NCBI RefSeq assembly: GCF_012974865.1
Contig: NZ_CP043633.1
Coordinates: forward strand, 3,593,501 to 3,657,500
From: Nonlabens sp. Ci31
Lineage (GTDB): Bacteria; Bacteroidota; Bacteroidia; Flavobacteriales; Flavobacteriaceae
Reading direction: 5' to 3'
Length of the DNA stretch: 64,000 nucleotides
The position numbers and the translations under genes are program-made. The stretch's first letter is position 1. The number at the start of each line of letters is the position of its first letter. Below the pieces are notes generated by a model. The model was given only the letters and a program-made list of their open reading frames with translations, was not told the origin of the DNA and did not search any database. This document shows positions 1 through 64,000 of the stretch, one piece after another.

Positions 1-59
1 AGATGCTTTTATCGCAGCGGAGTTTGAGTAGGCACTGTGTTAATTTAAAAAGCTATACT

Positions 60-67
60 TATATTTG
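60..67 (+). promoter_or_regulatory. -7 promoter box TATATTTG of the acyltransferase gene
   Basis: The octamer matches the Bacteroidota consensus TAnnTTTG. It lies about 26 bases before the ATG at 93, so it favours that start over the upstream ATG at 3. No clear -33 TTG was identified. Confidence 0.5.
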
Positions 68-92
68 TTGTTCCTCTAAAATCAAAAATTAC

Positions 93-896
93 ATGGGATT
101 ATTTAAAGAAAATCCTTTTGGCCATATATTATTTTTAAAAAAATGGCTTATACGTATTGCTGGAGTATTATCTCACCGTCGTTATCGAGGTTTTAACGAG
201 ATGGAAATTGAAGGCAGTGACATTATCAGAAACCTACCTGAAACAGGTGTTTTGTTTGTTTCTAATCATCAAACCTATTTTGCTGATGTAGTCAGCATGT
301 TTCATGTGTTCAATGCTTCATTAAAAGGGCGGGACGACAGTATTAAAAACGTAGGTTACCTATGGAATCCTAAACTTAATATCTATTACGTCGCTGCCAA
401 GGAAACCATGCAAAGTGGCTTATTACCTAAAATATTTGCCTATGCTGGTGCCATTACCGTAGAAAGAACCTGGAGAGCAAGAGGAGAAGAGGTAAATCGC
501 GCCGTAAACCCAGACGATACTAAAAATATAGGTATTGCATTAGAGGATGGCTGGGTCATCACCTTCCCACAGGGAACTACGAAGCCTTTTAAGCCCATTA
601 GAAAAGGTACTGCCCATATTATCAAACAATACAAACCTATTGTTGTACCTATCGTAATTGACGGTTTCCGCCGGAGTTTTGACAAAAAAGGATTGCGCAT
701 CAAAAAACGCAATATTCTTCAATCTATGGTCATTAAAGAACCTCTTGAAATCGATTATGAAAACGACTCTGTAGAGAAGATTGTGGAGCAGTTGGAATAT
801 TCCATCGAACAGCACCAGTCGTTCTTAAAAGTGATTCCGCTGGATGAAATCGAAGCACAGGAAGAGTTGAACAAAATGCGTAAGTGGGAGTATTAG
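93..896 (+). CDS. lysophospholipid acyltransferase family protein (PlsC-like)
   Basis: Probably transfers an acyl chain to lysophosphatidic acid or a related lysolipid at the inner membrane. The PlsC motifs are visible: NHQTYFAD near residue 57 of this 267-residue version and a second block reading TFPQGTTKP. The spacing is H-X5-D and the second block has Gln where the classic family has Glu (FPEGT). As I recall, Bacteroidota members of the family look like this, so the protein is probably active. The frame is open back to an ATG at 3, but a promoter box at 60-67 and the start MGLFKENPF favour ATG 93. The gene stands alone and converges with the ABC-F gene. Confidence 0.85.
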   Translation: MGLFKENPFGHILFLKKWLIRIAGVLSHRRYRGFNEMEIEGSDIIRNLPETGVLFVSNHQTYFADVVSMFHVFNASLKGRDDSIKNVGYLWNPKLNIYYVAAKETMQSGLLPKIFAYAGAITVERTWRARGEEVNRAVNPDDTKNIGIALEDGWVITFPQGTTKPFKPIRKGTAHIIKQYKPIVVPIVIDGFRRSFDKKGLRIKKRNILQSMVIKEPLEIDYENDSVEKIVEQLEYSIEQHQSFLKVIPLDEIEAQEELNKMRKWEY

Positions 897-971
897 AACT
901 TTAATAATGATCTGGTCGCTTTAACGCTATACTTATACCTATAGCTAGAAGATTATACTTTGTATGCTGTT

Positions 972-2609
972 CTACTGCATCAAATTAATGTCTGCTATAC
1001 TCTTGATTCTATTGCGCTCTAAAAAGGCATCTATAGTTTCAAAATGCTCTATCACTCGTTGCTGTTTAAATTCAAACACCTTTTCAGAAAGCCCTTGAAG
1101 AAAATCACGGTCGTGAGAAACTAAAATCAATGTCCCATCATAGGTAGATAGTGCTTCTTTGAGCACATCTTTAGACTTGAGGTCCAAGTGGTTTGTAGGT
1201 TCATCAAGAAGGAGCAAGTTTACCGGCTCTAGAAGTAACTTTACCATGGCAAGTCTTGTCTTTTCACCTCCAGAAAGTACACTAACTTTCTTTTCCAGAT
1301 CATCACCGCTGAACATAAAACGACCTAAAATATTCTTCATTTGAGTGCGTATATCTCCTTGTGCGACTTCATCAACGGTTTGAAAAATAGTGAGATCTTT
1401 ATCTAGTAGTGCAGCTTGGTTCTGTGCAAAATACCCCACCTTAATATTATGCCCCAACTGGCAGGTTCCACCGACTTCGATTTCTCCTAAAATCGCTTTT
1501 ATCATGGTAGATTTGCCTTCTCCATTACGGCCTACAAAAGATACTTTCTCCCCTCGAGCAATGGACATATTTGCCTCCTTAAAAACCACATGATCTTCAT
1601 AAGACTTGGATACATCTTTTACGGTCACTGGATAATCTCCAGATCGCGGCGATGGTGGAAAACGAAGCTTTAGAGCGCTGGTATCTACCTCATCAATTTC
1701 GATAATTTGTAATTTCTCCAGCATCCTTTCACGAGAAGTTACTTGATTAGTCTTAGAATAAGTTCCTTTAAAACGATCTATAAAAATCTTATTATCAGCA
1801 ATGAATTTTTGCTGTTCTTGATAAGCCTTTATCTGATGGGCTCTGCGATCTTCCCGCAATACAAGGTAATGAGAATAGGTAGCTTTATAATCAAAAATAC
1901 GTCCCATAGTAACTTCTATAGTACGATTTGTAATCGTATCAATAAATGCTCTATCATGAGAGATAACCATTACTGCATTAGCTTTGTGGACTAAGAAATC
2001 TTCTAGCCATAGCACAGATTCAATGTCGATATGATTGGTAGGCTCATCAAGTAAAATCAAATCTGGCTTTTGAAGTAGTATTTTAGCCAGCTCCATACGC
2101 ATGCGCCATCCACCGCTAAAATCGGCAGTCTGTCTGGTAAAATCTTCTTGCTTAAAGCCTAATCCTTTCAAAGCTTTTTCAACTTCAGCATCATAATTAA
2201 CCTCTTCTAGAGCATAGAATTTGTCTCCTAATTCGGTTACCTTTTCTATAATCGCCATGTAGGCATCACTTTCATAATCTGTCCTAACGGTAAGCTCGGT
2301 ATTGAGACGCTCCATCTCTTCCTTCATCGCAATGACTTGTTTAAAGGCTTTGGCAGCTTCTTCAAAAACAGTGCAATCGTCTTCCGTTAGTAAATGCTGT
2401 GGTAAGTAAGCGATCACGATGTCTTTAGGGGCACGCACATGTCCACGAGTCGCTGTTTGTTCCCCTGCGATGATCTTCATCATCGTAGATTTTCCTGCCC
2501 CGTTTTTTCCCATCAACGCTATTTTATCGGTAGGGTTGATAACGAAAGAAACATCGCTAAATAAGGTAGTACCACTAAATTCTACGGCAAGGTTATCTAC
2601 TGTGATCAT
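972..2609 (-). CDS. ABC-F family ATP-binding cassette protein
   Basis: A 545-residue soluble protein with two ATPase cassettes and no membrane segment. Cassette 1 has Walker A GKNGAGKST, signature FSGGWRMRMELAK and Walker B LILLDEPTNHIDIE. Cassette 2 has GRNGEGKST, LSGGEKTRLAM and LLLLDEPTNHLDLK. A charged linker rich in Gln, Lys and Arg lies between them, as in ABC-F proteins that act on the ribosome. Which subgroup (EttA, Uup, YheS or YbiT type) it belongs to cannot be settled by eye. Resistance ABC-F proteins share the fold, but nothing here singles out a resistance role. Confidence 0.93.
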   Translation of the reverse strand: MITVDNLAVEFSGTTLFSDVSFVINPTDKIALMGKNGAGKSTMMKIIAGEQTATRGHVRAPKDIVIAYLPQHLLTEDDCTVFEEAAKAFKQVIAMKEEMERLNTELTVRTDYESDAYMAIIEKVTELGDKFYALEEVNYDAEVEKALKGLGFKQEDFTRQTADFSGGWRMRMELAKILLQKPDLILLDEPTNHIDIESVLWLEDFLVHKANAVMVISHDRAFIDTITNRTIEVTMGRIFDYKATYSHYLVLREDRRAHQIKAYQEQQKFIADNKIFIDRFKGTYSKTNQVTSRERMLEKLQIIEIDEVDTSALKLRFPPSPRSGDYPVTVKDVSKSYEDHVVFKEANMSIARGEKVSFVGRNGEGKSTMIKAILGEIEVGGTCQLGHNIKVGYFAQNQAALLDKDLTIFQTVDEVAQGDIRTQMKNILGRFMFSGDDLEKKVSVLSGGEKTRLAMVKLLLEPVNLLLLDEPTNHLDLKSKDVLKEALSTYDGTLILVSHDRDFLQGLSEKVFEFKQQRVIEHFETIDAFLERNRIKSIADINLMQ

Positions 2610-2639
2610 GATCTGATTTTAAAAGCTGCAAAAGTAAGA

Positions 2640-2740
2640 ACAAAAGAAGCGAGAATAATTAGAGCTACCCAAAAGAAACGAGAAATGAAAAGCCAGAAAC
2701 AAGAAATGAGAAATGAAAGTCAAGAAAGTAAATTCCATTC
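2640..2740. other. purine-rich low-complexity spacer
   Basis: A run of GAAA/AGAAATGA-like words, with GAAATGA recurring several times, lies between the methyltransferase cluster and the ABC-F gene. No gene or clear promoter was found in the 257-base gap. Confidence 0.5.
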
Positions 2741-2866
2741 AGAAGTCTTTTAATTTTTGAAACGTGTGGGATGTGGGGTATGGAAAAGAACCACTCCTAC
2801 GACTGCCTATTTTTTATTCCAGAGGGCGCTTTTTGAATTTTTAATCACCTATTTCACTACAAAGAC

Positions 2867-4036
2867 TCAGACTTTAACTACCTCAATAACAATAGCTCCC
2901 AGTTCCTGCGAACTTGTAAAGAATAAATAATTTGTTTCGTGTTCTGAAAATTGGTATTTCTTACGCAGCTGCGCTACTGTTTCTTTGTTGTTGCGGGTGA
3001 CAATTGCTCGAGCACTTTTAGCATAAAGCCTTTTTAATATTTTAGATTTATTTAGAGAAACCTTTTTAATTTCAAAAACGCGACCAGGGAAATCAATTAA
3101 CTTTTCTGAGGTAAACAAGTGGGCATCTTGATCTAGTTTTTGCACTGCATATTGCTGCATTAGGGATGCAAACTGCTGGGATTTCATAACTGCTGCGTTA
3201 GGCTCATACAGGTACTTTTGAGGCTTGGAATAGGTAGCACTAAGCGATGCACCTAGTATGCTTTTAAAAATAGGTTGCTCTGTCAAGAGATTGATGCAGG
3301 TTAAACTGACATGACTTACCTCTTCATTAGTTAAAACCCAAAGCAATTCTTTGACTTCATTTTTTACCGCGACGATATGCAAGGAACTTACTTTTTCTAA
3401 TTGTTTGATACCTGCCGTAATATCCAACATGGGAGAGGTTTTGATCATTAGCCTTTTCCCACTATGGAGTAATAACTCTAAATTTTTAATCACGTTAGGC
3501 TCGTAGTCCTGGAGCAAGATTGCCTTTGTGTGCGTGGCTGTTTTTCTACTGGGATCCAAGTAAATTAAGTCATAAAACTCTTGATTTCCTTTTAAGTATT
3601 GAATTCCGTCACTTTGAAATGACTTTGTTAGAATCCCTTGTACTTGAAAGGAATGTTGCGCGTATTCCTGCACAGATTTAGAGAGCTCTATATGGGTTGT
3701 TGAGGGACACGCTTTCGCGAAAGCGGAAACGTCAATACCAAATCCACCCGTAAGATCAATCATGCTGTCGATCTGATAGAGCTGCGATTTATAGACTGCC
3801 GTGATTTCAGAACTGGTTTGCTCTAAATTCACTTTAGGCGGATACATGATGTGATGATTCTCAAAAAGAGAAGGGAATTTATGACGCGCCTTTTGTAATC
3901 CTACTAATTGCTGTGTAAGCTCCTGATTGGAGAGCTTATCAAAAGGATGCTTCCTGAGCATAAAAGCAGCTGCATTCTCCGGCAAATGAGCTCTTAGATA
4001 AGTGTCCACTTCTGTTCTTATGACAGCCTGATTCAT
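2867..4036 (-). CDS. THUMP-like class I SAM-dependent methyltransferase
   Basis: A 389-residue protein with a Rossmann methyltransferase core: motif I DLTGGFGIDV near residue 95 and a substrate motif reading LIYLDPSRK near residue 155. The C-terminal part resembles the THUMP-like domain of a Bacteroidota family thought to modify RNA; that role is inferred from the family. The ATG abuts the stop codon of the AI-2E gene, so the two are probably co-transcribed. A copy of the dispersed palindrome GCTTTCGCGAAAGC lies inside the gene at 3711-3724 and is read as the residues FAKA just after motif I. Confidence 0.8.
   Translation of the reverse strand: MNQAVIRTEVDTYLRAHLPENAAAFMLRKHPFDKLSNQELTQQLVGLQKARHKFPSLFENHHIMYPPKVNLEQTSSEITAVYKSQLYQIDSMIDLTGGFGIDVSAFAKACPSTTHIELSKSVQEYAQHSFQVQGILTKSFQSDGIQYLKGNQEFYDLIYLDPSRKTATHTKAILLQDYEPNVIKNLELLLHSGKRLMIKTSPMLDITAGIKQLEKVSSLHIVAVKNEVKELLWVLTNEEVSHVSLTCINLLTEQPIFKSILGASLSATYSKPQKYLYEPNAAVMKSQQFASLMQQYAVQKLDQDAHLFTSEKLIDFPGRVFEIKKVSLNKSKILKRLYAKSARAIVTRNNKETVAQLRKKYQFSEHETNYLFFTSSQELGAIVIEVVKV
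3711..3724. repeat. dispersed palindrome copy 1 (inside a gene)
   Basis: Perfect 14-bp palindrome GCTTTCGCGAAAGC with GGAA following on the + strand. It lies within the THUMP-like methyltransferase gene and keeps the reading frame. Confidence 0.9.
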
Positions 4037-5137
4037 CTATAAATTTTGAGTCAGTTTCTTAACAATCTTGTACTCGCTTAAAAACTCCTTAGAGATCACT
4101 TTAATGGCTGTGTACGTAGGCACAGCAAGGACTAACCCAATAATACCAAATAAAATTCCAGCAATAAGAATGATGATAAAAATCTCTAGCGGATGTGATT
4201 TTACACTTTTTCCAAATATCAACGGCTGATTTAAAAAATTATCAATCGCCTGCACAAATCCGTAGCCTATGACTATAATAATTAATTTAGGTAAGATAAT
4301 ATCAGAAAAATTAGATCCTAGGTTATCACTAATCACAAAAGCAGACATCAATACGTATCCTATCGCTGGACCCAAATAAGGCACTAGGTTAAGCAATGCA
4401 CAGAAAAAGGCAATAATTATGGCATTCTCCACTCCTACAATAAATAAAATGATGCTGTACAGAACAAATAAGATAAAGACCTGAAAAACCAGTCCGATAA
4501 AATATCTGGAAAGCAGTTGCTTTATTTTGGTAAATGCTCTTAAAAACTGACCTTCATTTCCTTTTTTAGAAAAGACTAAAACTCCTTCTAATAAAAGACG
4601 ACTGTCCTTAAGAAGGAAAAATGTGATAAATAATATAGAGAATAAACCTATCATAAAACTACCTAAAGTACCAAAGAACCCATTTACAAACTGCGGTATA
4701 AGGTCTATATTCAGGTTTTCATAGTAATCCATTTGTTGAAGCCGTTCTAGAATATTAACTCTTTGAATACCGAAATAATCACTGATTTGTTCGTTGAGAA
4801 TTTCTACATTTATTTGTAACTCTTCAAGATCTATTTGACTTAAATTTTCACTTTGCTCTGTAATCACAGGAATAATCAATAGTATAGCTCCTATAATGAG
4901 CATAAAAAGTATCAATAGAGTCACTATTACGGCTATCGTATTATGAAGTTTCAACCTATCGCGTAATAAAAGTACGATAGGCCTTCCTATGAGTGAAAGT
5001 ACAGCAGCAACACCTATATAAGCTAGCACCGACTGTATTTCCCACAGGAACCATAAAAGGATTAAGATTCCAAAAATAATCCCTAAGGCTCTTAGAATAC
5101 CAAAAGCTATTGATTTTGAATGTACTGCTTTGCTCAT
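4037..5137 (-). CDS. AI-2E family transporter (membrane protein)
   Basis: A 366-residue polytopic membrane protein of the AI-2E/YdiK-PerM family. Two hydrophobic helices at the N terminus are followed by a charged extracytoplasmic segment (about residues 85-140) and then a cluster of membrane helices containing the family-typical stretch LNLVPYLGPAIGY. Family members export small molecules or act as Na+/H+ antiporters; the substrate here is unknown. Only three bases separate it from the DUF4159 gene upstream and none from the methyltransferase downstream, so the three form an operon. Confidence 0.88.
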   Translation of the reverse strand: MSKAVHSKSIAFGILRALGIIFGILILLWFLWEIQSVLAYIGVAAVLSLIGRPIVLLLRDRLKLHNTIAVIVTLLILFMLIIGAILLIIPVITEQSENLSQIDLEELQINVEILNEQISDYFGIQRVNILERLQQMDYYENLNIDLIPQFVNGFFGTLGSFMIGLFSILFITFFLLKDSRLLLEGVLVFSKKGNEGQFLRAFTKIKQLLSRYFIGLVFQVFILFVLYSIILFIVGVENAIIIAFFCALLNLVPYLGPAIGYVLMSAFVISDNLGSNFSDIILPKLIIIVIGYGFVQAIDNFLNQPLIFGKSVKSHPLEIFIIILIAGILFGIIGLVLAVPTYTAIKVISKEFLSEYKIVKKLTQNL

Positions 5138-5140
5138 AGC

Positions 5141-5782
5141 TTAATTGATAAAAACGTATTTGATAATATTTGCTCCCATATCTAGAGCTTTTTTGCGTAC
5201 CTCGGGCGGATCGTTATGTACTTCTGGACTTTCCCATCCATCACCTAAATCACTTTCGTAAGTAAATAACAAAACCAACCTTCCCTCATGAAACAGACCT
5301 TTGGCTTGTGGTCGTTGCCCTTCATGCTCATGTATTTTAGGCAAGCCCTTTGGGAATTTTGCATAAATATTAAAAATAGGATGTGAGGTCGGTAATTCCA
5401 CTAGTTCTTTTTGAGGGAATAATTTAATGAGCTCTTTATTCAGATATGGTTCCATTCCATAATTATCGTCTATGTGAAGAAAACCTCCACTTAAAAGATA
5501 ATTCCTAAGGTTTTGAACATCTGCTTCATTAAAAACAACATTACCATGTCCTGTCATATGAATGAATGGGTACTGAAAGATATCTATACTACTGGATTCA
5601 ACGGTTGCTACCTCTGTATCTAATTGGGTGCCAATAGTATCATTACAATAGGTTATTAAATTAGGAACCGCTGTAGGATTAGCGTACCAGTCGCCACCAC
5701 CGCTGTATTTTAATACCGCTAGTTGTTGTGCATAAATATTATTTAGGAGCAACAAGCAGATAAAAAGAAATGCTTTTTTCAT
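5141..5782 (-). CDS. secreted DUF4159 domain protein
   Basis: A 213-residue protein with a clear signal peptide (MKKAFLFICLLLLNNIYAQ) and a DUF4159 domain, recognisable by GGGDWYANP near the N terminus, MTGHGNV, the block FLHIDDNYG and the C-terminal pattern GWESPEVH. The fold is related to glutamine-amidotransferase-like domains; the biochemical role is unknown. It is the first gene of a leftward cluster with the AI-2E transporter and the methyltransferase, an arrangement I recognise from other Bacteroidota. Confidence 0.85.
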   Translation of the reverse strand: MKKAFLFICLLLLNNIYAQQLAVLKYSGGGDWYANPTAVPNLITYCNDTIGTQLDTEVATVESSSIDIFQYPFIHMTGHGNVVFNEADVQNLRNYLLSGGFLHIDDNYGMEPYLNKELIKLFPQKELVELPTSHPIFNIYAKFPKGLPKIHEHEGQRPQAKGLFHEGRLVLLFTYESDLGDGWESPEVHNDPPEVRKKALDMGANIIKYVFIN

Positions 5783-5880
5783 AGGCTAGCAAATTACAAA
5801 CTTATCTGACATTAATAATTAATGTTGATTATTAATGTTTAAATAAAACATAATTTAATATGATCATAAGGTTAAGTTTT

Positions 5881-5888
5881 TATATTTG
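5881..5888 (+). promoter_or_regulatory. -7 promoter box TATATTTG of the DUF1223 gene
   Basis: Exact TAnnTTTG match ending 22 bases before the ATG at 5911, within the 128-base divergent gap shared with the DUF4159 gene. Confidence 0.55.
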
Positions 5889-5910
5889 ACTGCAACACAT
5901 CCCCTTTGTT

Positions 5911-6675
5911 ATGTATATAGCCCCTTCCTATAAAGTAGTTATTCCCATATTGAGCTTATTCGGAGCTTTAAGTATACTGGCATTTCAACATATTGAAAAC
6001 AGTTCAGAGCCTATTCCAGTAGCTCCACAAAATAATCCTGTCGTTTTAGAGCTTTTTACTTCTCAAAGTTGTCCTACTTGTGAAAATGCTGACATTATTG
6101 TCAATACCATTAAAGATTATGAAAACGTGATCGTTTTGTCATATCATATAGATTACTGGAATCAATTAGGATGGATAGATACATTTTCAGATGCAAACCA
6201 TACCAATTACCAGCGCAAATATGAAAGAAGATTTGATCGCAATTCGTATGCGCCTCAGATGGTGGTGAATGGTAAATCAGAATTTGATGGAACTAATATT
6301 AGGTTGCTTAACGGTTCTTTGAAAAAGCAAAGTACTACAGAGAAACTACTTACCCCTAAAATTTATAGAGAAGAGAATAAATCCGTTAGCGTGTATTACG
6401 ATTTTTTTACAGAAAAAAAATATGATAAAGCTTATGCACTACTTATCATGGATTCTTGTGATGTAGCTATTGATAACGGTCCCAACATAGGTAAAATGAT
6501 GACCAATACTAATATTGTTATAAACCGAGTACCTCTTCAACTGGACAACTCTAAGGGCAATTATACTTTTAAATTACCTCCCAATCTAAAAGAAACTGAT
6601 CAATTTAAAGTGGCTATTATTCTACAGGATAACAACTTGAATATGGTTGGAGCCGCTGTATCTAAGATGCAGTAA
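5911..6675 (+). CDS. DUF1223 family thioredoxin-fold protein
   Basis: A 254-residue protein with an N-terminal hydrophobic segment (about residues 8-25) that anchors or exports it, followed by a DUF1223 domain. The redox motif CPTC lies in LFTSQSCPTCENAD, and the family-typical blocks YHIDYWNQLGW and YAPQMVVNG follow. DUF1223 proteins have a thioredoxin-like fold, but their substrate is not established. The gene is single, has its own promoter box, and its last 14 bases overlap the 3' end of rsmE on the other strand. Confidence 0.85.
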   Translation: MYIAPSYKVVIPILSLFGALSILAFQHIENSSEPIPVAPQNNPVVLELFTSQSCPTCENADIIVNTIKDYENVIVLSYHIDYWNQLGWIDTFSDANHTNYQRKYERRFDRNSYAPQMVVNGKSEFDGTNIRLLNGSLKKQSTTEKLLTPKIYREENKSVSVYYDFFTEKKYDKAYALLIMDSCDVAIDNGPNIGKMMTNTNIVINRVPLQLDNSKGNYTFKLPPNLKETDQFKVAIILQDNNLNMVGAAVSKMQ

Positions 6676-7369
6676 GACTATTAAAAATAGCAGACGTGTA
6701 AACGCCAGCAGTCTCCGTGCGCAACCTTTTGGTTCCTAAAGATGTAGGGATAAAGCCGTTTTTTAAAGCCATTTCTATTTCCATTAATGATAAGTCTCCC
6801 TCTGGACCTATAATCATGGTAAGATCTTGATGTTTATGCAGGAGTTGAGAAAGCATTTTCTTATCCGTTTCTTCACAATGCGCGATACATTTCACTCCTT
6901 TTACGTCAGCTTTTAAGAAATCTGTAAAAGAAGTAAGCTCTTCTAAAACTGGAAGGTAAAATTGATTGCTTTGCTTCATAGCACTGATTAAAATCTTCTG
7001 AAATCGAGCTGTATTTATTTTTTTACGCTCGCTATGTTCACATAATAAAGGAGTTATTTTTGCAATACCTATTTCTGTGGCTTTTTCTAAAAACCACTCC
7101 ATACGATCGTTCATCTTAGTGGGTGCAATAGCGATATGTAACTGTGAAACTGGTAGTGGATACGCTTTCGCTAAAGCGATATCTATATTGCATTTATTAC
7201 TAGTAACAAGACTTATAGTCCCATCATATAAATTTCCTAATCCATCAGTGATATCTACATGATCACCTGCTTTTTTACGCAACACCTTAGTCATGTGCCT
7301 GGCTTGTTCCTTATCAAGCTCAAGGCTGTTAGCTTCTGGAGATATATTTGAATAATAAAATAATTGCAT
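6662..7369 (-). CDS. rsmE: 16S rRNA (uracil-1498-N3)-methyltransferase RsmE
   Basis: A 235-residue SPOUT methyltransferase. Family blocks visible are the N-terminal KEQARHMTKVLRKKAGD, KMNDRMEWFLEKATEIGI in the middle, and the SAM-binding knot IGPEGDLSLMEIEMA followed by LGTKRLRTETAG. It would methylate U1498 of 16S rRNA. Its ATG overlaps the tsaD stop by one base (TAATG), so translation is probably coupled. An imperfect copy of the dispersed palindrome (7163-7178) encodes ALAKA within it. The 3' end overlaps the DUF1223 gene tail to tail. Confidence 0.95.
   Translation of the reverse strand: MQLFYYSNISPEANSLELDKEQARHMTKVLRKKAGDHVDITDGLGNLYDGTISLVTSNKCNIDIALAKAYPLPVSQLHIAIAPTKMNDRMEWFLEKATEIGIAKITPLLCEHSERKKINTARFQKILISAMKQSNQFYLPVLEELTSFTDFLKADVKGVKCIAHCEETDKKMLSQLLHKHQDLTMIIGPEGDLSLMEIEMALKNGFIPTSLGTKRLRTETAGVYTSAIFNSLTAS
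7163..7178. repeat. imperfect copy of the dispersed palindrome (inside rsmE)
   Basis: CGCTTTCGCTAAAGCG differs from the perfect palindrome by one base in the centre. It is in frame and read as ALAKA on the minus strand. Confidence 0.6.
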
Positions 7370-8385
7370 TAGAGCTTTATTCTAGGTGAAGCGGTAGTTT
7401 CCATTCCTGCGGTATAACCTTGCATAAATTTATAATATCCAGAGATTCCTATCATAGCAGCATTATCTGTGGTATACTCAAAAGGGGGGATAAAGGTATT
7501 CCAGCCCTTTTTATCATAAGACAGTAACTTTGCTCTTATTCCAGAATTAGCACTCACACCACCACCTATAGCAACTGTTTTTATTCCAGTTTGCAGGACT
7601 GCTTTTTCGACTTTTTGAAACAATATTTTTATCAACGTAAACTGGATACTGGCACAAATATCACAGAGGTTTTCTTTGATAAAATCAGGATTCTTCTTTT
7701 CCTCCCGTTGTATGAAATACAATACAGCAGTTTTAAACCCACTGAAGCTGTAATTTAAATCTGGCGCTTTAGGAACAGGAAATGGAAACTTCTTAGGATC
7801 TCCCTCTTTTGCTAGTTTATCTATTTGTGGGCCTGCAGGATACCCCAAGCCCAGCATCTTACCACTTTTATCAAAAGCCTCACCTATCGCGTCGTCTTGT
7901 GTAGCTCCTATCACTTCCATTTTATGATAGTCGGTCACTTTTACAATTTGAGTATGTCCACCACTTATAGTCACCGCGAGAAAAGGAAATGTAGGTTTTT
8001 CTTGACCGTTATCTATAAAATGTGCTAAAATATGACCCTGCATGTGATGTACATCGATAAGAGGTATGTCTAATGCGAGTGCTAAAGACTTTGCAAAACT
8101 CGTTCCCACCAGAAGACTACCCATAAGTCCAGGACCTCTTGTAAAAGCGATAGCGCTTAAATCTTCTTTTGTAATGCCAGCCATTTTTAATGCTTGATCT
8201 ACTACTGGAACTATATGAGATTGATGAGCTCTAGAAGCAAGCTCAGGTACTACACCTCCATACTGACGGTGTATTTCTTGACCAGCAACCACGTTAGATA
8301 ATACTTGATCATTTTTAAGAATAGCGCAGGCAGTATCATCGCAGGAGGATTCAATTGCAAGAATGTAAGAATTTTGTGTATCCAT
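7369..8385 (-). CDS. tsaD: tRNA N6-adenosine threonylcarbamoyltransferase TsaD
   Basis: Catalyses transfer of threonylcarbamoyl to A37 of tRNAs that read ANN codons. The 338-residue product has the ASKHA hallmarks: ILAIESSCDDTACAIL at the N terminus, the metal-binding HMQGH motif near residue 110, TISGGHTQ and GGGVSANS. The frame is open a further 37 codons upstream, but MDTQNSYIL matches the family start, and a TACTTTTG box at 8419-8426 places transcription just before it. That ATG overlaps the first possible tamB ATG on the other strand. rsmE follows with a one-base overlap. Confidence 0.96.
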   Translation of the reverse strand: MDTQNSYILAIESSCDDTACAILKNDQVLSNVVAGQEIHRQYGGVVPELASRAHQSHIVPVVDQALKMAGITKEDLSAIAFTRGPGLMGSLLVGTSFAKSLALALDIPLIDVHHMQGHILAHFIDNGQEKPTFPFLAVTISGGHTQIVKVTDYHKMEVIGATQDDAIGEAFDKSGKMLGLGYPAGPQIDKLAKEGDPKKFPFPVPKAPDLNYSFSGFKTAVLYFIQREEKKNPDFIKENLCDICASIQFTLIKILFQKVEKAVLQTGIKTVAIGGGVSANSGIRAKLLSYDKKGWNTFIPPFEYTTDNAAMIGISGYYKFMQGYTAGMETTASPRIKL

Positions 8386-11300
8386 GAAGGCTTTAAGGCA
8401 TAAAAATTGTAATCTTTGCAAAAGTAAAGGATATATCATTAAGAAACTTCTTAAAATACTGGCCAAAGCCATGATCGTACTGCTTATATTATTCATAATA
8501 TTAGCAGTAACATTCTCATTTCCAAGAGTTCAAACAGCAGTAGCACAGTATACCACCTCTTATCTTAATGAGGAATACGGTACAGATATAAAAATTAAAG
8601 CCATAGATATTTCCTTTTCTGGAGATGTTATCCTTAAAGAAACCAGAGCTTTAGACGGGCGTATGGATACCATCATTTACTTTAAAGAACTCAGATCTTC
8701 CATTCTTGGTTTTGGAGATATGATCACTGGACATCCAAATCTAGGAGATACTTCCATAGATGGACTCTACCTTAATATGAAAAAATACAAAGGGGATAAA
8801 GATGATAATCTCAATGAATTTATAAATAAATTTGGAACAAGCGAGGGCAGCTCTTCCACACCTTTTAAACTCACCACAGACGATTTAAATATCACCAATT
8901 CTAGGATAAGTATTATAGATGAAAATCTAAAGTATCCAGAAACTTTTATGGCAAAGAACATGAACCTAAAGTCTGAAGGACTGACCATAGAAGGTTCTAA
9001 CATAAATGCTGTAATAGAAGGCGCTAATTTTGACATGTATACAGGCGTCATGAAAGCAGATGCAAACGGCAATAAAAACTTAAGAATTAAAAATTTAAAA
9101 GCAGACTTCTCCTATACACCTTCTCAAATTCTTGCTAATGACTTAATCATCAATACGGCTGGTTCCCAATTAGAGGGCGACCTTAAATTATCCTACAATA
9201 GAGAAGATTTTGCCGATTTCATAAAAAAAGTAGCATGGGACTTCGATATTAAAAATGCCGATTTATCTACTAACGAGCTTAGAAAATTCTATGATGAAAT
9301 TATAGAGAATGATAAGGTGAAATTAAAAGGGCGCTTAAAAGGACCGCTCAACGATTTTGTAGTAGAAGGTCTCGTTGCGACTACCTTAGGTGATATTACT
9401 ATCGATGGAGATATGCACTTTAAAAACCTTATAGAGAACGAAGATGACTTTTTTATAGAAGGTGATTTTAACAACCTGCAAGTCAGCAATACCGATCTTA
9501 AAAAATTCTTGCCTAACATCTTAGGAAAGAATTTACCAGAAGAATTAAATCAACTAGGGACTGTAAAAGCAACAGGTTATGCGAGCGTTAATGCCAATCA
9601 GGTAGTTACCAGACTTTCTGGAAGTAGTCGTAAAGGAAATTTCAATTCAGATCTAGTGCTTAATAATATACAGAGCGGCACTATTGCTTATAACGGAAAC
9701 ATAAAATTACAGCGTGTTGATTTGGGTTCTTTATTAGGTTTAGAAGAATTTGGTAAAGTAACCTTAGATCTTGATGTAAATGGTCGTGGCTTTGATCCCG
9801 AAAATGCCAATGCTACATTAAAAGGAAGAATCGCACAACTAGATTTCAACGGGTATTCCTATCGCAATATTAAAGTAAATGGCAAATTCAAAAAACCCAT
9901 ATTTAACGGTAAGGTATCTGTAAATGACCCTAATCTTCAAATGGATTTTGACGGTCTTGCAGACCTTACTGCTGCCGTAAACACCTACGACTTTAAGGCA
10001 AAAATCAAGTATGCTGACTTAAATGCCATCAATATTTTTAAACGTGATTCCCTTGCTATTCTCCAAGGAGATATCGTCATGAATATGCAAGGTACCACCC
10101 TAGATGATGCTGTGGGAACCATAGATATTAATGATGCTAGTTATAAAAACCCTAACGATACCTATGTTTTTGCTGACTTCAGTATTGTTTCTAGCTTTAA
10201 AAATGAAGAGCGTTTTATTTCTATTAACAGTACAGATATTATTGAAGGAGAACTATCTGGAGTCTTTAAAATTGCTGAAATTCCTGAATTATTTAAAAAC
10301 AGTATTGGCAATGTGTATACCAATTATAAATCAAAAAACATTACGAAAGATCAATATCTGGATTACGAATTTAAGATTTATGATAAAATAGTAGATCTTG
10401 TTTTTCCCGATATCGCTCTAGGCGAAAATACGATTTTAAAAGGCCAGGTAGCCAGTAACGAGGCCCAATTCCGTATGACCTTTAGATCACCAGACATTAA
10501 GATCTACGATATAAAACTGGATCAAGTTAATGTACAAATCAATAATCAAAATCCATTATTCAACACATTTATTAAGGTGGATGGAATTAAAAATGGTCTT
10601 TATGATATCAATGACTTCCAACTTATTAATGTAACTAATAAAGATACCTTGCTCTTCCGTACTAAGTTTAATAGCTCTTCTAGAGATACAGATAAGTTTA
10701 ACCTTAGCTTTTACCACACGGTAAATAACCTGAATCAATCTGTGATAGGAATTAGAAAAAGTGATATTATTTTTCAAGGTCAAAAATGGTTTTTAAACAA
10801 AGCCGATAAAGAAGTGCAACTTAAATTTGATCACGATTTTAAAACCTTTAAACTGGACAGTCTTGTAGCCAAACACCAAGAAGAACTGATTACGCTTGCC
10901 GGGGATATTGCTGGTAAGGATAATAAAGACTTGCATTTAGACTTTAAAGATGTTAGGATTTCCAGTCTGACCTCTCCTATTGACAGTTTAAAACTCAAAG
11001 GCCATATTGATGGCGTGTTATCTTTAAAACAAACCAATGGAAATTATGCTCCTACCAGTGATTTTACAGTAAAAGGTTTTGAAGTAAATGGGACTCCTTT
11101 AGGAGATTTTGAACTCTCGGTTGCTGGTAATGAAGATTTAAGCCTATACAATGTAAACGCTCAACTCAAAGATGACGATCAAAAAACATTTACCGCACAA
11201 GGAAATATAAATACCAGTGGGGAAAGTAGTAAAATCAATGTAAACGCTGTGTTTAACGATTTTAACCTCGTTGCCTTAAGTCCGTTAGGAGGAGAAGTAT

Positions 11301-12883
11301 TAGATAATATAAGAGGACTCACCTCTGGACAAGCAAGACTGACTGGAGATCTCGCTGCTCCTGATATAAATGGATCTTTAAAACTAAGAGATGCCGGACT
11401 GCGCATTCCCTATTTAAATACCGACTTTGATATCGAGAATGATTCACAAGTCACCATCACTTCTACAGCTTTTAATTTTAATAATTTACAACTCAAGGAT
11501 ACCAAATACGAGACACGAGGTTTATTATCTGGAGCCATCAACCACAAAAACTTCGGCTTTTGGGATCTGGACTTAAAAATAGAATCAGAAAGATTGTTAG
11601 CATTAGATACCGAGTTGACACCAGAGGCCTTGTATTATGGAACAGCGTTTATAGATGGCCAAGCAACGATTACAGGACCTGTAAAAGAGCTTTTTATCAA
11701 TGTAATCGCCACGACTGGAGAAGAAACTGTTTTTAAAGTACCTATTGATGATGGAGAATCTTTGGGAGACACCTCTGCTATATACTTCTTAAGTCCTGAA
11801 GAAAAAAGAGCACGCATCTCTGGTGAATCCGTCATTACAGATAAAATAAGCGGCCTAGAACTCCGATTTGAGCTACAGGTGACACCAGCTGCAGAGGTAG
11901 AAATAACCGTAGATCCAACTAACGGGAGTTACATAAGAGGAAGAGGTGTTGGGAATTTACTTTTGGAAATCAATACCAATGGTAAATTCATTATGAATGG
12001 AGATTTCATCGTCACAAAGGGAATTTATAATTTCAAATACGCAGGAATAGTAAATAAAAACTTTATCATTCAACCAGGAGGTACCATGGACTGGAATGGA
12101 AGCCCTACTAATGCCAACATAGATGTAGAAGCGGTTTATACCACAAGAGCAAATCCGTCTATACTTTTAGACAACCCTAACCTGAACGCTCAAGTTCCAG
12201 TAGAAGTACTGACTAAGTTGCAAGGTGATCTCAGTTTCTTTGATCCAGAATTTATCATCAGATTCCCTAACACCAACTCGGTAGTAAGCTCTGAGCTGCA
12301 ATACCGATTAGATGATAAGTCACAAAGACAATTACAAGCCTTATCCTTAGTTGCCACAGGTTCTTTTTACAACCCTAATAGTATAGGCCAAAATGCAGTA
12401 ACTGGGAATGTGGTGGAAAGTGTTACTGGAATTGTAAATGATCTAGTGAGTCGCGAGGACAGTAAATTCAACTTCGGAGTGAGTTATGAAGCTTCAGAAC
12501 GCAATCCCAACTCCGATTTACAACGTTCAGACCGTTTTGGAATAACACTAAGCACACAAATAACAGATCGTGTCTTAATCAATGGTAAACTGGGGGTTCC
12601 TGTAGGTTCTACGAGTTCTAGCGAACGCGCGGTCATAGGAAATGTAGAGATTGAATTTCTTATCAATGAAGATGGTACGTTGCGATTAAAATTATTTAAT
12701 CGAGAAAACACGCTTCAACAATTAGGACAACAAGAAGATTACACCCAAGGTCTCGGATTGCAATACCGCATAGACTTTAATAGTCTTAAAGAACTTTATG
12801 AGCGTATTTTCAAAAAGGAAATGGTTAAACAAAGAGACATTAAAGCAAGTGAAGAAGTGGACAGTGCACCTGTTGAGTTTTAA
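8384..12883 (+). CDS. tamB: TamB/AsmA-like inner-membrane protein (DUF490)
   Basis: A 1499-residue protein with one N-terminal membrane anchor (about residues 30-50) and a very long periplasmic region of repetitive beta strands. The C-terminal ~400 residues carry the TamB (DUF490) domain, including the run from GTMDWNGSPTNANIDVEAVY to the end. Such proteins bridge inner and outer membrane and are thought to carry lipid or help assemble outer-membrane proteins. A TamB-like gene divergent from tsaD is usual in Bacteroidota. The start is uncertain: ATG 8384 overlaps the tsaD start and lies upstream of the putative promoter. Alternatives are ATG 8471 or a rare ATT at 8438, which would give the more typical positively charged start. 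Confidence 0.88.
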   Translation: MKALRHKNCNLCKSKGYIIKKLLKILAKAMIVLLILFIILAVTFSFPRVQTAVAQYTTSYLNEEYGTDIKIKAIDISFSGDVILKETRALDGRMDTIIYFKELRSSILGFGDMITGHPNLGDTSIDGLYLNMKKYKGDKDDNLNEFINKFGTSEGSSSTPFKLTTDDLNITNSRISIIDENLKYPETFMAKNMNLKSEGLTIEGSNINAVIEGANFDMYTGVMKADANGNKNLRIKNLKADFSYTPSQILANDLIINTAGSQLEGDLKLSYNREDFADFIKKVAWDFDIKNADLSTNELRKFYDEIIENDKVKLKGRLKGPLNDFVVEGLVATTLGDITIDGDMHFKNLIENEDDFFIEGDFNNLQVSNTDLKKFLPNILGKNLPEELNQLGTVKATGYASVNANQVVTRLSGSSRKGNFNSDLVLNNIQSGTIAYNGNIKLQRVDLGSLLGLEEFGKVTLDLDVNGRGFDPENANATLKGRIAQLDFNGYSYRNIKVNGKFKKPIFNGKVSVNDPNLQMDFDGLADLTAAVNTYDFKAKIKYADLNAINIFKRDSLAILQGDIVMNMQGTTLDDAVGTIDINDASYKNPNDTYVFADFSIVSSFKNEERFISINSTDIIEGELSGVFKIAEIPELFKNSIGNVYTNYKSKNITKDQYLDYEFKIYDKIVDLVFPDIALGENTILKGQVASNEAQFRMTFRSPDIKIYDIKLDQVNVQINNQNPLFNTFIKVDGIKNGLYDINDFQLINVTNKDTLLFRTKFNSSSRDTDKFNLSFYHTVNNLNQSVIGIRKSDIIFQGQKWFLNKADKEVQLKFDHDFKTFKLDSLVAKHQEELITLAGDIAGKDNKDLHLDFKDVRISSLTSPIDSLKLKGHIDGVLSLKQTNGNYAPTSDFTVKGFEVNGTPLGDFELSVAGNEDLSLYNVNAQLKDDDQKTFTAQGNINTSGESSKINVNAVFNDFNLVALSPLGGEVLDNIRGLTSGQARLTGDLAAPDINGSLKLRDAGLRIPYLNTDFDIENDSQVTITSTAFNFNNLQLKDTKYETRGLLSGAINHKNFGFWDLDLKIESERLLALDTELTPEALYYGTAFIDGQATITGPVKELFINVIATTGEETVFKVPIDDGESLGDTSAIYFLSPEEKRARISGESVITDKISGLELRFELQVTPAAEVEITVDPTNGSYIRGRGVGNLLLEINTNGKFIMNGDFIVTKGIYNFKYAGIVNKNFIIQPGGTMDWNGSPTNANIDVEAVYTTRANPSILLDNPNLNAQVPVEVLTKLQGDLSFFDPEFIIRFPNTNSVVSSELQYRLDDKSQRQLQALSLVATGSFYNPNSIGQNAVTGNVVESVTGIVNDLVSREDSKFNFGVSYEASERNPNSDLQRSDRFGITLSTQITDRVLINGKLGVPVGSTSSSERAVIGNVEIEFLINEDGTLRLKLFNRENTLQQLGQQEDYTQGLGLQYRIDFNSLKELYERIFKKEMVKQRDIKASEEVDSAPVEF
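8411..8418 (+). promoter_or_regulatory. probable -7 box (AATCTTTG) for the TamB-like gene
   Basis: One mismatch to TAnnTTTG. It abuts, back to back, the perfect -7 box of tsaD on the other strand. If used, transcription starts near 8425, downstream of the first in-frame ATG at 8384. Confidence 0.35.
8419..8426 (-). promoter_or_regulatory. -7 promoter box TACTTTTG of tsaD
   Basis: Exact TAnnTTTG match on the minus strand, ending 33 bases before the ATG at 8385. It supports the shorter TsaD start. Confidence 0.55.
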
Positions 12884-12925
12884 CCAAAGATACATGCTAC
12901 TCAGAGAGCAAAATCTAAGCGATTT

Positions 12926-13225
12926 TTATCTCAATACCAATTTTTCTATCATTTCACGACCTAGATGTTCATTTAAGTTTTTAATTATTTTTGCTCGACC
13001 GTATAGCAATTCTTGTCTTAATACAGAAGAGGAAAGACCTATAAACAAAGTGCCTGCTGTGAACTTTATTTGAGAAGTATAATTGGCAACACCACTTCCC
13101 ATCACCGTTTTCCAAGCACCTTCTACATCTACCTTCTCAAAACCTTTTTGTAGCTTGTCTTGAGCTTTAAAATCATTCAACACATCGCTCATGCGTACAA
13201 AATCTTCTTTTTTATTATTCCTCAT
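12926..13225 (-). CDS. DUF721 (DciA-like) family protein
   Basis: A 99-residue protein with the DUF721 pattern: VEGAWKTVMG, then YTSQIKFTAGTLFIGLSSSVLRQEL and a C-terminal helix. DUF721 proteins include DciA, a helicase operator, and are often encoded near recF, as here. Whether this short Bacteroidota form acts on DnaB is inference. Its start overlaps the end of the preceding lipoprotein gene by 11 bases, so it is the last gene of a recF operon. Confidence 0.8.
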   Translation of the reverse strand: MRNNKKEDFVRMSDVLNDFKAQDKLQKGFEKVDVEGAWKTVMGSGVANYTSQIKFTAGTLFIGLSSSVLRQELLYGRAKIIKNLNEHLGREMIEKLVLR

Positions 13226-13622
13226 TAGGTGTGTATGCTTTGTAAGTGTAACGTGTTCCGTTCTCGTGAAGAAGAACTAGTTTATCTTTAGTTGCTTTTT
13301 TTACTGTTTGTGTGTAAGCCCCATCTCCTTCTTGAAAGGTAAGGCTTAAATCGCCATCTTTCTCCTGCCATTCAAAATAAATGGGATTTCCATAGCTTAC
13401 AAAGCTACCATCATAAGTTGGGCTTACTCTGTTTTTAACACCCTTAAATCCATCGATCTCAAAGTGATCCATATGATTAGAAAAAGGAAACTCACGTTCC
13501 GTCCCATCAGCTAAAATCACTTCATCTATATTCCAATAGCCTTCTAAGGCTTTTATTTTTTCTTCATTACTGGTACAAGAAATCATGACGACGGCTAGTA
13601 ATAGGTATATTAAATTTTTCAT
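13215..13622 (-). CDS. lipocalin-like lipoprotein
   Basis: A 135-residue protein with a lipoprotein signal (LLLAVVMISC, lipidated Cys about residue 16). The mature part begins ALEGYWNIDEVILADGTERE, which resembles the first strands of small lipocalin-like domains of Bacteroidota. It probably sits in the outer membrane or periplasm; the ligand is unknown. It lies five bases after the preceding lipoprotein gene and overlaps the DUF721 start. Confidence 0.65.
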   Translation of the reverse strand: MKNLIYLLLAVVMISCTSNEEKIKALEGYWNIDEVILADGTEREFPFSNHMDHFEIDGFKGVKNRVSPTYDGSFVSYGNPIYFEWQEKDGDLSLTFQEGDGAYTQTVKKATKDKLVLLHENGTRYTYKAYTPNEE

Positions 13623-13627
13623 CTTAT

Positions 13628-14179
13628 TTATTTTGATATGGATGATATAATGAATTTTAAGGTTTCGTTTGCTTTACGGTAATCTTGTTTATCAAATTGC
13701 CTGGTAGTGTAAGGCACTGTATCTAATGCTTTCTCTTGAATTGAAAGCTTTCTTAAATCATTGAAATATAATTTTCTTTCTGAAACTGCTAACTCAGAAA
13801 AATCTCTAAAATCAATATGAGACTCCAGCAGCATATATTGTTGTCGATTTGTACTTCCTTTACTAATAGTTCCAGAAAGGCCTACCCTTCTAAAGAACAA
13901 AACCGAATCTTCTTCTACTGTATATTCATCTTGAAATTTCGATTCCCCTTCAAGATCAAATAGTAAGCTATATTTTTTAAATCTAAATTCCAGATTTTCA
14001 TAAAGCTCCAATCTAATAGTTCCTTCGTCAATAGAATCTCCAGATAAATCCCAAGTTTCCATGAGTTCTAGATTTTTCTCAAAATCCCTTAAATCCTCTG
14101 ACAAATAATCATACGACTCCTTTTTATCACAACTTGTAAAAAAAATCACCCCTACTACTAAAAGAACCAATCTTCTCAT
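13628..14179 (-). CDS. hypothetical lipoprotein
   Basis: A 183-residue protein with a lipobox (VGVIFFTSC, Cys about residue 17) and an acidic mature region rich in Glu, Asp and aromatic residues. I do not recognise a family. Its ATG overlaps the recF stop by four bases (ATGA), so it is translated with recF. The next lipoprotein gene follows after five bases. Confidence 0.7.
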
Positions 14180-15255
14180 AACCTAAAAATCTTATAAGAT
14201 TGCTGGGTTTGTTTGATCACGGCCTCGGTTCTTTCAGGATGCGTGTCGCTTATAAACAACTGACCAAATTGATCATCATTCACCATATCAATAATCTGAG
14301 CAACTCTAGAGGCATCTAATTTATCAAAAATATCATCGAGAAGCAAGATAGGAACCGTACCACTTTCTTGTTTGATAAATTCAAACTGCGCTAATTTTAA
14401 AGCGGTTAAAAAGCTCTTTTGTTGTCCTTGACTACCGAATTTTTTTACCGCATGATCATCCAGTAAAAAAAACAAATCATCTTTATGCGTTCCTACGCTG
14501 GTATATTGGAGCTGCATATCTTTTTGCTGTGCGTCTTTTAAAACTTGAGCAGGATCTGTATGGTTAAAATCAGCTTTATAGTAAATATCTACTACCTCTT
14601 CTGAACGAGAAATTTGCTTGTAATACTTTCTAAAAATAGGAGTGAATGATTCTAAAAAAGCAGTTCGAGTGGCGTGGATATAACTTCCTAAATCAACTAA
14701 TTGCTCGTCATAAACTGATAGAGCAGTACTGTCAAAAGTACGGTTGATATAAAAGTATTTAAGCAAAGCATTGCGTTGTTGAAGCAGCTTATTGTAAATG
14801 ATCAACTTATTCAAATACTTTGAATTACTTAAAGAAATCACACCGTCCAGAAATTTACGTCGGGTATCGCTTCCTTCAATGATCAAATCGCGATCTGCAG
14901 GAGAGATGATCACCAGCGGAATCAATCCTATGTGGTCACTGACCCTATCGTAGATTTTTCCATTGCGTTTCACGACACGTTTGATACCTTTTTTGGCACT
15001 AACGACTATTTTTTCTTCTTGTTTATTTTTCAAAAAGTTACCGTTCACCACAAAAAACTCTTCGTCATGCTTGATATTTTGTACCGTTATAGGATTGAAG
15101 TAGCTTTTTGCAAAAGCAAGGTGGTAAATCGCGTCCAAAACGTTGGTTTTTCCCACACCATTGTTTCCCACAAAGCAATTTATCTTCTCATCGAACTCAA
15201 AATCGGCAGAGGAGAAACTTTTATAGTTGATAAGACTTATGGAATTAAGTTGCAT
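14176..15255 (-). CDS. recF: DNA replication and repair protein RecF
   Basis: A 359-residue SMC-like ATPase that loads RecA at single-strand gaps. Seen: Walker [10 protein letters not shown] near residue 32, the coupling block [14 protein letters not shown] near residue 126, the signature [18 protein letters not shown] and Walker [16 protein letters not shown]. The length is normal for the family. It heads an operon with two lipoprotein genes and the DUF721 gene. Upstream, a dispersed palindrome separates it from the divergent TPR gene. Confidence 0.95.
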
Positions 15256-15301
15256 AAAATATTTTGTAACTATTTATGGATTAGGTGTTTGTAGACTATT
15301 T

Positions 15302-15315
15302 GCTTTCGCGAAAGC
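15302..15315. repeat. dispersed palindrome copy 2
   Basis: GCTTTCGCGAAAGC followed by GGG, in the divergent gap between recF and the TPR gene. Confidence 0.9.
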
Positions 15316-15411
15316 GGGATGATCACCAGCCGGATTACGCAGCTGCAAATTTAACCTAACAAAAGGTAGAGAATAAAGCTTTCACGTATTTTTATATACG
15401 GATAAAAATTA

Positions 15412-15419
15412 TATTTTTG
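15412..15419 (+). promoter_or_regulatory. -7 promoter box TATTTTTG of the TPR gene
   Basis: TAnnTTTG match ending 22 bases before ATG 15441. It overlaps the region of the earlier in-frame start (15417), making that start unlikely. Confidence 0.55.
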
Positions 15420-15440
15420 CCCGTTCAATTAAAGACTATT

Positions 15441-16232
15441 ATGGCTACTTATAACAAAAGAGGATATAAACCGAAATCAAAACCAGAAAAGGATGATCAG
15501 GATGAACTTTTTAATGATTCTGATTCGACTACGGCTGAAGTATTTAGTACCCTTGACGAAGGTGCTAGTAAGACCGAAAAGTGGGTAGAGAAAAACCAAA
15601 AGGTTATTATCATAGTCGTCGCTCTTATCGCGATAGGTGCTATAGGTGCATGGGCGTACAATCAATTTGTAATGAAACCTAAGCAAATAGAAGCTTTTTC
15701 AGAGACTAGTGAAGCAAACAAGTATTATGATCTAGCGCTTAATTCTACTGGGAAAGAAAAGGACTCTCTTTATAACATTGCACTGGAAGGGGCAAATGGA
15801 AAATATGGTCTTGTTCAAATCGCTGAAGAATATAAAGGCACTGATGCAGGAAATCTCGCTACTTATCAGGCAGGAATGGCTTATCTCAATATTGGTGGTG
15901 ATCAACTTCAAAAAGCAATTGATTATTTAAAAGCTTATGAAGGCGGAGATTCTGTTCTTAAATCTATAGCACAAGCAGGAATAGGTGATGCCCTAGTGCA
16001 AGCTGGACAGGCTGGCGATGCGATTTCCTTTTATATGGATGCTGCTAATACCAACCAGAATGAGTTTTCTACTCCTAAATACCTCCTTAAAGCTGCACAA
16101 GTAGCTATAACAACTGGAGATTACAGCACTGCAATTACTGCATTAGAGAGAATTGAAGAAAACTATCCAGAAGCAGCTGAAGCTAAAACAGCACAAGTTC
16201 TTTTAGGTCAAGCACAAGCAGCTTATAACTAA
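15441..16232 (+). CDS. membrane-anchored tetratricopeptide repeat protein (YfgM-like)
   Basis: A 263-residue protein: a charged cytoplasmic N terminus, one membrane helix (about residues 55-75, VIIIVVALIAIGAIGAWAY) and a periplasmic part with TPR-like helices such as YQAGMAYLNIGGDQLQKAIDYL. The layout resembles YfgM, an ancillary SecYEG partner, though function in Bacteroidota is unproven. The ATG at 15441 is preferred because a promoter box ends at 15419. ribH follows after six bases. Confidence 0.8.
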   Translation: MATYNKRGYKPKSKPEKDDQDELFNDSDSTTAEVFSTLDEGASKTEKWVEKNQKVIIIVVALIAIGAIGAWAYNQFVMKPKQIEAFSETSEANKYYDLALNSTGKEKDSLYNIALEGANGKYGLVQIAEEYKGTDAGNLATYQAGMAYLNIGGDQLQKAIDYLKAYEGGDSVLKSIAQAGIGDALVQAGQAGDAISFYMDAANTNQNEFSTPKYLLKAAQVAITTGDYSTAITALERIEENYPEAAEAKTAQVLLGQAQAAYN

Positions 16233-16238
16233 TATTTC

Positions 16239-16760
16239 ATGGCAACCCTAGGAAAAGATTTATCGCATTACGACAAGGAAAGTCTTCCAGACGCCACAGA
16301 GATGCGTATAGGCATCGTTGTTTCTGAATGGAACGAAGACATCACTGAAAATCTTTTTAAAGGAGCCTATAAGACCTTATTGGACTGTGGTATCGATGCA
16401 GATCGCATCTTCCGTATGGATGTTCCTGGTTCTTTTGAGTTGATCTACGGATGCAAGAATATGCAGTATGCTTCTTATCCCGTAAAAAACGGTAAATTAA
16501 GGCAAGGCTTAGACGCTATTATTGCTATAGGTAATGTCATACGCGGCGAAACAGCTCACTTTGATTTTGTATGCCAAGGTGTTACCAGTGGTATCAAAGA
16601 TTTGAACCTCAATAAATCTAGAGTTCCCGTCATCTTTTGTGTCTTAACAGACGATACTCATGCACAGTCTGTCGCTCGTAGCGGTGGTATTCATGGTAAT
16701 AAAGGTAGTGAGGCAGCCGTAGCCGCGATTAAAATGGCTGCTATTAAGCAAGGGCTATAG
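16239..16760 (+). CDS. ribH: 6,7-dimethyl-8-ribityllumazine synthase
   Basis: Penultimate enzyme of riboflavin synthesis; condenses the pyrimidine intermediate with 3,4-dihydroxybutanone phosphate. The 173-residue product has the family blocks RIGIVVSEWNEDIT, VPGSFELIYG, IAIGNVIRGETAHFDFV and GIHGNKGSEAA (active-site His in AHFDFV). It is co-oriented with and six bases after the TPR gene; a strong hairpin terminator follows. Confidence 0.96.
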   Translation: MATLGKDLSHYDKESLPDATEMRIGIVVSEWNEDITENLFKGAYKTLLDCGIDADRIFRMDVPGSFELIYGCKNMQYASYPVKNGKLRQGLDAIIAIGNVIRGETAHFDFVCQGVTSGIKDLNLNKSRVPVIFCVLTDDTHAQSVARSGGIHGNKGSEAAVAAIKMAAIKQGL

Positions 16761-16783
16761 GTCAGATTTTAGGTGTTAAATAA

Positions 16784-16821
16784 AAAATCGGCTCACAAAT
16801 CTAGGTTTGTAAGCCGATTTT
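16784..16821 (+). terminator. hairpin terminator after ribH
   Basis: Arms AAAATCGGCT.ACAAA and TTTGT.AGCCGATTTT pair with one C-A mismatch; the loop is six bases and T-rich sequence follows. Confidence 0.85.
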
Positions 16822-17082
16822 ATTTTGAAAGTTTTTTTGAAAACCATAGAAACGATACCACTTTGCAGCTTAAGGATAATAAATCATTACTTCCAACAAA
16901 CTTTGCCTTTTAAGATAATAACGGTCCATAGGAATGTTGTATTCCTCTCTATTGTCTGAGCAAAGAAATTAGATAAAAGAATTACCAAATCTTATTAAAT
17001 AACCAAAGAGATCGATTTAAGAGATTCTACTGCCCGGCAGTATACTTTTAACGAGGAATCTTTTAATGCACTAAGGTGACAG
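16822..17082. other. intergenic spacer, no gene seen
   Basis: Nothing convincingly coding on either strand. It contains a GC-rich palindrome, ACTGCCCGGCAGT, at 17029-17041. Confidence 0.5.
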
Positions 17083-17271
17083 CTATTTCTTTCTCAGGCC
17101 TATCAATTGATACACTCCTAAAACAATAAGTCCTGCAGCAAGAATCCATTGATAACTTTCCACCTCTTTTTCTTGAACAAATTTATCGTACAACTTCCAA
17201 GTACCTATGGCTATAAATGCAATAGAAAGCAATAAAGTATAATTGCGCTTATTGGAATTGGGTTCAGGCAT
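17083..17271 (-). CDS. small two-helix membrane protein, paralogue of its neighbour
   Basis: A 62-residue protein, MPEPNSNKRNYTLLLSIAF onwards, with two membrane helices (about residues 10-27 and 38-56), a polar loop and a Lys/Arg-rich end. The same layout is found in the gene just upstream, and the two share the pattern of a YRLY/WKLY turn and GLIVLGVYQL/GIVAYGLYLV second helix. ATG 17271 overlaps the neighbour's stop by eight bases; a TTG at 17283 is possible but less likely. Function unknown. Confidence 0.6.
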   Translation of the reverse strand: MPEPNSNKRNYTLLLSIAFIAIGTWKLYDKFVQEKEVESYQWILAAGLIVLGVYQLIGLRKK

Positions 17272-17458
17272 CTTTTTGAGCAATTAGAGCATAAACCAGA
17301 TACAATCCATATGCGACAATACCATAACCTAATACCAATTGCCAACTAGGCATCTCCTCTGCTAGTACATAATACCTGTATAACCTATAACTTCCAAAAC
17401 CTATAAAAGCTGCTGCCATTAATCCGCCTAGAATCGGATTTCTTTTTCTTACTGCCAT
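17264..17458 (-). CDS. small two-helix membrane protein
   Basis: A 64-residue protein: a basic start MAVRKRNPILGG, then two membrane helices around a short polar loop (AEEMPSWQ). I do not recognise a family. Its product resembles the next gene's in length, topology and several residues, so the pair look like an old tandem duplication translated together. Confidence 0.6.
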   Translation of the reverse strand: MAVRKRNPILGGLMAAAFIGFGSYRLYRYYVLAEEMPSWQLVLGYGIVAYGLYLVYALIAQKDA

Positions 17459-17490
17459 AACATTATTTTATAATGGTAAAGATAAATAAA

Positions 17491-17521
17491 AAGCGCTCCT
17501 TAGATTCATCTAGGAGCGCTT
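17491..17521 (-). terminator. hairpin terminator of the 239-residue membrane protein gene
   Basis: AAGCGCTCC pairs with GGAGCGCTT, an inner TAGAT/ATCTA stem continues it after a one-base bulge, and the minus strand runs into TTTT. Confidence 0.8.
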
Positions 17522-17546
17522 CAAATGATATGATATAATTACTTGC

Positions 17547-18266
17547 TTAGGCGTTGAAATACTTAGAATTCCAGATAGCTGTATTAAAATTCTTTCCTGC
17601 TGCAAAAGAATAATACAATACCATAGCAGCAATTGACTTAAACGTAAAAAAGAAAATCAATAAAAACTCCACTCCTGTTGGGTTCTTTGAAAAGATGCCA
17701 TTAGGAATTAAATAGGCAGCTAATAGGCTCACCAGAACAGTAGAAAAAATTAGGTTTTCAAAACTCTTAAAATTCCATGCCCATATCTTTCTAAAGGCAT
17801 TTAAATCATTTCCCCACTTGTGAATCAAATAAAAGTATCCATTCCCTATAGGAGCAAAAAGAAGCGGGTCATCGGCATTTTCTAGTTTGAACAATTTTGA
17901 TGGCGCAACGATTTTAAAACCTCTCATTTCTAGGTCGTGGGCTTTTTCCATATCTTTAATTTTCATCAAAGCCTCGTAAGGAATCTCATTTTTAAAGTAT
18001 TTGGTATCCAAAAATCTAAGACGATAAGTAACACAAATATCTCGTATTTGATCTATGTGATAAATGCGATCTGTTTCTAAAAGATCAATATTAAAATGAT
18101 TGCGAGGAGTCGGCTTCTGCGGGCTTTTCATACGCGCCATGATATCATCTTCCTTGCGATCTTCTTCTTTTAGAATAGCCGTTACCTGATCAAGAATATC
18201 GTTGCCTTTAAAAGCTTTTGCTTTAGACTTCCTGAGTTTATCTTCAATATTGGTGCGTTTCAACAT
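17547..18266 (-). CDS. hypothetical membrane protein
   Basis: A 239-residue protein. The first 140 residues are soluble and charged (DKLRKSKAKAFKGNDIL, later a run around YHIDQIRDICVTYRLRFLDTKYF), the C-terminal third has two membrane helices (about 167-185 and 200-222). I do not recognise a domain. It is a single gene with its own strong terminator; probably conserved in Flavobacteriia, but I cannot confirm this. Confidence 0.65.
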   Translation of the reverse strand: MLKRTNIEDKLRKSKAKAFKGNDILDQVTAILKEEDRKEDDIMARMKSPQKPTPRNHFNIDLLETDRIYHIDQIRDICVTYRLRFLDTKYFKNEIPYEALMKIKDMEKAHDLEMRGFKIVAPSKLFKLENADDPLLFAPIGNGYFYLIHKWGNDLNAFRKIWAWNFKSFENLIFSTVLVSLLAAYLIPNGIFSKNPTGVEFLLIFFFTFKSIAAMVLYYSFAAGKNFNTAIWNSKYFNA

Positions 18267-18386
18267 AATTAGTTCGTGGTTAAACTTTTAATAATCTAAG
18301 GAATAGTACTAAAATAATAACTCCTACACTCTATATGTCGTAAAGGAGTTTTAATTATTTCAAAAAGAAAATATTATTTTTATACG

Positions 18387-18400
18387 GCTTTCGCGAAAGC
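18387..18400. repeat. dispersed palindrome copy 3
   Basis: GCTTTCGCGAAAGC followed by GGAA, between two leftward small-membrane-protein genes. Confidence 0.9.
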
Positions 18401-18420
18401 GGAATTGATGACCGTCTATA

Positions 18421-18645
18421 TCAATACTTATTTGGACTTTCAGGGTTTTTCAAATACTGCTTTTTCATTTGATAATAACGTTCTAAAAACAAATGAGCAT
18501 CATCCTTTAAAAAGAATCTGAAAGCTTTGGTTATAAACCAAAATATAAAAGAGATCAACAACAGTAAATAGTAGCTTCCATCGCATATCAGAATCAAACT
18601 ACATAAAATGGAAACTAACAAACTTACACTCCAACCGTATCTCAA
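18421..18645 (-). CDS. small hypothetical membrane protein
   Basis: A 74-residue protein with two adjacent hydrophobic helices (about residues 5-24 and 26-45) and a basic C-terminal tail containing FLERYYQMKKQYLKN. Not recognised. The two-helix plus Lys-rich tail layout supports a real gene rather than a chance frame. Confidence 0.5.
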   Translation of the reverse strand: MRYGWSVSLLVSILCSLILICDGSYYLLLLISFIFWFITKAFRFFLKDDAHLFLERYYQMKKQYLKNPESPNKY

Positions 18646-18687
18646 AGGAAGATTCCTAAAATCATTGCTAATTATGTAATAATCATC

Positions 18688-18903
18688 CTAAGAACTCTGT
18701 AAATAAATTTTAAACTTATTTGGATATTTATTCTTCTGTATAAAATAACCACTGTACAAAGTCACCTCTCCAGAATAATAGCGACTAGCTGCTAGAGCCT
18801 CGATAATTCTGGGAGAAGCGGCATCTCTTTTAATAAATATTTTCTCCTTATAGGCTCCATCAAAAAAATTAATAATTTTTGATACAAGTATTCCAACCTC
18901 TTT
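18688..18903 (-). pseudogene. start-less open frame directly after the pheT stop
   Basis: Seventy-one sense codons follow the pheT TAA in the same frame, reading protein-like (for example IFIKRDAASPRIIEALAAS) and ending at TAG 18690. There is no ATG or GTG and only one late TTG. PheT ends normally at GAVLR, so this is more likely a gene remnant than a read-through extension. Confidence 0.3.
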
Positions 18904-21327
18904 TTACCTCAACACCGCACCAGCATGATCCTCTAGCTGCTGTTGGATTTTATTCATAGTCTTATCAATTTGCTTATCAGTAAGTGTTTTGTTGGTGTCT
19001 TGAAGTGTAAAATTCAAGGCATAAGACTTTTTGCCTTCAGGCAATTTACTTCCCTCATACACGTCAAATAACTGCACTGATTTCAATAGCTTCTTTTCAG
19101 AATTAAGTGCTATTTCTCTCAGTTCTTTAAAGCTTACTGCATGATCCACAAGAAGTGCAAAATCCCTACTTACTTCAGGAAATTTAGGAATCTGGGTTAC
19201 TGGAGTATGTTTCTTAGAAACCAATTTTAAAATCTCTCCCCAATAAATATTAGCAAAATGTACCGTTACTTCTACACCAAAATGTTTAGCTACCTTCTTT
19301 TTTACCACTCCTAAATCAGCAATTTTTGCACCACTACTCAGTGCTATTCCTTCACTTAGAAATTCTAATTTAGTGGGTTTTTCATTTACCGTGTTGATCC
19401 CTAGTCGTTTTAAAACAGAAATCACAGCTCCTTTTAAATAAAAGAAATCGGCTGGTTGAGAAGTGCTGTTCCAACTTTGATCGCCAGTATTTCCAGCGGT
19501 GATAATGCTCAGGTGTTTGTTTTCTGTAAACTGACGTTCTTGATATTGATGATAAGAGCTACCGAATTCAAACAATCTTAAATTCTCTTGCTTCCTATTT
19601 AAATTATGTGCTACAGCTTCAAGACCACCATAAATCAAGCTCTGTCGCATCACAGCAAGATCACTACTCAATGGATTCAACATACGCACTTCGTTTTTAG
19701 ATGAGATATGATCTGTCAAGGTATGATTCTTTTCAGATGTCAAACTATTGGCCATCATCTCTACAAAACCTTGTCCTACCAGTTGTTGGGCAACTATGTT
19801 TTGTATTCTATTATTTTCAAATCTAGACGAGGTTGCAATGGTAGCATTCAGTTTAGAAGAACCTTCTATACGATCGTATCCATAAACCCTTAGAATCTCT
19901 TCGATCACATCTGCAGGACGAGTCACATCATTTCTATAAGCTGGAATAGTAAGCCCTAAACCAGACTCGGTAACATTGTTCACATTGATATCCAGCGTTC
20001 TTAAAATACTCTTGATTTCCTCACGAGGAATTTCTTGTCCTATCAACGAGTCTACTTTTGCAAAAGGAAGAAATACTTGTTGGTCTTCAATTTTTTGAGA
20101 ATACACATCGGTAATATCACTGGAGATTTCTCCACCAGCAGTTTCTTGAATAAGCAAGGCTGCCCTTTTCAAAGCATACTCCGTAATATTAGGGTCAATA
20201 CCTCGCTCAAATCTAAAAGAAGCATCGGTATTAAAGTTATGTCTTTTGGCAGTTTTACGCACACTCACCGGATTAAAATAAGCACTTTCTAAAAATATAG
20301 AAGTTGTTCCTTCCGTTACGCCGCTATTTTCACCACCGTAAACTCCAGCAATACACAAAGGTTTCTCTGTATCACAAATCATTAAATCCTCTTCGTGTAA
20401 CAAGTGCTCTATGCCATCCAGCGTTGTAAAAGGAGTATCTTTTGCCAGTGTTTTAACAATGATTTTGTTGCCAGTTATTTTATTTAGGTCAAAAGCATGT
20501 AACGGCTGCCCCAACTCGTGCATCACGTAATTGGTAACATCAATCACATTATTTTTAGGAACCAGACCTATAGCTTTTAATCTATTTTTAATCCACTCAG
20601 GCGATTCTTTTATTTTAATTCCAGTAAGCGTTACTCCACAATAACGTGGTGCCAACTCTATATTTTCTACTTCTATATCTACTCTTCCAGAACGGTTATC
20701 TATGTAAAAACTACTTACTGATGGAGTAATAAATTCTATTGCATCTGCCTTTACTGCAAGACCAGCTCTTAAATCACGAGCAACACCCATATGTGACATC
20801 GCATCAGAGCGGTTAGGTGTTAAACCTATTTCAATCACGTGATCATTTTCTATCGAGAATATGTCTTTAAGCAAGGTGCCTACCTCTAGGTTTTCATCCA
20901 GCACCATGATTCCCGCATGAGAAGCTCCCAAGCCTAATTCGTCTTCAGCACAGATCATTCCGTGGCTTTCTTCACCTCGTATTTTCCCTTTTTTAATCTT
21001 CCAAGCTTCGCCTTTATCGTCATAAAGAGTTGTTCCTATGGTTGCCACAGGCACCTTTTGACCAACAGCTACATTAGGGGCTCCACAAACAATTTGCAGC
21101 GTCTCTGTCCCTATGTTTACTCTGGTAACTTTAAGCTTATCGGCATTAGTATGTTGTTCACAGGATTCAACATGACCTACCACGATGCCTTCCAGACCGC
21201 CTTTGACACTTTCAAATTTTTCCACGCCTTCCACTTCTAACCCTAAAGAGGTCAGTAATGCAGTATGTTCTTCCAGCGCTTCTGGGACGTTGATAAATTG
21301 CTTGATCCAGTTATAGGAAACTTTCAT
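18904..21327 (-). CDS. pheT: phenylalanine-tRNA ligase beta subunit
   Basis: An 807-residue beta subunit of PheRS, which charges tRNA-Phe together with PheS (not in this window). Domains in order: tRNA-binding OB fold (about 40-150, with VVGHVESCEQHTNADKLKV), B3/B4 (about 210-400, with NVIDVTNYVMHELGQPLHAFD), B5 (about 410-480), the catalytic-like core (about 490-690) and the C-terminal anticodon-binding domain (FPEVSRDFALLVD onward). Full length and intact. It is preceded by a dispersed palindrome rather than by pheS. Confidence 0.97.
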   Translation of the reverse strand: MKVSYNWIKQFINVPEALEEHTALLTSLGLEVEGVEKFESVKGGLEGIVVGHVESCEQHTNADKLKVTRVNIGTETLQIVCGAPNVAVGQKVPVATIGTTLYDDKGEAWKIKKGKIRGEESHGMICAEDELGLGASHAGIMVLDENLEVGTLLKDIFSIENDHVIEIGLTPNRSDAMSHMGVARDLRAGLAVKADAIEFITPSVSSFYIDNRSGRVDIEVENIELAPRYCGVTLTGIKIKESPEWIKNRLKAIGLVPKNNVIDVTNYVMHELGQPLHAFDLNKITGNKIIVKTLAKDTPFTTLDGIEHLLHEEDLMICDTEKPLCIAGVYGGENSGVTEGTTSIFLESAYFNPVSVRKTAKRHNFNTDASFRFERGIDPNITEYALKRAALLIQETAGGEISSDITDVYSQKIEDQQVFLPFAKVDSLIGQEIPREEIKSILRTLDINVNNVTESGLGLTIPAYRNDVTRPADVIEEILRVYGYDRIEGSSKLNATIATSSRFENNRIQNIVAQQLVGQGFVEMMANSLTSEKNHTLTDHISSKNEVRMLNPLSSDLAVMRQSLIYGGLEAVAHNLNRKQENLRLFEFGSSYHQYQERQFTENKHLSIITAGNTGDQSWNSTSQPADFFYLKGAVISVLKRLGINTVNEKPTKLEFLSEGIALSSGAKIADLGVVKKKVAKHFGVEVTVHFANIYWGEILKLVSKKHTPVTQIPKFPEVSRDFALLVDHAVSFKELREIALNSEKKLLKSVQLFDVYEGSKLPEGKKSYALNFTLQDTNKTLTDKQIDKTMNKIQQQLEDHAGAVLR

Positions 21328-21370
21328 AAAATCATTGCTTTTTAAGGTCGGTAAAGATACTATTATGTAC

Positions 21371-21384
21371 GCTTTCGCGAAAGC
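21371..21384. repeat. dispersed palindrome copy 4
   Basis: GCTTTCGCGAAAGC followed by GGAA, in the divergent gap upstream of pheT. Confidence 0.9.
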
Positions 21385-21516
21385 GGAACTTTAACAAACC
21401 TCTCTTTTAAGTTTACAGCCTCAAAAGGCCAGTTTATAGTAATTAGTAGCCGACTCGCTCAGAGCGATCTCAATGGCTGCTTGATACCTCATTTTTTTTC
21501 AAACCCTAATGTATGC

Positions 21517-21661
21517 AGGACAATGGCATCAAAAGTAGAGCGCAGCGATGCAAATTAATTTTCCCCTTTGGGGAAATGGCCGCGAGGACAATGGCATCAA
21601 AAGTAGAGCGCAGCGATGCAAATTAATTTTCCCCTTTGGGGAAATGGCCGCGAGGACAATG
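21517..21661. repeat. 68-bp tandem duplication
   Basis: Two identical 68-bp units at 21517-21584 and 21585-21652, followed by nine bases of a third. Each unit contains a small hairpin, TTTCCCCTTTGGGGAAA. It lies 60 bases before the sirtuin ATG. The in-frame extension of the sirtuin into this repeat is not believable as protein. Confidence 0.9.
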
Positions 21662-21720
21662 AGGCCTACCTTGCCATAATTATACCTAAAAACCTTATTT
21701 TTATACCTAAAACAATTCCT

Positions 21721-22395
21721 ATGAAAAATCTAGTCGTACTCTCTGGAGCTGGCGTCAGCGCCGAAAGTGGTATTTCAACCTTTAGAGATGCTGGCGGACT
21801 TTGGGAAGGACACGATATTATGGAAGTGGCTTCTCCTGAAGGATTTTCAGCTAACCCTACTCTAGTGCTCGATTTTTACAATAAACGCCGGGCGCAACTG
21901 CATCAAGTAGCGCCTAATAAAGCGCATTTTTGTATTGCTGGACTGGAACACAATTACCAAGTGCACGTGATCACACAAAATGTAGATGACCTTCATGAAC
22001 GCGCTGGGTCATCTCAAGTAACACATCTTCATGGTGAGTTGAAAAAATCACGTAGTTCTGAGAACAGTCTTGAGATTCAAGAATGCCATGGCGACATTAA
22101 TTTAGGTGATTTAAGTCCAGATGGATCGCAACTGCGTCCACATATTGTATGGTTTGGAGAGGAAGTTCCTGCCATGGATCAAGCCATAGAAATCGTATCA
22201 AAAGCAGATGTCTTGCTCATTGTAGGAACCTCCATGCAAGTATATCCAGCGGCTGGACTTAAAGATTTTGCTCCCAGTACTACACCCATTTATTTTGTAG
22301 ATCCAGCACCCTCTTTAGATTCTCACGGTAGACTTACTGTAATTAAAGAAAAAGCAGGGAAAGGAGTTCAAATGGTGGCCGATTTAATTTCTTAA
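21721..22395 (+). CDS. cobB: Sir2-family NAD-dependent protein deacylase (CobB-like)
   Basis: A 224-residue sirtuin. Seen: the NAD site GAGVSAESGISTFRDAGGLW at the N terminus, TQNVDDLHERAG, catalytic HLHGEL and the C-terminal VGTSMQVYPAAGL. The four Cys that hold zinc in most sirtuins are absent from the segment after HLHGEL (KKSRSSENSLEIQ); short Bacteroidota sirtuins commonly look like this. The frame is open further upstream through a tandem repeat, but MKNLVVLSG is the family start. A 125-residue zinc-ribbon-like protein follows after nine bases. Confidence 0.92.
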   Translation: MKNLVVLSGAGVSAESGISTFRDAGGLWEGHDIMEVASPEGFSANPTLVLDFYNKRRAQLHQVAPNKAHFCIAGLEHNYQVHVITQNVDDLHERAGSSQVTHLHGELKKSRSSENSLEIQECHGDINLGDLSPDGSQLRPHIVWFGEEVPAMDQAIEIVSKADVLLIVGTSMQVYPAAGLKDFAPSTTPIYFVDPAPSLDSHGRLTVIKEKAGKGVQMVADLIS

Positions 22396-22404
22396 TTACA
22401 AAAA

Positions 22405-22782
22405 ATGAACCTAAAAGATTTTAAACTACTACATCATCAGTTTTCTCAAGCCTCTTTGCCAGAAGAAGTATTGCAATCAGCTGAATATAAATTATATGTA
22501 AAGTTCCTTTTCAAAAATAAAGAGTTCTTTAAATGGGTCGCCATACAAGATTTTAAAAATGCTGGATTTGATTACAAAAAAATGTGCTGTAGAAAAATGG
22601 CCGATAGAATTTTTGAAGGATTACATAAAAATGGCAACATGGATCTAGATAATAAGGATGTCGTGATGAGAAAATGGCCTGATGGAACTTTTGGGATCCC
22701 CATTCAAGATGGCGGCGCTGCTATTATTAAAATAAAATTTTGTCCTTGGTGTGGGAGAAAATTAAAGAAATCAATCAACTGA
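22405..22782 (+). CDS. hypothetical protein with C-terminal zinc-ribbon motif (DUF6980-like)
   Basis: A 125-residue soluble protein. Four Cys fit one zinc site: MCCRKMADRIF near residue 54 and FCPWCGRKLK at the C terminus. The pattern CC-x-KM ... YCPWCGKKL is known from small DUF6980-type domains, which is my best match. It is probably co-transcribed with the sirtuin nine bases upstream. Function unknown. Confidence 0.6.
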   Translation: MNLKDFKLLHHQFSQASLPEEVLQSAEYKLYVKFLFKNKEFFKWVAIQDFKNAGFDYKKMCCRKMADRIFEGLHKNGNMDLDNKDVVMRKWPDGTFGIPIQDGGAAIIKIKFCPWCGRKLKKSIN

Positions 22783-22842
22783 TTGTTCCATTTGTATTTG
22801 AGAAGTGAAACTAAACTCCTATTTTTATAGAAACAATTGAGT

Positions 22843-23266
22843 ATGAAAACTTTATTGATTCTTCTTCTTACCACACTACTTTATGGATATAAAGATGCTA
22901 ACACAGACATTTCTGAAGAGTCTTTCATAGATACCAACTACCTCTGGAAGGCAGAATGGACGAATGGTATTCAAAATAATCCAAAAGAAATGACTAAAAC
23001 GGTTTGCGTTTTGCTTTCCAACACAGATAAAAAGAAAGCTATTTGTGATGAAAATAATTTGTTTATAACATCGGTATATCTAGAGCTACACTATAACGAC
23101 CATACTGTTGAAAACACTGTCTGGAGCTTAAGCGATGAGGATAGAGAAATTGTTAAAACAAATTAAAGCTTTGAAAATGATCTGTAAGAAGGAAGATGTC
23201 ATCTATAGCTTTGCTGATGTTACTAAGTTTCCCGTTACTTTGAGAGATTATCCAATTTCCCAATAA
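22843..23266 (+). pseudogene. frameshifted small secreted protein gene
   Basis: From ATG 22843 the frame gives a signal-like N terminus (MKTLLILLLTTLLYGYKDAN) and 107 residues ending VWSLSDEDREIVKTN. From about 23145 the +1 frame continues as fluent protein, EKLLKQIKALKMICKKEDVI and on to YPISQ at TAA 23264. One missing base near 23150 would join them into one product of about 140 residues. The expected lipobox Cys also reads Tyr (LLYGY). Either a decayed gene or a sequence error. Confidence 0.55.
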
Positions 23267-23328
23267 GTGTTCATCAATTCAAAAAAATAAATTACTACCT
23301 TTTGAGTCTACATTCTAAAATAATAATT

Positions 23329-23790
23329 ATGAAAAATACCATCTTAGTACTTTTTACGCTAGTCTTATTAATTTCCTGTACGAGTTCCAATCAAAACTGG
23401 TCTGACCTTAACAAAATGAATCTCTATGATTTTCAAGGAAACACAACAGATCTGAATGGAATTAAAAAGAACTGGGATAAACTAATGGACCGAGGAGATG
23501 CTAATCTTAGCTCGAGAAGCTCTATTACAGCATTCAAAACCAAGAAAATTAAAGATAATATTACTAAGGAAGAAAAATTAATTCTCATTGCCTTTACCGA
23601 TAAAGAAAAAATGAGTGGGGCAAAGGAACTTATCTCCTTTAAAGACGGTTACAAATTGAGCAGCAACTCCGTTATTTGTATTGATTGTGGATTTGAATTT
23701 AAAGGAGAGCTTGCAAATGGTAACTGGATTTGTGCAGAAAATGGAGAAAAAATAGAAAACTGCACCAGAGTCTCTATTGCTGAAAACTAA
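23329..23790 (+). CDS. hypothetical lipoprotein
   Basis: A 153-residue protein with lipobox LVLLISC (Cys about residue 16). The mature part is basic and has a C-terminal segment with three Cys (ICIDCGFEFKGE and GEKIENC). No family recognised. ATG 23329 is chosen because it places the signal peptide at the N terminus. The preceding gene is broken; the next 350 bases hold only remnants. Confidence 0.65.
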   Translation: MKNTILVLFTLVLLISCTSSNQNWSDLNKMNLYDFQGNTTDLNGIKKNWDKLMDRGDANLSSRSSITAFKTKKIKDNITKEEKLILIAFTDKEKMSGAKELISFKDGYKLSSNSVICIDCGFEFKGELANGNWICAENGEKIENCTRVSIAEN

Positions 23791-23946
23791 ATTTATTGTG
23801 GATAGGTTATCCATCCTAATTATGGAAAACATACTTCCTTAAGGAGTCCCAGAATTAAAAGTCCAAAAAAGTGAGCGTCTAATAGAAGCTGCTTTACAGC
23901 ATAGTTTAATCTGAGCATAGGGACCTGTAAACCAAAAACATGACTT

Positions 23947-24072
23947 ACTTCGTGTAAAGCCTGTTATAATGGGAAAAATGGACAAGATCAATCCATAATT
24001 GAATTCTATTTTACAGAAAAAAATAAGAAAATTACGGCAATGAATTTAAATTTATTGCTAGAAGAATCTTAA
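23947..24072 (+). pseudogene. gene remnant upstream of purB
   Basis: The 355-base gap 23791-24145 has no intact gene. In one frame 23947-24072 reads as a credible protein end, with SCKACYNGKNGQDQS and ITAMNLNLLLEES before TAA, but stops lie just upstream and no start exists. Confidence 0.3.
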
Positions 24073-24145
24073 AGAAAATAGAAGACTAAAGGCGCGGATT
24101 TCGACTTTTTAAACCGTAATTTAGCACGCTTTAAAGACATAAACT

Positions 24146-25486
24146 ATGCCTACTGCTTTACAAGCTATTTCTCCTATCGATGGACGCTACCGTTCTAAAG
24201 TCGAGCCCCTTGCCAATTACTTTTCTGAGTCTGCCTTGATACGTTACCGCGTTCTTGTAGAAGTGGAGTATTTTATCGCTTTAAGTGAAAGCGGAGTTAA
24301 ACAATTACAACCACTCCCTAAGCCAACTCAAGAACAATTAAGAGACTTGTACCGCAAGTTTACAGATGAGCATGCGCAGGCTATTAAGGACATAGAAAAG
24401 GTGACCAACCACGATGTGAAAGCCGTAGAATATTTTCTAAAAGAACAATTTGATCTTTTGGGTTTATCGGCTCATAAGGAATTTATCCATTTCGGATTGA
24501 CTTCACAAGACATCAACAACACGGCTATCCCGCTTTCTATAAAAGATGCAATAAAAAACGTATACCTACCAGAATTAGAGGAGGTACGCGATGAAATCTA
24601 CCGACTGTCTAACGACTGGAAGGACATTCCGTTGTTAGCTCGTACACATGGACAGCCAGCTTCTCCTACCCGTCTAGGTAAAGAATTCTATGTATTTGTA
24701 GTGCGTATAGAAGAGCAAATGAACATGCTGGAACAAGTACAACATGCAGCAAAATTTGGTGGAGCAACGGGAAATTACAACGCTCATCATGTGGCATTTC
24801 CACAAGTAAACTGGCAGAAATTTGGTCAAGACTTTGTAGAAAACAGATTAGGTCTTAAACACAGTTTTCCAACAACTCAGATCGAGCATTACGACCATAT
24901 GGCGTCTCTTTTTGACAACCTGAAGCGAATCAATACTATTTTTATAGATTTAGATAGAGACCTCTGGACTTATATCTCTATGGATTACTTCAAGCAAAAA
25001 ATTAAAGCTGGTGAGATAGGTTCTAGCGCTATGCCACATAAAGTCAACCCTATAGATTTTGAAAACTCTGAAGGAAACTTAGGAATTGCAAACGCTCTTT
25101 TTGAGCACCTATCTGCAAAATTACCCATCTCTAGATTACAACGCGATTTAACCGACTCTACGGTGTTGAGAAATGTAGGGGTGCCACTAGCACATACAAT
25201 TATTGCCTTTAAAGCCACCTTAAAAGGACTTGGTAAGCTTTTATTAAATGAGACCAAAATCGCTCAAGACTTAGAGAATAATTGGGCCGTAGTTGCAGAA
25301 GCGATACAGACTATTTTACGTCGGGAGGCTTATCCTAATCCTTATGAAGCTTTAAAAGAACTGACGCGTACCAACGAAAAAATCACTGGAAAAAGCATTG
25401 CTAATTTTATCGAAACTTTAGAAGTAAGTGAAGATATCAAAGCAGAAATGAGAGTCATTACTCCAAGCACCTTTACTGGGATATAG
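24146..25486 (+). CDS. purB: adenylosuccinate lyase
   Basis: A 446-residue enzyme acting twice in purine synthesis: cleaving SAICAR to AICAR and adenylosuccinate to AMP, each with release of fumarate. Seen: RYRSKVEPLANYFSE at the start, RTHGQPASPTRLGKEF with the catalytic His, and the superfamily signature GSSAMPHKVNPIDFENSEGN near residue 292. Length and motifs match the bacterial PurB of the E. coli-like class. It stands alone, followed by two Pmp3-type peptide genes. Confidence 0.96.
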   Translation: MPTALQAISPIDGRYRSKVEPLANYFSESALIRYRVLVEVEYFIALSESGVKQLQPLPKPTQEQLRDLYRKFTDEHAQAIKDIEKVTNHDVKAVEYFLKEQFDLLGLSAHKEFIHFGLTSQDINNTAIPLSIKDAIKNVYLPELEEVRDEIYRLSNDWKDIPLLARTHGQPASPTRLGKEFYVFVVRIEEQMNMLEQVQHAAKFGGATGNYNAHHVAFPQVNWQKFGQDFVENRLGLKHSFPTTQIEHYDHMASLFDNLKRINTIFIDLDRDLWTYISMDYFKQKIKAGEIGSSAMPHKVNPIDFENSEGNLGIANALFEHLSAKLPISRLQRDLTDSTVLRNVGVPLAHTIIAFKATLKGLGKLLLNETKIAQDLENNWAVVAEAIQTILRREAYPNPYEALKELTRTNEKITGKSIANFIETLEVSEDIKAEMRVITPSTFTGI

Positions 25487-25519
25487 TAAATTAACTTCAT
25501 TAATTAAAATATACCGTTT

Positions 25520-25675
25520 ATGAGTATTCTTACTATTATTTTAAACATTTTCCTTCCACCACTAGGGGTTGCGTTGAACAAAGGAATAGGAAAAGATTTT
25601 ATTATCAACGTCATACTTACTATACTAGGTGTTATACCTGGGGTTATTCATGCCTTTTACGTCACCTCTAAGTAG
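25520..25675 (+). CDS. Pmp3/YqaE-type small membrane protein
   Basis: A 51-residue, two-helix membrane protein starting MSILTIILNIFLPPLGVALN, with the family LPPLGV motif in helix 1 and GVIPGVIHAFYV in helix 2. Pmp3/UPF0057 proteins are linked to membrane potential and stress in plants and yeast; the bacterial role is unclear. It begins 33 bases after the purB stop. A diverged second copy follows about 180 bases downstream. Confidence 0.8.
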   Translation: MSILTIILNIFLPPLGVALNKGIGKDFIINVILTILGVIPGVIHAFYVTSK

Positions 25676-25838
25676 TTAAAAATTGAAGCTCCTAAAAAAA
25701 TATAAGGTCTACTTTCCTTACTAAAGACTAAGTTCTACATAACCAATAGAAAAGTGTTTTTCACCTTGTTAATGCGTTTTATATCTGCTTAATTATTTGT
25801 TTTTAGCGTAATTACGGTAACATATGATCATTAAGTTG

Positions 25839-25846
25839 TAAATTTG
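25839..25846 (+). promoter_or_regulatory. -7 promoter box TAAATTTG of the second Pmp3-type gene
   Basis: Exact TAnnTTTG match ending 12 bases before GTG 25859, implying a very short leader and supporting the GTG start. Confidence 0.5.
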
Positions 25847-25858
25847 CATAAAAAAGCT

Positions 25859-26029
25859 GTGAATTCATTAACTATTATTTTAAATATAATTGCGCCACCG
25901 GTAAGCATTTTCAGGAAAAGAGGAATTGACAATGATTTAGCAATAAGTATCCTACTAACCATGTTGTTTTTTTTTCCAGGTATTATTCATGCTTTTTATT
26001 TGACCTCAAGAAACAATGAAATTTTATAA
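25859..26029 (+). CDS. second Pmp3/YqaE-type small membrane protein
   Basis: A 56-residue protein starting at GTG (MNSLTIILNIIAPPVSIF). It aligns along its length with the upstream Pmp3-type protein: LTIILNI, PP, a polar turn with GI.ND, and GIIHAFYLTS. The LPPLGV motif has become APPVSIF, so this copy has diverged in the most conserved place. The frame is also open from TTG 25844, but the promoter box overlaps that codon. Confidence 0.7.
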   Translation: MNSLTIILNIIAPPVSIFRKRGIDNDLAISILLTMLFFFPGIIHAFYLTSRNNEIL

Positions 26030-26061
26030 GTAATTAAGATGGATCCTATTAGTTTATGGCA

Positions 26062-26733
26062 TTAGTTTTTAGTATCCTCAAAAAGCACTTCGATCTCAAT
26101 TTGTGGTGCCTGATTTTCTAGAAACACAATAAGTTGAAGTAAGTCTCCATCGCTCATTTCATATCCGCCTAATCGATCACGGCGTCCATCTTTTGCAATT
26201 GCAGAGATTTTATTATAGCTCATCTTTATTTTCTGGAATTCATTTACGGGAGCGTAATAAGTTGATTTTGATTCTATAAAGTAGAGTTTTTCGCCTTTTA
26301 TAGATAAAAATCGCTTTTCATAATTATCACTTATGTAAAGACGATACCCCGCAAATACTAAAAAAGAAAATGACAAAATAGCGATATAACTAGAAGTCGT
26401 CCAGACTATATCGCTGCTCTTTAATTCATTAGAGAATAAAATTAATATACCTATTACAATCCATACATAATTGAATGTATCCCATTTCCTTTTCTTTCCG
26501 TTTAACTGTATTATTGATAAATGATCGGTTCGTTGATACCTTTGTTTTATTACATAAAAAGCTAAGTAAATAACATACAGAATAAAAACTGCAGAGCCAT
26601 AGAACTCTATATCATAAGATTCAAATAAATCAAACTTACTTATAGCGATCCATCCCAATAAAAACAAGATGATCAATAGTATGTTTATTAAGGATCGATT
26701 ATCCGACTTCAAAAAACGATTAGAATCCCACAT
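26062..26733 (-). CDS. hypothetical membrane protein
   Basis: A 223-residue protein with four hydrophobic segments (about 16-33, 43-63, 88-105 and 113-132) and a soluble C-terminal domain of about 90 residues containing GEKLYFIESKSTYYAPV and DRLGGYEMSDGDLLQLIVF, which looks like a small PH-like beta domain. It resembles the broken gene just upstream in layout and in the C-terminal FLEN...IEI pattern, so the two are probably paralogues. Confidence 0.6.
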   Translation of the reverse strand: MWDSNRFLKSDNRSLINILLIILFLLGWIAISKFDLFESYDIEFYGSAVFILYVIYLAFYVIKQRYQRTDHLSIIQLNGKKRKWDTFNYVWIVIGILILFSNELKSSDIVWTTSSYIAILSFSFLVFAGYRLYISDNYEKRFLSIKGEKLYFIESKSTYYAPVNEFQKIKMSYNKISAIAKDGRRDRLGGYEMSDGDLLQLIVFLENQAPQIEIEVLFEDTKN

Positions 26734-26738
26734 ATACT

Positions 26739-27323
26739 TTAACCTTGAATATCTTTAAAAATTTCTAATCTACTTTCATAAAAAGAGATTTCAATGTCCT
26801 TTAAATTATTTTCTAAAAACTCTTTCACTTGCAATTTTTCTTCTTCGCTTAATTCTAAATTTTTAAGCATTTCTATCTTTCCAGTTATGGGTACAAAGGA
26901 TATATGTAAATCTCCTATCTTAATCTGTTTTAAGTCTGCTAGAAGTATATATTTATCTCCTTGATCTTAGGAAACGCTCCATCGGTCAGACTCTACTTTG
27001 AATATTTTTATATCTGTATCCTCATTGGAATAAGCCATTACACTAAGATAAAATATCCCTTTCAAAGCCATTAGATAAAACAAAATATGAACCCATTCAA
27101 ATTTATAATCAGTATCTGTAATGACAAATATCGCTAAACTAACAATAGCAATTACTCCTAAAAAAGATAGTATTCTACCGAAAACCGAACTCTTATTAGT
27201 TATAGATAGATCTAAAGAATTAGTGCTTAGGACAGGTTCTTCTTGATTGTTATTTTTACATAATAAAAACTTAATTATCAAAATCCATATTAAAATGGAT
27301 GAAAAGTAAATGCCGATTCCCAA
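26739..27323 (-). pseudogene. membrane protein gene with an in-frame stop, paralogue of its neighbour
   Basis: Reading leftward, a first part of 118 codons with three hydrophobic segments ends at TAA 26969-26967 (DRWSVS*). The same frame then continues for 75 codons (DQGDKYILLADLKQIKIGD onward) to TAA 26741. Counting codons through the stop confirms the frame is unchanged. The frame also extends upstream of the TTG at 27323 for another 34 codons without an ATG. One nonsense change plus a damaged start explain this best. The downstream gene is a similar protein. Confidence 0.6.
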
Positions 27324-27513
27324 ACCAAAAGCCTTGTCTGGAAGCTTAAATCCATAATAAAAAACAGGAACTATAAATGCTGCGTATAAATTACGTTAGG
27401 TACATAATCCAAATAACTCTTAGGCGTCTCGCTCTTAATCAATCCTTCTTTAAACTCAAAAAACTTGAGCGCCCTTTTCCTTATTCCCGTTTCTCTAATT
27501 TCAATCATACTCC

Positions 27514-28287
27514 TTACACCTTCTTAGCCTCTTCCCAGTACACATCCATCTCTGCCAGCGTCATATCACGCAACTCCTTGCCTATTTCTTTGGCTTTAAC
27601 TTCTAAATATTGAAAGCGTTTGATAAACTTTTTATTGGTGCGTTCTAAGGCATCTTCTGGGTTCACCCCTAAATGTTTACCGTAATTCACCAAGGAAAAC
27701 AACACATCACCAAATTCGGCCTCCATTTTATCATGATCACCCGCTTCTACTTCTACCTGCAACTCAGCCAGCTCTTCCTCTAGTTTTTCTTTAACCTGTT
27801 CTGGCCTTTCCCAGTCAAAGCCTATCCCGGCGACTTTGTCTTGGATGCGCTGGCTTTTGACTAAGGCTGGCAAGGATTTAGGCACGCCTTCCAGTACGCT
27901 GGTTTTCCCTTCCTTCAGCTTCAGCGCTTCCCAGTTGGCCTTTACCTCTTCTTCATCCTTCACTTTTACATCACCATAAATATGTGGGTGCCGCGAGATG
28001 AGCTTGTCACAAATACCATTTGCTACGCTTGCCATATCGAAGTGATTGGTCTCTGAGCCTATTTGGGCATAAAAAACAATGTGTAATAACAAATCGCCTA
28101 GCTCCTTAGGAATCTCTTCCATATCCTTATCAAGAATCGCATCGCCCAGCTCATAAGTTTCCTCAATGGTAAGGTGACGCAAGGACTCCAGCGTTTGCTT
28201 TTTATCCCATGGACATCGCTCCCGCAACTCCTCCATAATGGTTAATAATCGATCTATAGCGGCAAGCTGTTCTTTTCTATTATTCAT
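27514..28287 (-). CDS. mazG: nucleoside triphosphate pyrophosphohydrolase MazG
   Basis: A 257-residue protein of two MazG domains that hydrolyses NTPs to NMP and pyrophosphate. First domain: LRERCPWDKKQTLESLRHLTIEETYELGDAI with the EExxE and ELGDLLLHIVF metal-binding blocks; second domain: LEEELAELQVEVEAGDHDKMEAEFGDVLFSLVN. The length matches E. coli MazG. It is a single gene; a promoter for the divergent thioredoxin-like gene lies upstream. Confidence 0.95.
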   Translation of the reverse strand: MNNRKEQLAAIDRLLTIMEELRERCPWDKKQTLESLRHLTIEETYELGDAILDKDMEEIPKELGDLLLHIVFYAQIGSETNHFDMASVANGICDKLISRHPHIYGDVKVKDEEEVKANWEALKLKEGKTSVLEGVPKSLPALVKSQRIQDKVAGIGFDWERPEQVKEKLEEELAELQVEVEAGDHDKMEAEFGDVLFSLVNYGKHLGVNPEDALERTNKKFIKRFQYLEVKAKEIGKELRDMTLAEMDVYWEEAKKV

Positions 28288-28360
28288 GTATATATTTTAA
28301 AACGCATCAATTTTGGAAATAACTCATTCTCTAAAAAACTATTTTGTGAGCGTTGAAGTT

Positions 28361-28368
28361 TATATTTG
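28361..28368 (+). promoter_or_regulatory. -7 promoter box TATATTTG
   Basis: Exact TAnnTTTG match about 100 bases upstream of the thioredoxin-like gene; it may drive that gene with a long leader. Confidence 0.3.
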
Positions 28369-28469
28369 TCTTCTATTATCGCCATTTCTGCCGTCCGCAG
28401 GAAAGCATGCTTAGCCTCCCATAATAATACTGGCATAAAGTTAGTTAGTATAAAAATAAAAACAACCAG

Positions 28470-29222
28470 ATGCGAATTCTATTTATAATTACTTTTTCAC
28501 TTTTATTAACGACAGATTCCTACGCACAAGAATATGTAACCGATGCGACTATGGAAGATACAGTTATGGCTCAAGATGACCAGATCAAAATCCTTTATTT
28601 TACAGCACCTTGGTGCGGCCCTTGTAAATATATGGCACCGGTCATCAAATCCATTTCAGAAGATAAAACTATAGATGTGACCATCTATAAAATGAATACA
28701 GACGACAATATCTCAGACGATATTCTTAAAGTCAATTCCATTCCTACTTACTTTTTTATAAAAAACGGCCGTAAAATAGGACAAAGCAGCAGTGTCATGA
28801 GTCGCGATAAAATGGTAGGATTGATAAAAAAACACGATGCCATGGAAGTAAAAGGAGATCTTCTACCCTACCGAGGAAAGGCTTCTAAGTATCAAATCGC
28901 AGCAGGTGACCATGAAAATCTAACTAAAAAAAACTTAGAGCAATTGTGGCACAGCGCACAAGAACTAAATGAATTGAGCTGGAACATTTATAAAAATTTG
29001 ACCGCTCAAAAAGACCTCGCATGCGCCCTAAACCTTGTCAACCGCTCTATTGAGTTGGAAGAAAACAATTATAACCTTCAGACTAAAGCACATGTACTTC
29101 ACAAAATGAAAGAGCCTAAAAAGGCCTTACAAACAGCTCAAAAGGCAAAAAATCTAGCGGCTCGTAGCGGCACCTCCACAGCTATTATAGAAGAGTTAAT
29201 TAAAAAGATAGAGGCCGAATAA
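28470..29222 (+). CDS. exported thioredoxin-family protein with C-terminal helical region
   Basis: A 250-residue protein with a signal peptide (MRILFIITFSLLLTTDSYAQ), a thioredoxin domain (about 30-120) with active site APWCGPCKYMAP and cis-Pro in NSIPTYFF, and a C-terminal helical region resembling TPR repeats (SIELEENNYNLQTKAHVLHK). It probably works as a periplasmic disulfide reductase; the partner is unknown. The next gene follows 43 bases later. Confidence 0.85.
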   Translation: MRILFIITFSLLLTTDSYAQEYVTDATMEDTVMAQDDQIKILYFTAPWCGPCKYMAPVIKSISEDKTIDVTIYKMNTDDNISDDILKVNSIPTYFFIKNGRKIGQSSSVMSRDKMVGLIKKHDAMEVKGDLLPYRGKASKYQIAAGDHENLTKKNLEQLWHSAQELNELSWNIYKNLTAQKDLACALNLVNRSIELEENNYNLQTKAHVLHKMKEPKKALQTAQKAKNLAARSGTSTAIIEELIKKIEAE

Positions 29223-29265
29223 CACCCATTTTTAAGGCATCTTTGCTACGGTAAAAAACTAAAAA

Positions 29266-30045
29266 TTGTTTCACTTTATATTTGCTTACTTTTCTCACCT
29301 CATCAAGTCATTTCACTTGCATGGCATTCACTCGCCTTTTGTTTTCCAATTGGAAAAAAAGTGCCTTAGGGATGCCAGTCCTTATGCAGATTATTTAAAA
29401 TTGTCTCGCTTTCGCGAAAGCTTACATAACAACAAAAGCAGCTTACACATAGAAGATCACGGTGCAGGAAGTAGGGTTTTTAAATCTAATGACAGAAAGG
29501 TAACCGACATTCTCCAGCACAATTGCAGTACAGAAAAAGACACGCAATTGCTTTACCGATGGTGTAGTTATTTTGAAGTAAATACAGTTCTGGAATTAGG
29601 CACCTCTTTAGGAATAGCGACTCATGCCATGGCAACCGCAAGACCGCATGCACAAATTACAACGGTAGAAGGAAGTCCTGAGGTTTATGAATTTGCAAAA
29701 AAAGCCCTTGAGAAAGAAGACCTGAAACAGGTGAACTTTGTGAATGCTACCTTTCAAGATTTCTTTAAAGAGCAAAAGACCCCTGCTCCTATTTACGACT
29801 TGATTTATATCGATGGACATCACAATGGCGACGCTACCTGTTTTTACTTCGAGAGCATTTTGCATCAGGTACATAATGATACCGTCGTGATCTTTGATGA
29901 TATTTACTGGTCTGCCGACATGACTCGTGCGTGGAATCAAATTTGCCATCATCCTCAGGTGACGGCAAGCGTGGACTGTTTTGATTTTGGACTGATTTTC
30001 TTTAGAAAAGAACAGATGCAGGAGCAATTTTATGTGAAGTTGTAA
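29266..30045 (+). CDS. class I SAM-dependent (O-)methyltransferase
   Basis: A 259-residue protein. Motif I VLELGTSLGIATHAMA near residue 108, then TVEGSPEVYEFA and a metal-site-like YIDGHHNGDATCFYFE, as in O-methyltransferase-fold proteins. The N-terminal HGIHSPFVFQLEKKCL is typical of a Bacteroidota family. The frame begins at TTG 29266 with no ATG; a TATATTTG box at 29277-29284 would instead favour TTG 29317. A palindrome copy lies inside (29408-29421) and is read as SRFRES. Confidence 0.75.
   Translation: MFHFIFAYFSHLIKSFHLHGIHSPFVFQLEKKCLRDASPYADYLKLSRFRESLHNNKSSLHIEDHGAGSRVFKSNDRKVTDILQHNCSTEKDTQLLYRWCSYFEVNTVLELGTSLGIATHAMATARPHAQITTVEGSPEVYEFAKKALEKEDLKQVNFVNATFQDFFKEQKTPAPIYDLIYIDGHHNGDATCFYFESILHQVHNDTVVIFDDIYWSADMTRAWNQICHHPQVTASVDCFDFGLIFFRKEQMQEQFYVKL
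29408..29421. repeat. dispersed palindrome copy 5 (inside a gene)
   Basis: GCTTTCGCGAAAGC in frame within the methyltransferase gene. Unlike most copies it is not followed by GGAA. Confidence 0.9.
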
Positions 30046-30286
30046 CTTTCCATAAAGCCAGATGAATGGATTGTCATGCTTAAAAATTGGCGTGAAGAAT
30101 AGTTGCTTTTGAGAAAGCTATACCGCAAATTTGTTCCATATCCTTTATGTGGTTTCTATTTTCAAGAACATCTCGATGTATAGTTCTATAGCAATAACTA
30201 TTAAATTATAAATGTTGTAACTAAATAACCATCGCTGCGTCATACCCGTAGAACTCTTTTAAATCAAAAATTCATATTTTAGTCGC

Positions 30287-30988
30287 ATGAGTGAAAATGT
30301 TATCGAAGTACGCAATATTATTCGCGATTTTAAGCTAGGTCAAGAAATCGTTCACGTTCTTAAGGGAATCGATTTAGAAATCAAAAAAGGAGATTACATA
30401 GCATTTATGGGACCATCTGGTTCTGGTAAATCTACTTTGATGAATTTATTAGGCTGTCTGGACACCCCTACTGCTGGTAGTTACAAACTGAATGGTACTG
30501 ATGTTTCTAGCCTGAGCGATGATCAACTGGCCGATATTAGAAATACAGAAATAGGTTTCGTCTTCCAGACTTTTAACCTCTTACCGAGAACCACAGCATT
30601 AGATAATGTCGCCTTACCTATGATTTATGCAGGAATGTCTAAAAAAGACCGAGTAGCTAGAGCCAAAGAAGTCCTTACTAGTGTAGGACTGGCCGACCGT
30701 ATGGATCACCAACCCAGCCAACTTTCTGGTGGACAGCGCCAGCGGGTAGCCGTAGGAAGAGCATTAGTGAACAATCCATCTATTATTCTAGCCGATGAAC
30801 CTACAGGAAATTTAGACTCCAAAACCGGTATAGAAATTATGGCTCTTTTTGATAAAATCCATGAAGACGGTAATACGGTTATATTAGTGACTCACGAAGA
30901 AGAAGTTGCAGAGCATGCGCATCGAATTATTAGACTGCGTGATGGTGTTATAGAAAGTGACATAAGAAATCAGCCATGGAAATCTTAA
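30287..30988 (+). CDS. ABC transporter ATP-binding protein (LolD/MacB type)
   Basis: A 233-residue ATPase: Walker [11 protein letters not shown]-loop [16 protein letters not shown], signature [15 protein letters not shown] and Walker [17 protein letters not shown]. This set marks the LolD/FtsE/MacB branch, whose partners are four-helix permeases. No permease gene is adjacent in the window. A 54-residue membrane peptide gene overlaps its end by 13 bases. Confidence 0.92.
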
Positions 30989-31140
30989 GCGAGCATAAAG
31001 ACTGGATTTATATAGGGGCAGTTCTACTGGCGTTTGTGATCTTTTTGTTTTGGAACAAAGGCAAACAAGGCAGTATCAAGAACCGCAAACGAAGAAACTT
31101 TAAGCAACGTCTTAAGGAAAAACGAGAAGGAGGTGACTAG
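30976..31140 (+). CDS. small single-helix membrane peptide
   Basis: A 54-residue protein, too short for usual cut-offs. It has an acidic N terminus, one membrane helix (about 10-29, [17 protein letters not shown]) and a strongly basic tail with [17 protein letters not shown]. It starts within the last codons of the ATPase gene (13-base overlap, different frame), so it is probably translated with it. It may be a small partner of the transporter; that is inference. Confidence 0.65.
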
Positions 31141-31378
31141 CAATACTAAAGAGCTGTTACTCCTTTTATAAAGGGCCATCTTAGTTTCAAATTATCTTAG
31201 GCTTTTTTACTCTCGCATTCTCTTATTGTACAGTAGCACATCTATCTTATTTAAATACCCTATTTTAATAATAGATTAGTGGGATGGAAATGAACTTCTT
31301 TCATCTTAAAATGGGAAATACTTTTATAGATAAAGGAACTGTATAAATGAATACGCCTGATAGTAGTGAATTCATCTA

Positions 31379-32179
31379 CTAATTCAAAACCTCATTTAAT
31401 TGCCTCAGCGCCTCAGCATTACCAGCTATATTATTATGTCCTTGAGCTGTTAACCTAAATAAAGGAAGATCAAACTCCGTACTCAATAGCTCTGAAGATT
31501 CTACAGGAATTAAACTATCATCTACCCCATGAAAAAGGTATACCGGCATCTTGCAGTTTTTTAAATAGACATTTGTTGCCAGGTCGTATCTTAATATGAA
31601 TGTCGGAATCAATGAATAATTACGCCGCATCATATCGGTCATGCTATAATACGGGGCGTGTAAAACCAATTTATCAGGACTGTTATTAGAGGCAAGTTTT
31701 GCCGCAAGACCTGTACCTATAGAATAACCTAAAACCACTATTCTTTCTTCCGAATATACTTTTTTAAGATCGTTGTAAACATCTTGAATATCTTGAAAAA
31801 GCTCTTCTTGATCTGTAATCACTGAAGAACTCTTCCCATAACCAGGATAATCAATTAGAAATACATCGTAGCCCAAAGGCAAGAAATGCTGGGAAACATC
31901 CCCGGCTGTTCTTAAGCTACCACCATTTCCATGTAAATAAAAGATAACTCCTTTTGAATTCTCTTTTCTAAATAGCAGTGTATTAATAATATGACCAGAG
32001 CCGGTAACAATATTCCTTTCTTCAAAATCATGTTGAAAATCAAACTGATATCCTTCTTCTAATTTCTCAGGAAAGAAAAGCAGGTTTTCCTGATAAAAGT
32101 ATATCAGGCCACAAATCGATAGGTAGCCTGCTATTGCTAGTATACAAAGTAGTTTTAAAAATCTCTTTAAAAATTTCAT
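31379..32179 (-). CDS. alpha/beta hydrolase, membrane-anchored
   Basis: A 266-residue protein with an N-terminal anchor (about 8-28) and a BEM46-like hydrolase domain. Seen: oxyanion region FYLHGNGGSLR, the nucleophile elbow GYSIGTG (Ser in G-x-S-x-G), the acid in HGVDDSLIP and His in AQGHNNI. The family includes thioesterases and depalmitoylases; the substrate is unknown. Single gene downstream of the carboxylase subunit gene, 46 bases away. Confidence 0.85.
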   Translation of the reverse strand: MKFLKRFLKLLCILAIAGYLSICGLIYFYQENLLFFPEKLEEGYQFDFQHDFEERNIVTGSGHIINTLLFRKENSKGVIFYLHGNGGSLRTAGDVSQHFLPLGYDVFLIDYPGYGKSSSVITDQEELFQDIQDVYNDLKKVYSEERIVVLGYSIGTGLAAKLASNNSPDKLVLHAPYYSMTDMMRRNYSLIPTFILRYDLATNVYLKNCKMPVYLFHGVDDSLIPVESSELLSTEFDLPLFRLTAQGHNNIAGNAEALRQLNEVLN

Positions 32180-32225
32180 AAGTGCCTATTTAAGGAGATT
32201 TTAATTCGTTTTTATCTTCAAAATC

Positions 32226-33854
32226 TTATGTCTGTATGATACCAAGATTAAAATCCTTGGTAATAGGAGCGTGATTTGCCGCTTCTATTCCCATAGAAAT
32301 CCATTTTCTTGTATCTCTAGGATCGATGATCGCATCGGTCCAGATTCTAGAAGCTGCGTAATAAGGAGAGACTTGTTTATCATAACGGTCTTTTGTTTTG
32401 GCAAACAATGCTTTCTCTTCTTCTTCCGTTAGTTTTTTACCCGCTTTTTCTAGGGATGCTTTTTCTATTTGCATCAATACTTTTGCCGCACTATTACCAC
32501 TCATTACAGCAAGCTCTGCCGTAGGCCATGCAACTATTAATCGTGGATCATATGCTTTACCGCACATCGCATAATTTCCTGCCCCATAGCTATTCCCTAT
32601 AATAACCGTAAACTTGGGAACGACTGAGTTAGAAACAGCATTTACCATCTTTGCTCCATCTTTGATAATACCGCCATGTTCTGATTTAGAACCCACCATA
32701 AAACCTGTAACATCTTGTAAAAAGACTAAAGGAATTTTCTTTTGATTACAATTAGCTATAAATCTCGTTGCTTTATCGGCACTATCGCTATAAATCACAC
32801 CCCCAAATTGCATTTCGCCTTTCTTTGTTTTGACGATTTTTCTTTGATTAGCTACTATACCAACAGCCCAACCATCCATACGAGCATAACCCGTAATTAA
32901 GGTCTGTCCATAACCATCTTTATAAGCCTCAAAAGAACCTGCATCTACCATGCGATTAATGAGTTCCATCATGTCGTATTGTGCATTGCGCGCTCTAGGA
33001 AGCGCGCCAAATAAGCCTTCTGGATCTAGTTCGGGCTTCTTAGTATCTACTCTATTAAAACCAGCGGTATCACTAGCACCTATTTTATCAAAAATCTTTT
33101 TGATCTTATCAAGTGCGTCTTTATCGTCTTTTGCTTTGTAATCAGTTACCCCGCTGATCTCGCAATGCGTTGTGGCACCACCTAAGGTTTCATTATCAAT
33201 TGTTTCTCCTATAGCTGCTTTGACTAAGTAAGAACCCGCTAAGAAAATACTTCCTGTCTTATCAACGATCAATGCTTCATCACTCATGATAGGGAGGTAA
33301 GCGCCACCGGCTACACAACTACCCATAACCGCAGCTATTTGAGTAATTCCCATACTACTCATTACCGCATTATTTCTAAAAATACGGCCGAAGTGTTCTT
33401 TATCTGGAAATATCTCATCCTGCAAAGGCAAATAAACTCCTGCACTATCTACAAGATAAATAATCGGCAGTCTGTTTTCTATAGAGATTTCTTGAGCGCG
33501 TAGGTTTTTCTTTCCTGTAATAGGAAACCAGGCACCCGCTTTTACGGTCGCATCATTTGCAACAACAATAACTTGTCTACCTTGAACATATCCTATTTTC
33601 ACCACAACACCACCGCTCGGGCAACCACCGTGTTCTTCATACATTCCGTCACCTGCAAAAGCAGCAATTTCTATACAATCTTCAGGCTTATCAACGAGGT
33701 AATCAATGCGTTCACGGGCAGTCATTTTGCCTTTTTCATGTAGTTTCTCCACGCGTTTTTTTCCGCCTCCTAAGGCAACTTGCGCAAACTTTCTTCTCAG
33801 GTCAGAAAGCAGCATTTTATTGTGATCTTCGTTTTTATTGAAGTCTAAATCCAT
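32226..33854 (-). CDS. acyl-CoA carboxylase carboxyltransferase (beta) subunit
   Basis: A 542-residue carboxyltransferase that moves CO2 from biotin to an acyl-CoA. Two crotonase-fold halves are visible: an N-terminal half with EEHGGCPSGGVVVKIG, GSCVAGGAYLP and LGGATTHCEISGVTDY, and a C-terminal half with FLQDVTGFMVGSKSEHGGI and GNSYGAGNYAMCG. The sequence looks closest to methylcrotonyl-CoA carboxylases of leucine breakdown; propionyl-CoA specificity cannot be excluded. No biotin-carrying alpha subunit gene is next to it. Confidence 0.88.
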   Translation of the reverse strand: MDLDFNKNEDHNKMLLSDLRRKFAQVALGGGKKRVEKLHEKGKMTARERIDYLVDKPEDCIEIAAFAGDGMYEEHGGCPSGGVVVKIGYVQGRQVIVVANDATVKAGAWFPITGKKNLRAQEISIENRLPIIYLVDSAGVYLPLQDEIFPDKEHFGRIFRNNAVMSSMGITQIAAVMGSCVAGGAYLPIMSDEALIVDKTGSIFLAGSYLVKAAIGETIDNETLGGATTHCEISGVTDYKAKDDKDALDKIKKIFDKIGASDTAGFNRVDTKKPELDPEGLFGALPRARNAQYDMMELINRMVDAGSFEAYKDGYGQTLITGYARMDGWAVGIVANQRKIVKTKKGEMQFGGVIYSDSADKATRFIANCNQKKIPLVFLQDVTGFMVGSKSEHGGIIKDGAKMVNAVSNSVVPKFTVIIGNSYGAGNYAMCGKAYDPRLIVAWPTAELAVMSGNSAAKVLMQIEKASLEKAGKKLTEEEEKALFAKTKDRYDKQVSPYYAASRIWTDAIIDPRDTRKWISMGIEAANHAPITKDFNLGIIQT

Positions 33855-33913
33855 GTAATAAGTCTTTGTTCAAAAATAACGATTTTAGATGTTATAAGTA
33901 TGTGAATATTTCC

Positions 33914-33927
33914 GCTTTCGCGAAAGC
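33914..33927. repeat. dispersed palindrome copy 6
   Basis: GCTTTCGCGAAAGC, extended to a perfect 20-bp palindrome (33911-33930), between two divergent genes. Confidence 0.9.
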
Positions 33928-33969
33928 GGAATTGAAACCTGACTTATCTTTAAAGACCAATCTATTACC

Positions 33970-35133
33970 ATGAAAAAAATACCTTGCCTCATTTTTATTC
34001 TATTCCTTGTAAGTTGCTCTGGATTATCTAAAATTTTTAATAACGGAACCCTAACCAACATTGATTATAAAGAAATCATACCTTTTAATTATGATTATAA
34101 CTATGCGATTGTTGAAGTAGAGATTAATTCTATAAAATATAACTTTCTAGTGGATACCGGAGCGCCTACTGTTATTTCCAATGCTATTTATGAAGACTTA
34201 AAAATAGAAGCGATAGATTATATTGCTATTGAAGATTCTCAAGGACAAATTAATAGTCAAAAAGTAGTAGTCGTTCCAGAAATAAAAATAGGGAACCTGA
34301 CGTATCATAACACAGGTGGTGTTGTAGCCGATTTGAGGAATGTTTTTGAGTTTGATTGCATGGGAATAGATGGTATCATAGGTTCTAATCAAATGGCAAA
34401 ATCCTATTGGAAATTTGATTATCAAAATCGTGAAATTACCATAACCGACCAACTTGCTCATTATGACTTAACCACCTATACGGATACACTTTCATTTATA
34501 GTGTCTGCTAGTAAAACACCGTATTTGCGAGGTCATGTAAATGGATTAGAGACTCTATTTGTTTATGATACAGGTTTTGGCGGTCATATAGACATTGATA
34601 GAGAACTAGCCGAATTTAAAGAAGCAGATGGATTTACGAATTATGGCAATTCTGGTATAGGTCTTTATGGAGTTATAGATTCTACAACCATAAGAACTAT
34701 AAAAACAGATAGTTTGAGAATAGGCTCTATTGAAATGGGCGCGCAAGTGGTGGATTTAGATTTTGGTAACCTGATAGGAAACAAATTCATGAATAAACAC
34801 GACGTAGTTATGGACTGGACGTCTCAGAAAATCTACCTCAAAAAACTAAAAGAATTTGAAAAAACACAGCAAAACTCTTTTGGCTTTAAATTTAGAATTA
34901 AAGAGAATAAAGCGCTAGTAACTGGATTGATAGAAGAGTTTGCTATTGACCTACAGTTAGGTGATGTCCTCTTATCTATAAATGATTTTGAGTTTAAAAA
35001 TATAACCGATAGCAATGCTTGTGAGAAATGGAATGCTATTAATTATAAAGATGTAGAAAATTTGAAGATTGTCTATTTACGAGATGGCATTGAATTGACA
35101 ACTACTTTAAAAATACGAGAACTTATAAAATAA
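33970..35133 (+). CDS. retropepsin-like aspartyl protease lipoprotein with PDZ domain
   Basis: A 387-residue protein with lipobox LFLVSC (Cys about residue 16). Two aspartyl-protease half sites are present: FLVDTGAPTVIS near residue 60 and FVYDTGFGGHID near residue 198. The C-terminal ~80 residues look like a PDZ fold (LVTGLIEEFAIDLQLGDVLL). Members cleave or bind peptides in the periplasm; the substrate is unknown. Single gene; a dispersed palindrome lies just upstream. Confidence 0.8.
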   Translation: MKKIPCLIFILFLVSCSGLSKIFNNGTLTNIDYKEIIPFNYDYNYAIVEVEINSIKYNFLVDTGAPTVISNAIYEDLKIEAIDYIAIEDSQGQINSQKVVVVPEIKIGNLTYHNTGGVVADLRNVFEFDCMGIDGIIGSNQMAKSYWKFDYQNREITITDQLAHYDLTTYTDTLSFIVSASKTPYLRGHVNGLETLFVYDTGFGGHIDIDRELAEFKEADGFTNYGNSGIGLYGVIDSTTIRTIKTDSLRIGSIEMGAQVVDLDFGNLIGNKFMNKHDVVMDWTSQKIYLKKLKEFEKTQQNSFGFKFRIKENKALVTGLIEEFAIDLQLGDVLLSINDFEFKNITDSNACEKWNAINYKDVENLKIVYLRDGIELTTTLKIRELIK

Positions 35134-35303
35134 CATCTGAGAAATTTTTATGTAACATATCCTGATTTTAAGACCTTTCCGTCCTAGCGGTTGTCGGAAA
35201 CTTCTGTGCTGAATGGGGTGAAATCTTCTTCCCTTCGTGTGAAATCTTGACAAATCCTGTGCTGAAAGTTATTCCGTACTAAATAAGTCCTTTCATTTTA
35301 TTT

Positions 35304-36944
35304 TTATACCTCTGCGTCTAGTAAATCAGTTGCAATATGATACCGTGGATCTTCAATACTAGTTTCAATAATCGTGTCAAATTCTGGATTGTGACGCATC
35401 AACAATTCTTTACATTCTGGGCTTAAATGCGTGAGTTTTATTTCTTTCCCTAGATCCAGATATTTATTTGCTACACCTCTTAGAGCCTCAATACCAGAAT
35501 GATCTTGTACACGTGATTCTATAAAGTCTATTTCTATTTTATCAGGATCGTTTTTAGGGTCAAATTTCTTATTAAAATCAGTTACCGAACCAAAGAATAA
35601 CGGTCCCCAAATCTCGTAGACTTTAGTTCCATCTTCTTTAATGCTTTTGCGAGCTCTAATGCGTTTGGCACTTTCCCAAGCAAATACTAATGCAGAAATA
35701 ATAACTCCTACAAATACAGCTATAGCAAGATCAAAAACGACTGTCACTACAGATACAATCACTAAAACAACCGCGTCAGATTTAGGTATTTTACCCAAAA
35801 TCCTAAAACTAGACCAGGCAAAGGTCTCAATAACCATCATAAACATCACTCCTATCAAAGCAGCGATAGGCACTTGCTCGATAAGTTTATCTGTAAACAA
35901 TAGAAAGGTTAATAAGGTCACCGACATCATTACACCAGATAAACGACCTCGTCCACCAGCATTGATATTAATTACGGTCTGACCTATCATACCACACCCA
36001 CCTGTACCACCAAAGAGTCCACTAATGATATTTCCTGCTCCTTGAGCGACACATTCTCGGTTACCGCTACCCCTAGTTTCTGTTAATTCATCTACTAGAT
36101 TCATGGTCATTAAAGATTCAATAAGACCTACAGCAGCTGCAAGAAATGCATAGGGCAAAATAAATAAAAAGGTATCATAACCTATAGGTAAATTCTCCCA
36201 AAGCTCCATATTAGGCGTTGGAATCTCCCCTTTCAATCCAGTTCCACCACCTTCTATGATATAGGATCCTACCGTACTTGCATCCATACCGCCAAAAACA
36301 ACTACCGTCGTTGTGACCAATATTGCCGTAAGTGCCGCTGGAATTTTTTTAGTCAATTTAGGTAATAACCATATAATCGCCATAGTTAAAGCAACCAGAC
36401 CTATCATGATCCACAACTCTGTTCCCTGCATATAAGTGGAAATGTATTTATCCACACCATCTGCTCCTACTTCTAGTTTTTTATGCGTAAACATTTTTAC
36501 TTGTGCGATAAAAATTACAATCGCCAAACCGTTTACAAATCCCATCATCACCGGATGCGGAATCAATCGAACAAATTTCCCGATTTTAAAAACACCTGCC
36601 AAAATCTGAATCAGTCCCATAAGAATCACAGCACCGAAGAGGTAATAAAAACCCATATTCTCCACTGGCGTTTCCATCAACATTCCTCTCTCATGACCTT
36701 TGATAATCAAATCCACAAAAATAACAGCCACTGCTCCAGCAGCTCCAGAAATCAATCCAGGTCTACCTCCGAAAAGTGCTGTAATCAAACCAATAATAAA
36801 GGCACCAGAAAGCGCTACTAATGGATCTATTCCCGCCACAAATGCAAAGGCAACCACCTCTGGAATCATCGCTAGAGAAACAGTAATTCCCGCTAGAATA
36901 TCGTCCTTCGGATTTTTAGTGAAATTATTGAAGATCTTGCGCAT
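35304..36944 (-). CDS. SulP family inorganic anion transporter with STAS domain
   Basis: A 546-residue membrane protein with about 12-14 helices (residues 10-430). Typical SulP blocks are ILAGITVSLAMIPEVVAFAF at the N terminus and GGTGGCGMIGQTVININAGG near residue 315. A cytoplasmic STAS-like domain follows (about 440-546). SulP proteins carry sulfate, bicarbonate or other anions; substrate not deducible here. Single gene. Confidence 0.92.
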   Translation of the reverse strand: MRKIFNNFTKNPKDDILAGITVSLAMIPEVVAFAFVAGIDPLVALSGAFIIGLITALFGGRPGLISGAAGAVAVIFVDLIIKGHERGMLMETPVENMGFYYLFGAVILMGLIQILAGVFKIGKFVRLIPHPVMMGFVNGLAIVIFIAQVKMFTHKKLEVGADGVDKYISTYMQGTELWIMIGLVALTMAIIWLLPKLTKKIPAALTAILVTTTVVVFGGMDASTVGSYIIEGGGTGLKGEIPTPNMELWENLPIGYDTFLFILPYAFLAAAVGLIESLMTMNLVDELTETRGSGNRECVAQGAGNIISGLFGGTGGCGMIGQTVININAGGRGRLSGVMMSVTLLTFLLFTDKLIEQVPIAALIGVMFMMVIETFAWSSFRILGKIPKSDAVVLVIVSVVTVVFDLAIAVFVGVIISALVFAWESAKRIRARKSIKEDGTKVYEIWGPLFFGSVTDFNKKFDPKNDPDKIEIDFIESRVQDHSGIEALRGVANKYLDLGKEIKLTHLSPECKELLMRHNPEFDTIIETSIEDPRYHIATDLLDAEV

Positions 36945-37002
36945 AATGCCTGATTTTTAAGCGTGCAAAAGTACGGCTTTTTATAAGATATATGAGTGTT
37001 CC

Positions 37003-37016
37003 GCTTTCGCGAAAGC
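37003..37016. repeat. dispersed palindrome copy 7
   Basis: GCTTTCGCGAAAGC, extended to a perfect 22-bp palindrome (36999-37020), between two divergent genes. Confidence 0.9.
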
Positions 37017-37092
37017 GGAATCAAAATCATAGCTCTCGAACAAATTTAATAGAAGTGGCATTTCTAACTTAGGAAAACAATATTTTTACCAC

Positions 37093-38337
37093 ATGTGTCG
37101 CAGTTCTTTCTTCTTATCAAATGGGTATGTATGTCTTAGCTTATGGGCAGTCCTATTTTCTAACATCGTATGCCTCGCACAAAAGGATTCCTTAACGGTA
37201 GACGTTAATGGGCTGTTAAAACCACATCTCGCGTCTACGCATCATTTTGGATTATTTTCTTCTCGCATGACGCAAAATTTTAAAGCGCGCGCGAGTACTA
37301 GCCCTCAACTGCATCTAGAAACTCAATCAGGAAATAATTTTCATGCTCCTGTACAGGCATTTCTTCCAGATGACCCAGAGTTACGAGCCCAATTTGCCGA
37401 CCAAACCTGGTATTTTAGAGTCTTTGATTTTGTAGATCAAGAAACGACTCCTGCACAGATAATGGACATTGAAATCGATGCGGTTTACAAAATCTATCGC
37501 CCGGCACTCACCTTGCCTTTAAACGATCATAATGAGATAAGAATAGGCTTGAGAGCTTTTCAAACAGTAAAAGGTGATTTCTTTGACTCCCCTTTTACCA
37601 ATGATGAATCTATTGAATGGTTTCACAGCAATATTGCTGGTGGTGAAGATCCTTTTGGTAGGAAATTTTATGGTGTGAATGAAGTGGCTGTGAATTACAC
37701 AGACCGCAATGGCAAGAGGTTGAATATGCAAGCTGGAGATATCATTCTAGGAGGTCTCGAACTGGCACACACTTATTATCCTCAATTAGAAAAATGGAAC
37801 GAGCGCCATCTTTTTTTTAACTTACAATCACAGATAGGCTGGAACACCAGTGCCTATAATAACTCACTGGACTTAGGGATAGGAATCAATACTATAAAAA
37901 AATACAACTTAAACACTAGAAGTAATCTTTGGTTCGGTTTGGGATATAGTGTGCTGTATAAAAATGCTATCGATGGAAGTGACAACCTCGATCTGGGAAA
38001 CAACCGGTTTTTAGGTTCTGGAGAAGTCATGGCACAATGGACCCATCAAACCTCAAAAGGCCACCAAAACATCATCGGGCTGAATTATCAAAATCAAACC
38101 TCTTACTTTAAAAAGGAAGAAGCGAACTATTTTCACCTCAAAGGAAATTATGCAGCCATCAACCAAGGATGGCATTATGGCTACACCACGCTTATTGAAA
38201 ATTTAAGCAGCTGGTCTATGTTATACACGCATGCACGACCTAAGATATCGTATACCATTTATGTCAAAGAGGACCTTAATGTCAATAATGCCCCAGATGT
38301 AGAGACAGGTATTTCTGTGCAAATTCCATTTTACTAA
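37093..38337 (+). CDS. secreted, probably outer-membrane beta-barrel protein
   Basis: A 414-residue protein with a signal-like N terminus (hydrophobic residues 13-28, cleavage likely near CLAQ) and a body of amphipathic strands rich in Asn, Tyr and Gly (for example LGLGYSVLYKNAIDG-like strands), ending with an aromatic residue (QIPFY), as outer-membrane barrels do. I do not recognise the family. The signal could also start at a later codon. Confidence 0.55.
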   Translation: MCRSSFFLSNGYVCLSLWAVLFSNIVCLAQKDSLTVDVNGLLKPHLASTHHFGLFSSRMTQNFKARASTSPQLHLETQSGNNFHAPVQAFLPDDPELRAQFADQTWYFRVFDFVDQETTPAQIMDIEIDAVYKIYRPALTLPLNDHNEIRIGLRAFQTVKGDFFDSPFTNDESIEWFHSNIAGGEDPFGRKFYGVNEVAVNYTDRNGKRLNMQAGDIILGGLELAHTYYPQLEKWNERHLFFNLQSQIGWNTSAYNNSLDLGIGINTIKKYNLNTRSNLWFGLGYSVLYKNAIDGSDNLDLGNNRFLGSGEVMAQWTHQTSKGHQNIIGLNYQNQTSYFKKEEANYFHLKGNYAAINQGWHYGYTTLIENLSSWSMLYTHARPKISYTIYVKEDLNVNNAPDVETGISVQIPFY

Positions 38338-38377
38338 ATAAGCACAGGTATACCAAAGGAATTAATTTTGTAAAAAA

Positions 38378-38422
38378 AAAAGCTTACCGGTTCCTAATTT
38401 ATGCCGAATTCAATAAGCTTTT
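38378..38422 (-). terminator. probable hairpin terminator after ssb copy A
   Basis: AAAAGCTTA and TAAGCTTTT arms are separated by about 27 bases; the minus strand continues in a run of T. The copy B terminator also starts AAAAGCTTAT. Confidence 0.55.
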
Positions 38423-38486
38423 CAAATTTCTAATCTTGAGATAACGAAAGCATATCCTGATAATTTGCTAGGGCGACTTTATGTAA

Positions 38487-38825
38487 TTAAACCTTAGTGT
38501 CTAGCATCAGTACTTGATCACAAACAACTTCTGTGGTGTATTGTTTCTCACCCTCTTTGTCTTCCCATTGTCTGGTGACTAGTTTTCCTTCTACTGCTAT
38601 TTTATTTCCTTTCTTCACATATTCAGAAATAATGTTTGCCGTAGCATTAAAGGCTACAATACGATGCCATTGTGTGTCTGTTACTTTCTCACCTAACTTG
38701 TTGGTATAACGGTCTGAGGTGGCAAGTGAGAACTTCACTAGTTTCTTGTCGTCGTTTAAATTTACGATTTCTGGATCCTGTCCAAGGTGTCCGATTAACT
38801 GTACTCTGTTGCTTAGATTGCTCAT
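38487..38825 (-). CDS. ssb: single-stranded DNA-binding protein, short form (copy A)
   Basis: A 112-residue protein made of just the SSB OB fold: SNRVQLIGHLGQDPEI, KFSLATSDRY, TQWHRIVAFNATANIISEYVKKG and KLVTRQWEDKEG. It ends QVLMLDTKV, so the acidic DDDIPF-type tail that recruits partner proteins is missing. It differs from copy B at 61016 by only about six residues, all but two in the last ten. The leader sequence is conserved too. It may be a specialised SSB, with the main tailed SSB elsewhere in the genome. Confidence 0.93.
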   Translation of the reverse strand: MSNLSNRVQLIGHLGQDPEIVNLNDDKKLVKFSLATSDRYTNKLGEKVTDTQWHRIVAFNATANIISEYVKKGNKIAVEGKLVTRQWEDKEGEKQYTTEVVCDQVLMLDTKV

Positions 38826-38923
38826 AATAAATTAGTTTGTATGGGTTAAAAAATAAATTACTGCCATCGTTTGTTTTTGATGACGGTGCAAAGATGTGAC
38901 AGTATTAAAGTTACAGTTGTATA

Positions 38924-38953
38924 TTAACCGTTTGTTTACGTTTATTTTCGTTT
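38924..38953 (-). promoter_or_regulatory. triple AAACG direct repeat upstream of ssb copy A
   Basis: On the minus strand three 10-base units, AAACGAAAAT, AAACGTAAAC and AAACGGTTAA, lie head to tail about 100 bases before the ATG. Ten-base spacing puts them on one face of the helix, as for cooperative binding by a regulator. The same array is at 60888-60917. Confidence 0.55.
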
Positions 38954-39085
38954 GTATTTAATTGATAATAACAAATAGTCTACTAACAATAGAACTAACT
39001 ATCATTAAAATATTTTTATTTAGTGTTGATTTTTATAGTTAGGTTTATAGGGAGTTATAAGTAATGCTTAAAATTCTGAAAACTA

Positions 39086-39879
39086 GTGAAAAAGACACTA
39101 TTTGAAATTACCAAAATAGACTGTCCTTTAGAGGAGCATCTAATCCGAATGAAATTGGATGGAATTTCAAGTATTGCCAATTTGGACTTTGATATTCCGA
39201 ATCGAAAATTGACTGTCTTTCACAACGGAGAAATTGAAAAAATCGAAAAGTCCGTTATCGAACTGAATTTAGGCGGAAAGAAAATCTCGACTGAACAAAC
39301 CGACCAAACAGAATTTGAAGAACAGAAAGACCAAAAAAATTACTTTGGTCTGTCCTTATCATAAATTTTGCCTTTTTTATCATCGAAATGACAACAGGAA
39401 TGATCTCAAAATCTATGGGACTTGTTGCCGATAGTTTAGATATGCTTGCAGACAGTTTTGTGTACGGAATTAGTTTGTTTGCTATAGGCGGAACCTTAAT
39501 CAAGAAAAAACGGATTGCAAAACTTGCTGGATATTTTCAAATCACACTTTCGATTATCGGATTTATGGAAGTTATAAGGAGATTTTTTGGAGACGAAAAA
39601 CTTCCAGATTTTTCGACCATGATTATTGTTTCTATTTTTGCACTTATTGCAAATGGGATTTGCCTGTACATTTTACCAAAGTCCAAAAGCAAAGAAGAGG
39701 CACATATGAAAGCGGGTATGATTTTTACCTCAAATGACGTCATTATTAATTTAGGAGTAATAATCGGTGGAATTTTAGTAAATTATTGGAGTTCCAATAA
39801 ACCTGATTTGATTGTAGGGACAATCGTTTTTGTTTTGGTAATTCAAGGAGCGTTTCGGATACTTAAATTGAGCAAGTGA
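39086..39879 (+). pseudogene. cation-efflux (CDF) family transporter gene with a one-base frameshift
   Basis: From GTG 39086 the frame gives MKKTLFEITKIDCPLEEH, the soluble N-terminal part. It then leaves frame after EQKDQK at a run of seven A (39333-39339) and stops at 39364. The next frame, starting before the run, gives KKLLWSVLIINFAFFIIEMTTG and continues through the transmembrane part (SMGLVADSLDMLADSF near 39410) to AFRILKLSK at 39879. With eight A the two parts join into one product of about 264 residues. Either slippage restores it, the gene is dead, or the run was miscounted. It belongs to an accessory island. Confidence 0.75.
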
Positions 39880-40023
39880 GCACAAAGCACTGCTTAAAAC
39901 AATGTTTATAAAATATGGCAATTAAACCCTTAATCAAAAGTTATTGCGTGTTTGTGAAGACCTGTAGATTTTTAAATTTGGTTGGTGTATCACCCGGAAA
40001 GTTAGCGTCTATTTGCATGCTAG

Positions 40024-40040
40024 GTCTCCTATAAGGAGGC
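40024..40040 (+). promoter_or_regulatory. stable hairpin in the SMR gene leader
   Basis: A 7-bp stem, GTCTCCT with AGGAGGC (one G-U pair), with a 3-base loop, 75 bases before ATG 40115. The region from about 39960 could be a structured leader. I could not match it to a guanidine riboswitch class by eye. Confidence 0.3.
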
Positions 40041-40114
40041 ATTACCCTTAATACAAGAATCCAAGAATGCGAAGAAAATTATATGCAACAAATCAGATAA
40101 ACCAAAAATTGACT

Positions 40115-40441
40115 ATGAATTGGATGATATTAATTATAGCAGGACTCTTTGAGGTAGCTTTTGCTGCTTGTCTTGGAAAAGCAAAAGAAACTACAGGCAC
40201 TGAAGCAAATTACTGGTACATTGGTTTTTTAGTATGTTTATCAATCAGTATGATATTACTTGTAAAGGCAACTCGCGAATTACCAATTGGGACTGCTTAC
40301 GCTGTGTGGACAGGAATAGGTGCCGTTGGGACAGTGCTATTAGGAATTCTAATATTTAAAGAACCTACTACATTTTGGCGACTATTTTTTATTTCTACGT
40401 TAATAGCTTCGGTAGTAGGATTAAAAATAGTCTCCAATTAA
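40115..40441 (+). CDS. small multidrug resistance (SMR) family exporter, SugE/Gdx-like
   Basis: A 108-residue, four-helix membrane protein starting MNWMILIIAGLFEVAFAACL, with the essential Glu in helix 1 (FEVAFA), TGIGAVGTVLLGILIFKE in helix 3-4 and a C-terminal helix. The pattern fits SugE/Gdx guanidinium exporters better than EmrE, but that is judged by eye. An upstream in-frame start (40067) is less likely. It sits in an accessory island after a broken cation-efflux gene. Confidence 0.85.
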   Translation: MNWMILIIAGLFEVAFAACLGKAKETTGTEANYWYIGFLVCLSISMILLVKATRELPIGTAYAVWTGIGAVGTVLLGILIFKEPTTFWRLFFISTLIASVVGLKIVSN

Positions 40442-40727
40442 AAAAATAGTATTAGAATAAACTAGATAAACCTTAGCATCAAAAAGGGCGCTGATCATTA
40501 GGCTCAGTTAAAGTAGTGTATCCAACGATTTATGTAAAAAAGGATGATGTTGTTAAAATAAAGGCTCTTACTTCGTGTAAGACTCCCAGCTACGTTCGAA
40601 AAAGAGATACTTCGTAATCGCCTAATTTGAATCAACCAGCCGCTTGGTGCATTTAGAAACAAGTGGCGTCAAAAAACTCAACTGACAAATAATAGGTTGG
40701 TATCATCATTTTGCAGAAAAAACAATA

Positions 40728-41284
40728 ATGGATAAGGAGAAAATAGAACGACTGAAAAAGCAAAGACTGCTTCTGCAAAAAGAAGAACGATTAAAAACAT
40801 TGCGAAAACGGATTTCGCTTCAACTGGATTATTTAGATCATCAGAAATATAATTACAAGATATATTATGAGAATCAACATTTAGATTGGATCGGTAAAAA
40901 TATACCTTTACGCAAAAGAGACGGATACAATGGCTTATATCATTATCAAATAGATGTGGATGCTACAAATCCAAATGATCCATCTGAATATTGTGATTCA
41001 GATCATTTGTGTATAGCTAAAATAAGAGAGCAATTCCTAACCATACAAACCAAAGACAGCCTACTTACAGTTGTTGTGATGCTGGTGATCCTGAGATAGA
41101 AATTTCGGTTGAAGCATTAGTATCTCAACCTTTAACGTTCTTTTCTAATCCTGAAACATGGGTGCTTACAAAAGATAAAAGCTGGATTATTGAATACATC
41201 TGGAATCAAGAAGTGATTTATTTCATTCAAATTCAAAATATGAAACCCGTTTTAATTAAAAAAATCATAATCCAGCAGCAATAA
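40728..41284 (+). pseudogene. frameshifted gene of unknown function
   Basis: From ATG 40728 a charged coiled-coil-like start (KIERLKKQRLLLQKEERLK) runs to SDHLCIAKIREQF near 41039. The annotated frame then gives LTIQTKDS... and stops at 41099, whereas the -1 frame continues fluently: PNHTNQRQPTYSCCDAGDPE, later TWVLTKDKSWIIEYIWNQEV, to TAA 41284. A one-base loss near 41040 explains this. The full product would be about 185 residues with a Cys-Cys motif. Family not recognised. Confidence 0.6.
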
Positions 41285-41382
41285 CAAACTGGCAAGACCA
41301 AAGGAGTCCATAAAACAAAACTATTATATCTTACAGAAAGGCTGGTGTACTTTTCTTTTGTGATGAACATAAGAGTCCATAG

Positions 41383-41553
41383 AAAACTTTAAACGCTATC
41401 CAATACCAGCTAAAAATATGGGGTGTAAATGATATTTATGAAAAGAACATTAATGTCATTCACCCCTTATACACTACTTTACAGGTTTTAAAAAAGTGCC
41501 CCTTATGTAAAAAACTCAAAAGAGTATCTCAGGGATTAACATTCATATTCTGA
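41383..41553 (+). pseudogene. gene remnant with a CxxC motif
   Basis: A start-less frame of 56 codons (NAIQYQLKIWGVNDIYEKN, later KKCPLCKKLKRVSQG) lies within the 343-base stretch 41285-41626, which has no intact gene. An imperfect inverted repeat (GGGGTG at 41420 and CACCCC at 41461) lies within it. Confidence 0.35.
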
Positions 41554-41626
41554 TTTTAAGACAGTATTAATAAGGTTTCGGTATTAAACCTCTATTCTGT
41601 CAGAGAATATCAAAAACAATCATATT

Positions 41627-41815
41627 ATGAGTACAACATTTTTAAATACCAAGACAAGAGGGATTACCAAGACTGTAGCTGAATTTTCCAAACAGGATGG
41701 TCAGAGCAATAAGGAGTTCCGTGAATTTATAAGTGAACAAGTTGTGGAACACAGGAAAGAGGGAATGGATGTATTCAAATCCCCGAGACCAGGAGATCTC
41801 CGAGAAATCGAATAA
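41627..41815 (+). CDS. small hypothetical protein
   Basis: A 62-residue, charged soluble protein (KTVAEFSKQDGQSNKEFREF; then VEHRKEGMDVFKSPRPGDLR). Not recognised. It has no signal or membrane segment. A strong terminator follows 40 bases later, supporting a real transcription unit. Confidence 0.5.
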   Translation: MSTTFLNTKTRGITKTVAEFSKQDGQSNKEFREFISEQVVEHRKEGMDVFKSPRPGDLREIE

Positions 41816-41856
41816 CTTTCTATGCACTACATAAAGAGTAGTAAATAACAAAAAGT

Positions 41857-41891
41857 AAAAAGGCTATTTAGGCAATCTAAATAGCCTTTTT
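41857..41891 (+). terminator. hairpin terminator after the 62-residue gene
   Basis: AAAAAGGCTATTTAG pairs with CTAAATAGCCTTTTT, loop GCAAT, and T-rich sequence follows. Confidence 0.85.
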
Positions 41892-42112
41892 CTTTGAGGT
41901 ATAATTAAAAAATGTAAAACATAAACCTAAACACAATTTGTAAACTTTAGGGCTAAACCGAATGGTTAATGTACTTTTATCAAGTTGTAAAATCTTGAGG
42001 ATTTTACTTAAAAGAACAAAAGGCTTTGAATAGATGCCGATAAATAAGCAAAAGTGCCTCTTGCTTGCTCATCACTACTAGTTCTAGCAACTTCGTATAA
42101 ACCATTACAAAA

Positions 42113-43402
42113 ATGACAAAGCAAAATAGGATCATTACATTAATTGCTATCGCAGGAATGCTCAGTCTTGTCTCCTGCAGCAGCAAGTTATCACCCACTA
42201 CAAAAAAAGCAACTACTTTAAATTCGGAATCGGCTCTTAAAAAACCCTATGTTATATTGATTTCCCTAGATGGTTTTCGTTGGGATTATGTAGATAAATA
42301 TAGGCCTCCCAACTTGATCAATTTTATTTCCAAAGGTGTTGAAGCAAAATCATTAATACCCTCCTATCCTTCTAAGACCTTTCCGAATCACTATAGCATT
42401 GCAACGGGTATGTACCCAGATAAACATGGTATCATAGGCAATATTTTCTACAGCTATAAAAAAGAGGCTACTTATAACATTCGGAATCGAAAAATGGCCG
42501 AAGACGGCAGTTTTTACGGAGGTTCTCCCATATGGATAGAAGCAAATAAAGCATCGATGGTGACGGCCAGTTACTTCTTTGTGGGTACAGAAGCAAACAT
42601 TCAAGGAATGACACCTACCTATTACTATAAATACGATGGTAGTATAAAAAATGAAGATCGTGTTGCTCAAGCCGTAAAATGGTTGAAGATGCCAGCTGAA
42701 AATAGACCCCATTTAATTACTATGTACTTTAGTGATATGGATGATGCAGGTCATAATTTTAGTCCGTCCAATGAGGAGAAGCTAAAAGACAAACTACTGG
42801 CTTTAGATAAAAACTTAGGCGATCTATTTAATGGTGTAATAGCAACAGGACTGCCTGTGAACATCATCATCGTTTCAGATCACGGCATGGCAAATCAACC
42901 TGTCAAGAACCTTATACCAATAGATGACATTCAAAACGACAGCTTGTTTTTAACCATTAATAACGGCTCCATTGTAAATATTCATCCAAAAAAAAATGTC
43001 GATACCAACTCTTTGTTTAAAGATTTAAAACAAAAAGAAAATCATTTTAAAATCTATAAAACTAAAGACACTCCTGGTTTTGAAAAAATACCAACTAATA
43101 AAGACTGGGGTTCCTTCCAACTAGTGCCTAATTCTGGCTATTATTTTTCGACTAAAAAAAGTATAGCAGCAAGAATTGAGAAAAACATAACAACTATAGG
43201 TGTACACGGCTTTGATACCAAATACAAAGATATGCATGGTATCTTCTATGCGAATGGTCCTGCTTTTAAAAATAATTACGAGATACCAGCAGTAAAAAAT
43301 ATTCATATATACCCGTTAATGTGTAGGATATTAGGACTGGACATTCCAAAAGATATTGACGGAGATTTAGACCAAATAAAAAGTGTTTTAAAAACTGATT
43401 AA
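42113..43402 (+). CDS. ectonucleotide pyrophosphatase/phosphodiesterase-type lipoprotein
   Basis: A 429-residue protein with lipobox LSLVSC (Cys about residue 22) and an alkaline-phosphatase-fold domain of the NPP branch. Seen: metal and nucleophile region SLDGFRWDY ... PSYPSKTFPNHYSIATGMYP (nucleophile Thr in KTFPNH), SDMDDAGHNF, VSDHGM and GVHGFDT. NPP enzymes cleave nucleotide or lipid phosphodiesters, needing two zinc ions; the substrate is unknown. Outer-membrane or periplasmic. Single gene. Confidence 0.9.
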   Translation: MTKQNRIITLIAIAGMLSLVSCSSKLSPTTKKATTLNSESALKKPYVILISLDGFRWDYVDKYRPPNLINFISKGVEAKSLIPSYPSKTFPNHYSIATGMYPDKHGIIGNIFYSYKKEATYNIRNRKMAEDGSFYGGSPIWIEANKASMVTASYFFVGTEANIQGMTPTYYYKYDGSIKNEDRVAQAVKWLKMPAENRPHLITMYFSDMDDAGHNFSPSNEEKLKDKLLALDKNLGDLFNGVIATGLPVNIIIVSDHGMANQPVKNLIPIDDIQNDSLFLTINNGSIVNIHPKKNVDTNSLFKDLKQKENHFKIYKTKDTPGFEKIPTNKDWGSFQLVPNSGYYFSTKKSIAARIEKNITTIGVHGFDTKYKDMHGIFYANGPAFKNNYEIPAVKNIHIYPLMCRILGLDIPKDIDGDLDQIKSVLKTD

Positions 43403-43552
43403 TGTTCTATAAAGTGAATGGTATCCTTTAGAAGCATCAAAGGTTTATAAAAATCGGGGCCAAACAATGGTGACCCTAAGCCCTATTTTAAGAAAATAAA
43501 TGCGCCGGGATCGATTCAAAAGCTAGCATAAGCACTGCTTAAAAAATAAAAA

Positions 43553-43582
43553 AAGCTTAAGGATGCTGGCATCCTTAAGCTT
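43553..43582. terminator. bidirectional hairpin terminator
   Basis: A perfect 14-bp stem (AAGCTTAAGGATGC with GCATCCTTAAGCTT, loop TG) lies between convergent genes. The A run on the left gives a T run for leftward transcripts. Confidence 0.85.
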
Positions 43583-43649
43583 AAAGTTATAAATATAATC
43601 CGTTATAAGTGTATAGGGATTATTTAGGGCAAGAACATTTACTTGCCTT

Positions 43650-44090
43650 TTAATTTCCTTCACTTAATGAAAAACTTCCGTCTCCATTAAATAAGGTTAG
43701 TGTGATGGTGATCGACCAATTCCCTGGTGTACCTGATGAGGTTACACCTGAAAAGGTATCAGGTTCAGATGCTCCACTTAAGGACCTGTTTAATACCATA
43801 TTCCCAGTTGCATCAAATACCTGCATTTGAAATGTTCCCTCAGAAGTAGCTGTAATATCAGCATTATAATCTGCTGTATTTAGTGAATTTTGCCACATAA
43901 AGGTTCTGCTTGAACTCCCCCTAGTGCCGGTAAAGTCACCATTAATATCTCCAACGAAGTCATCGTCGCTGCCTATTAAAACCGAACCGTTTACACTAAT
44001 TTCAGCCACCTGCGGGACATCATCGTCACTACAGCTAGCAAGATTCAAACATGTAACGGCGAAAGCCGCTATGAATAAATTCTTTAACAT
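43650..44090 (-). CDS. hypothetical lipoprotein
   Basis: A 146-residue protein with lipobox LNLASC (Cys about residue 20, start MLKNLFIAAF). The mature part is acidic and rich in Gly, Ser, Thr and Asn, like small extracellular beta proteins. Not recognised. The frame also opens at ATG 44105. The 300 bases upstream contain no gene. Confidence 0.65.
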   Translation of the reverse strand: MLKNLFIAAFAVTCLNLASCSDDDVPQVAEISVNGSVLIGSDDDFVGDINGDFTGTRGSSSRTFMWQNSLNTADYNADITATSEGTFQMQVFDATGNMVLNRSLSGASEPDTFSGVTSSGTPGNWSITITLTLFNGDGSFSLSEGN

Positions 44091-44105
44091 TTTGATTTGA
44101 AACAT

Positions 44106-44406
44106 AATTTTAAATTTTTAAATTAGTAATTCTACTATTAAAACAACTCAAGACTTAAATATCCCATTCCACAAAATAAAATTTTACAAAAAATAAGGTA
44201 ATCATATATAAAACAGCACTTTAATTTTATAATACCTGCTATTTAATTTTTAATATTGTCTAAAAGTGTGCCTATTGGAATGAATATACGTAGCCCTATT
44301 AGCATATTTTACTACCATAAATAAATTATTAAGGTCATTATCAGATATAAAAATTTGATATCATACAGATATAAAAAATAATTCGAAGTGTTTTTATCCC
44401 ATTCCT
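44106..44406. other. AT-rich divergent intergenic region
   Basis: No coding signal seen. It must hold the promoters of the two divergent genes, but I could not assign a clear TAnnTTTG box. Confidence 0.4.
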
Positions 44407-45027
44407 ATGCCAGAGGTAGCAGTGATCATAAAACAAATTATTAAATTGCTCTTATATTCACAGCGCGACCTAATAACTAAAAAATATAAATTGACTTATT
44501 ACAAATTGTACTCATTGGGTACTAGATTCTTATCTAAAGCCACCCTTTTTAAATATGGATTAAACTGGTCACCGATGTACAGAAAAAGTACCGCTAAAAT
44601 AATCGACGTATCACCTGATTTATTGCATGTAAAAATGAAATTACCTATCAGCTGGAGGAATAAAAACTATATGAACTCCATATTTGGTGGTAGTATATAT
44701 GCTTCCGTAGATCCGATACCTATGTTTCAATTGATCAATCTTATTGGAGATCATTATGTAGTTTGGGACAAGGCAGCTAACATTAAATTTAAGAAACCCG
44801 CTAAAGAAAACTTATACGCAGAATTTCTATACTCAGAAAATGAGCTTGAACAAATCGAAGAACTAGTGAAGCGTGATAACGAAATTGAAATCGTTAAAAT
44901 GGTGCAAATGACCAACAAAAGCGGTGCTAAAGTATATTGCGAAATAGAAAAAACAATCTATGTTGCAAACAAAGAATTCTATAAGAGGAAAAGAAAAAAC
45001 CAAGATAGAACATCAATAGAGCCGTGA
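44407..45027 (+). CDS. DUF4442 hot-dog-fold protein
   Basis: A 206-residue protein of the DUF4442 family (hot-dog thioesterase-like fold). Seen: MKLPISWRNKNYMNSIFGGSI with the family's NxxxxxFGG block and MVQMTNKSGAKVYCEIEKT. The first 45 residues are longer than usual and basic. Activity unproven. Convergent with the methyltransferase gene 18 bases away. Confidence 0.78.
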   Translation: MPEVAVIIKQIIKLLLYSQRDLITKKYKLTYYKLYSLGTRFLSKATLFKYGLNWSPMYRKSTAKIIDVSPDLLHVKMKLPISWRNKNYMNSIFGGSIYASVDPIPMFQLINLIGDHYVVWDKAANIKFKKPAKENLYAEFLYSENELEQIEELVKRDNEIEIVKMVQMTNKSGAKVYCEIEKTIYVANKEFYKRKRKNQDRTSIEP

Positions 45028-45044
45028 GCAAAAAACATTCAGCT

Positions 45045-45725
45045 TTAATAAACTTTATAAAGCGTTGTCACTAGAACTCCTTTCCCTTTTTCTAATCTAG
45101 TAGAAAGTAGTTGTTGTACGTCTTTTACCTTAAAATAAAACGGCGCTTCTAATACGTTTAATCCGCTTTGTTTTTTAAGTCTAATACCTTGACCTGAAGT
45201 GATATCCTTGTTAGGTATAAAGTCTCCTTCAGGTAAATGCTCGGTTAGCATGACATATTTATAAGCTCTTAACTGATCTAGGATACTTTGAATTTCGGAA
45301 TTAGATAGGTGTTGTAATACTTGTCTTAGTAAAGCACAGTCTGCTGCAGGTAAACGGTCAACTGCAAGATCTAGGCAATAAAATTTTAAATTTTCTTTTT
45401 GGAACATCTTTTTATTGTGTGCTATCACATTGGAAGCCACATCAACACCTATATAGTTCTTTGTATGTTGTACTAATTGTTTGCCTATATTAAAATCCCC
45501 ACAACCCAAATCGCAAACGGAAATAGGATCTTGAAAAGATGTCAAAAACAAGGCGACTGTATTTATATAAGGGTCTACTATATATGGATGATGTGATCCA
45601 CTTCCAGAATAATAAGGAGCAGTAGTAGTCGTTCCCCATAATCCCTTCTCATAAATCTGCTCCATAGCAGCCTTAGTAGGCCAAGGTTTCTTAATTCTTT
45701 GCTTTTCACTATCCCTATTATTCAT
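45045..45725 (-). CDS. class I SAM-dependent methyltransferase
   Basis: A 226-residue protein. Motif I VCDLGCGDFNIGKQL near residue 73, motif II YIGVDVASNVI, then CALLRQVLQHLSNSEI as in methyltransferase domain families acting on small molecules. The N terminus has IYEKGLWGTTTTAPYYSGSG, resembling glycan or FkbM-like neighbours but not decisive. Substrate unknown. Single gene. Confidence 0.8.
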   Translation of the reverse strand: MNNRDSEKQRIKKPWPTKAAMEQIYEKGLWGTTTTAPYYSGSGSHHPYIVDPYINTVALFLTSFQDPISVCDLGCGDFNIGKQLVQHTKNYIGVDVASNVIAHNKKMFQKENLKFYCLDLAVDRLPAADCALLRQVLQHLSNSEIQSILDQLRAYKYVMLTEHLPEGDFIPNKDITSGQGIRLKKQSGLNVLEAPFYFKVKDVQQLLSTRLEKGKGVLVTTLYKVY

Positions 45726-45918
45726 ACCTCTTTTATAAGATCAAGATAAGCTATAAATCAATGATGCATACCAACAAATCTATATCTTGTCATGGAAAAA
45801 AAATCATCCACATGACAACCCATTTAAAAAAAGATAGTATGGAGGGCTAACACAACTGAGGAATCTAAGAAAATAATTGAACCAATAATACACCTCTTTT
45901 TATAGCAAAAAAACACCT

Positions 45919-45950
45919 TTGATAAATATCAATTATCATTTGTACATTTG
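45919..45950 (+). promoter_or_regulatory. canonical promoter of the DUF6588 gene
   Basis: TTG at 45919-45921 and TACATTTG at 45943-45950 are separated by 21 bases, as in the Bacteroidota -33/-7 consensus. The ATG at 45966 follows after 15 bases. Confidence 0.65.
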
Positions 45951-45965
45951 ACAATTAGCACTTTT

Positions 45966-46964
45966 ATGAAAAAGCATTACTTACTAGTAGGATTTACCGT
46001 CTCTTTTTTTGGTTTTCAAAATACCATAGCACAAAATAACGATGTAGAAAATGTACTGACTGATATACTATTTATTCTCGATGGATTTAACGATCCTGCC
46101 GCAGAAGCTAGCGTCATGCAAACAGGTGCTGGATGGTTTCATACCGCAAAATCCTTAGATAAATTTAAAACAAATATCTCCATAGGAATAAGCGGTTTAC
46201 CTTTTCCCGCAAACAAAAAGAATTTTACGGTAAGCGATTCAGATTTTATCAATGTAGCTATACGAGATGGAGATCAGGCGTCTATTCCGACGACTCTAGG
46301 TGGTCGCGGTCGTACTTTTTTTGATTTTGATATTGATGGGGAAACCTATGAGTTTCAAGCTTTTTCTGGATTAAACACTGATTTCTTTGCTTTTCCATAC
46401 GTGCAAGGACAGATAGGACTATGGCAAGAAACGGAAATTACCTTAAGAGTTGTTCCTCAAATTACCTTAGGGAAGTCGAGTTATGCCGTCTATGGAGTTG
46501 GACTAAAACATAATTTGTCCCAGTATTTCTTCAAAGAAAAACGCAGTTTGGAGATTGCTTTTTATGCTAATTATAACAGGACTGATCTTAATCTTCAATA
46601 TGACGAGCCGCTAGATCTAGAACCATCAGATGGCGGAGCGCCGCTCGCAATAATCGATGGGTCGCTTATCGATTTTCATTCTATTAATGCTGGCCTTGTA
46701 GCGAGTAAGGATTATAAAAAGTGGACTTTTTCTACCGCTCTCAACTATAATACAAGTTGGGTAGATTACAGCCTTACTGGGGAACGCAGTTTGTTCTTTG
46801 ACCTTTTTAATAACGTGCTTACCACTCTTAGCGAGACCAAACATTCTTTTAAGGTAGATCTAGGAACAGCCTATCAACTCACCCCTAAATGGAATTTGAA
46901 TACACAGTTAAGTGCAGGACAGTTTGTTAATTTAAACTTAAGTGCCGTTTATAGCATCTATTAA
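45966..46964 (+). CDS. DUF6588 family outer-membrane-like protein
   Basis: A 332-residue protein with a signal peptide (MKKHYLLVGFTVSFFGFQNT, cleavage near IAQ) and a beta-rich body. The segment QTGAGWFHTAKSLDKFK and the later GLPFPANKK fit DUF6588, which I recognise from Bacteroidota as a presumed barrel. It ends with aromatic Tyr. ATG 45966 is chosen because the promoter box overlaps the upstream in-frame codon at 45948. Confidence 0.75.
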   Translation: MKKHYLLVGFTVSFFGFQNTIAQNNDVENVLTDILFILDGFNDPAAEASVMQTGAGWFHTAKSLDKFKTNISIGISGLPFPANKKNFTVSDSDFINVAIRDGDQASIPTTLGGRGRTFFDFDIDGETYEFQAFSGLNTDFFAFPYVQGQIGLWQETEITLRVVPQITLGKSSYAVYGVGLKHNLSQYFFKEKRSLEIAFYANYNRTDLNLQYDEPLDLEPSDGGAPLAIIDGSLIDFHSINAGLVASKDYKKWTFSTALNYNTSWVDYSLTGERSLFFDLFNNVLTTLSETKHSFKVDLGTAYQLTPKWNLNTQLSAGQFVNLNLSAVYSIY

Positions 46965-47104
46965 TCCTTATTGCGTAATTTTAATAGTAATTCCGTTTTC
47001 TCGCTATGCCTGCCGGCAAGCAGTGTACTGAAACCTTATCAACATTTCTGTAAAAGATCCTTACTATTTTAATCCAGACATTATTTAAGCGTATACCCAT
47101 AAAA

Positions 47105-47133
47105 AAATCCCCATCATTGCTGATGGGGATTTT
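47105..47133. terminator. bidirectional hairpin terminator
   Basis: AAATCCCCATCA pairs with TGATGGGGATTT over a TTGC loop. It ends both rplT (leftward) and the DUF6588 transcript (rightward). Confidence 0.85.
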
Positions 47134-47161
47134 CTATTTGCGAGAGGTTGTTAAACCTAAA

Positions 47162-47506
47162 TTATTTTACTTTATTTACTACTGCTGTAAAAGCTTCTGG
47201 ATGATTCATAGCAAGATCTGCAAGAACTTTACGATTTAACTCGATATTGTTCTTTTTTACAGCTCCCATAAATACAGAGTAACTCATACCGTGCATACGA
47301 GAACCAGCGTTGATACGCGTGATCCATAATCTACGAAATGATCTTTTCTTATTTCTTCTATCGCGATAAGAATAAACCATTGCTTTATCTACTGCATTCT
47401 TTGCTACTGTCCATACGTTTTTACGACGTCCGAAGTAACCTTTTGCCTGCTTGAGGACTTTTTTTCTACGAGCTCTACGAGCTACGGCATTTACTGATCT
47501 AGGCAT
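47162..47506 (-). CDS. rplT: 50S ribosomal protein L20
   Basis: A 114-residue ribosomal protein with the family's basic N terminus ending in [19 protein letters not shown] and the middle block [16 protein letters not shown]. It is needed early in 50S assembly and in many bacteria represses its own operon. It follows rpmI after 107 bases and ends at a strong terminator. Confidence 0.98.
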
Positions 47507-47613
47507 AATTTTAATTTTTTAACAGCAGGCGATCCATTTCTAGATTCTTTTATTGTGCACTACTATTGGGTTATTTTGTGAATTAATAAACCATCAAGGT
47601 TTACAATGTGGTC

Positions 47614-47811
47614 TTACTTAAGACGTAATTGTAACTTGATATTAGGTACATCTGCTTTGTGCACTACTGTATCGTGAGTCAAAGCTAGTTTACGTTTCTT
47701 ACTCTTTTTAGTCAGGATATGACTTTTAAAAGCGTGTTTTCTTTTGATCTTTCCAGTACCAGTAAGCTTAAAACGCTTCTTAGCACTAGATTTTGTTTTC
47801 ATTTTAGGCAT
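47614..47811 (-). CDS. rpmI: 50S ribosomal protein L35
   Basis: A 65-residue basic ribosomal protein: [18 protein letters not shown], then [24 protein letters not shown] basic tail and a C-terminal IKLQLRLK. It is separated from infC by about 440 bases and a terminator, and has its own promoter box at 47951-47958. Confidence 0.97.
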
Positions 47812-47950
47812 AATTTCCTTTTTTTTAATTCTCGCATTCCTTATTTTAAACCTTTCTAATTACTTGATTCCGTTCTGTATAGAAGCTATTAAAAACAGAC
47901 TCTAAAAACAACAAATCAAAACACCAACTAAGGTTCTTTATTAAGGAGTG

Positions 47951-47958
47951 CAAAAATA
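47951..47958 (-). promoter_or_regulatory. -7 promoter box TATTTTTG of rpmI-rplT
   Basis: TAnnTTTG match on the minus strand giving a leader of about 130 bases before rpmI. A long leader here fits ribosomal autoregulation, but I did not identify an L20-binding structure. Confidence 0.45.
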
Positions 47959-48145
47959 GGTTTTTATTTGGAAACTGTATTATAAATCGACACTTTATTC
48001 CTCCTTATTCTTTGGATCATAAGAATTAAAAGCGGCACCTATACTTAAGACTGTGTATGCTTTAACTTACACCGTTTAATTTTAAGAATTAACAGCTATT
48101 GCCTAGCTGCAGAGCAGGTTCTTAACTCTTTTCTTTTGACCATAA

Positions 48146-48177
48146 AAAAGACTGTCTCTTTATAGAGACAGTCTTTT
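48146..48177 (-). terminator. hairpin terminator after infC
   Basis: A perfect 13-bp stem (AAAAGACTGTCTC with GAGACAGTCTTTT, 6-base loop), followed by T6 on the minus strand. It separates thrS-infC from rpmI-rplT. Confidence 0.85.
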
Positions 48178-48252
48178 CTATTTATCCTTTAAGTACTTTT
48201 TGCTAGACATGATTAATGATGCCTACTTAAAGGCTGCACTTATGGGAGTAAC

Positions 48253-48804
48253 TTACTTTTTCTTAGGAGCGATAAACATATTCATACGTTTACCTTCCAT
48301 TTTAGGCATTTGTTCTACTTTACCTAACTCTTCTAAATCTTGAGCCAATCTCAACAATAAGATTTCTCCTTGATCTTTATAAATAATGGAACGACCTTTA
48401 AAGAACACGTAGGCTTTTAATTTAGACCCTTCTTTAAGGAACTTCTCACCATGCTTTCTTTTGAATTCGTAATCATGGTCATCTGTATTGGGTCCGAAAC
48501 GGATTTCCTTGATAACAACCTTACTAGCATTTTGCTTGATTACTTTCTCACGCTTTTTTTGTTCATAGACAAATTTCTTATAGTCCATGATTTTTGCCAC
48601 AGGTGGGTCAGCATTAGGAGAAATCTCAACCAGGTCAAGTTCTTTCTCTTGTGCTTCTTTAAGAGCTTCACGTGTATCCATAACACGAGGTTCTCCATCG
48701 CCTACTAGGCGTACTTCTCTGGCACGTATCTTTTCATTGATTGCGTGCTTGTCTTCCTTGATAATTCGAGCCGGACCACGGCTTCTGCGTCTACGTATTG
48801 CTAT
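48253..48804 (-). CDS. infC: translation initiation factor IF-3, starting at AUA
   Basis: IF-3 binds the 30S subunit and checks start codons. The 183-residue product has the N-terminal domain ([20 protein letters not shown]), linker and C-terminal domain with [20 protein letters not shown]. The first in-frame ATG (48681) would delete the first 41 residues, including the conserved [10 protein letters not shown] block. Reading upstream in frame leads to ATA GCA ATA CGT ([11 protein letters not shown]), 16 bases after the thrS stop, with no ATG, GTG or TTG available. Non-AUG starts are known for infC because IF-3 itself rejects them, giving feedback. Confidence 0.9.
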
Positions 48805-48820
48805 GACTATATAATTTTAA

Positions 48821-50815
48821 TTAAACTTCAAATGTTTTTATAGTTTCAGAGATTTCTTTTTGAACAAGTTCTGCAAAAGCTGCAACACTCATACTTCCCA
48901 GATCCTCTCCACCATGTTTTCTTACAGAAATAGTGCCTTCTTTTTCTTCCTGCTCACCTACGATAAGCATATACGGCAATTTGTTCATCTCTGCCTCACG
49001 GATTTTTTTACCCATGGTTTCTGCACGGTTGTCAACTGTTGTGCGAATTTCGTTAATTTCTAACAAATTTGCTACTTGTTTAGCATAATTTTCGTATTTC
49101 TCACTGAGAGATAAGATAGCACACTGCTCAGGCATCAACCATAGCGGGAAATTCCCACCGGTATGTTCTAATAATATGGCAATAAAACGTTCCATACTAC
49201 CAAAAGGCGCACGATGTATCATTACTGGTCTATGTGACTCATTATCAGCACCCTTATACAGCAAATCAAAACGTTCTGGTAAATTGTAATCTACCTGTAT
49301 AGTACCCAATTGCCAGCTTCTACCTAGGGCATCCTTGACCATAAAGTCTAATTTAGGACCATAAAAGGCAGCTTCACCTTCTTCAATCACATAATTGAGA
49401 CCTTTATCATTTGCAGCGCTAATAATTGCATTTTCTGCAATTTCCCAATTCTTAACATCCCCAATATATTTTTCTGGCTTTTTGGGGTCACGAATACTCA
49501 CCTGCGCGGTAAAGTTTTCAAATCCTAATGAACCGAAAACATACATGACGAGGTCTATAACTGCTTTAAATTCTTTATCTAATTGTTCTGGCATACAGAA
49601 AATATGCGCATCATCCTGAGTAAATCCGCGTACACGTGTCAATCCATGAAGTTCACCACTTTGCTCGTATCTATAAACCGTACCAAATTCTGCAAAACGC
49701 TTCGGTAAATCTCTATACGACCACTGTGCACTTTTATAAATTTCACAGTGATGTGGGCAGTTCATCGGCTTCAATAAAAACTCTTCATCATCGTTAGGCG
49801 TTTTTATAGGCTGGAAAGAATCTGCTCCGTACTTTTCATAATGACCAGACGTCACATACAATTCCTTAGAACCTATATGTGGAGTCACCACCATTTCATA
49901 ACCCGCTTTTTTCTGAGCTGCTTTTAGGAAATTCTCTAATCGCTCGCGCAGAGCGGCACCTTTAGGCAACCATAAAGGAAGTCCTTGACCTACTCGTTGA
50001 GAAAAAGTAAACAACTGTAATTCTTTACCTAATTTTCTATGATCACGTTTTTTTGCTTCTTCTAGTAATTCCAGGTATTCTTTTAAGTCCTTTTGCTTAG
50101 GAAAAGAAGTACCGTACAAACGAGTAAGTTGTGGATTATTTTCATCTCCACGCCAGTAAGCACCGGCTATACTCATTATTTTTACTGCCTTGATAATTCC
50201 TGTATTAGGAACATGACCACCGCGACATAAATCTGTAAACGTATCCTGATCACAAAAAGTGATCTCACCATCCGTTAGGTTTTCTATCAGCTCTACTTTA
50301 AATGGATTGTTTTGATCCTTATAGAATTTTATCGCATCAGTTTTAGAGACACTGCGCATCGTAAACTCATGTTTTCCCCGTGCTATTTCTAACATGCGAG
50401 CCTCTATTTTAGGGATATCAGTCTCAGAAATAGAATGCTCTTTAAAATCTATATCGTAATAGAATCCATTATCAATTGCAGGTCCTATGGTCAGACTTAC
50501 TCCAGGAAACAATTCCTCTATAGCTTGTGCCATAAGGTGAGAGGTAGAATGCCAGAAAGCCTCTTTCCCTTCAGGATTGCTAAACGTAAAAAGAACCAAG
50601 CTACCATCTTCTTTTAGAGGTGTTTTGGTTTCTACTTTTTTACCGTTAAAACTAGCGCTGATCACACTACGGGCAAGTCCGTGTGATATACTCATAGCGA
50701 CATCCATAGGAGTGGTACCGCTTTCCATTTCTTTGATACTGCCGTCGGGCAAAGTGATTTTAATCATAGCTACAAAATATGAATCGGTAAAGGTAAAACC
50801 TTTATATAAAATCAC
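48821..50815 (-). CDS. thrS: threonine-tRNA ligase
   Basis: A 664-residue class II synthetase. N-terminal TGS domain (KITLPDGSIKEMESGTTPMD, from about residue 19), then the second additional domain with editing residues (HSTSHLMAQAI), a catalytic core with CPHHCEIYKS and RFAEFGTVYRYEQSGELHGL, and the anticodon-binding domain (about 560-664). The annotated start precedes the second Met (MIKITLPDG, about residue 17), which is the likelier start (50767). infC follows by 16 bases. Confidence 0.97.
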   Translation of the reverse strand: MILYKGFTFTDSYFVAMIKITLPDGSIKEMESGTTPMDVAMSISHGLARSVISASFNGKKVETKTPLKEDGSLVLFTFSNPEGKEAFWHSTSHLMAQAIEELFPGVSLTIGPAIDNGFYYDIDFKEHSISETDIPKIEARMLEIARGKHEFTMRSVSKTDAIKFYKDQNNPFKVELIENLTDGEITFCDQDTFTDLCRGGHVPNTGIIKAVKIMSIAGAYWRGDENNPQLTRLYGTSFPKQKDLKEYLELLEEAKKRDHRKLGKELQLFTFSQRVGQGLPLWLPKGAALRERLENFLKAAQKKAGYEMVVTPHIGSKELYVTSGHYEKYGADSFQPIKTPNDDEEFLLKPMNCPHHCEIYKSAQWSYRDLPKRFAEFGTVYRYEQSGELHGLTRVRGFTQDDAHIFCMPEQLDKEFKAVIDLVMYVFGSLGFENFTAQVSIRDPKKPEKYIGDVKNWEIAENAIISAANDKGLNYVIEEGEAAFYGPKLDFMVKDALGRSWQLGTIQVDYNLPERFDLLYKGADNESHRPVMIHRAPFGSMERFIAILLEHTGGNFPLWLMPEQCAILSLSEKYENYAKQVANLLEINEIRTTVDNRAETMGKKIREAEMNKLPYMLIVGEQEEKEGTISVRKHGGEDLGSMSVAAFAELVQKEISETIKTFEV

Positions 50816-50976
50816 CCTTAATTAATCAAACAGTTTTAGACGTTTTTAAGTAGCTTTTAGATCTTGATAAATTAATGGAACTTCAAATAAGTATTACTTC
50901 CACCTTTAGAAGAAACACTAGACGGAAAGCTAGAGCTTTTATATGTTGAAATAGCATGCTATTTCCCCTCTTGTGA

Positions 50977-51126
50977 TCAGGCTTTTAATTCTTTATAACG
51001 ATAAAGATACCTTCCATTTTGAACAGAAAAATGTTTTGTCATTAATTGATATTTGCGTTCTCCACCTCCTAATGGAGCAGAAATAAAAACTTTAATTTTT
51101 AATTTCAGATTTGATATTTTAATCAT
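50977..51126 (-). CDS. 49-residue small protein of unknown function
   Basis: An ATG-started frame ending at TGA 50977: MIKISNLKLKIKVFISAPLG, then GGERKYQLMTKHFS and NGRYLYRYKELKA. The composition is protein-like (mixed, basic) and the codons are unlike the flanking non-coding DNA. It fills most of the otherwise empty 392-base gap between thrS and the next gene. Nothing else was seen in the gap. It could be a remnant rather than a gene. Confidence 0.45.
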   Translation of the reverse strand: MIKISNLKLKIKVFISAPLGGGERKYQLMTKHFSVQNGRYLYRYKELKA

Positions 51127-51217
51127 TCTGGACGCTTTCCACTGAAACAAACAAATAAAAGAAAAAACTTTACAGGATAAATGGCGCGCACTTTGATAAT
51201 GTCTTTAAAACCTTATT

Positions 51218-51634
51218 ATGAAAAAGCTATTACTTCTTACAGCAGCTGTTCTAATTTTGACCAATTGCGATTCCTGGACGGACTGTATCATCAATAATGG
51301 ACCACAACTCAATCAGCGTGTTTTTGTCACAGGTTTTTCTAACGTTTATTATGAGGACAGTTTAAATGCTGAAATTAACAATGATCCACAAGATAACAAC
51401 TACTACTATTATTTTTCAGTACGTGGATTGCCTCGCGGGATGGATTATGAGTCTGAAGGTCGTGAGCTCTTTATTTATGGAACGCCTCAAGAATCTGGTC
51501 GTTTTAACTTAGAAGTATACCTCCATGTAGAAGCCGCGATACTTTATTACGATGAAAATGATGGCCCATTTGAAGATGGAGATACCCTTTGTAAGGACAG
51601 TACCAGCAGGTTGTATACATTAACCATTCAATAA
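51218..51634 (+). CDS. hypothetical lipoprotein with Ig-like fold
   Basis: A 138-residue protein with lipobox LILTNC (Cys about residue 17) and three further Cys in the mature part. FSVRGLPRGMDYESEGRELF followed by IYGTPQESGRFNL matches the putative-Ig (He_PIG) pattern of 'LPxGL...G.ISGTP...G.Y'. Probably exposed at the cell surface; binding partner unknown. Single gene. Confidence 0.7.
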   Translation: MKKLLLLTAAVLILTNCDSWTDCIINNGPQLNQRVFVTGFSNVYYEDSLNAEINNDPQDNNYYYYFSVRGLPRGMDYESEGRELFIYGTPQESGRFNLEVYLHVEAAILYYDENDGPFEDGDTLCKDSTSRLYTLTIQ

Positions 51635-51668
51635 GGCTTGTGTCAGGTCGCATACTGGTTGGAATTCC

Positions 51669-51682
51669 GCTTTCGCGAAAGC
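51669..51682. repeat. dispersed palindrome copy 8
   Basis: GCTTTCGCGAAAGC, extended to a perfect 22-bp palindrome (51665-51686), between the lipoprotein and helicase genes. Confidence 0.9.
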
Positions 51683-51764
51683 GGAACAAACACCAAACAA
51701 CAAGATCTAAAACAACCAATCGTTAAGAAAAACACACTTATACACTTAAACTCTTGTAATAGCT

Positions 51765-51772
51765 TACCTTTG
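51765..51772 (+). promoter_or_regulatory. -7 promoter box TACCTTTG of the helicase gene
   Basis: Exact TAnnTTTG match ending 16 bases before ATG 51789. Confidence 0.55.
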
Positions 51773-51788
51773 CAGCTTAATTGAATAC

Positions 51789-53072
51789 ATGACATTTAAA
51801 GAATTAGGGTTAGTAGAACCCATCTTGCGAGCTTTGCAAGACCAAGGATATGAACGTCCTACACCTATACAAGCACAAGCCATTCCAGTACTATTAGAAG
51901 GAAAAGATTTATTAGGCTGTGCACAGACTGGAACCGGTAAAACTGCCGCATTTTCCATTCCCATCGTTCAAGATTTATACAACCGCCAGCCGCCAAAAGG
52001 CAAAAGGCGTATCAAAACATTAGTGGTTACTCCTACCAGAGAACTGGCCATTCAAATAGGGGAGAATTTTTCAGCCTACGCAAAATACACCGATATTAAG
52101 AATACGGTCATCTTTGGTGGAGTGAAGCAAACTTCTCAAGTGTATGCGTTGCATCAAGGAATAGATGTACTAGTTGCTACTCCAGGAAGATTACTGGATT
52201 TAATCAATCAACGTTACATCTCTCTTGATCATGTCGAGCATTTTGTGCTAGATGAGGCAGACCAGATGCTAGACATGGGTTTTATCCACGATATCAAGAA
52301 GCTGTTAAAGCTTTTACCTCAAAAAAGACAGTCGCTATTTTTTAGTGCTACCATGCCCAGCGCCATCGTAAAACTCTCTAACGAGATTTTAGGAAATCCC
52401 GCTAGAGTAACTATAGAGCCCGAAAAAACAACTGCAGAAAAAGTAGAACAGCGCATTTACCACGTTAATAAAATGAACAAGACCAAGCTCTTGATCGATT
52501 TATTAAGTAATGAGTTGAATGATGCTACCTTAGTTTTTTCTAGAACTAAGCATGGAGCAAACAAGATTGTTAAAGATCTAGATAAAGCTGGTATTAAAAG
52601 CGCCGCTATTCATGGGAATAAATCTCAGGCTGCGCGACAAAGAGCTTTGCAGCAATTTAAAGATGGAGATCTTCACGCACTTATAGCAACAGATATTGCT
52701 GCTCGTGGTATTGATATTGATGAATTGAACTATGTAGTCAACTATGATTTACCTAACGTGCCAGAATCTTATGTACACCGAATAGGAAGGACAGGTAGAG
52801 CTGGAGCAAGCGGTCTTGCCGTTTCTTTTTGTATGTTAGAAGAACGTCCTTTCTTAAAAGACATCGAGAAGTTGATCAGAACAAGTATTCCTGTTGTGGA
52901 AGTGCACGAGTTTGAATTCAAGATGGAAGATGCGGCAGAGCCAAGTTTGAAAAAACAAGGTGGTGGAGGTCGTTCTCAAGGAAGAAGCAATAAACCTAAA
53001 AGTGGTGGTGGTAACAGTTCTTCCAGAAGTAGTGGAGGGAATCGCAACAATAACCGCAATCGCAGTAGGTAG
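51789..53072 (+). CDS. DEAD-box ATP-dependent RNA helicase
   Basis: A 427-residue helicase with Q motif ([13 protein letters not shown]), motif I AQTGTGKT, motif II DEAD at VLDEADQML, motif III FFSATMP and motif [12 protein letters not shown]. The C-terminal ~50 residues are a disordered Gly/Ser/Arg/Asn tail that probably binds RNA. The RhlE-like core suggests a role in ribosome assembly or RNA turnover, but this is family inference. A strong terminator follows. Confidence 0.94.
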
Positions 53073-53113
53073 TCTTGCTCTTAAACAGGATCAAAAATAA
53101 TGTATACACATCT

Positions 53114-53145
53114 AAAAGCCTTTTATCTATGGATAAAAGGCTTTT
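53114..53145 (+). terminator. hairpin terminator after the helicase gene
   Basis: A perfect 14-bp stem, AAAAGCCTTTTATC with GATAAAAGGCTTTT, 4-base loop, followed by T run. Confidence 0.9.
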
Positions 53146-53270
53146 TTTATATATAAAATCAGCAGATCAGTACTTTATCCTTAGTAAACTTGCTAAACTT
53201 TTTAATTTTAACGTAACTTTAAGAAGTGAGAAAACAGTATCTTCTCCAATTATTCATTTAACACTTATAA

Positions 53271-55481
53271 ATGACGACAAGACTGACCAGTTGTATAGCT
53301 CTTTTATTTATTTGTTTTAATATTCTTTTTTTGCCAGCACAAGATGCAAAATTAGGAAATAAGCCTCCTATTTCTAAAAAGCAGCTGGAATTAGATAGTT
53401 TACTAAAGGTAGTAAGGAGCCATTACTACGATAAAGATTATAAAAACGCTATTGAAAAAGGGAATTTACTTCTTCACTTGTCTGAAGAGATCGGTTCTTC
53501 CAAAAATGAAATTGCAGCTTCGAGCTTAATTGGTAATTCTCTATTACAACGCGGAGATACGATAGCCTCTCAGAAGATTTTTGAGAAATCTCTTTTAAAA
53601 GCACAAAAAGCTAACGATCTAGAAAAAATTATTATCGCATCAATTGACTTGGGTAATGTTTATGCTATTAGTAAACAATATGAAAAAGCAATTAAAAATT
53701 ATACAAAAGTATTACCGCTAGCGGAGCAATTTAACCAACCTGTTTATTTATTTCTTTTAAATTATAATGTAGGAGAATCTTATTTGGAGCTGAATTTACC
53801 AAATCAGGCAGCTGCTTTCATTTCAAATACTAATACCTATGTAAGCGACTTAGCTACTGCCTATAAAGCAAGTCAAAAATCTCTTTCAGGAAAACTTTCT
53901 TATGCTGTAGGTGACTATAAAAAAGCTACAGAGGACTTTGATCAAGGCATTGATTATGCCAAAGAATCAGATTTTACGGAAATTTTACTTGAAATATACG
54001 AGTATTACGCTTTAACTGAAGAGAGAAAAGGTGATTATAAGAAAGCAAATGAATTATTAAAGCAATACAACAGTCTGAATGAAGAAAAATACAAGCTGGA
54101 TAATATAGCAGCTGTGGAAAATGCGGTGGCTAAGTTTAATGTAGAACAAATGGAGCAAGAGCTTATAACTACGCAATATGAAAATGAAATAACAAGAGAA
54201 CGAGCAACAAGGAATACCATCTTAATATCCGGTGCTATCGCATTAGTGTTTTTGAGTATTCTCACACTTTTTCTCTTTCGAAATCAACACAAACGAAAAA
54301 AGCTTCTGATAGATTTAAAAAACAACAACTATTTACTGGCTGTAGCTAAAGAAAAGAGTGATCGATTAAGAATGTCTAAAGATGCTTTATTCTCTAGAAT
54401 TAGTCATGAATTACGAACGCCTATGTATGGAATCATAGGGATTTCTAATCTGATGGTAAGTGATAAAAAGGAAGCGGTCAATTCTGATAACATAAGATCT
54501 TTAAAATACAGTGCAGACTACCTACTTTCATTGATCAATAATGTTCTAGAAATGAACAAAATAAACAGGGTGAAAGACGATCTTTTGAAAAAAGATATTA
54601 TTAATATCCGGCAAGTCTGTAATTATGCTATGGATTCTGCTCGCTATATTTCGCAAAATAACGGTAATGCAAACCAACTTTGCATAGATGAAGCTATACC
54701 AGAAAAAGTGGTGGGAGACTCTTCTAGATTATCTCAAGTACTTATCAACCTTTTAAGTAATGCAGGCAAATTTACAGAAGACGGAAAAATCACACTTGAA
54801 GTGACGCTTAAATCACTAAGTGATTTGGAGTGCTGTATCTTATTTATGGTAAAAGATAATGGAATAGGAATCGCCAAAGATAGGCAAGTAGCTATTTTTG
54901 AAGAGGCAGCATTTATAGAACATCATCACGAAAATGAAGGTACCGGTTTAGGATTACCCATTTCCAGGAGCATTATCGAATTGCATAATTCCAAACTTGA
55001 CCTGATAAGTGATCTTGGCAAAGGAACAGAAGTAAGATTTGTATTCTGCTATGAGCTAGCAAAAGAAAAATCTATAGAAGAAAATATTTTACAAATAACT
55101 GGGAACCTTAGCTTATTAGAAGGAAAGAAAATACTGGTAGTTGAAGACAACAAAATAAATCAGGTAGTCACTCGTAAAATGCTGGAAAATTTAAAAATTG
55201 AAGTAGATACCGCCTACGATGCCATAGAAGCGATAAAGAAAGCACAAACAGTAAGTTACGATCTTATTTTAATGGATATTAACATGCCACCCGGCATAGA
55301 TGGTTTTGAAGCAGCAAAGAAGATCAGGGAATTTGATCAAATTACTCCTATCATAGCGCTCACTGCAGCAGAACAACGAGAAGTTAAAGAGCGTATAAAA
55401 GATAGCGCTATGAATGATTATATTATTAAACCATTTAAAATGGAATACTTTCAGCACAGTTTATTAAAACTCATAAAGTAG
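53271..55481 (+). CDS. hybrid histidine kinase/response regulator with TPR sensor
   Basis: A 736-residue membrane protein: signal/anchor (1-22), TPR repeats in the periplasm (about 35-290, for example YEKAIKNYTKVLPLAEQF), a coiled linker, one membrane helix (about 318-336), HisKA with the phosphorylated His in FSRISHELRTPMYG (about residue 380), a HATPase domain (about 480-610; NNVLEMNKINR then N box region) and a C-terminal receiver domain (about 620-736) with acceptor Asp in LILMDINMPPGIDG. There is no DNA-binding output domain, so a further phosphotransfer partner or a separate regulator is needed. None is adjacent. Confidence 0.93.
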   Translation: MTTRLTSCIALLFICFNILFLPAQDAKLGNKPPISKKQLELDSLLKVVRSHYYDKDYKNAIEKGNLLLHLSEEIGSSKNEIAASSLIGNSLLQRGDTIASQKIFEKSLLKAQKANDLEKIIIASIDLGNVYAISKQYEKAIKNYTKVLPLAEQFNQPVYLFLLNYNVGESYLELNLPNQAAAFISNTNTYVSDLATAYKASQKSLSGKLSYAVGDYKKATEDFDQGIDYAKESDFTEILLEIYEYYALTEERKGDYKKANELLKQYNSLNEEKYKLDNIAAVENAVAKFNVEQMEQELITTQYENEITRERATRNTILISGAIALVFLSILTLFLFRNQHKRKKLLIDLKNNNYLLAVAKEKSDRLRMSKDALFSRISHELRTPMYGIIGISNLMVSDKKEAVNSDNIRSLKYSADYLLSLINNVLEMNKINRVKDDLLKKDIINIRQVCNYAMDSARYISQNNGNANQLCIDEAIPEKVVGDSSRLSQVLINLLSNAGKFTEDGKITLEVTLKSLSDLECCILFMVKDNGIGIAKDRQVAIFEEAAFIEHHHENEGTGLGLPISRSIIELHNSKLDLISDLGKGTEVRFVFCYELAKEKSIEENILQITGNLSLLEGKKILVVEDNKINQVVTRKMLENLKIEVDTAYDAIEAIKKAQTVSYDLILMDINMPPGIDGFEAAKKIREFDQITPIIALTAAEQREVKERIKDSAMNDYIIKPFKMEYFQHSLLKLIK

Positions 55482-55582
55482 ATGCTCGTTATTCAAATGT
55501 CAAATTTTCCCTAAAGGATAAGAAAGATCACTTTTAAACTTCTATTCACAAATTTAAAAATTACTGATGAGACAGCTAATTA

Positions 55583-56200
55583 TCAATGGTAGTTCATAAC
55601 AACCCACTTTGAAGTAGTTCTATCATAAACCAACTGTATCATTTCATATTGACTACATCGCAAACGTATATTATTTTGAATTTGATTTTCTGTGCTTGAA
55701 TTGGCATTTAAAGCCAATAATACTAAGTCGCCTTCTGTAGGGTATAACCATATTTGAGTTCCATCTGGCGCCGATTTGATTCCCGAAATAGTTATTTGAT
55801 TACGACCACTTGAACCTGGACTAGGGTGCACTAACCTAATAATAGATTTACCGTGATTTGGCTCTCCAGGTAAAATAACGATGTCTAAATCATCAATCCT
55901 GCCATTCCCAGGAATAATAAGCGATGGTAGGTCACCAAATTGTAATCTTTGTTTCTTTGCGACTACCTTATTATCCTCAAGCTCGACGTCTTCCCCCATA
56001 GCTACGGGAACCATTCTTCCAGCAGCATCCACACCTACTAGTCTAACAGCACTTCTTGTTGTGTGATCGGTATTCAAAGATCTCACAATAAGACTTCCAT
56101 TGACATCGAGCTCTGCTTGAGGATCAGCAGTATTGATTCCCACCTGAGCAAAAGCAAAAGAACTAAATAACAAAGCCAAAGGTATCGTAGTAATTTTCAT
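55583..56200 (-). CDS. secreted hypothetical protein with phage-tail-like N-terminal motif
   Basis: A 205-residue protein with a signal peptide (MKITTIPLALLFSSFAFAQ) and the start QVGINTADPQAELDVNGSL, which is common in Bacteroidota secreted proteins related to tail-fibre domains. The C-terminal ~100 residues are beta-rich without a recognised domain. Convergent with the kinase gene. Confidence 0.7.
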   Translation of the reverse strand: MKITTIPLALLFSSFAFAQVGINTADPQAELDVNGSLIVRSLNTDHTTRSAVRLVGVDAAGRMVPVAMGEDVELEDNKVVAKKQRLQFGDLPSLIIPGNGRIDDLDIVILPGEPNHGKSIIRLVHPSPGSSGRNQITISGIKSAPDGTQIWLYPTEGDLVLLALNANSSTENQIQNNIRLRCSQYEMIQLVYDRTTSKWVVMNYH

Positions 56201-56668
56201 GCGTTTAAAGTTTACTTGAATTTAAACGAAATATGTTTGACAAAAAGTAAACATTTCAATTTTATACTCAATTATACAAAAAAAAGGTCATTCGTCGATT
56301 ATTTTTTTATTAATGATTTGAAATATAACCTTATAGCATACTAATAAGCAATTTAAATCGAAGAAACATAATATCTGTATCAATTTAACCATCAGCAATT
56401 TAAATAAATGTGGTGTAGAATTAAATGATATAATTGCTACTTCTCTTTTTACGCTTTACCAAATGGTAAAACCAAAATAAGGACAATTCTCTAGTCTTGA
56501 AGAAAACTAACATTATTAGTTTATGAGCACAATAATACTCAAAAAGAAGGTTTTGGCTTTTAAGGTGATGACCTCAATTGGATTATTAAACATTATGATC
56601 ATCAAAAAATCTGTTTAAGAAAAAGCCCTTTTGATGATTTAATGATGACCCTGTTATTTGCCTTGATT

Positions 56669-56788
56669 TCATTCTCTTAATAAAATAACAATTTGTTTAT
56701 CAGGACGATCAACTACAATTTCTAAGTCGTTTTCAACAACTGTAATAGCTTCTTCTTGAGTTGATCTTAAAAGCATCTCCCGTAAAAA
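56669..56788 (-). pseudogene. minus-strand gene remnant or tiny peptide
   Basis: Forty-odd codons, from FFLREM to the end, include an ATG at 56776 that would make 35 residues: LLRSTQEEAITVVENDLEI and a tail ending in IVILLRE. A stop (TAG) precedes it. It could be the end of an old protein. Confidence 0.3.
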
Positions 56789-57044
56789 AAATGGCTATAG
56801 GTTTTATTTAAGGTGATTTTTTTAGTTGTTGCAAATGCTACTTTTCTAAGCTTTTTTCAAAAAAACTATTCAAAAAAAGTAGCATCTGCTTCACTACTAC
56901 CTTTCTAAAGCCCTGATTTAAATAATACTGGCACAAACCTACATTAGAATAATTGCCTTCCAGTCTTCATATAGAGGTGTTGTTTTTTAGCGCTTCTTCA
57001 GTGAACAATTAAATAGTATAACGACCTAATTGAAATCCCTTATA

Positions 57045-57377
57045 TTATAGGTGAATCACAAAAGAATAAATGTAATAAGCAGCAGTATCTTGCTTTCCCC
57101 AACACAACAAATCTTCTGTACATAATCGGTACATTCCTATGATTTGTGTAGGAAAGGTGATGAAAAATAATTTGCCATTATGGAAACCATATCTCGCCCA
57201 TTCTTGTCATTCTTTAGTTGGAATCAGCCAGTAAGCCCATTAGTCCATAACGCGAGACGGCAGATTTTCAGCAGCAATTTTAAGCAATTGGAGTATTTCT
57301 AAGAATTCTTTTTTACCCGTTTTCCAGATGTTTATTTCTTGCCGCTTTTCTTTTATAAATGGTTGCCGTGTTTTTAA
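57045..57377 (-). pseudogene. minus-strand gene remnant with two in-frame stops
   Basis: Reading leftward from about 57377 the frame is protein-like: FIKEKRQEINIWKTGKKEFL, then LPSRVMD, stop, WAYWLIPTKE, stop, QEWARYGFHNGKLFFITFP and DLLCWGKQDTAAYYIYS to TAA 57047-57045. Two stops (TAA and TGA) interrupt it. Family not recognised. Confidence 0.5.
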
Positions 57378-57602
57378 GTCTTAGCGCTTTGATCGTTCAT
57401 AAATGTATAGCACTTATATAACTTGTTATTATAAACAATCAAAACATTCCAGTTTAACTTTAATCTTCCAAAACCTAATCGCTTCTAGGAATTTTAGTTT
57501 TCTAAACTTTTTAAGTTGTGCTGTATTTGATTTATGTTACATGAAGATCATCACCATCATTCAAGAAACCCCTTTTGAATTTACCTGTTTACTTTCATTG
57601 AT

Positions 57603-57785
57603 ATGTGGATACGTTTTCTGTTTTTCTATACACTGTCTTCCCTAAAAGGAATACCTCCCAAAAGTATGTTGACATTTTCAAATGGCTTTAAACAAGTAGT
57701 CTTTAACCTGTTGTTCACTTTGTTCCTATTAATGACCATCTTTCTTTCTTTTATTTTTTATCAACTGCAACAAAGCGGAATTTGA
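57603..57785 (+). CDS. possible small membrane protein before the MscS gene
   Basis: A 60-residue frame with two hydrophobic stretches, 73 bases before the MscS ATG. The second stretch, VVFNLLFTLFLLMTIFLSFI, could be a membrane helix. It might be a fragment of the decayed stretch; evidence is composition only. Confidence 0.3.
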   Translation: MWIRFLFFYTLSSLKGIPPKSMLTFSNGFKQVVFNLLFTLFLLMTIFLSFIFYQLQQSGI

Positions 57786-57857
57786 TTTGCGATTGTTTTA
57801 TTTGCTTCTCCCTTGAAAAACAAATAGTTTAGTGAAAAATAATTAAACCTTCTTTTT

Positions 57858-58793
57858 ATGAAAAGATATGTTCAACTTATAATTTGTGTTTTACTGATCC
57901 TTTTCTTTTTCAATATGGAAGGGATTGTAAAAAGCACCACGAGTCTTTCTGGGTTTGAAGATTATAAAAGCTCCCTTTTAGCACCTCAAAAACAAAACTT
58001 TTTAATTATTTGTTTTGCTTGGCTACTTATTATTTTCTTGAGAAAGTTAAAAAGAATATTTTTAAATCGCTTTGATATTTCAGCAGAAGACAACCTTAAA
58101 GCTAGAAAAATATACACGCAAATCAACCTGCTCGAAAAGATCATCATTTTTGTCATTGCTCTGCTTGCTATTGGTTTTATATTGATCTCCTTTGATAGCA
58201 TTAAAAAAATCGGATATGGAATTTTTGCATCAGCAGGTTTAGCTGGTATTTTCATTGGTTTATCAGCTCAAAAAGTAGTGGGTGCATTGCTAGCGGGGAT
58301 ACAAATAGCGTTTACGCAACCATTCCGTATAGAAGATGCTGTATTTGTAGAAAACGAATGGGGTTGGATTGAAGAAATCAATTTGACCTATGTGGTGATT
58401 CGTCTTTGGGATAAAAGAAGACTGGTTTTGCCTTCCACTTACTTTTTAGAAAAGCCTTTTCAAAACTGGACCAGAACTTCTGCCGATATTGTCGGTACTG
58501 TCTTCTTACATACCGATTATCGTGTTTCTTTTGAGGAGCTCAGAAAAGAATTAACTAGAATATTAGAAAACACCACTCTTTGGGACAAACAAGTAAATGT
58601 ATTACAGGTGACTGATGCTAAGGAAAGATCAGTAGAAATACGAATTTTAGTAAGCGCAAAAAACTCCCCCACTACATGGGACTTGCGGGTTCATGTTCGT
58701 GAAAAAATGATTGAATTTATACAGAAAAATTACCCAGAAAGTTTACCGAGAACGCGTATTCATTTAGATGATAGTACTGTTAAGGAAGGCTAG
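57858..58793 (+). CDS. MscS-family mechanosensitive ion channel protein
   Basis: A 311-residue protein with three membrane helices (about 5-22, 46-62 and 88-110), a pore-lining helix (ASAGLAGIFIGLSAQKVVGA) and a cytoplasmic beta-rich MscS domain (IQIAFTQPFRIEDAVFVENE; WGWIEEINLTYVVIR). MscS channels release solutes under low osmotic stress. Single gene following a decayed stretch. Confidence 0.92.
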   Translation: MKRYVQLIICVLLILFFFNMEGIVKSTTSLSGFEDYKSSLLAPQKQNFLIICFAWLLIIFLRKLKRIFLNRFDISAEDNLKARKIYTQINLLEKIIIFVIALLAIGFILISFDSIKKIGYGIFASAGLAGIFIGLSAQKVVGALLAGIQIAFTQPFRIEDAVFVENEWGWIEEINLTYVVIRLWDKRRLVLPSTYFLEKPFQNWTRTSADIVGTVFLHTDYRVSFEELRKELTRILENTTLWDKQVNVLQVTDAKERSVEIRILVSAKNSPTTWDLRVHVREKMIEFIQKNYPESLPRTRIHLDDSTVKEG

Positions 58794-58860
58794 TTTGTTC
58801 TATTGCATATAACAACCTAGTCCTTTCTTTTCTCTTCTATGCCTAGCCTATAGCCTGTAA

Positions 58861-59082
58861 AACTTAAGCACAATAAAAAACAAGACCCTTTGGTATGTAC
58901 CAAAAACACCTGTGCTTACTAACCTACCTCAGCTGCTCGCCCGGTTGGATGAAAATATCTTAAATAACTTTGGAAAATACGCCATTCCAATAGGTCAAAA
59001 GTTTTTACATAAGAATTCTGAAAAGACAAATGTAAAGTCATCTTCCTCTATTTTATATAGTACTCGTTCTGCAGTGATTTAA
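58861..59082 (+). pseudogene. start-less coding remnant overlapping the mltF stop region
   Basis: A frame of 73 sense codons with no ATG or GTG reads fluently (TLWYVPKTPVLTNLPQLLAR, later NFGKYAIPIGQKFLHKNSEK) to TAA 59080-59082. It overlaps the last bases of the transglycosylase gene by four. It fills most of the gap between the MscS and transglycosylase genes and is probably the end of a lost gene. Confidence 0.35.
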
Positions 59083-60533
59083 ATAGGTTTCCCTTGATCT
59101 ATAAATTGTTTATAGTGCTCAAAGCGCAGAAAGATATCTCTTACATAATGATACGGCTCTGCTCCTCTAACAAAACCATATCTGACCACATCGTCCAAAT
59201 AGTATTTCTTGTCTGCCAATTTCAACATGTACTCTTCCACATTTTGGTCCCAAACATTCGGATTTTTACCATTTTTTTCTGTAAGTCGCATCGCATCAAA
59301 AACGTGGCCTGCACCGCAATTAAAGGCAGCTAAAGTAAATTTCATCTTTTGGACAGGATCGTCTACATCATCAAACTTATCACGCATTTTATCCAAATAC
59401 TTGACACCTCCACGAATATTTTGTTCTGGGTTAAAACTATTGGTAACGCCAACTTCTTTTGCCGTATCTGGCATCAATTGTATGAGTCCTCCGGCACCAG
59501 CCCAAGACTCTGCTTTAGGGTCAAACCTTGATTCTTGATAAACTTGGGAACAAAGGAAGCGCCAGTCCCATCCTATGATCGCTGCATTTTTTTTAATAAT
59601 AGCGTCATATTTACTAATCTTATTCCCATTTTTACTGTAAAAATCACTTTGTATCCTACCTCTATAGGATTTGGTGTTTTTAAAGTATTTATTGTAAATA
59701 ACATAATAATCATCTTTCCTCTTCTCCTTGGCAATCCATTTGTTTATCGCTTGAAGTAATTCAGGCGAATTCTGCCGAACTGCCCATGCGATGCGTTGAG
59801 AAAACGAAATTCTAGTATCTATATGAAGTATCGGATAATAGGTTTTATTAATAGATGCTATATTGTAATCGGCAACTGTTCTGTCAATTTCACCGTTCAC
59901 CACCATTCTAATAATTTCATCTGTAGGTATATTTCCTTCAATATGCTCTATCGGAATTTCAGCGCCTATCTCTTCCTGCAGATTCTTAAGCCTTTCAGAA
60001 TAGGAGGTGTTTTCTCTCACCCATACGGTATCATTAATCAATTCTAACGTGTTAGAAATGACCTCCTTTTCAATTTTATAACCTGGCAACGAACGCCAAT
60101 TATCTGGCATCCTCTGAACTAAAGCTTGGTGTGTTACGTAATGATTTTCTGTAAAGCTTACTAAGTTTTGTCTAGGCTCGGTTATCGTTAACCCATAAGC
60201 AATTAAATCACCATCGCCATTGTTCAGCATATCAAACAGATCATTAATATCTTTGGCTACCGTAATTTTTAATTCCAAGCCTAAGTCTTCGGCTAAGCGA
60301 GATAACAACTCGTACTCAAAACCCATTGGCCGCCCTTTATACAAAAAATAACTGGTAGAACTATATATGGTTATGGCGTGCAGTACACCATCTTCTTTTA
60401 TGGCATCTAAATCTTTACTTATCTTGTACGGTATTGGATCTTTATCTGCCTCTTTTGATCTTTTATCACCTTGAGAACAACTCGAAAGAACAATGACAAT
60501 AGCGATAAAAAAAGCCTTTATTTTTACATTCAT
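59079..60533 (-). CDS. mltF: membrane-bound lytic transglycosylase, MltF type
   Basis: A 484-residue lipoprotein (lipobox IVIVLSSC, start MNVKIKAFF). N-terminal substrate-binding-protein domain (about 50-285; GVLHAITIYSSTSYFLYKG) as in MltF, then an SLT catalytic domain (about 305-470) with QVYQESRFDPKAESWAGAGG (catalytic Glu in QESRF) and AFNCGAGHV. It would cleave peptidoglycan. The ORF opens 12 codons earlier, but MNVKIK gives a proper signal. Single gene. Confidence 0.92.
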   Translation of the reverse strand: MNVKIKAFFIAIVIVLSSCSQGDKRSKEADKDPIPYKISKDLDAIKEDGVLHAITIYSSTSYFLYKGRPMGFEYELLSRLAEDLGLELKITVAKDINDLFDMLNNGDGDLIAYGLTITEPRQNLVSFTENHYVTHQALVQRMPDNWRSLPGYKIEKEVISNTLELINDTVWVRENTSYSERLKNLQEEIGAEIPIEHIEGNIPTDEIIRMVVNGEIDRTVADYNIASINKTYYPILHIDTRISFSQRIAWAVRQNSPELLQAINKWIAKEKRKDDYYVIYNKYFKNTKSYRGRIQSDFYSKNGNKISKYDAIIKKNAAIIGWDWRFLCSQVYQESRFDPKAESWAGAGGLIQLMPDTAKEVGVTNSFNPEQNIRGGVKYLDKMRDKFDDVDDPVQKMKFTLAAFNCGAGHVFDAMRLTEKNGKNPNVWDQNVEEYMLKLADKKYYLDDVVRYGFVRGAEPYHYVRDIFLRFEHYKQFIDQGKPI

Positions 60534-60617
60534 AGCCAAAAAATACAAAGAAATGAGGGTGCTATGCAAGAATTAATCAAAAACATTAACAACTTGACCA
60601 TTTAAGAACAAGTAGAA

Positions 60618-60870
60618 TCACTTCAAAAAGCGGTCTTTTTTCTCCTCTTGCAGTGAGCAAAAATTATCTGATACTAAGATTGTTTTTTTATTTAAAGCTG
60701 GTCTGTTTCCATCTCCAACATCAATCTTTAAGAAGACAAGACCTTTATGATACTTCAAATGAACCCCTCAGTAATTTCAATAAGTAGTTTATAGGCTGTC
60801 CTAGAATGAATAGTTCAAAATACTTTAGAAAATTTGAATCTGCAAACTCCTTTATCCATCTGCCCTTTTT
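60618..60870 (-). pseudogene. frameshifted minus-strand gene remnant next to ssb copy B
   Basis: One frame reads GRWIKEFADSNFLKYFELFI to RGSFEVS, and a different frame then gives YHKGLVFLKIDVGDGNRPAL to QEEKKDRFLK at TGA 60620. Joined by one shift near 60755 they make a credible 80-residue end of a protein. Not recognised. The rest of the 480-base gap before ssb copy B is its leader. Confidence 0.4.
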
Positions 60871-60887
60871 AAATAGTAATCAGTTAC

Positions 60888-60917
60888 AAACGTAAGTAAA
60901 CGTAAATAAACGGTTAA
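60888..60917 (+). promoter_or_regulatory. triple AAACG direct repeat upstream of ssb copy B
   Basis: Three head-to-tail 10-base units, AAACGTAAGT, AAACGTAAAT and AAACGGTTAA. A TAGCTTTG box (60928-60935) and a CATCTTTG (60945-60952) follow. The same array, in the same order and at the same distance, precedes copy A. Confidence 0.6.
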
Positions 60918-60955
60918 CATACGGTTGTAGCTTTGATACTGTCACATCTTTGCAC

Positions 60956-60979
60956 TGTCATCAAAAACAAATGATGGCA
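60956..60979 (+). promoter_or_regulatory. conserved leader hairpin of ssb copy B
   Basis: TGTCATCA pairs with TGATGGCA (one G-U pair) over an 8-base A-rich loop, about 37 bases before the ATG. The equivalent stem is present before copy A. Confidence 0.4.
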
Positions 60980-61015
60980 ATAACATTTTTTTTAACCCAT
61001 ACAAACTAATTTATT

Positions 61016-61354
61016 ATGAGCAATCTAAGCAACAGAGTACAGTTAATCGGACACCTAGGACAGGATCCAGAAATCGTAAATTTAAACAATGACAAGAAAC
61101 TAGTAAAGTTTTCACTTGCCACCTCAGACCGTTATACCAACAAGCTAGGTGAGAAAGTAACAGACACGCAATGGCATCGCATCGTAGCCTTTAATGCTAC
61201 GGCAAACATCATTTCTGAGTATGTCAAGAAAGGAAATAAAATAGGCGTAGAAGGGAAACTAGTCACCAGACAATGGGAAGATAAAGAGGGTGAGAAGCAA
61301 TACACCACAGAAGTTGTTTGTGATCAAGTATTGCTGCTAGGCGGCAAGGCTTAG
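61016..61354 (+). CDS. ssb: single-stranded DNA-binding protein, short form (copy B)
   Basis: A 112-residue SSB (OB fold only), nearly identical to copy A at 38487-38825. Changes are D to N in the loop after NL, A to G in the KIGVEG turn, and the tail LLGGKA instead of MLDTKV. No acidic C-terminal tail is present. DNA identity is high through the coding part and about 120 bases of leader, so the pair is a recent duplication or is kept alike by gene conversion. A hairpin terminator follows. Confidence 0.93.
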   Translation: MSNLSNRVQLIGHLGQDPEIVNLNNDKKLVKFSLATSDRYTNKLGEKVTDTQWHRIVAFNATANIISEYVKKGNKIGVEGKLVTRQWEDKEGEKQYTTEVVCDQVLLLGGKA

Positions 61355-61423
61355 TGAAGTTTTGGAAATTTGTGTAAGCAAATTGTCTAGCATATCATTA
61401 AACGAGTCACAACATATAAACTC

Positions 61424-61468
61424 AAAAGCTTATCTATTTTTAAAGAATTTAGAAATAGATAAGCTTTT
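61424..61468 (+). terminator. hairpin terminator after ssb copy B
   Basis: A 16-bp stem, AAAAGCTTATCTATTT with AAATAGATAAGCTTTT, followed by T. Confidence 0.8.
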
Positions 61469-61571
61469 TATATGAGGTTTATTTTAAGGCCTATTTTGCT
61501 AGATAGTGGTCTAAGCAATTAAAAGGAATCTTATGAAACCATCCTAATGATAGAAAGAATGAATTAAGTAA

Positions 61572-62492
61572 CTAATAATTCACTAAGATCTCTTGGATCT
61601 TTTCCTGACATTCTATGGCATTCTCGTCATCCTTGTCATTAATGTATTGAATCATACAGTCATAAAATTGTTTGCTCGATTCATTTGAAGTCAAAGCTCT
61701 TATCCACTCCAATTCACTTCTATAAAGACTATCAGAAACCTTTGAAGATAAAATCACTTTGTAATAAGCAAAATTTGATGTGTTCAAATATTTAGAATCT
61801 ATTTGTTTCATTAAATCATAAGCCTTCTCATAATTACCCAAAGAAGATGCATAAAAAGCTTCTTCTCGATACTGATTTGCGATCTCTGCTTTAATATTAG
61901 CACGACTATCTGCTTCCGTAATATCAATAAATTCTTTAATGGTCTGAGCTAAACTAAAACCTTTCTGAACACTATACATATTCGCTACTTTTAAATCTCC
62001 TACCCTATCTTTTCTCACATATAACACCATATAATTGATCAGGTTTTCTGATTCTTTTGTGGTAACCAAATAATTTAGTCGGTAAACCTCATTATTCATA
62101 TGAACGTCAAATAGTAAAAACTCTAGACCAGCTAACTTTGCTTCTTCCACATAGGTTTCCATATTTTGTATATATAGACTATTAAATATGCTATATAAAT
62201 ACTGTCTTTCCATTTTTGGTCTTTGCTTAAAATCGCTACCTAACCTTCTAGCAAACAGTGCAGGACTAAACAAACCTCTTAAACTATCAGAAGAATAAGA
62301 ATTCAGGCTATTCTCTATCGCTAAAGCAAGATCTTCCGCTTCAAATAGTTCTAAATCAATTTCTGCTTTCTTTATTTCTTTGCAACTCACTAAAGAAAAG
62401 ACCGTAAAAACTATAACTAAAAAAACTTTGGAAATTGCGAATTGAGAAATACTCGGGAAATGATTTTTATGCATAGGTATTTTAAAAGACAT
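61572..62492 (-). CDS. hypothetical lipoprotein with TPR-like region
   Basis: A 306-residue protein whose lipobox FSLVSC (Cys about residue 37, or 31 from Met at 62474) follows a long hydrophobic segment. The C-terminal half has TPR-like helices (FYASSLGNYEKAYDLMKQID). Not recognised. Single gene between ssb copy B and the broken IS element. Confidence 0.65.
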   Translation of the reverse strand: MSFKIPMHKNHFPSISQFAISKVFLVIVFTVFSLVSCKEIKKAEIDLELFEAEDLALAIENSLNSYSSDSLRGLFSPALFARRLGSDFKQRPKMERQYLYSIFNSLYIQNMETYVEEAKLAGLEFLLFDVHMNNEVYRLNYLVTTKESENLINYMVLYVRKDRVGDLKVANMYSVQKGFSLAQTIKEFIDITEADSRANIKAEIANQYREEAFYASSLGNYEKAYDLMKQIDSKYLNTSNFAYYKVILSSKVSDSLYRSELEWIRALTSNESSKQFYDCMIQYINDKDDENAIECQEKIQEILVNY

Positions 62493-62584
62493 GTTTGTTT
62501 TCGGTTGTTCACTTCAAACAAAACTTAATAATCTTCCATTTATATGAATTCTAAGTTCAAGTAATAAGTGCGACACTAATATTT

Positions 62585-62614
62585 AAAACTCTTGGGGCAA
62601 GCCCCATGAGTTTT
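62585..62614. terminator. hairpin inside the left end of the IS element
   Basis: AAAACTC with GAGTTTT and inner TGGGGC with GCCCCA pair around an AA loop (one T-T mismatch); T-rich on both sides. Confidence 0.5.
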
Positions 62615-62636
62615 AGGATCAATTATTATATTAGTC

Positions 62637-63568
62637 TTGCATGAATACAAACAATTAACCAGAAACCAAAGATATCAAATACAAACATTATTAAAAGCAG
62701 AAATTGGTAAAATAGAAATTGCTGATATTATAGGAGTCTATCCAACAATTATTTACAGAGAGCTGGACAGAAACAGTGCCAAGCGTGGAAGAACAGCCGG
62801 TAACTATGTTGCTAAAAACGCACAGAGACCTGCGGTCTCCCGTCATAAATGCAAGCCCAAACAGGTACTTTTGACAGAAGTGATGAAAGAGCGCATTGCT
62901 GGATTGCTTTGCTTTGAGAAATGGAGTCCCGTGCTCATCAGCAAACGTTTAGAACTGGAAGGTGAGATATGCGTGAGCCACGAAACTATATATCAGTGGA
63001 TCTGGGATGTCAAGAAAAGTAAGAAGAAAGCAAAATTAAAGTACTCCAAACTTTATAAGAGCCTCAGGCATGGCAGCCGAAGGCAGAAGAGAGGGAATAC
63101 CAATAATAAAAGAGGAGCCATAAAAGGCCGTGTGGGAATTGAAGAGCGTCCTGATGTTGTAGACCATCGAGAACGCGTTGGAGACATTGAGGTTGACCCG
63201 ATGATGGGAAGTGGACACAAATTAGCTCTATTGGTAATGACAGATAGAACCACCTTGGTAACGATCTTGGAAAAACTCAAAGGAAAGGAAGCACAAGAGG
63301 TATATGAAAAAATGGAAGAAAGACTTACCAACTTCAGTTCGTCCTGGATAAAGACAATTACCTTTGGTAACGGAAAAGAGTTTGCAAAGCATCAAAAGAA
63401 AGGTGAGCTTTTAAATGCCAAAACTTATTTTACAAGGCCCTATACGTTACAGGACAAAGGAACAGTAGAAAACAGAATAGTGTAATAAGGAGATTCATTC
63501 CGAAGAAAACAGACCTGAGAAAAGTCCCGAATAAAGAAATAAAAGAAGTTGAAAGATTACTAAATTAA
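62637..63568 (+). pseudogene. IS30-family transposase, inactivated
   Basis: Starts at TTG (MHEYKQLTRNQRYQIQTLL), with the N-terminal HTH and a DDE core. First Asp is in VGDIEVDPM, the second motif reads TFGNGKEFA where the family has DNGKEFA, so the catalytic Asp is Gly. A frameshift near 63476 follows GTVENR; the restored frame gives NSVIRRFIPKKTDLRKVPNK up to a premature TAA at 63566. Three independent lesions indicate a dead gene. Confidence 0.85.
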
Positions 63569-63652
63569 CGACCTATTAGAACTCTAAAGAATAAATGTGC
63601 CGCACTTATGGGTTGAACTCAGTAATTATTTATAGTACCAAAACTTCAAATA

Positions 63653-63689
63653 AAAAAAACAGGTAACTATCACATTATAGCTACCTGTT
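63653..63689 (-). terminator. hairpin terminator of the gene at the right edge
   Basis: AAAAAAACAGGTA pairs with TACCTGTTTTTTT with an inner CTAT/ATAG stem; T-rich on the minus strand. Confidence 0.75.
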
Positions 63690-63756
63690 TTTTTTACTCT
63701 CCTTCAGCTTAACAATTAAAAAATTATTTTGCCTAGAACTTTATCTTAAAAGGCTA

Positions 63757-64000
63757 TTACATACCTCTTACAAAGTCACTGTACAGGTCATTGAATTGAT
63801 AACCTTCTGTAAATCGTTTTTTACTGAGCTTATCAAATTCTACTAAAGACCAAAGAATAAATTCTTTCATAAAATTACGATCTTCCTTACTTGTCTCTGG
63901 TTGGTATTTCTGTACCAAATCTTCCAAGGGCTCTATCTGATCGATCAACACTTGATAATCACTGTCGTTCAACTCATCTAATAATTCTAAGCCTTCGTTG
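63757..64000 (-). CDS. C-terminal end of a protein, cut by the window edge
   Basis: The last 80 or so codons of a leftward gene, open to the window edge; the apparent TTG start at 63972 is internal. Sequence includes ELLDELNDSDYQVLIDQIEP and FTEGYQFNDLYSDFVRGM. I think it may be the end of the Bacteroidota magnesium-chelatase-like AAA protein, but recognition is weak. A terminator lies 70 bases downstream. Confidence 0.5.
   Translation of the reverse strand, partial: NEGLELLDELNDSDYQVLIDQIEPLEDLVQKYQPETSKEDRNFMKEFILWSLVEFDKLSKKRFTEGYQFNDLYSDFVRGM

Follow-up and report, generated by a model that had tools for sequence, protein, structure and literature searches.

A 14-bp palindrome with symmetric flanks recurs hundreds of times in Nonlabens genomes and is a putative site of chromosome maintenance

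What role might be served by a perfect palindrome of 14 bp that recurs eight times within 64 kb of the Nonlabens sp. Ci31 genome, and does it belong to any known class of chromosomal site? The window (the whole stretch of DNA that was analysed, 64,000 nucleotides) contains eight perfect copies of GCTTTCGCGAAAGC exactly where a sequence-only reading had placed them, together with a one-mismatch copy, GCTTTCGCTAAAGC, whose start lies at 7164 rather than at 7163 as given in that reading (Table 1). Its division of the copies by the ORF list into six that are intergenic and two that lie in reading frames is correct, as are its counts for the window of GGAA after six of the eight copies and TTCC before three. 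No T run follows any of the eight, in agreement with its remark that the palindrome is not a usual terminator. When up to two mismatches are allowed the window has 10 matches, against 0.13 expected and a maximum of 2 in 100 dinucleotide shuffles.

Table 1. Copies of the palindromic core within the window (positions numbered from its first nucleotide)
Feature	Position	Context
Perfect core	3711..3724	Within ORF 2867-4036 (-), reads AFAKA
One-mismatch core	7164..7177	Within ORF 6662-7369 (-), reads ALAKA
Perfect core	15302..15315	Divergent spacer upstream of recF, 46 bp to start codon
Perfect core	18387..18400	Upstream of ORF 17547-18266 (-)
Perfect core	21371..21384	Divergent spacer upstream of pheT, 43 bp to start codon
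Perfect core	29408..29421	Within methyltransferase-like ORF 29266-30045 (+), reads FRES
Perfect core, TTCC/GGAA arms	33914..33927	Divergent spacer, 32226-33854 (-) / 33970-35133 (+)
Perfect core, TTCC/GGAA arms	37003..37016	Divergent spacer, SulP-type transporter 35304-36944 (-) / 37093-38337 (+)
Perfect core, TTCC/GGAA arms	51669..51682	Spacer upstream of DEAD-box helicase 51789-53072 (+)

The density across the genome speaks for a real feature, since the 3.74-Mb sequence carries 487 copies of the core and 0 of a reversed control word. A 1.264-Mb sample of the genome contains 171 perfect copies compared with only 36 that differ by one base, the latter retaining site-like flanks, and no perfect copy was obtained with any of 60 palindromes shuffled to an identical composition. 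The word TTTCGCGAAA occurs 180 times in this sample, 171 of these within the full motif. Words of 6 bp representing the half-site are at no excess outside the motif, and both halves of the core are therefore seemingly required. TCGCGA (1.11x) and CGCG (1.00x) are likewise at expectation outside the motif; the only inner words still enriched there are those of 8-12 bp, with an excess of the kind that near copies of the motif would produce. The preferred orientation suggested earlier for the GGAA arm is not borne out, as GGAA alone accompanies 29 of the 171 sites, TTCC alone 32, both 9 and neither 101, with no departure from symmetry in the sample; nor was any strand bias of the sites seen.

The 14-mer forms the invariant core of a two-fold symmetric element of ~74 bp. 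On each strand the ~30 bp located 5' of the core are G/T-rich and C-poor, with T preferred at positions -3, -6, -9 and -12 relative to the core. This skew stops near 30 bp whether the sites are coding (n=74) or divergent (n=44), and matched controls do not show it; the base composition of divergent spacers was dropped as a cause, since divergent spacers free of the motif lack the skew. The flank pattern recurs in other motif-rich genomes, being clear in G250 and weaker in G234, and no conserved repeat body was seen beyond these degenerate flanks. Mirrored flank positions do not covary, whether in 170 sites (summed z -1.4), in the intergenic subset of 63 (summed z -0.8) or in 80 sites from other Nonlabens (summed z 0.9), and their independence argues against a hairpin. 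A hairpin or RNA element was rejected on these grounds, the window also having no Rfam match at gathering score.

The motif is present in relatives, which by the refutation test set in the sequence-only reading speaks for a real feature: all 22 Nonlabens congeners searched possess it, with 288-857 copies each. Among the other genera of Flavobacteriaceae sampled, two are equally rich (408 and 857 copies) and the rest have 0-19; counts for individual genomes include 762 in G004, 752 in G007, 634 in G022 and 408 in G234. Individual positions are also kept. The copy upstream of recF occupies the same place in 4/4 other Nonlabens loci containing this gene and that upstream of pheT in 6/7 loci with the corresponding spacer, the distance from site to start being constant (41-47 bp) across species for both. 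Of eight loci with the gene at 17547-18266, L010 and L011 have a perfect upstream copy in the corresponding position and L009 has one with a single mismatch. A PheT tree neither shows nor rejects a single clade of motif-rich genomes (AU p 0.33). A pool of 1.54 Mb from other named genera, to which each genus contributed little sequence, revealed no palindrome of comparable excess, only weaker cases, and in 0.27 Mb from other genomes of the family (with N runs) the only comparable palindrome was the same motif, in 4 copies on an island of G033. Some phage contigs bear motifs with host-like flanks. No description of the 14-mer was found in the literature searched, a scope that takes in few subscription journals; occurrences of TTTCGCGAAA were off topic by title and beginning of abstract, and the accessible part of the RepRanger paper does not mention Nonlabens.

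Sites occur at a density of one per 3.6-7.7 kb and are more evenly spaced than random. For the first 100 of the 487 positions in the Ci31 genome (G000) and for 61 listed positions of G004, the gap CV is 0.68 versus 0.99 and 0.98 at random, and gaps below 1.5 kb number 2 versus 17.5 and 4 versus 20.4 expected. Of the 171 sampled sites, 108 are located within predicted genes, and only 4.2% of coding sites (n=71) have an intergenic neighbour at 1.5 kb or less, compared with 18.4% at random. There is no trend from origin to terminus, as positioned by GC skew only, over 60 samples of 20 kb (29, 28, 23, 27, 32 and 24 sites per ten samples). Genes were called with a dicodon caller that replaced a stricter first caller, the latter giving the same order of divergent and codirectional densities with convergent spacers below coding sequence. 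In Nonlabens spacers of 150-300 bp we observed 27 sites in 72 divergent spacers, 24 in 168 codirectional spacers and 0 in 39 convergent spacers; the location at 3' ends with a T run typical of an intrinsic terminator is thus not seen. Convergent spacers of all lengths contain 6 sites in 164, and spacers of 300-600 bp exhibit little contrast among orientations. Site density within genes is elevated at their starts, the initial 120 nt having 0.212 per kb versus 0.082 further in. G234 shows no divergent preference (2 sites in 11.8 kb of divergent spacer, 4 in 16.5 kb of codirectional spacer), and the numbers for G250 are too small to tell. Codon scores, a proxy for expression, do not differ clearly between genes with and without a site (P 0.20). 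Fixed spacing to a promoter box was rejected, as the distance to a TAnnTTTG box varies.

Nonlabens genomes therefore contain hundreds of ~74-bp symmetric elements that are evenly spaced where measured, show no origin-terminus trend and, when intergenic, favour divergent spacers. We tentatively favour, at a little under even likelihood, a putative docking site at which a symmetric DNA-binding complex acts in chromosome maintenance. A two-fold symmetric protein complex would bind the core as double-stranded DNA, and each of its halves would also read ~30 bp of the keto-rich (G/T) flank. The cell would need such a binding point every few kb for folding, segregation or repair and not for control of adjacent genes; sites might be kept preferentially where bound protein least disturbs transcription, and filled in inside genes where no suitable spacer is near. 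The nucleoid or segregation site proposed in the sequence-only reading thus remains the best class of candidate explanation. Several observations sit less comfortably with a docking site: the keto-rich 5' flank and its 3-bp rhythm fit single-strand or RecA-type loading equally well, phage contigs with the motif are not predicted by a purely chromosomal role, enrichment at gene starts would suit a regulator too, and the divergent preference is missing from G234 and slight in the longer spacers.

No binding protein for the element was found. The ParB family has one match in 5/6 motif-rich genomes searched, and many motif-poor genomes also have a single chromosomal gene; the second match in G014 is of a 616-aa kind that occurs in motif-poor genomes too. 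A single ParB gene is hence common to both groups, so that a Noc-like paralogue does not explain the sites, and an extra ParB specific to carriers is not supported. Sites of the Noc, SlmA, MatP and ParB type serve the chromosome as a whole and are dimer-type palindromes of 12-16 bp; they are present in tens of copies that are biased towards or away from the terminus or origin. In contrast, the Nonlabens element has hundreds of copies, no such trend and no extra chromosomal ParB. It is possible, although somewhat doubtful, that it represents a new class of site, a chromosome-wide palindromic element of ~74 bp that organises or protects the chromosome via a protein unrelated to ParB/Noc, SlmA or MatP, and on which recombination proteins are possibly loaded in both directions, its 3-bp rhythm resembling that of RecA-type filaments.

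Other explanations account for part of this pattern. A palindromic, bidirectional Chi-like signal, whereby AddAB reading either strand would stop degrading at the core and RecA would load on the G/T-rich 3' tail 5' of it, is unlikely but has several features in its favour. An AddB-like PD-(D/E)XK protein (PF12705, frames of ~900-1000 aa) is encoded in 26/26 genomes searched, the side 5' of the core is G/T-rich on both strands to ~30 nt, where a Chi-regulated enzyme would load RecA, and the sites are chromosome-wide, evenly spaced and similar in density to E. coli Chi. However, known Chi words are asymmetric, shorter and not palindromic, and the model gives no reason for the preference for divergent over convergent spacers or the scarcity in short convergent ones. 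The AddB tree rejects the motif-rich genomes alone as one clade (AU p 0.03); together with G188 they form one side of a branch (support 87), such that an AddB transferred among the three genera as a shared Chi reader finds no grouping in the tree unless G188 is added. Most other genomes gave an AddA-like second match to the same model, but none was obtained for the four Nonlabens, G131 or G024. We consider it rather improbable that the motif serves as a self-recognition sequence for DNA uptake, having spread through biased gene conversion in the course of natural transformation. A ComEC domain occurs in 29/29 genomes, motif-rich or motif-poor, and even spacing and a high ratio of perfect to near copies fit this model; like the Nonlabens element, USS and DUS number in the hundreds, are almost identical from copy to copy and show base preferences in the flanks outside the core. 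Unlike the Nonlabens sites, however, which when intergenic avoid 3' ends and short convergent spacers, the uptake words of Neisseria and Haemophilus are not known to show such avoidance, and known uptake words act through pilus proteins and are not palindromic (compare PMC12616744). The pilus/T2SS ATPase PF00437 exceeds the cut-off in only 1/9 motif-rich genomes (G004), leaving eight without it, and is not supported as motif-linked machinery; it is also absent from 17/20 motif-poor genomes (present in 3/20), and competence in this group may not need it. Riemerella columbina, placed in Flavobacteriaceae, is reported to prefer its own DNA, which favours the uptake model, with no uptake word established (PMC7965970).

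An operator for a global transcription regulator would explain why sites are enriched upstream of genes and within divergent spacers, as well as the constant distance to the pheT and recF starts. We nevertheless regard it as distinctly improbable: most sampled sites are inside predicted genes, there is no fixed distance to the TAnnTTTG box, local control leaves unexplained why coding sites avoid intergenic sites over kilobases, and regulator sites as a rule vary much more than this core does. A recognition word for an orphan DNA methyltransferase, similar to HIP1, seems very improbable. It would suit a palindrome with CG steps repeated across a genus, and 10/36 one-mismatch copies carry C-to-T or G-to-A changes in the first or last base of the central CGCG; but away from the motif TCGCGA and CGCG occur about as often as expected, which weakens the restriction or methylation target suggested earlier, and the contiguous 14-bp target with 30-bp flanks is far longer than known methylase words. 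HIP1 (GCGATCGC) in cyanobacteria is, according to PMC4390886, a palindromic word over-represented across a lineage, with its function unsettled. The Nonlabens element resembles it as a single palindromic word in strong excess across a lineage, but HIP1 measures only 8 bp and is linked to orphan methyltransferases that recognise its inner words, and a similar sub-word effect is not supported here. A mobile palindromic repeat (REP/REPIN) spread by RAYT or a similar enzyme, the spreading element of the sequence-only reading, has very little probability. Y1 transposase domains are found in 5/9 motif-rich genomes, including 7 in the Ci31 genome, and REP, BIME and REPIN are also repeated palindromes, many of them in spacers; however, Y1/RAYT has 0 matches in the other four (G004, G007, G022 and G234), and the Nonlabens copies have no conserved body, no flank covariation indicative of a hairpin, evenly spaced and orthologously kept positions, and a majority within genes.

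Few sequences are known around which a whole bacterial chromosome is built. The element described here is unusually sharp (14 invariant bases with symmetric flanks), is confined to few sampled genera and occurs in cultured Nonlabens, such that one pull-down could suffice to look for its binding protein. Any mechanism must satisfy two quantitative constraints, the evenness of the spacing and the scarcity of sites in short convergent spacers. The motif might, in addition, tag DNA derived from such hosts, as heavy-metal resistance DNA in other genera suggests.

The 14-mer GCTTTCGCGAAAGC is present at all eight places in the window where the sequence-only reading had placed it, as is the one-mismatch copy, which starts at 7164 and not at 7163. 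Across the single 3,740,082-base contig of the genome, in which the window occupies 3593501-3657500, we counted 487 copies, as against none of a control word in which the identical letters are read backwards. In a 1.264-Mb sample of this genome (60 stretches plus the window) 171 copies are perfect, 36 have one mismatch and 19 have two, while 60 palindromes shuffled from the same half-site letters gave no perfect copy and at most one one-mismatch copy each. A second and rarer long palindrome, GCCTGCCGGCAGGC, occurs six times in this sample, and a stem-loop, TTTCCCCAAAGGGGAAA, is found twice in the window, 68 bp apart, in a spacer and at the start of the adjacent open reading frame.

Conservation extends beyond the core, with C at position 0 in 88% of sites and G at position 15 in 84%. 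On either strand the 5' side of the core is G/T-rich and C-poor, with T peaks at -12, -9, -6 and -3. This skew stops about 30 bp out, whether the sites are coding (74) or divergent (44). It is also present with its T peaks in intergenic copies, and is absent both from control positions in the genes concerned and from divergent spacers that lack the motif. Coding sites prefer frame 0 (63 of 108), in which the T/A peaks would correspond to third codon positions. Mirrored flank positions pair no more commonly than expected for independent columns, which argues that the symmetry reflects two independent half-sites rather than a folded strand.

The motif is found in all 22 congeners examined (288 to 857 copies per genome; control word 0), in line with the expectation that relatives would share it. 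PheT, encoded beside site 21371, has Nonlabens as its closest named relatives (90% to N. xylanidelens). At least one match is present in 80 of 397 genomes in a family sample, although outside Nonlabens only G234 (408) and G250 (857), each the sole representative of its genus there, are rich; the next-highest counts are 19, 17 and 16 and all remaining genomes have nine or fewer. In a phylum sample, 16 of 296 genomes have a match and, apart from Nonlabens sp. Ci31, none has more than four. Flanks are alike in other Nonlabens and G250 and weaker in G234, where the motif is also less sharp (23 perfect, 10 one-mismatch and 12 two-mismatch copies in 200 kb). In the PheT tree G234 groups with G250, and a single clade of these two with Nonlabens is neither supported nor rejected (p 0.33). 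In the AddB tree a branch with support 87 separates the three motif-rich genera plus G188 from the rest, and the three as a clade without G188 are rejected (p 0.03). Judged from these trees, the motif may have had one ancient origin followed by loss, or else two origins.

Some individual sites are evidently old while others turn over, since placement is kept at certain loci and lost at others. The site 41-43 bp from the pheT start codon is found in the window and in six of the seven other Nonlabens loci having the spacer (L009 to L013 and L061); the seventh, L014, carries a motif within pheT instead. A site 46-47 bp from the recF start is shared by the window and all four other recF-bearing loci (L009, L010, L011 and L014), and is kept in L014 though RecF identity is 76%. 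Eight loci have the gene beside site 18387: two of them, L010 and L011, carry a perfect copy, L009 carries one with a single mismatch, and the other five have no perfect copy at this place. Two coding sites reappear at an identical offset in L012 and L014.

Some copies in other genera form small clusters of four to seven over some 10-90 kb. These clusters lie partly within a single heavy-metal/copper-resistance DNA family (with RND efflux, multicopper oxidase and P-type ATPase), which is common to several Flavobacteriaceae genera and whose stretches are 71-99.97% identical between genomes; the highest value, over 20 kb, is that between G259 and G204. Five of the six resistance loci tabulated, L356 being the exception, have two copies at a distance of 933 bp, and resistance DNA in a further locus, L352, adjoins a TraG-type conjugation gene. 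A score for the flanks, trained on the 171 sites of the genome sample, exceeds 5 at 138 of them, at 32 of 49 scorable sites in resistance and other motif-poor-genome stretches and, among the matches listed, at 22 of 132 scorable exact copies on viral contigs, these 22 representing 16 distinct sequences; 99% of random positions in the genome fall below 3.7. Some motif-bearing viral contigs encode portal, capsid, terminase, tape-measure or baseplate genes, and L195 and L198 have sites in common with L174. Phages or prophages with host-like flanks may infect motif-rich hosts; by contrast, two closely related cultured phages of Nonlabens, P12024S and P12024L (35.7 kb each), have no copies even with two mismatches allowed.

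Coordinates and loci of repeats, motif-free DNA and motif-bearing mobile DNA
Feature	Locus or genome	Positions
TTTCCCCAAAGGGGAAA stem-loop pair	window	21560-21644
ORF with a TTTCCCCAAAGGGGAAA copy at its start	window	21616-22395
Motif-free stretch	L217, own genome	498673-518672
Resistance DNA	L345 (G259)	
Resistance DNA	L364 (G204)	
Resistance DNA	L347 (G122)	
Resistance DNA	L349 (G131)	
Resistance DNA	L353 (G145)	
Resistance DNA	L356 (G390)	
Phage/prophage contig (IMG/VR metagenome), host-like flanks	L174	
Phage/prophage contig (IMG/VR metagenome), host-like flanks	L109	
Phage/prophage contig (IMG/VR metagenome), host-like flanks	L123	
Phage/prophage contig (IMG/VR metagenome), host-like flanks	L127	
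Phage/prophage contig (IMG/VR metagenome), host-like flanks	L201	

Sites are spaced more evenly than random: for the first 100 of the 487 positions and for 61 listed positions of a second Nonlabens genome, G004, the gap CV is 0.68 (random expectation 0.99 and 0.98), and gaps below 1.5 kb number 2 and 4 as against 17.5 and 20.4 expected. Only 4.2% of 71 coding sites have an intergenic site within 1.5 kb, compared with 18.4% of random coding positions. The preferred orientation suspected earlier was not observed in the genome sample, there being no strand bias. Site counts show no trend along the chromosome, on which the origin and terminus were located from GC skew alone. Of the 60 stretches of 20 kb that were sampled, four lack any site. 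Part-scanned proteins of three of these include, in L217, a ResIII-type helicase and, in the other two, peptidases and an outer-membrane protein; L217 also encodes a class V aminotransferase, as well as a 1073-aa protein that has no Pfam match at E 1e-8. This stretch has the look of acquired DNA, perhaps a defence island.

With genes predicted by a home-made dicodon model (start positions approximate), the 171 sites fall in genes (108), codirectional (35), divergent (22) and convergent (3) spacers and stretch ends (3). Among 150-300 bp spacers of this and other Nonlabens genomes, the 72 divergent ones hold 27 sites, the 168 codirectional ones 24 and the 39 convergent ones none, counts that are not fully independent as some loci are orthologous to each other and to the window; the Ci31 genome alone gives 13 in 52, 15 in 129 and 0 in 31. 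Per segment, the contrast is slight among 300-600 bp spacers (8 in 34, 6 in 91 and 4 in 35), and convergent spacers of any length hold six sites. G234 shows no divergent preference (2 sites over 11.8 kb of divergent spacer, 4 over 16.5 kb codirectional), and the spacer sites of G250 (4, 9 and 1) are too few to judge. Site density in Nonlabens genes is 0.212 per kb in the first 120 nt, 0.082 beyond them and 0.061 in the last 120 nt.

A literature search, covering mostly papers outside subscription, found no description of the palindrome; the protein candidates considered were ParB-family proteins, RAYT, pilus ATPase, ComEC and AddB. Enzymes regulated by Chi-type signals load RecA, and a palindromic Chi-like signal is the strongest rival because the G/T-rich tract lies at the position expected for such loading, although we regard it as unlikely. 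An operator for a plain transcription regulator is improbable, given that most sites are coding and that spacing follows a rule on the kilobase scale. A DNA uptake sequence is improbable to a slightly lesser degree: the pilus ATPase is missing in eight of nine motif-rich genomes, but this only weakens the idea, as 17 of 20 motif-poor relatives also lack it, and a study of R. columbina (PMC7965970) shows that self-DNA preference exists in related bacteria.

We tentatively favour a chromosome-maintenance site, quite possibly bound by a predicted two-fold symmetric protein complex that would be needed at intervals along the chromosome, because both halves of the core seem to be required, the flanks are symmetric without covariation, spacing is even across gene borders without strand or origin-terminus bias, and sites are scarce in short convergent spacers. 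The preference for divergent spacers would then serve to avoid conflict with transcription.
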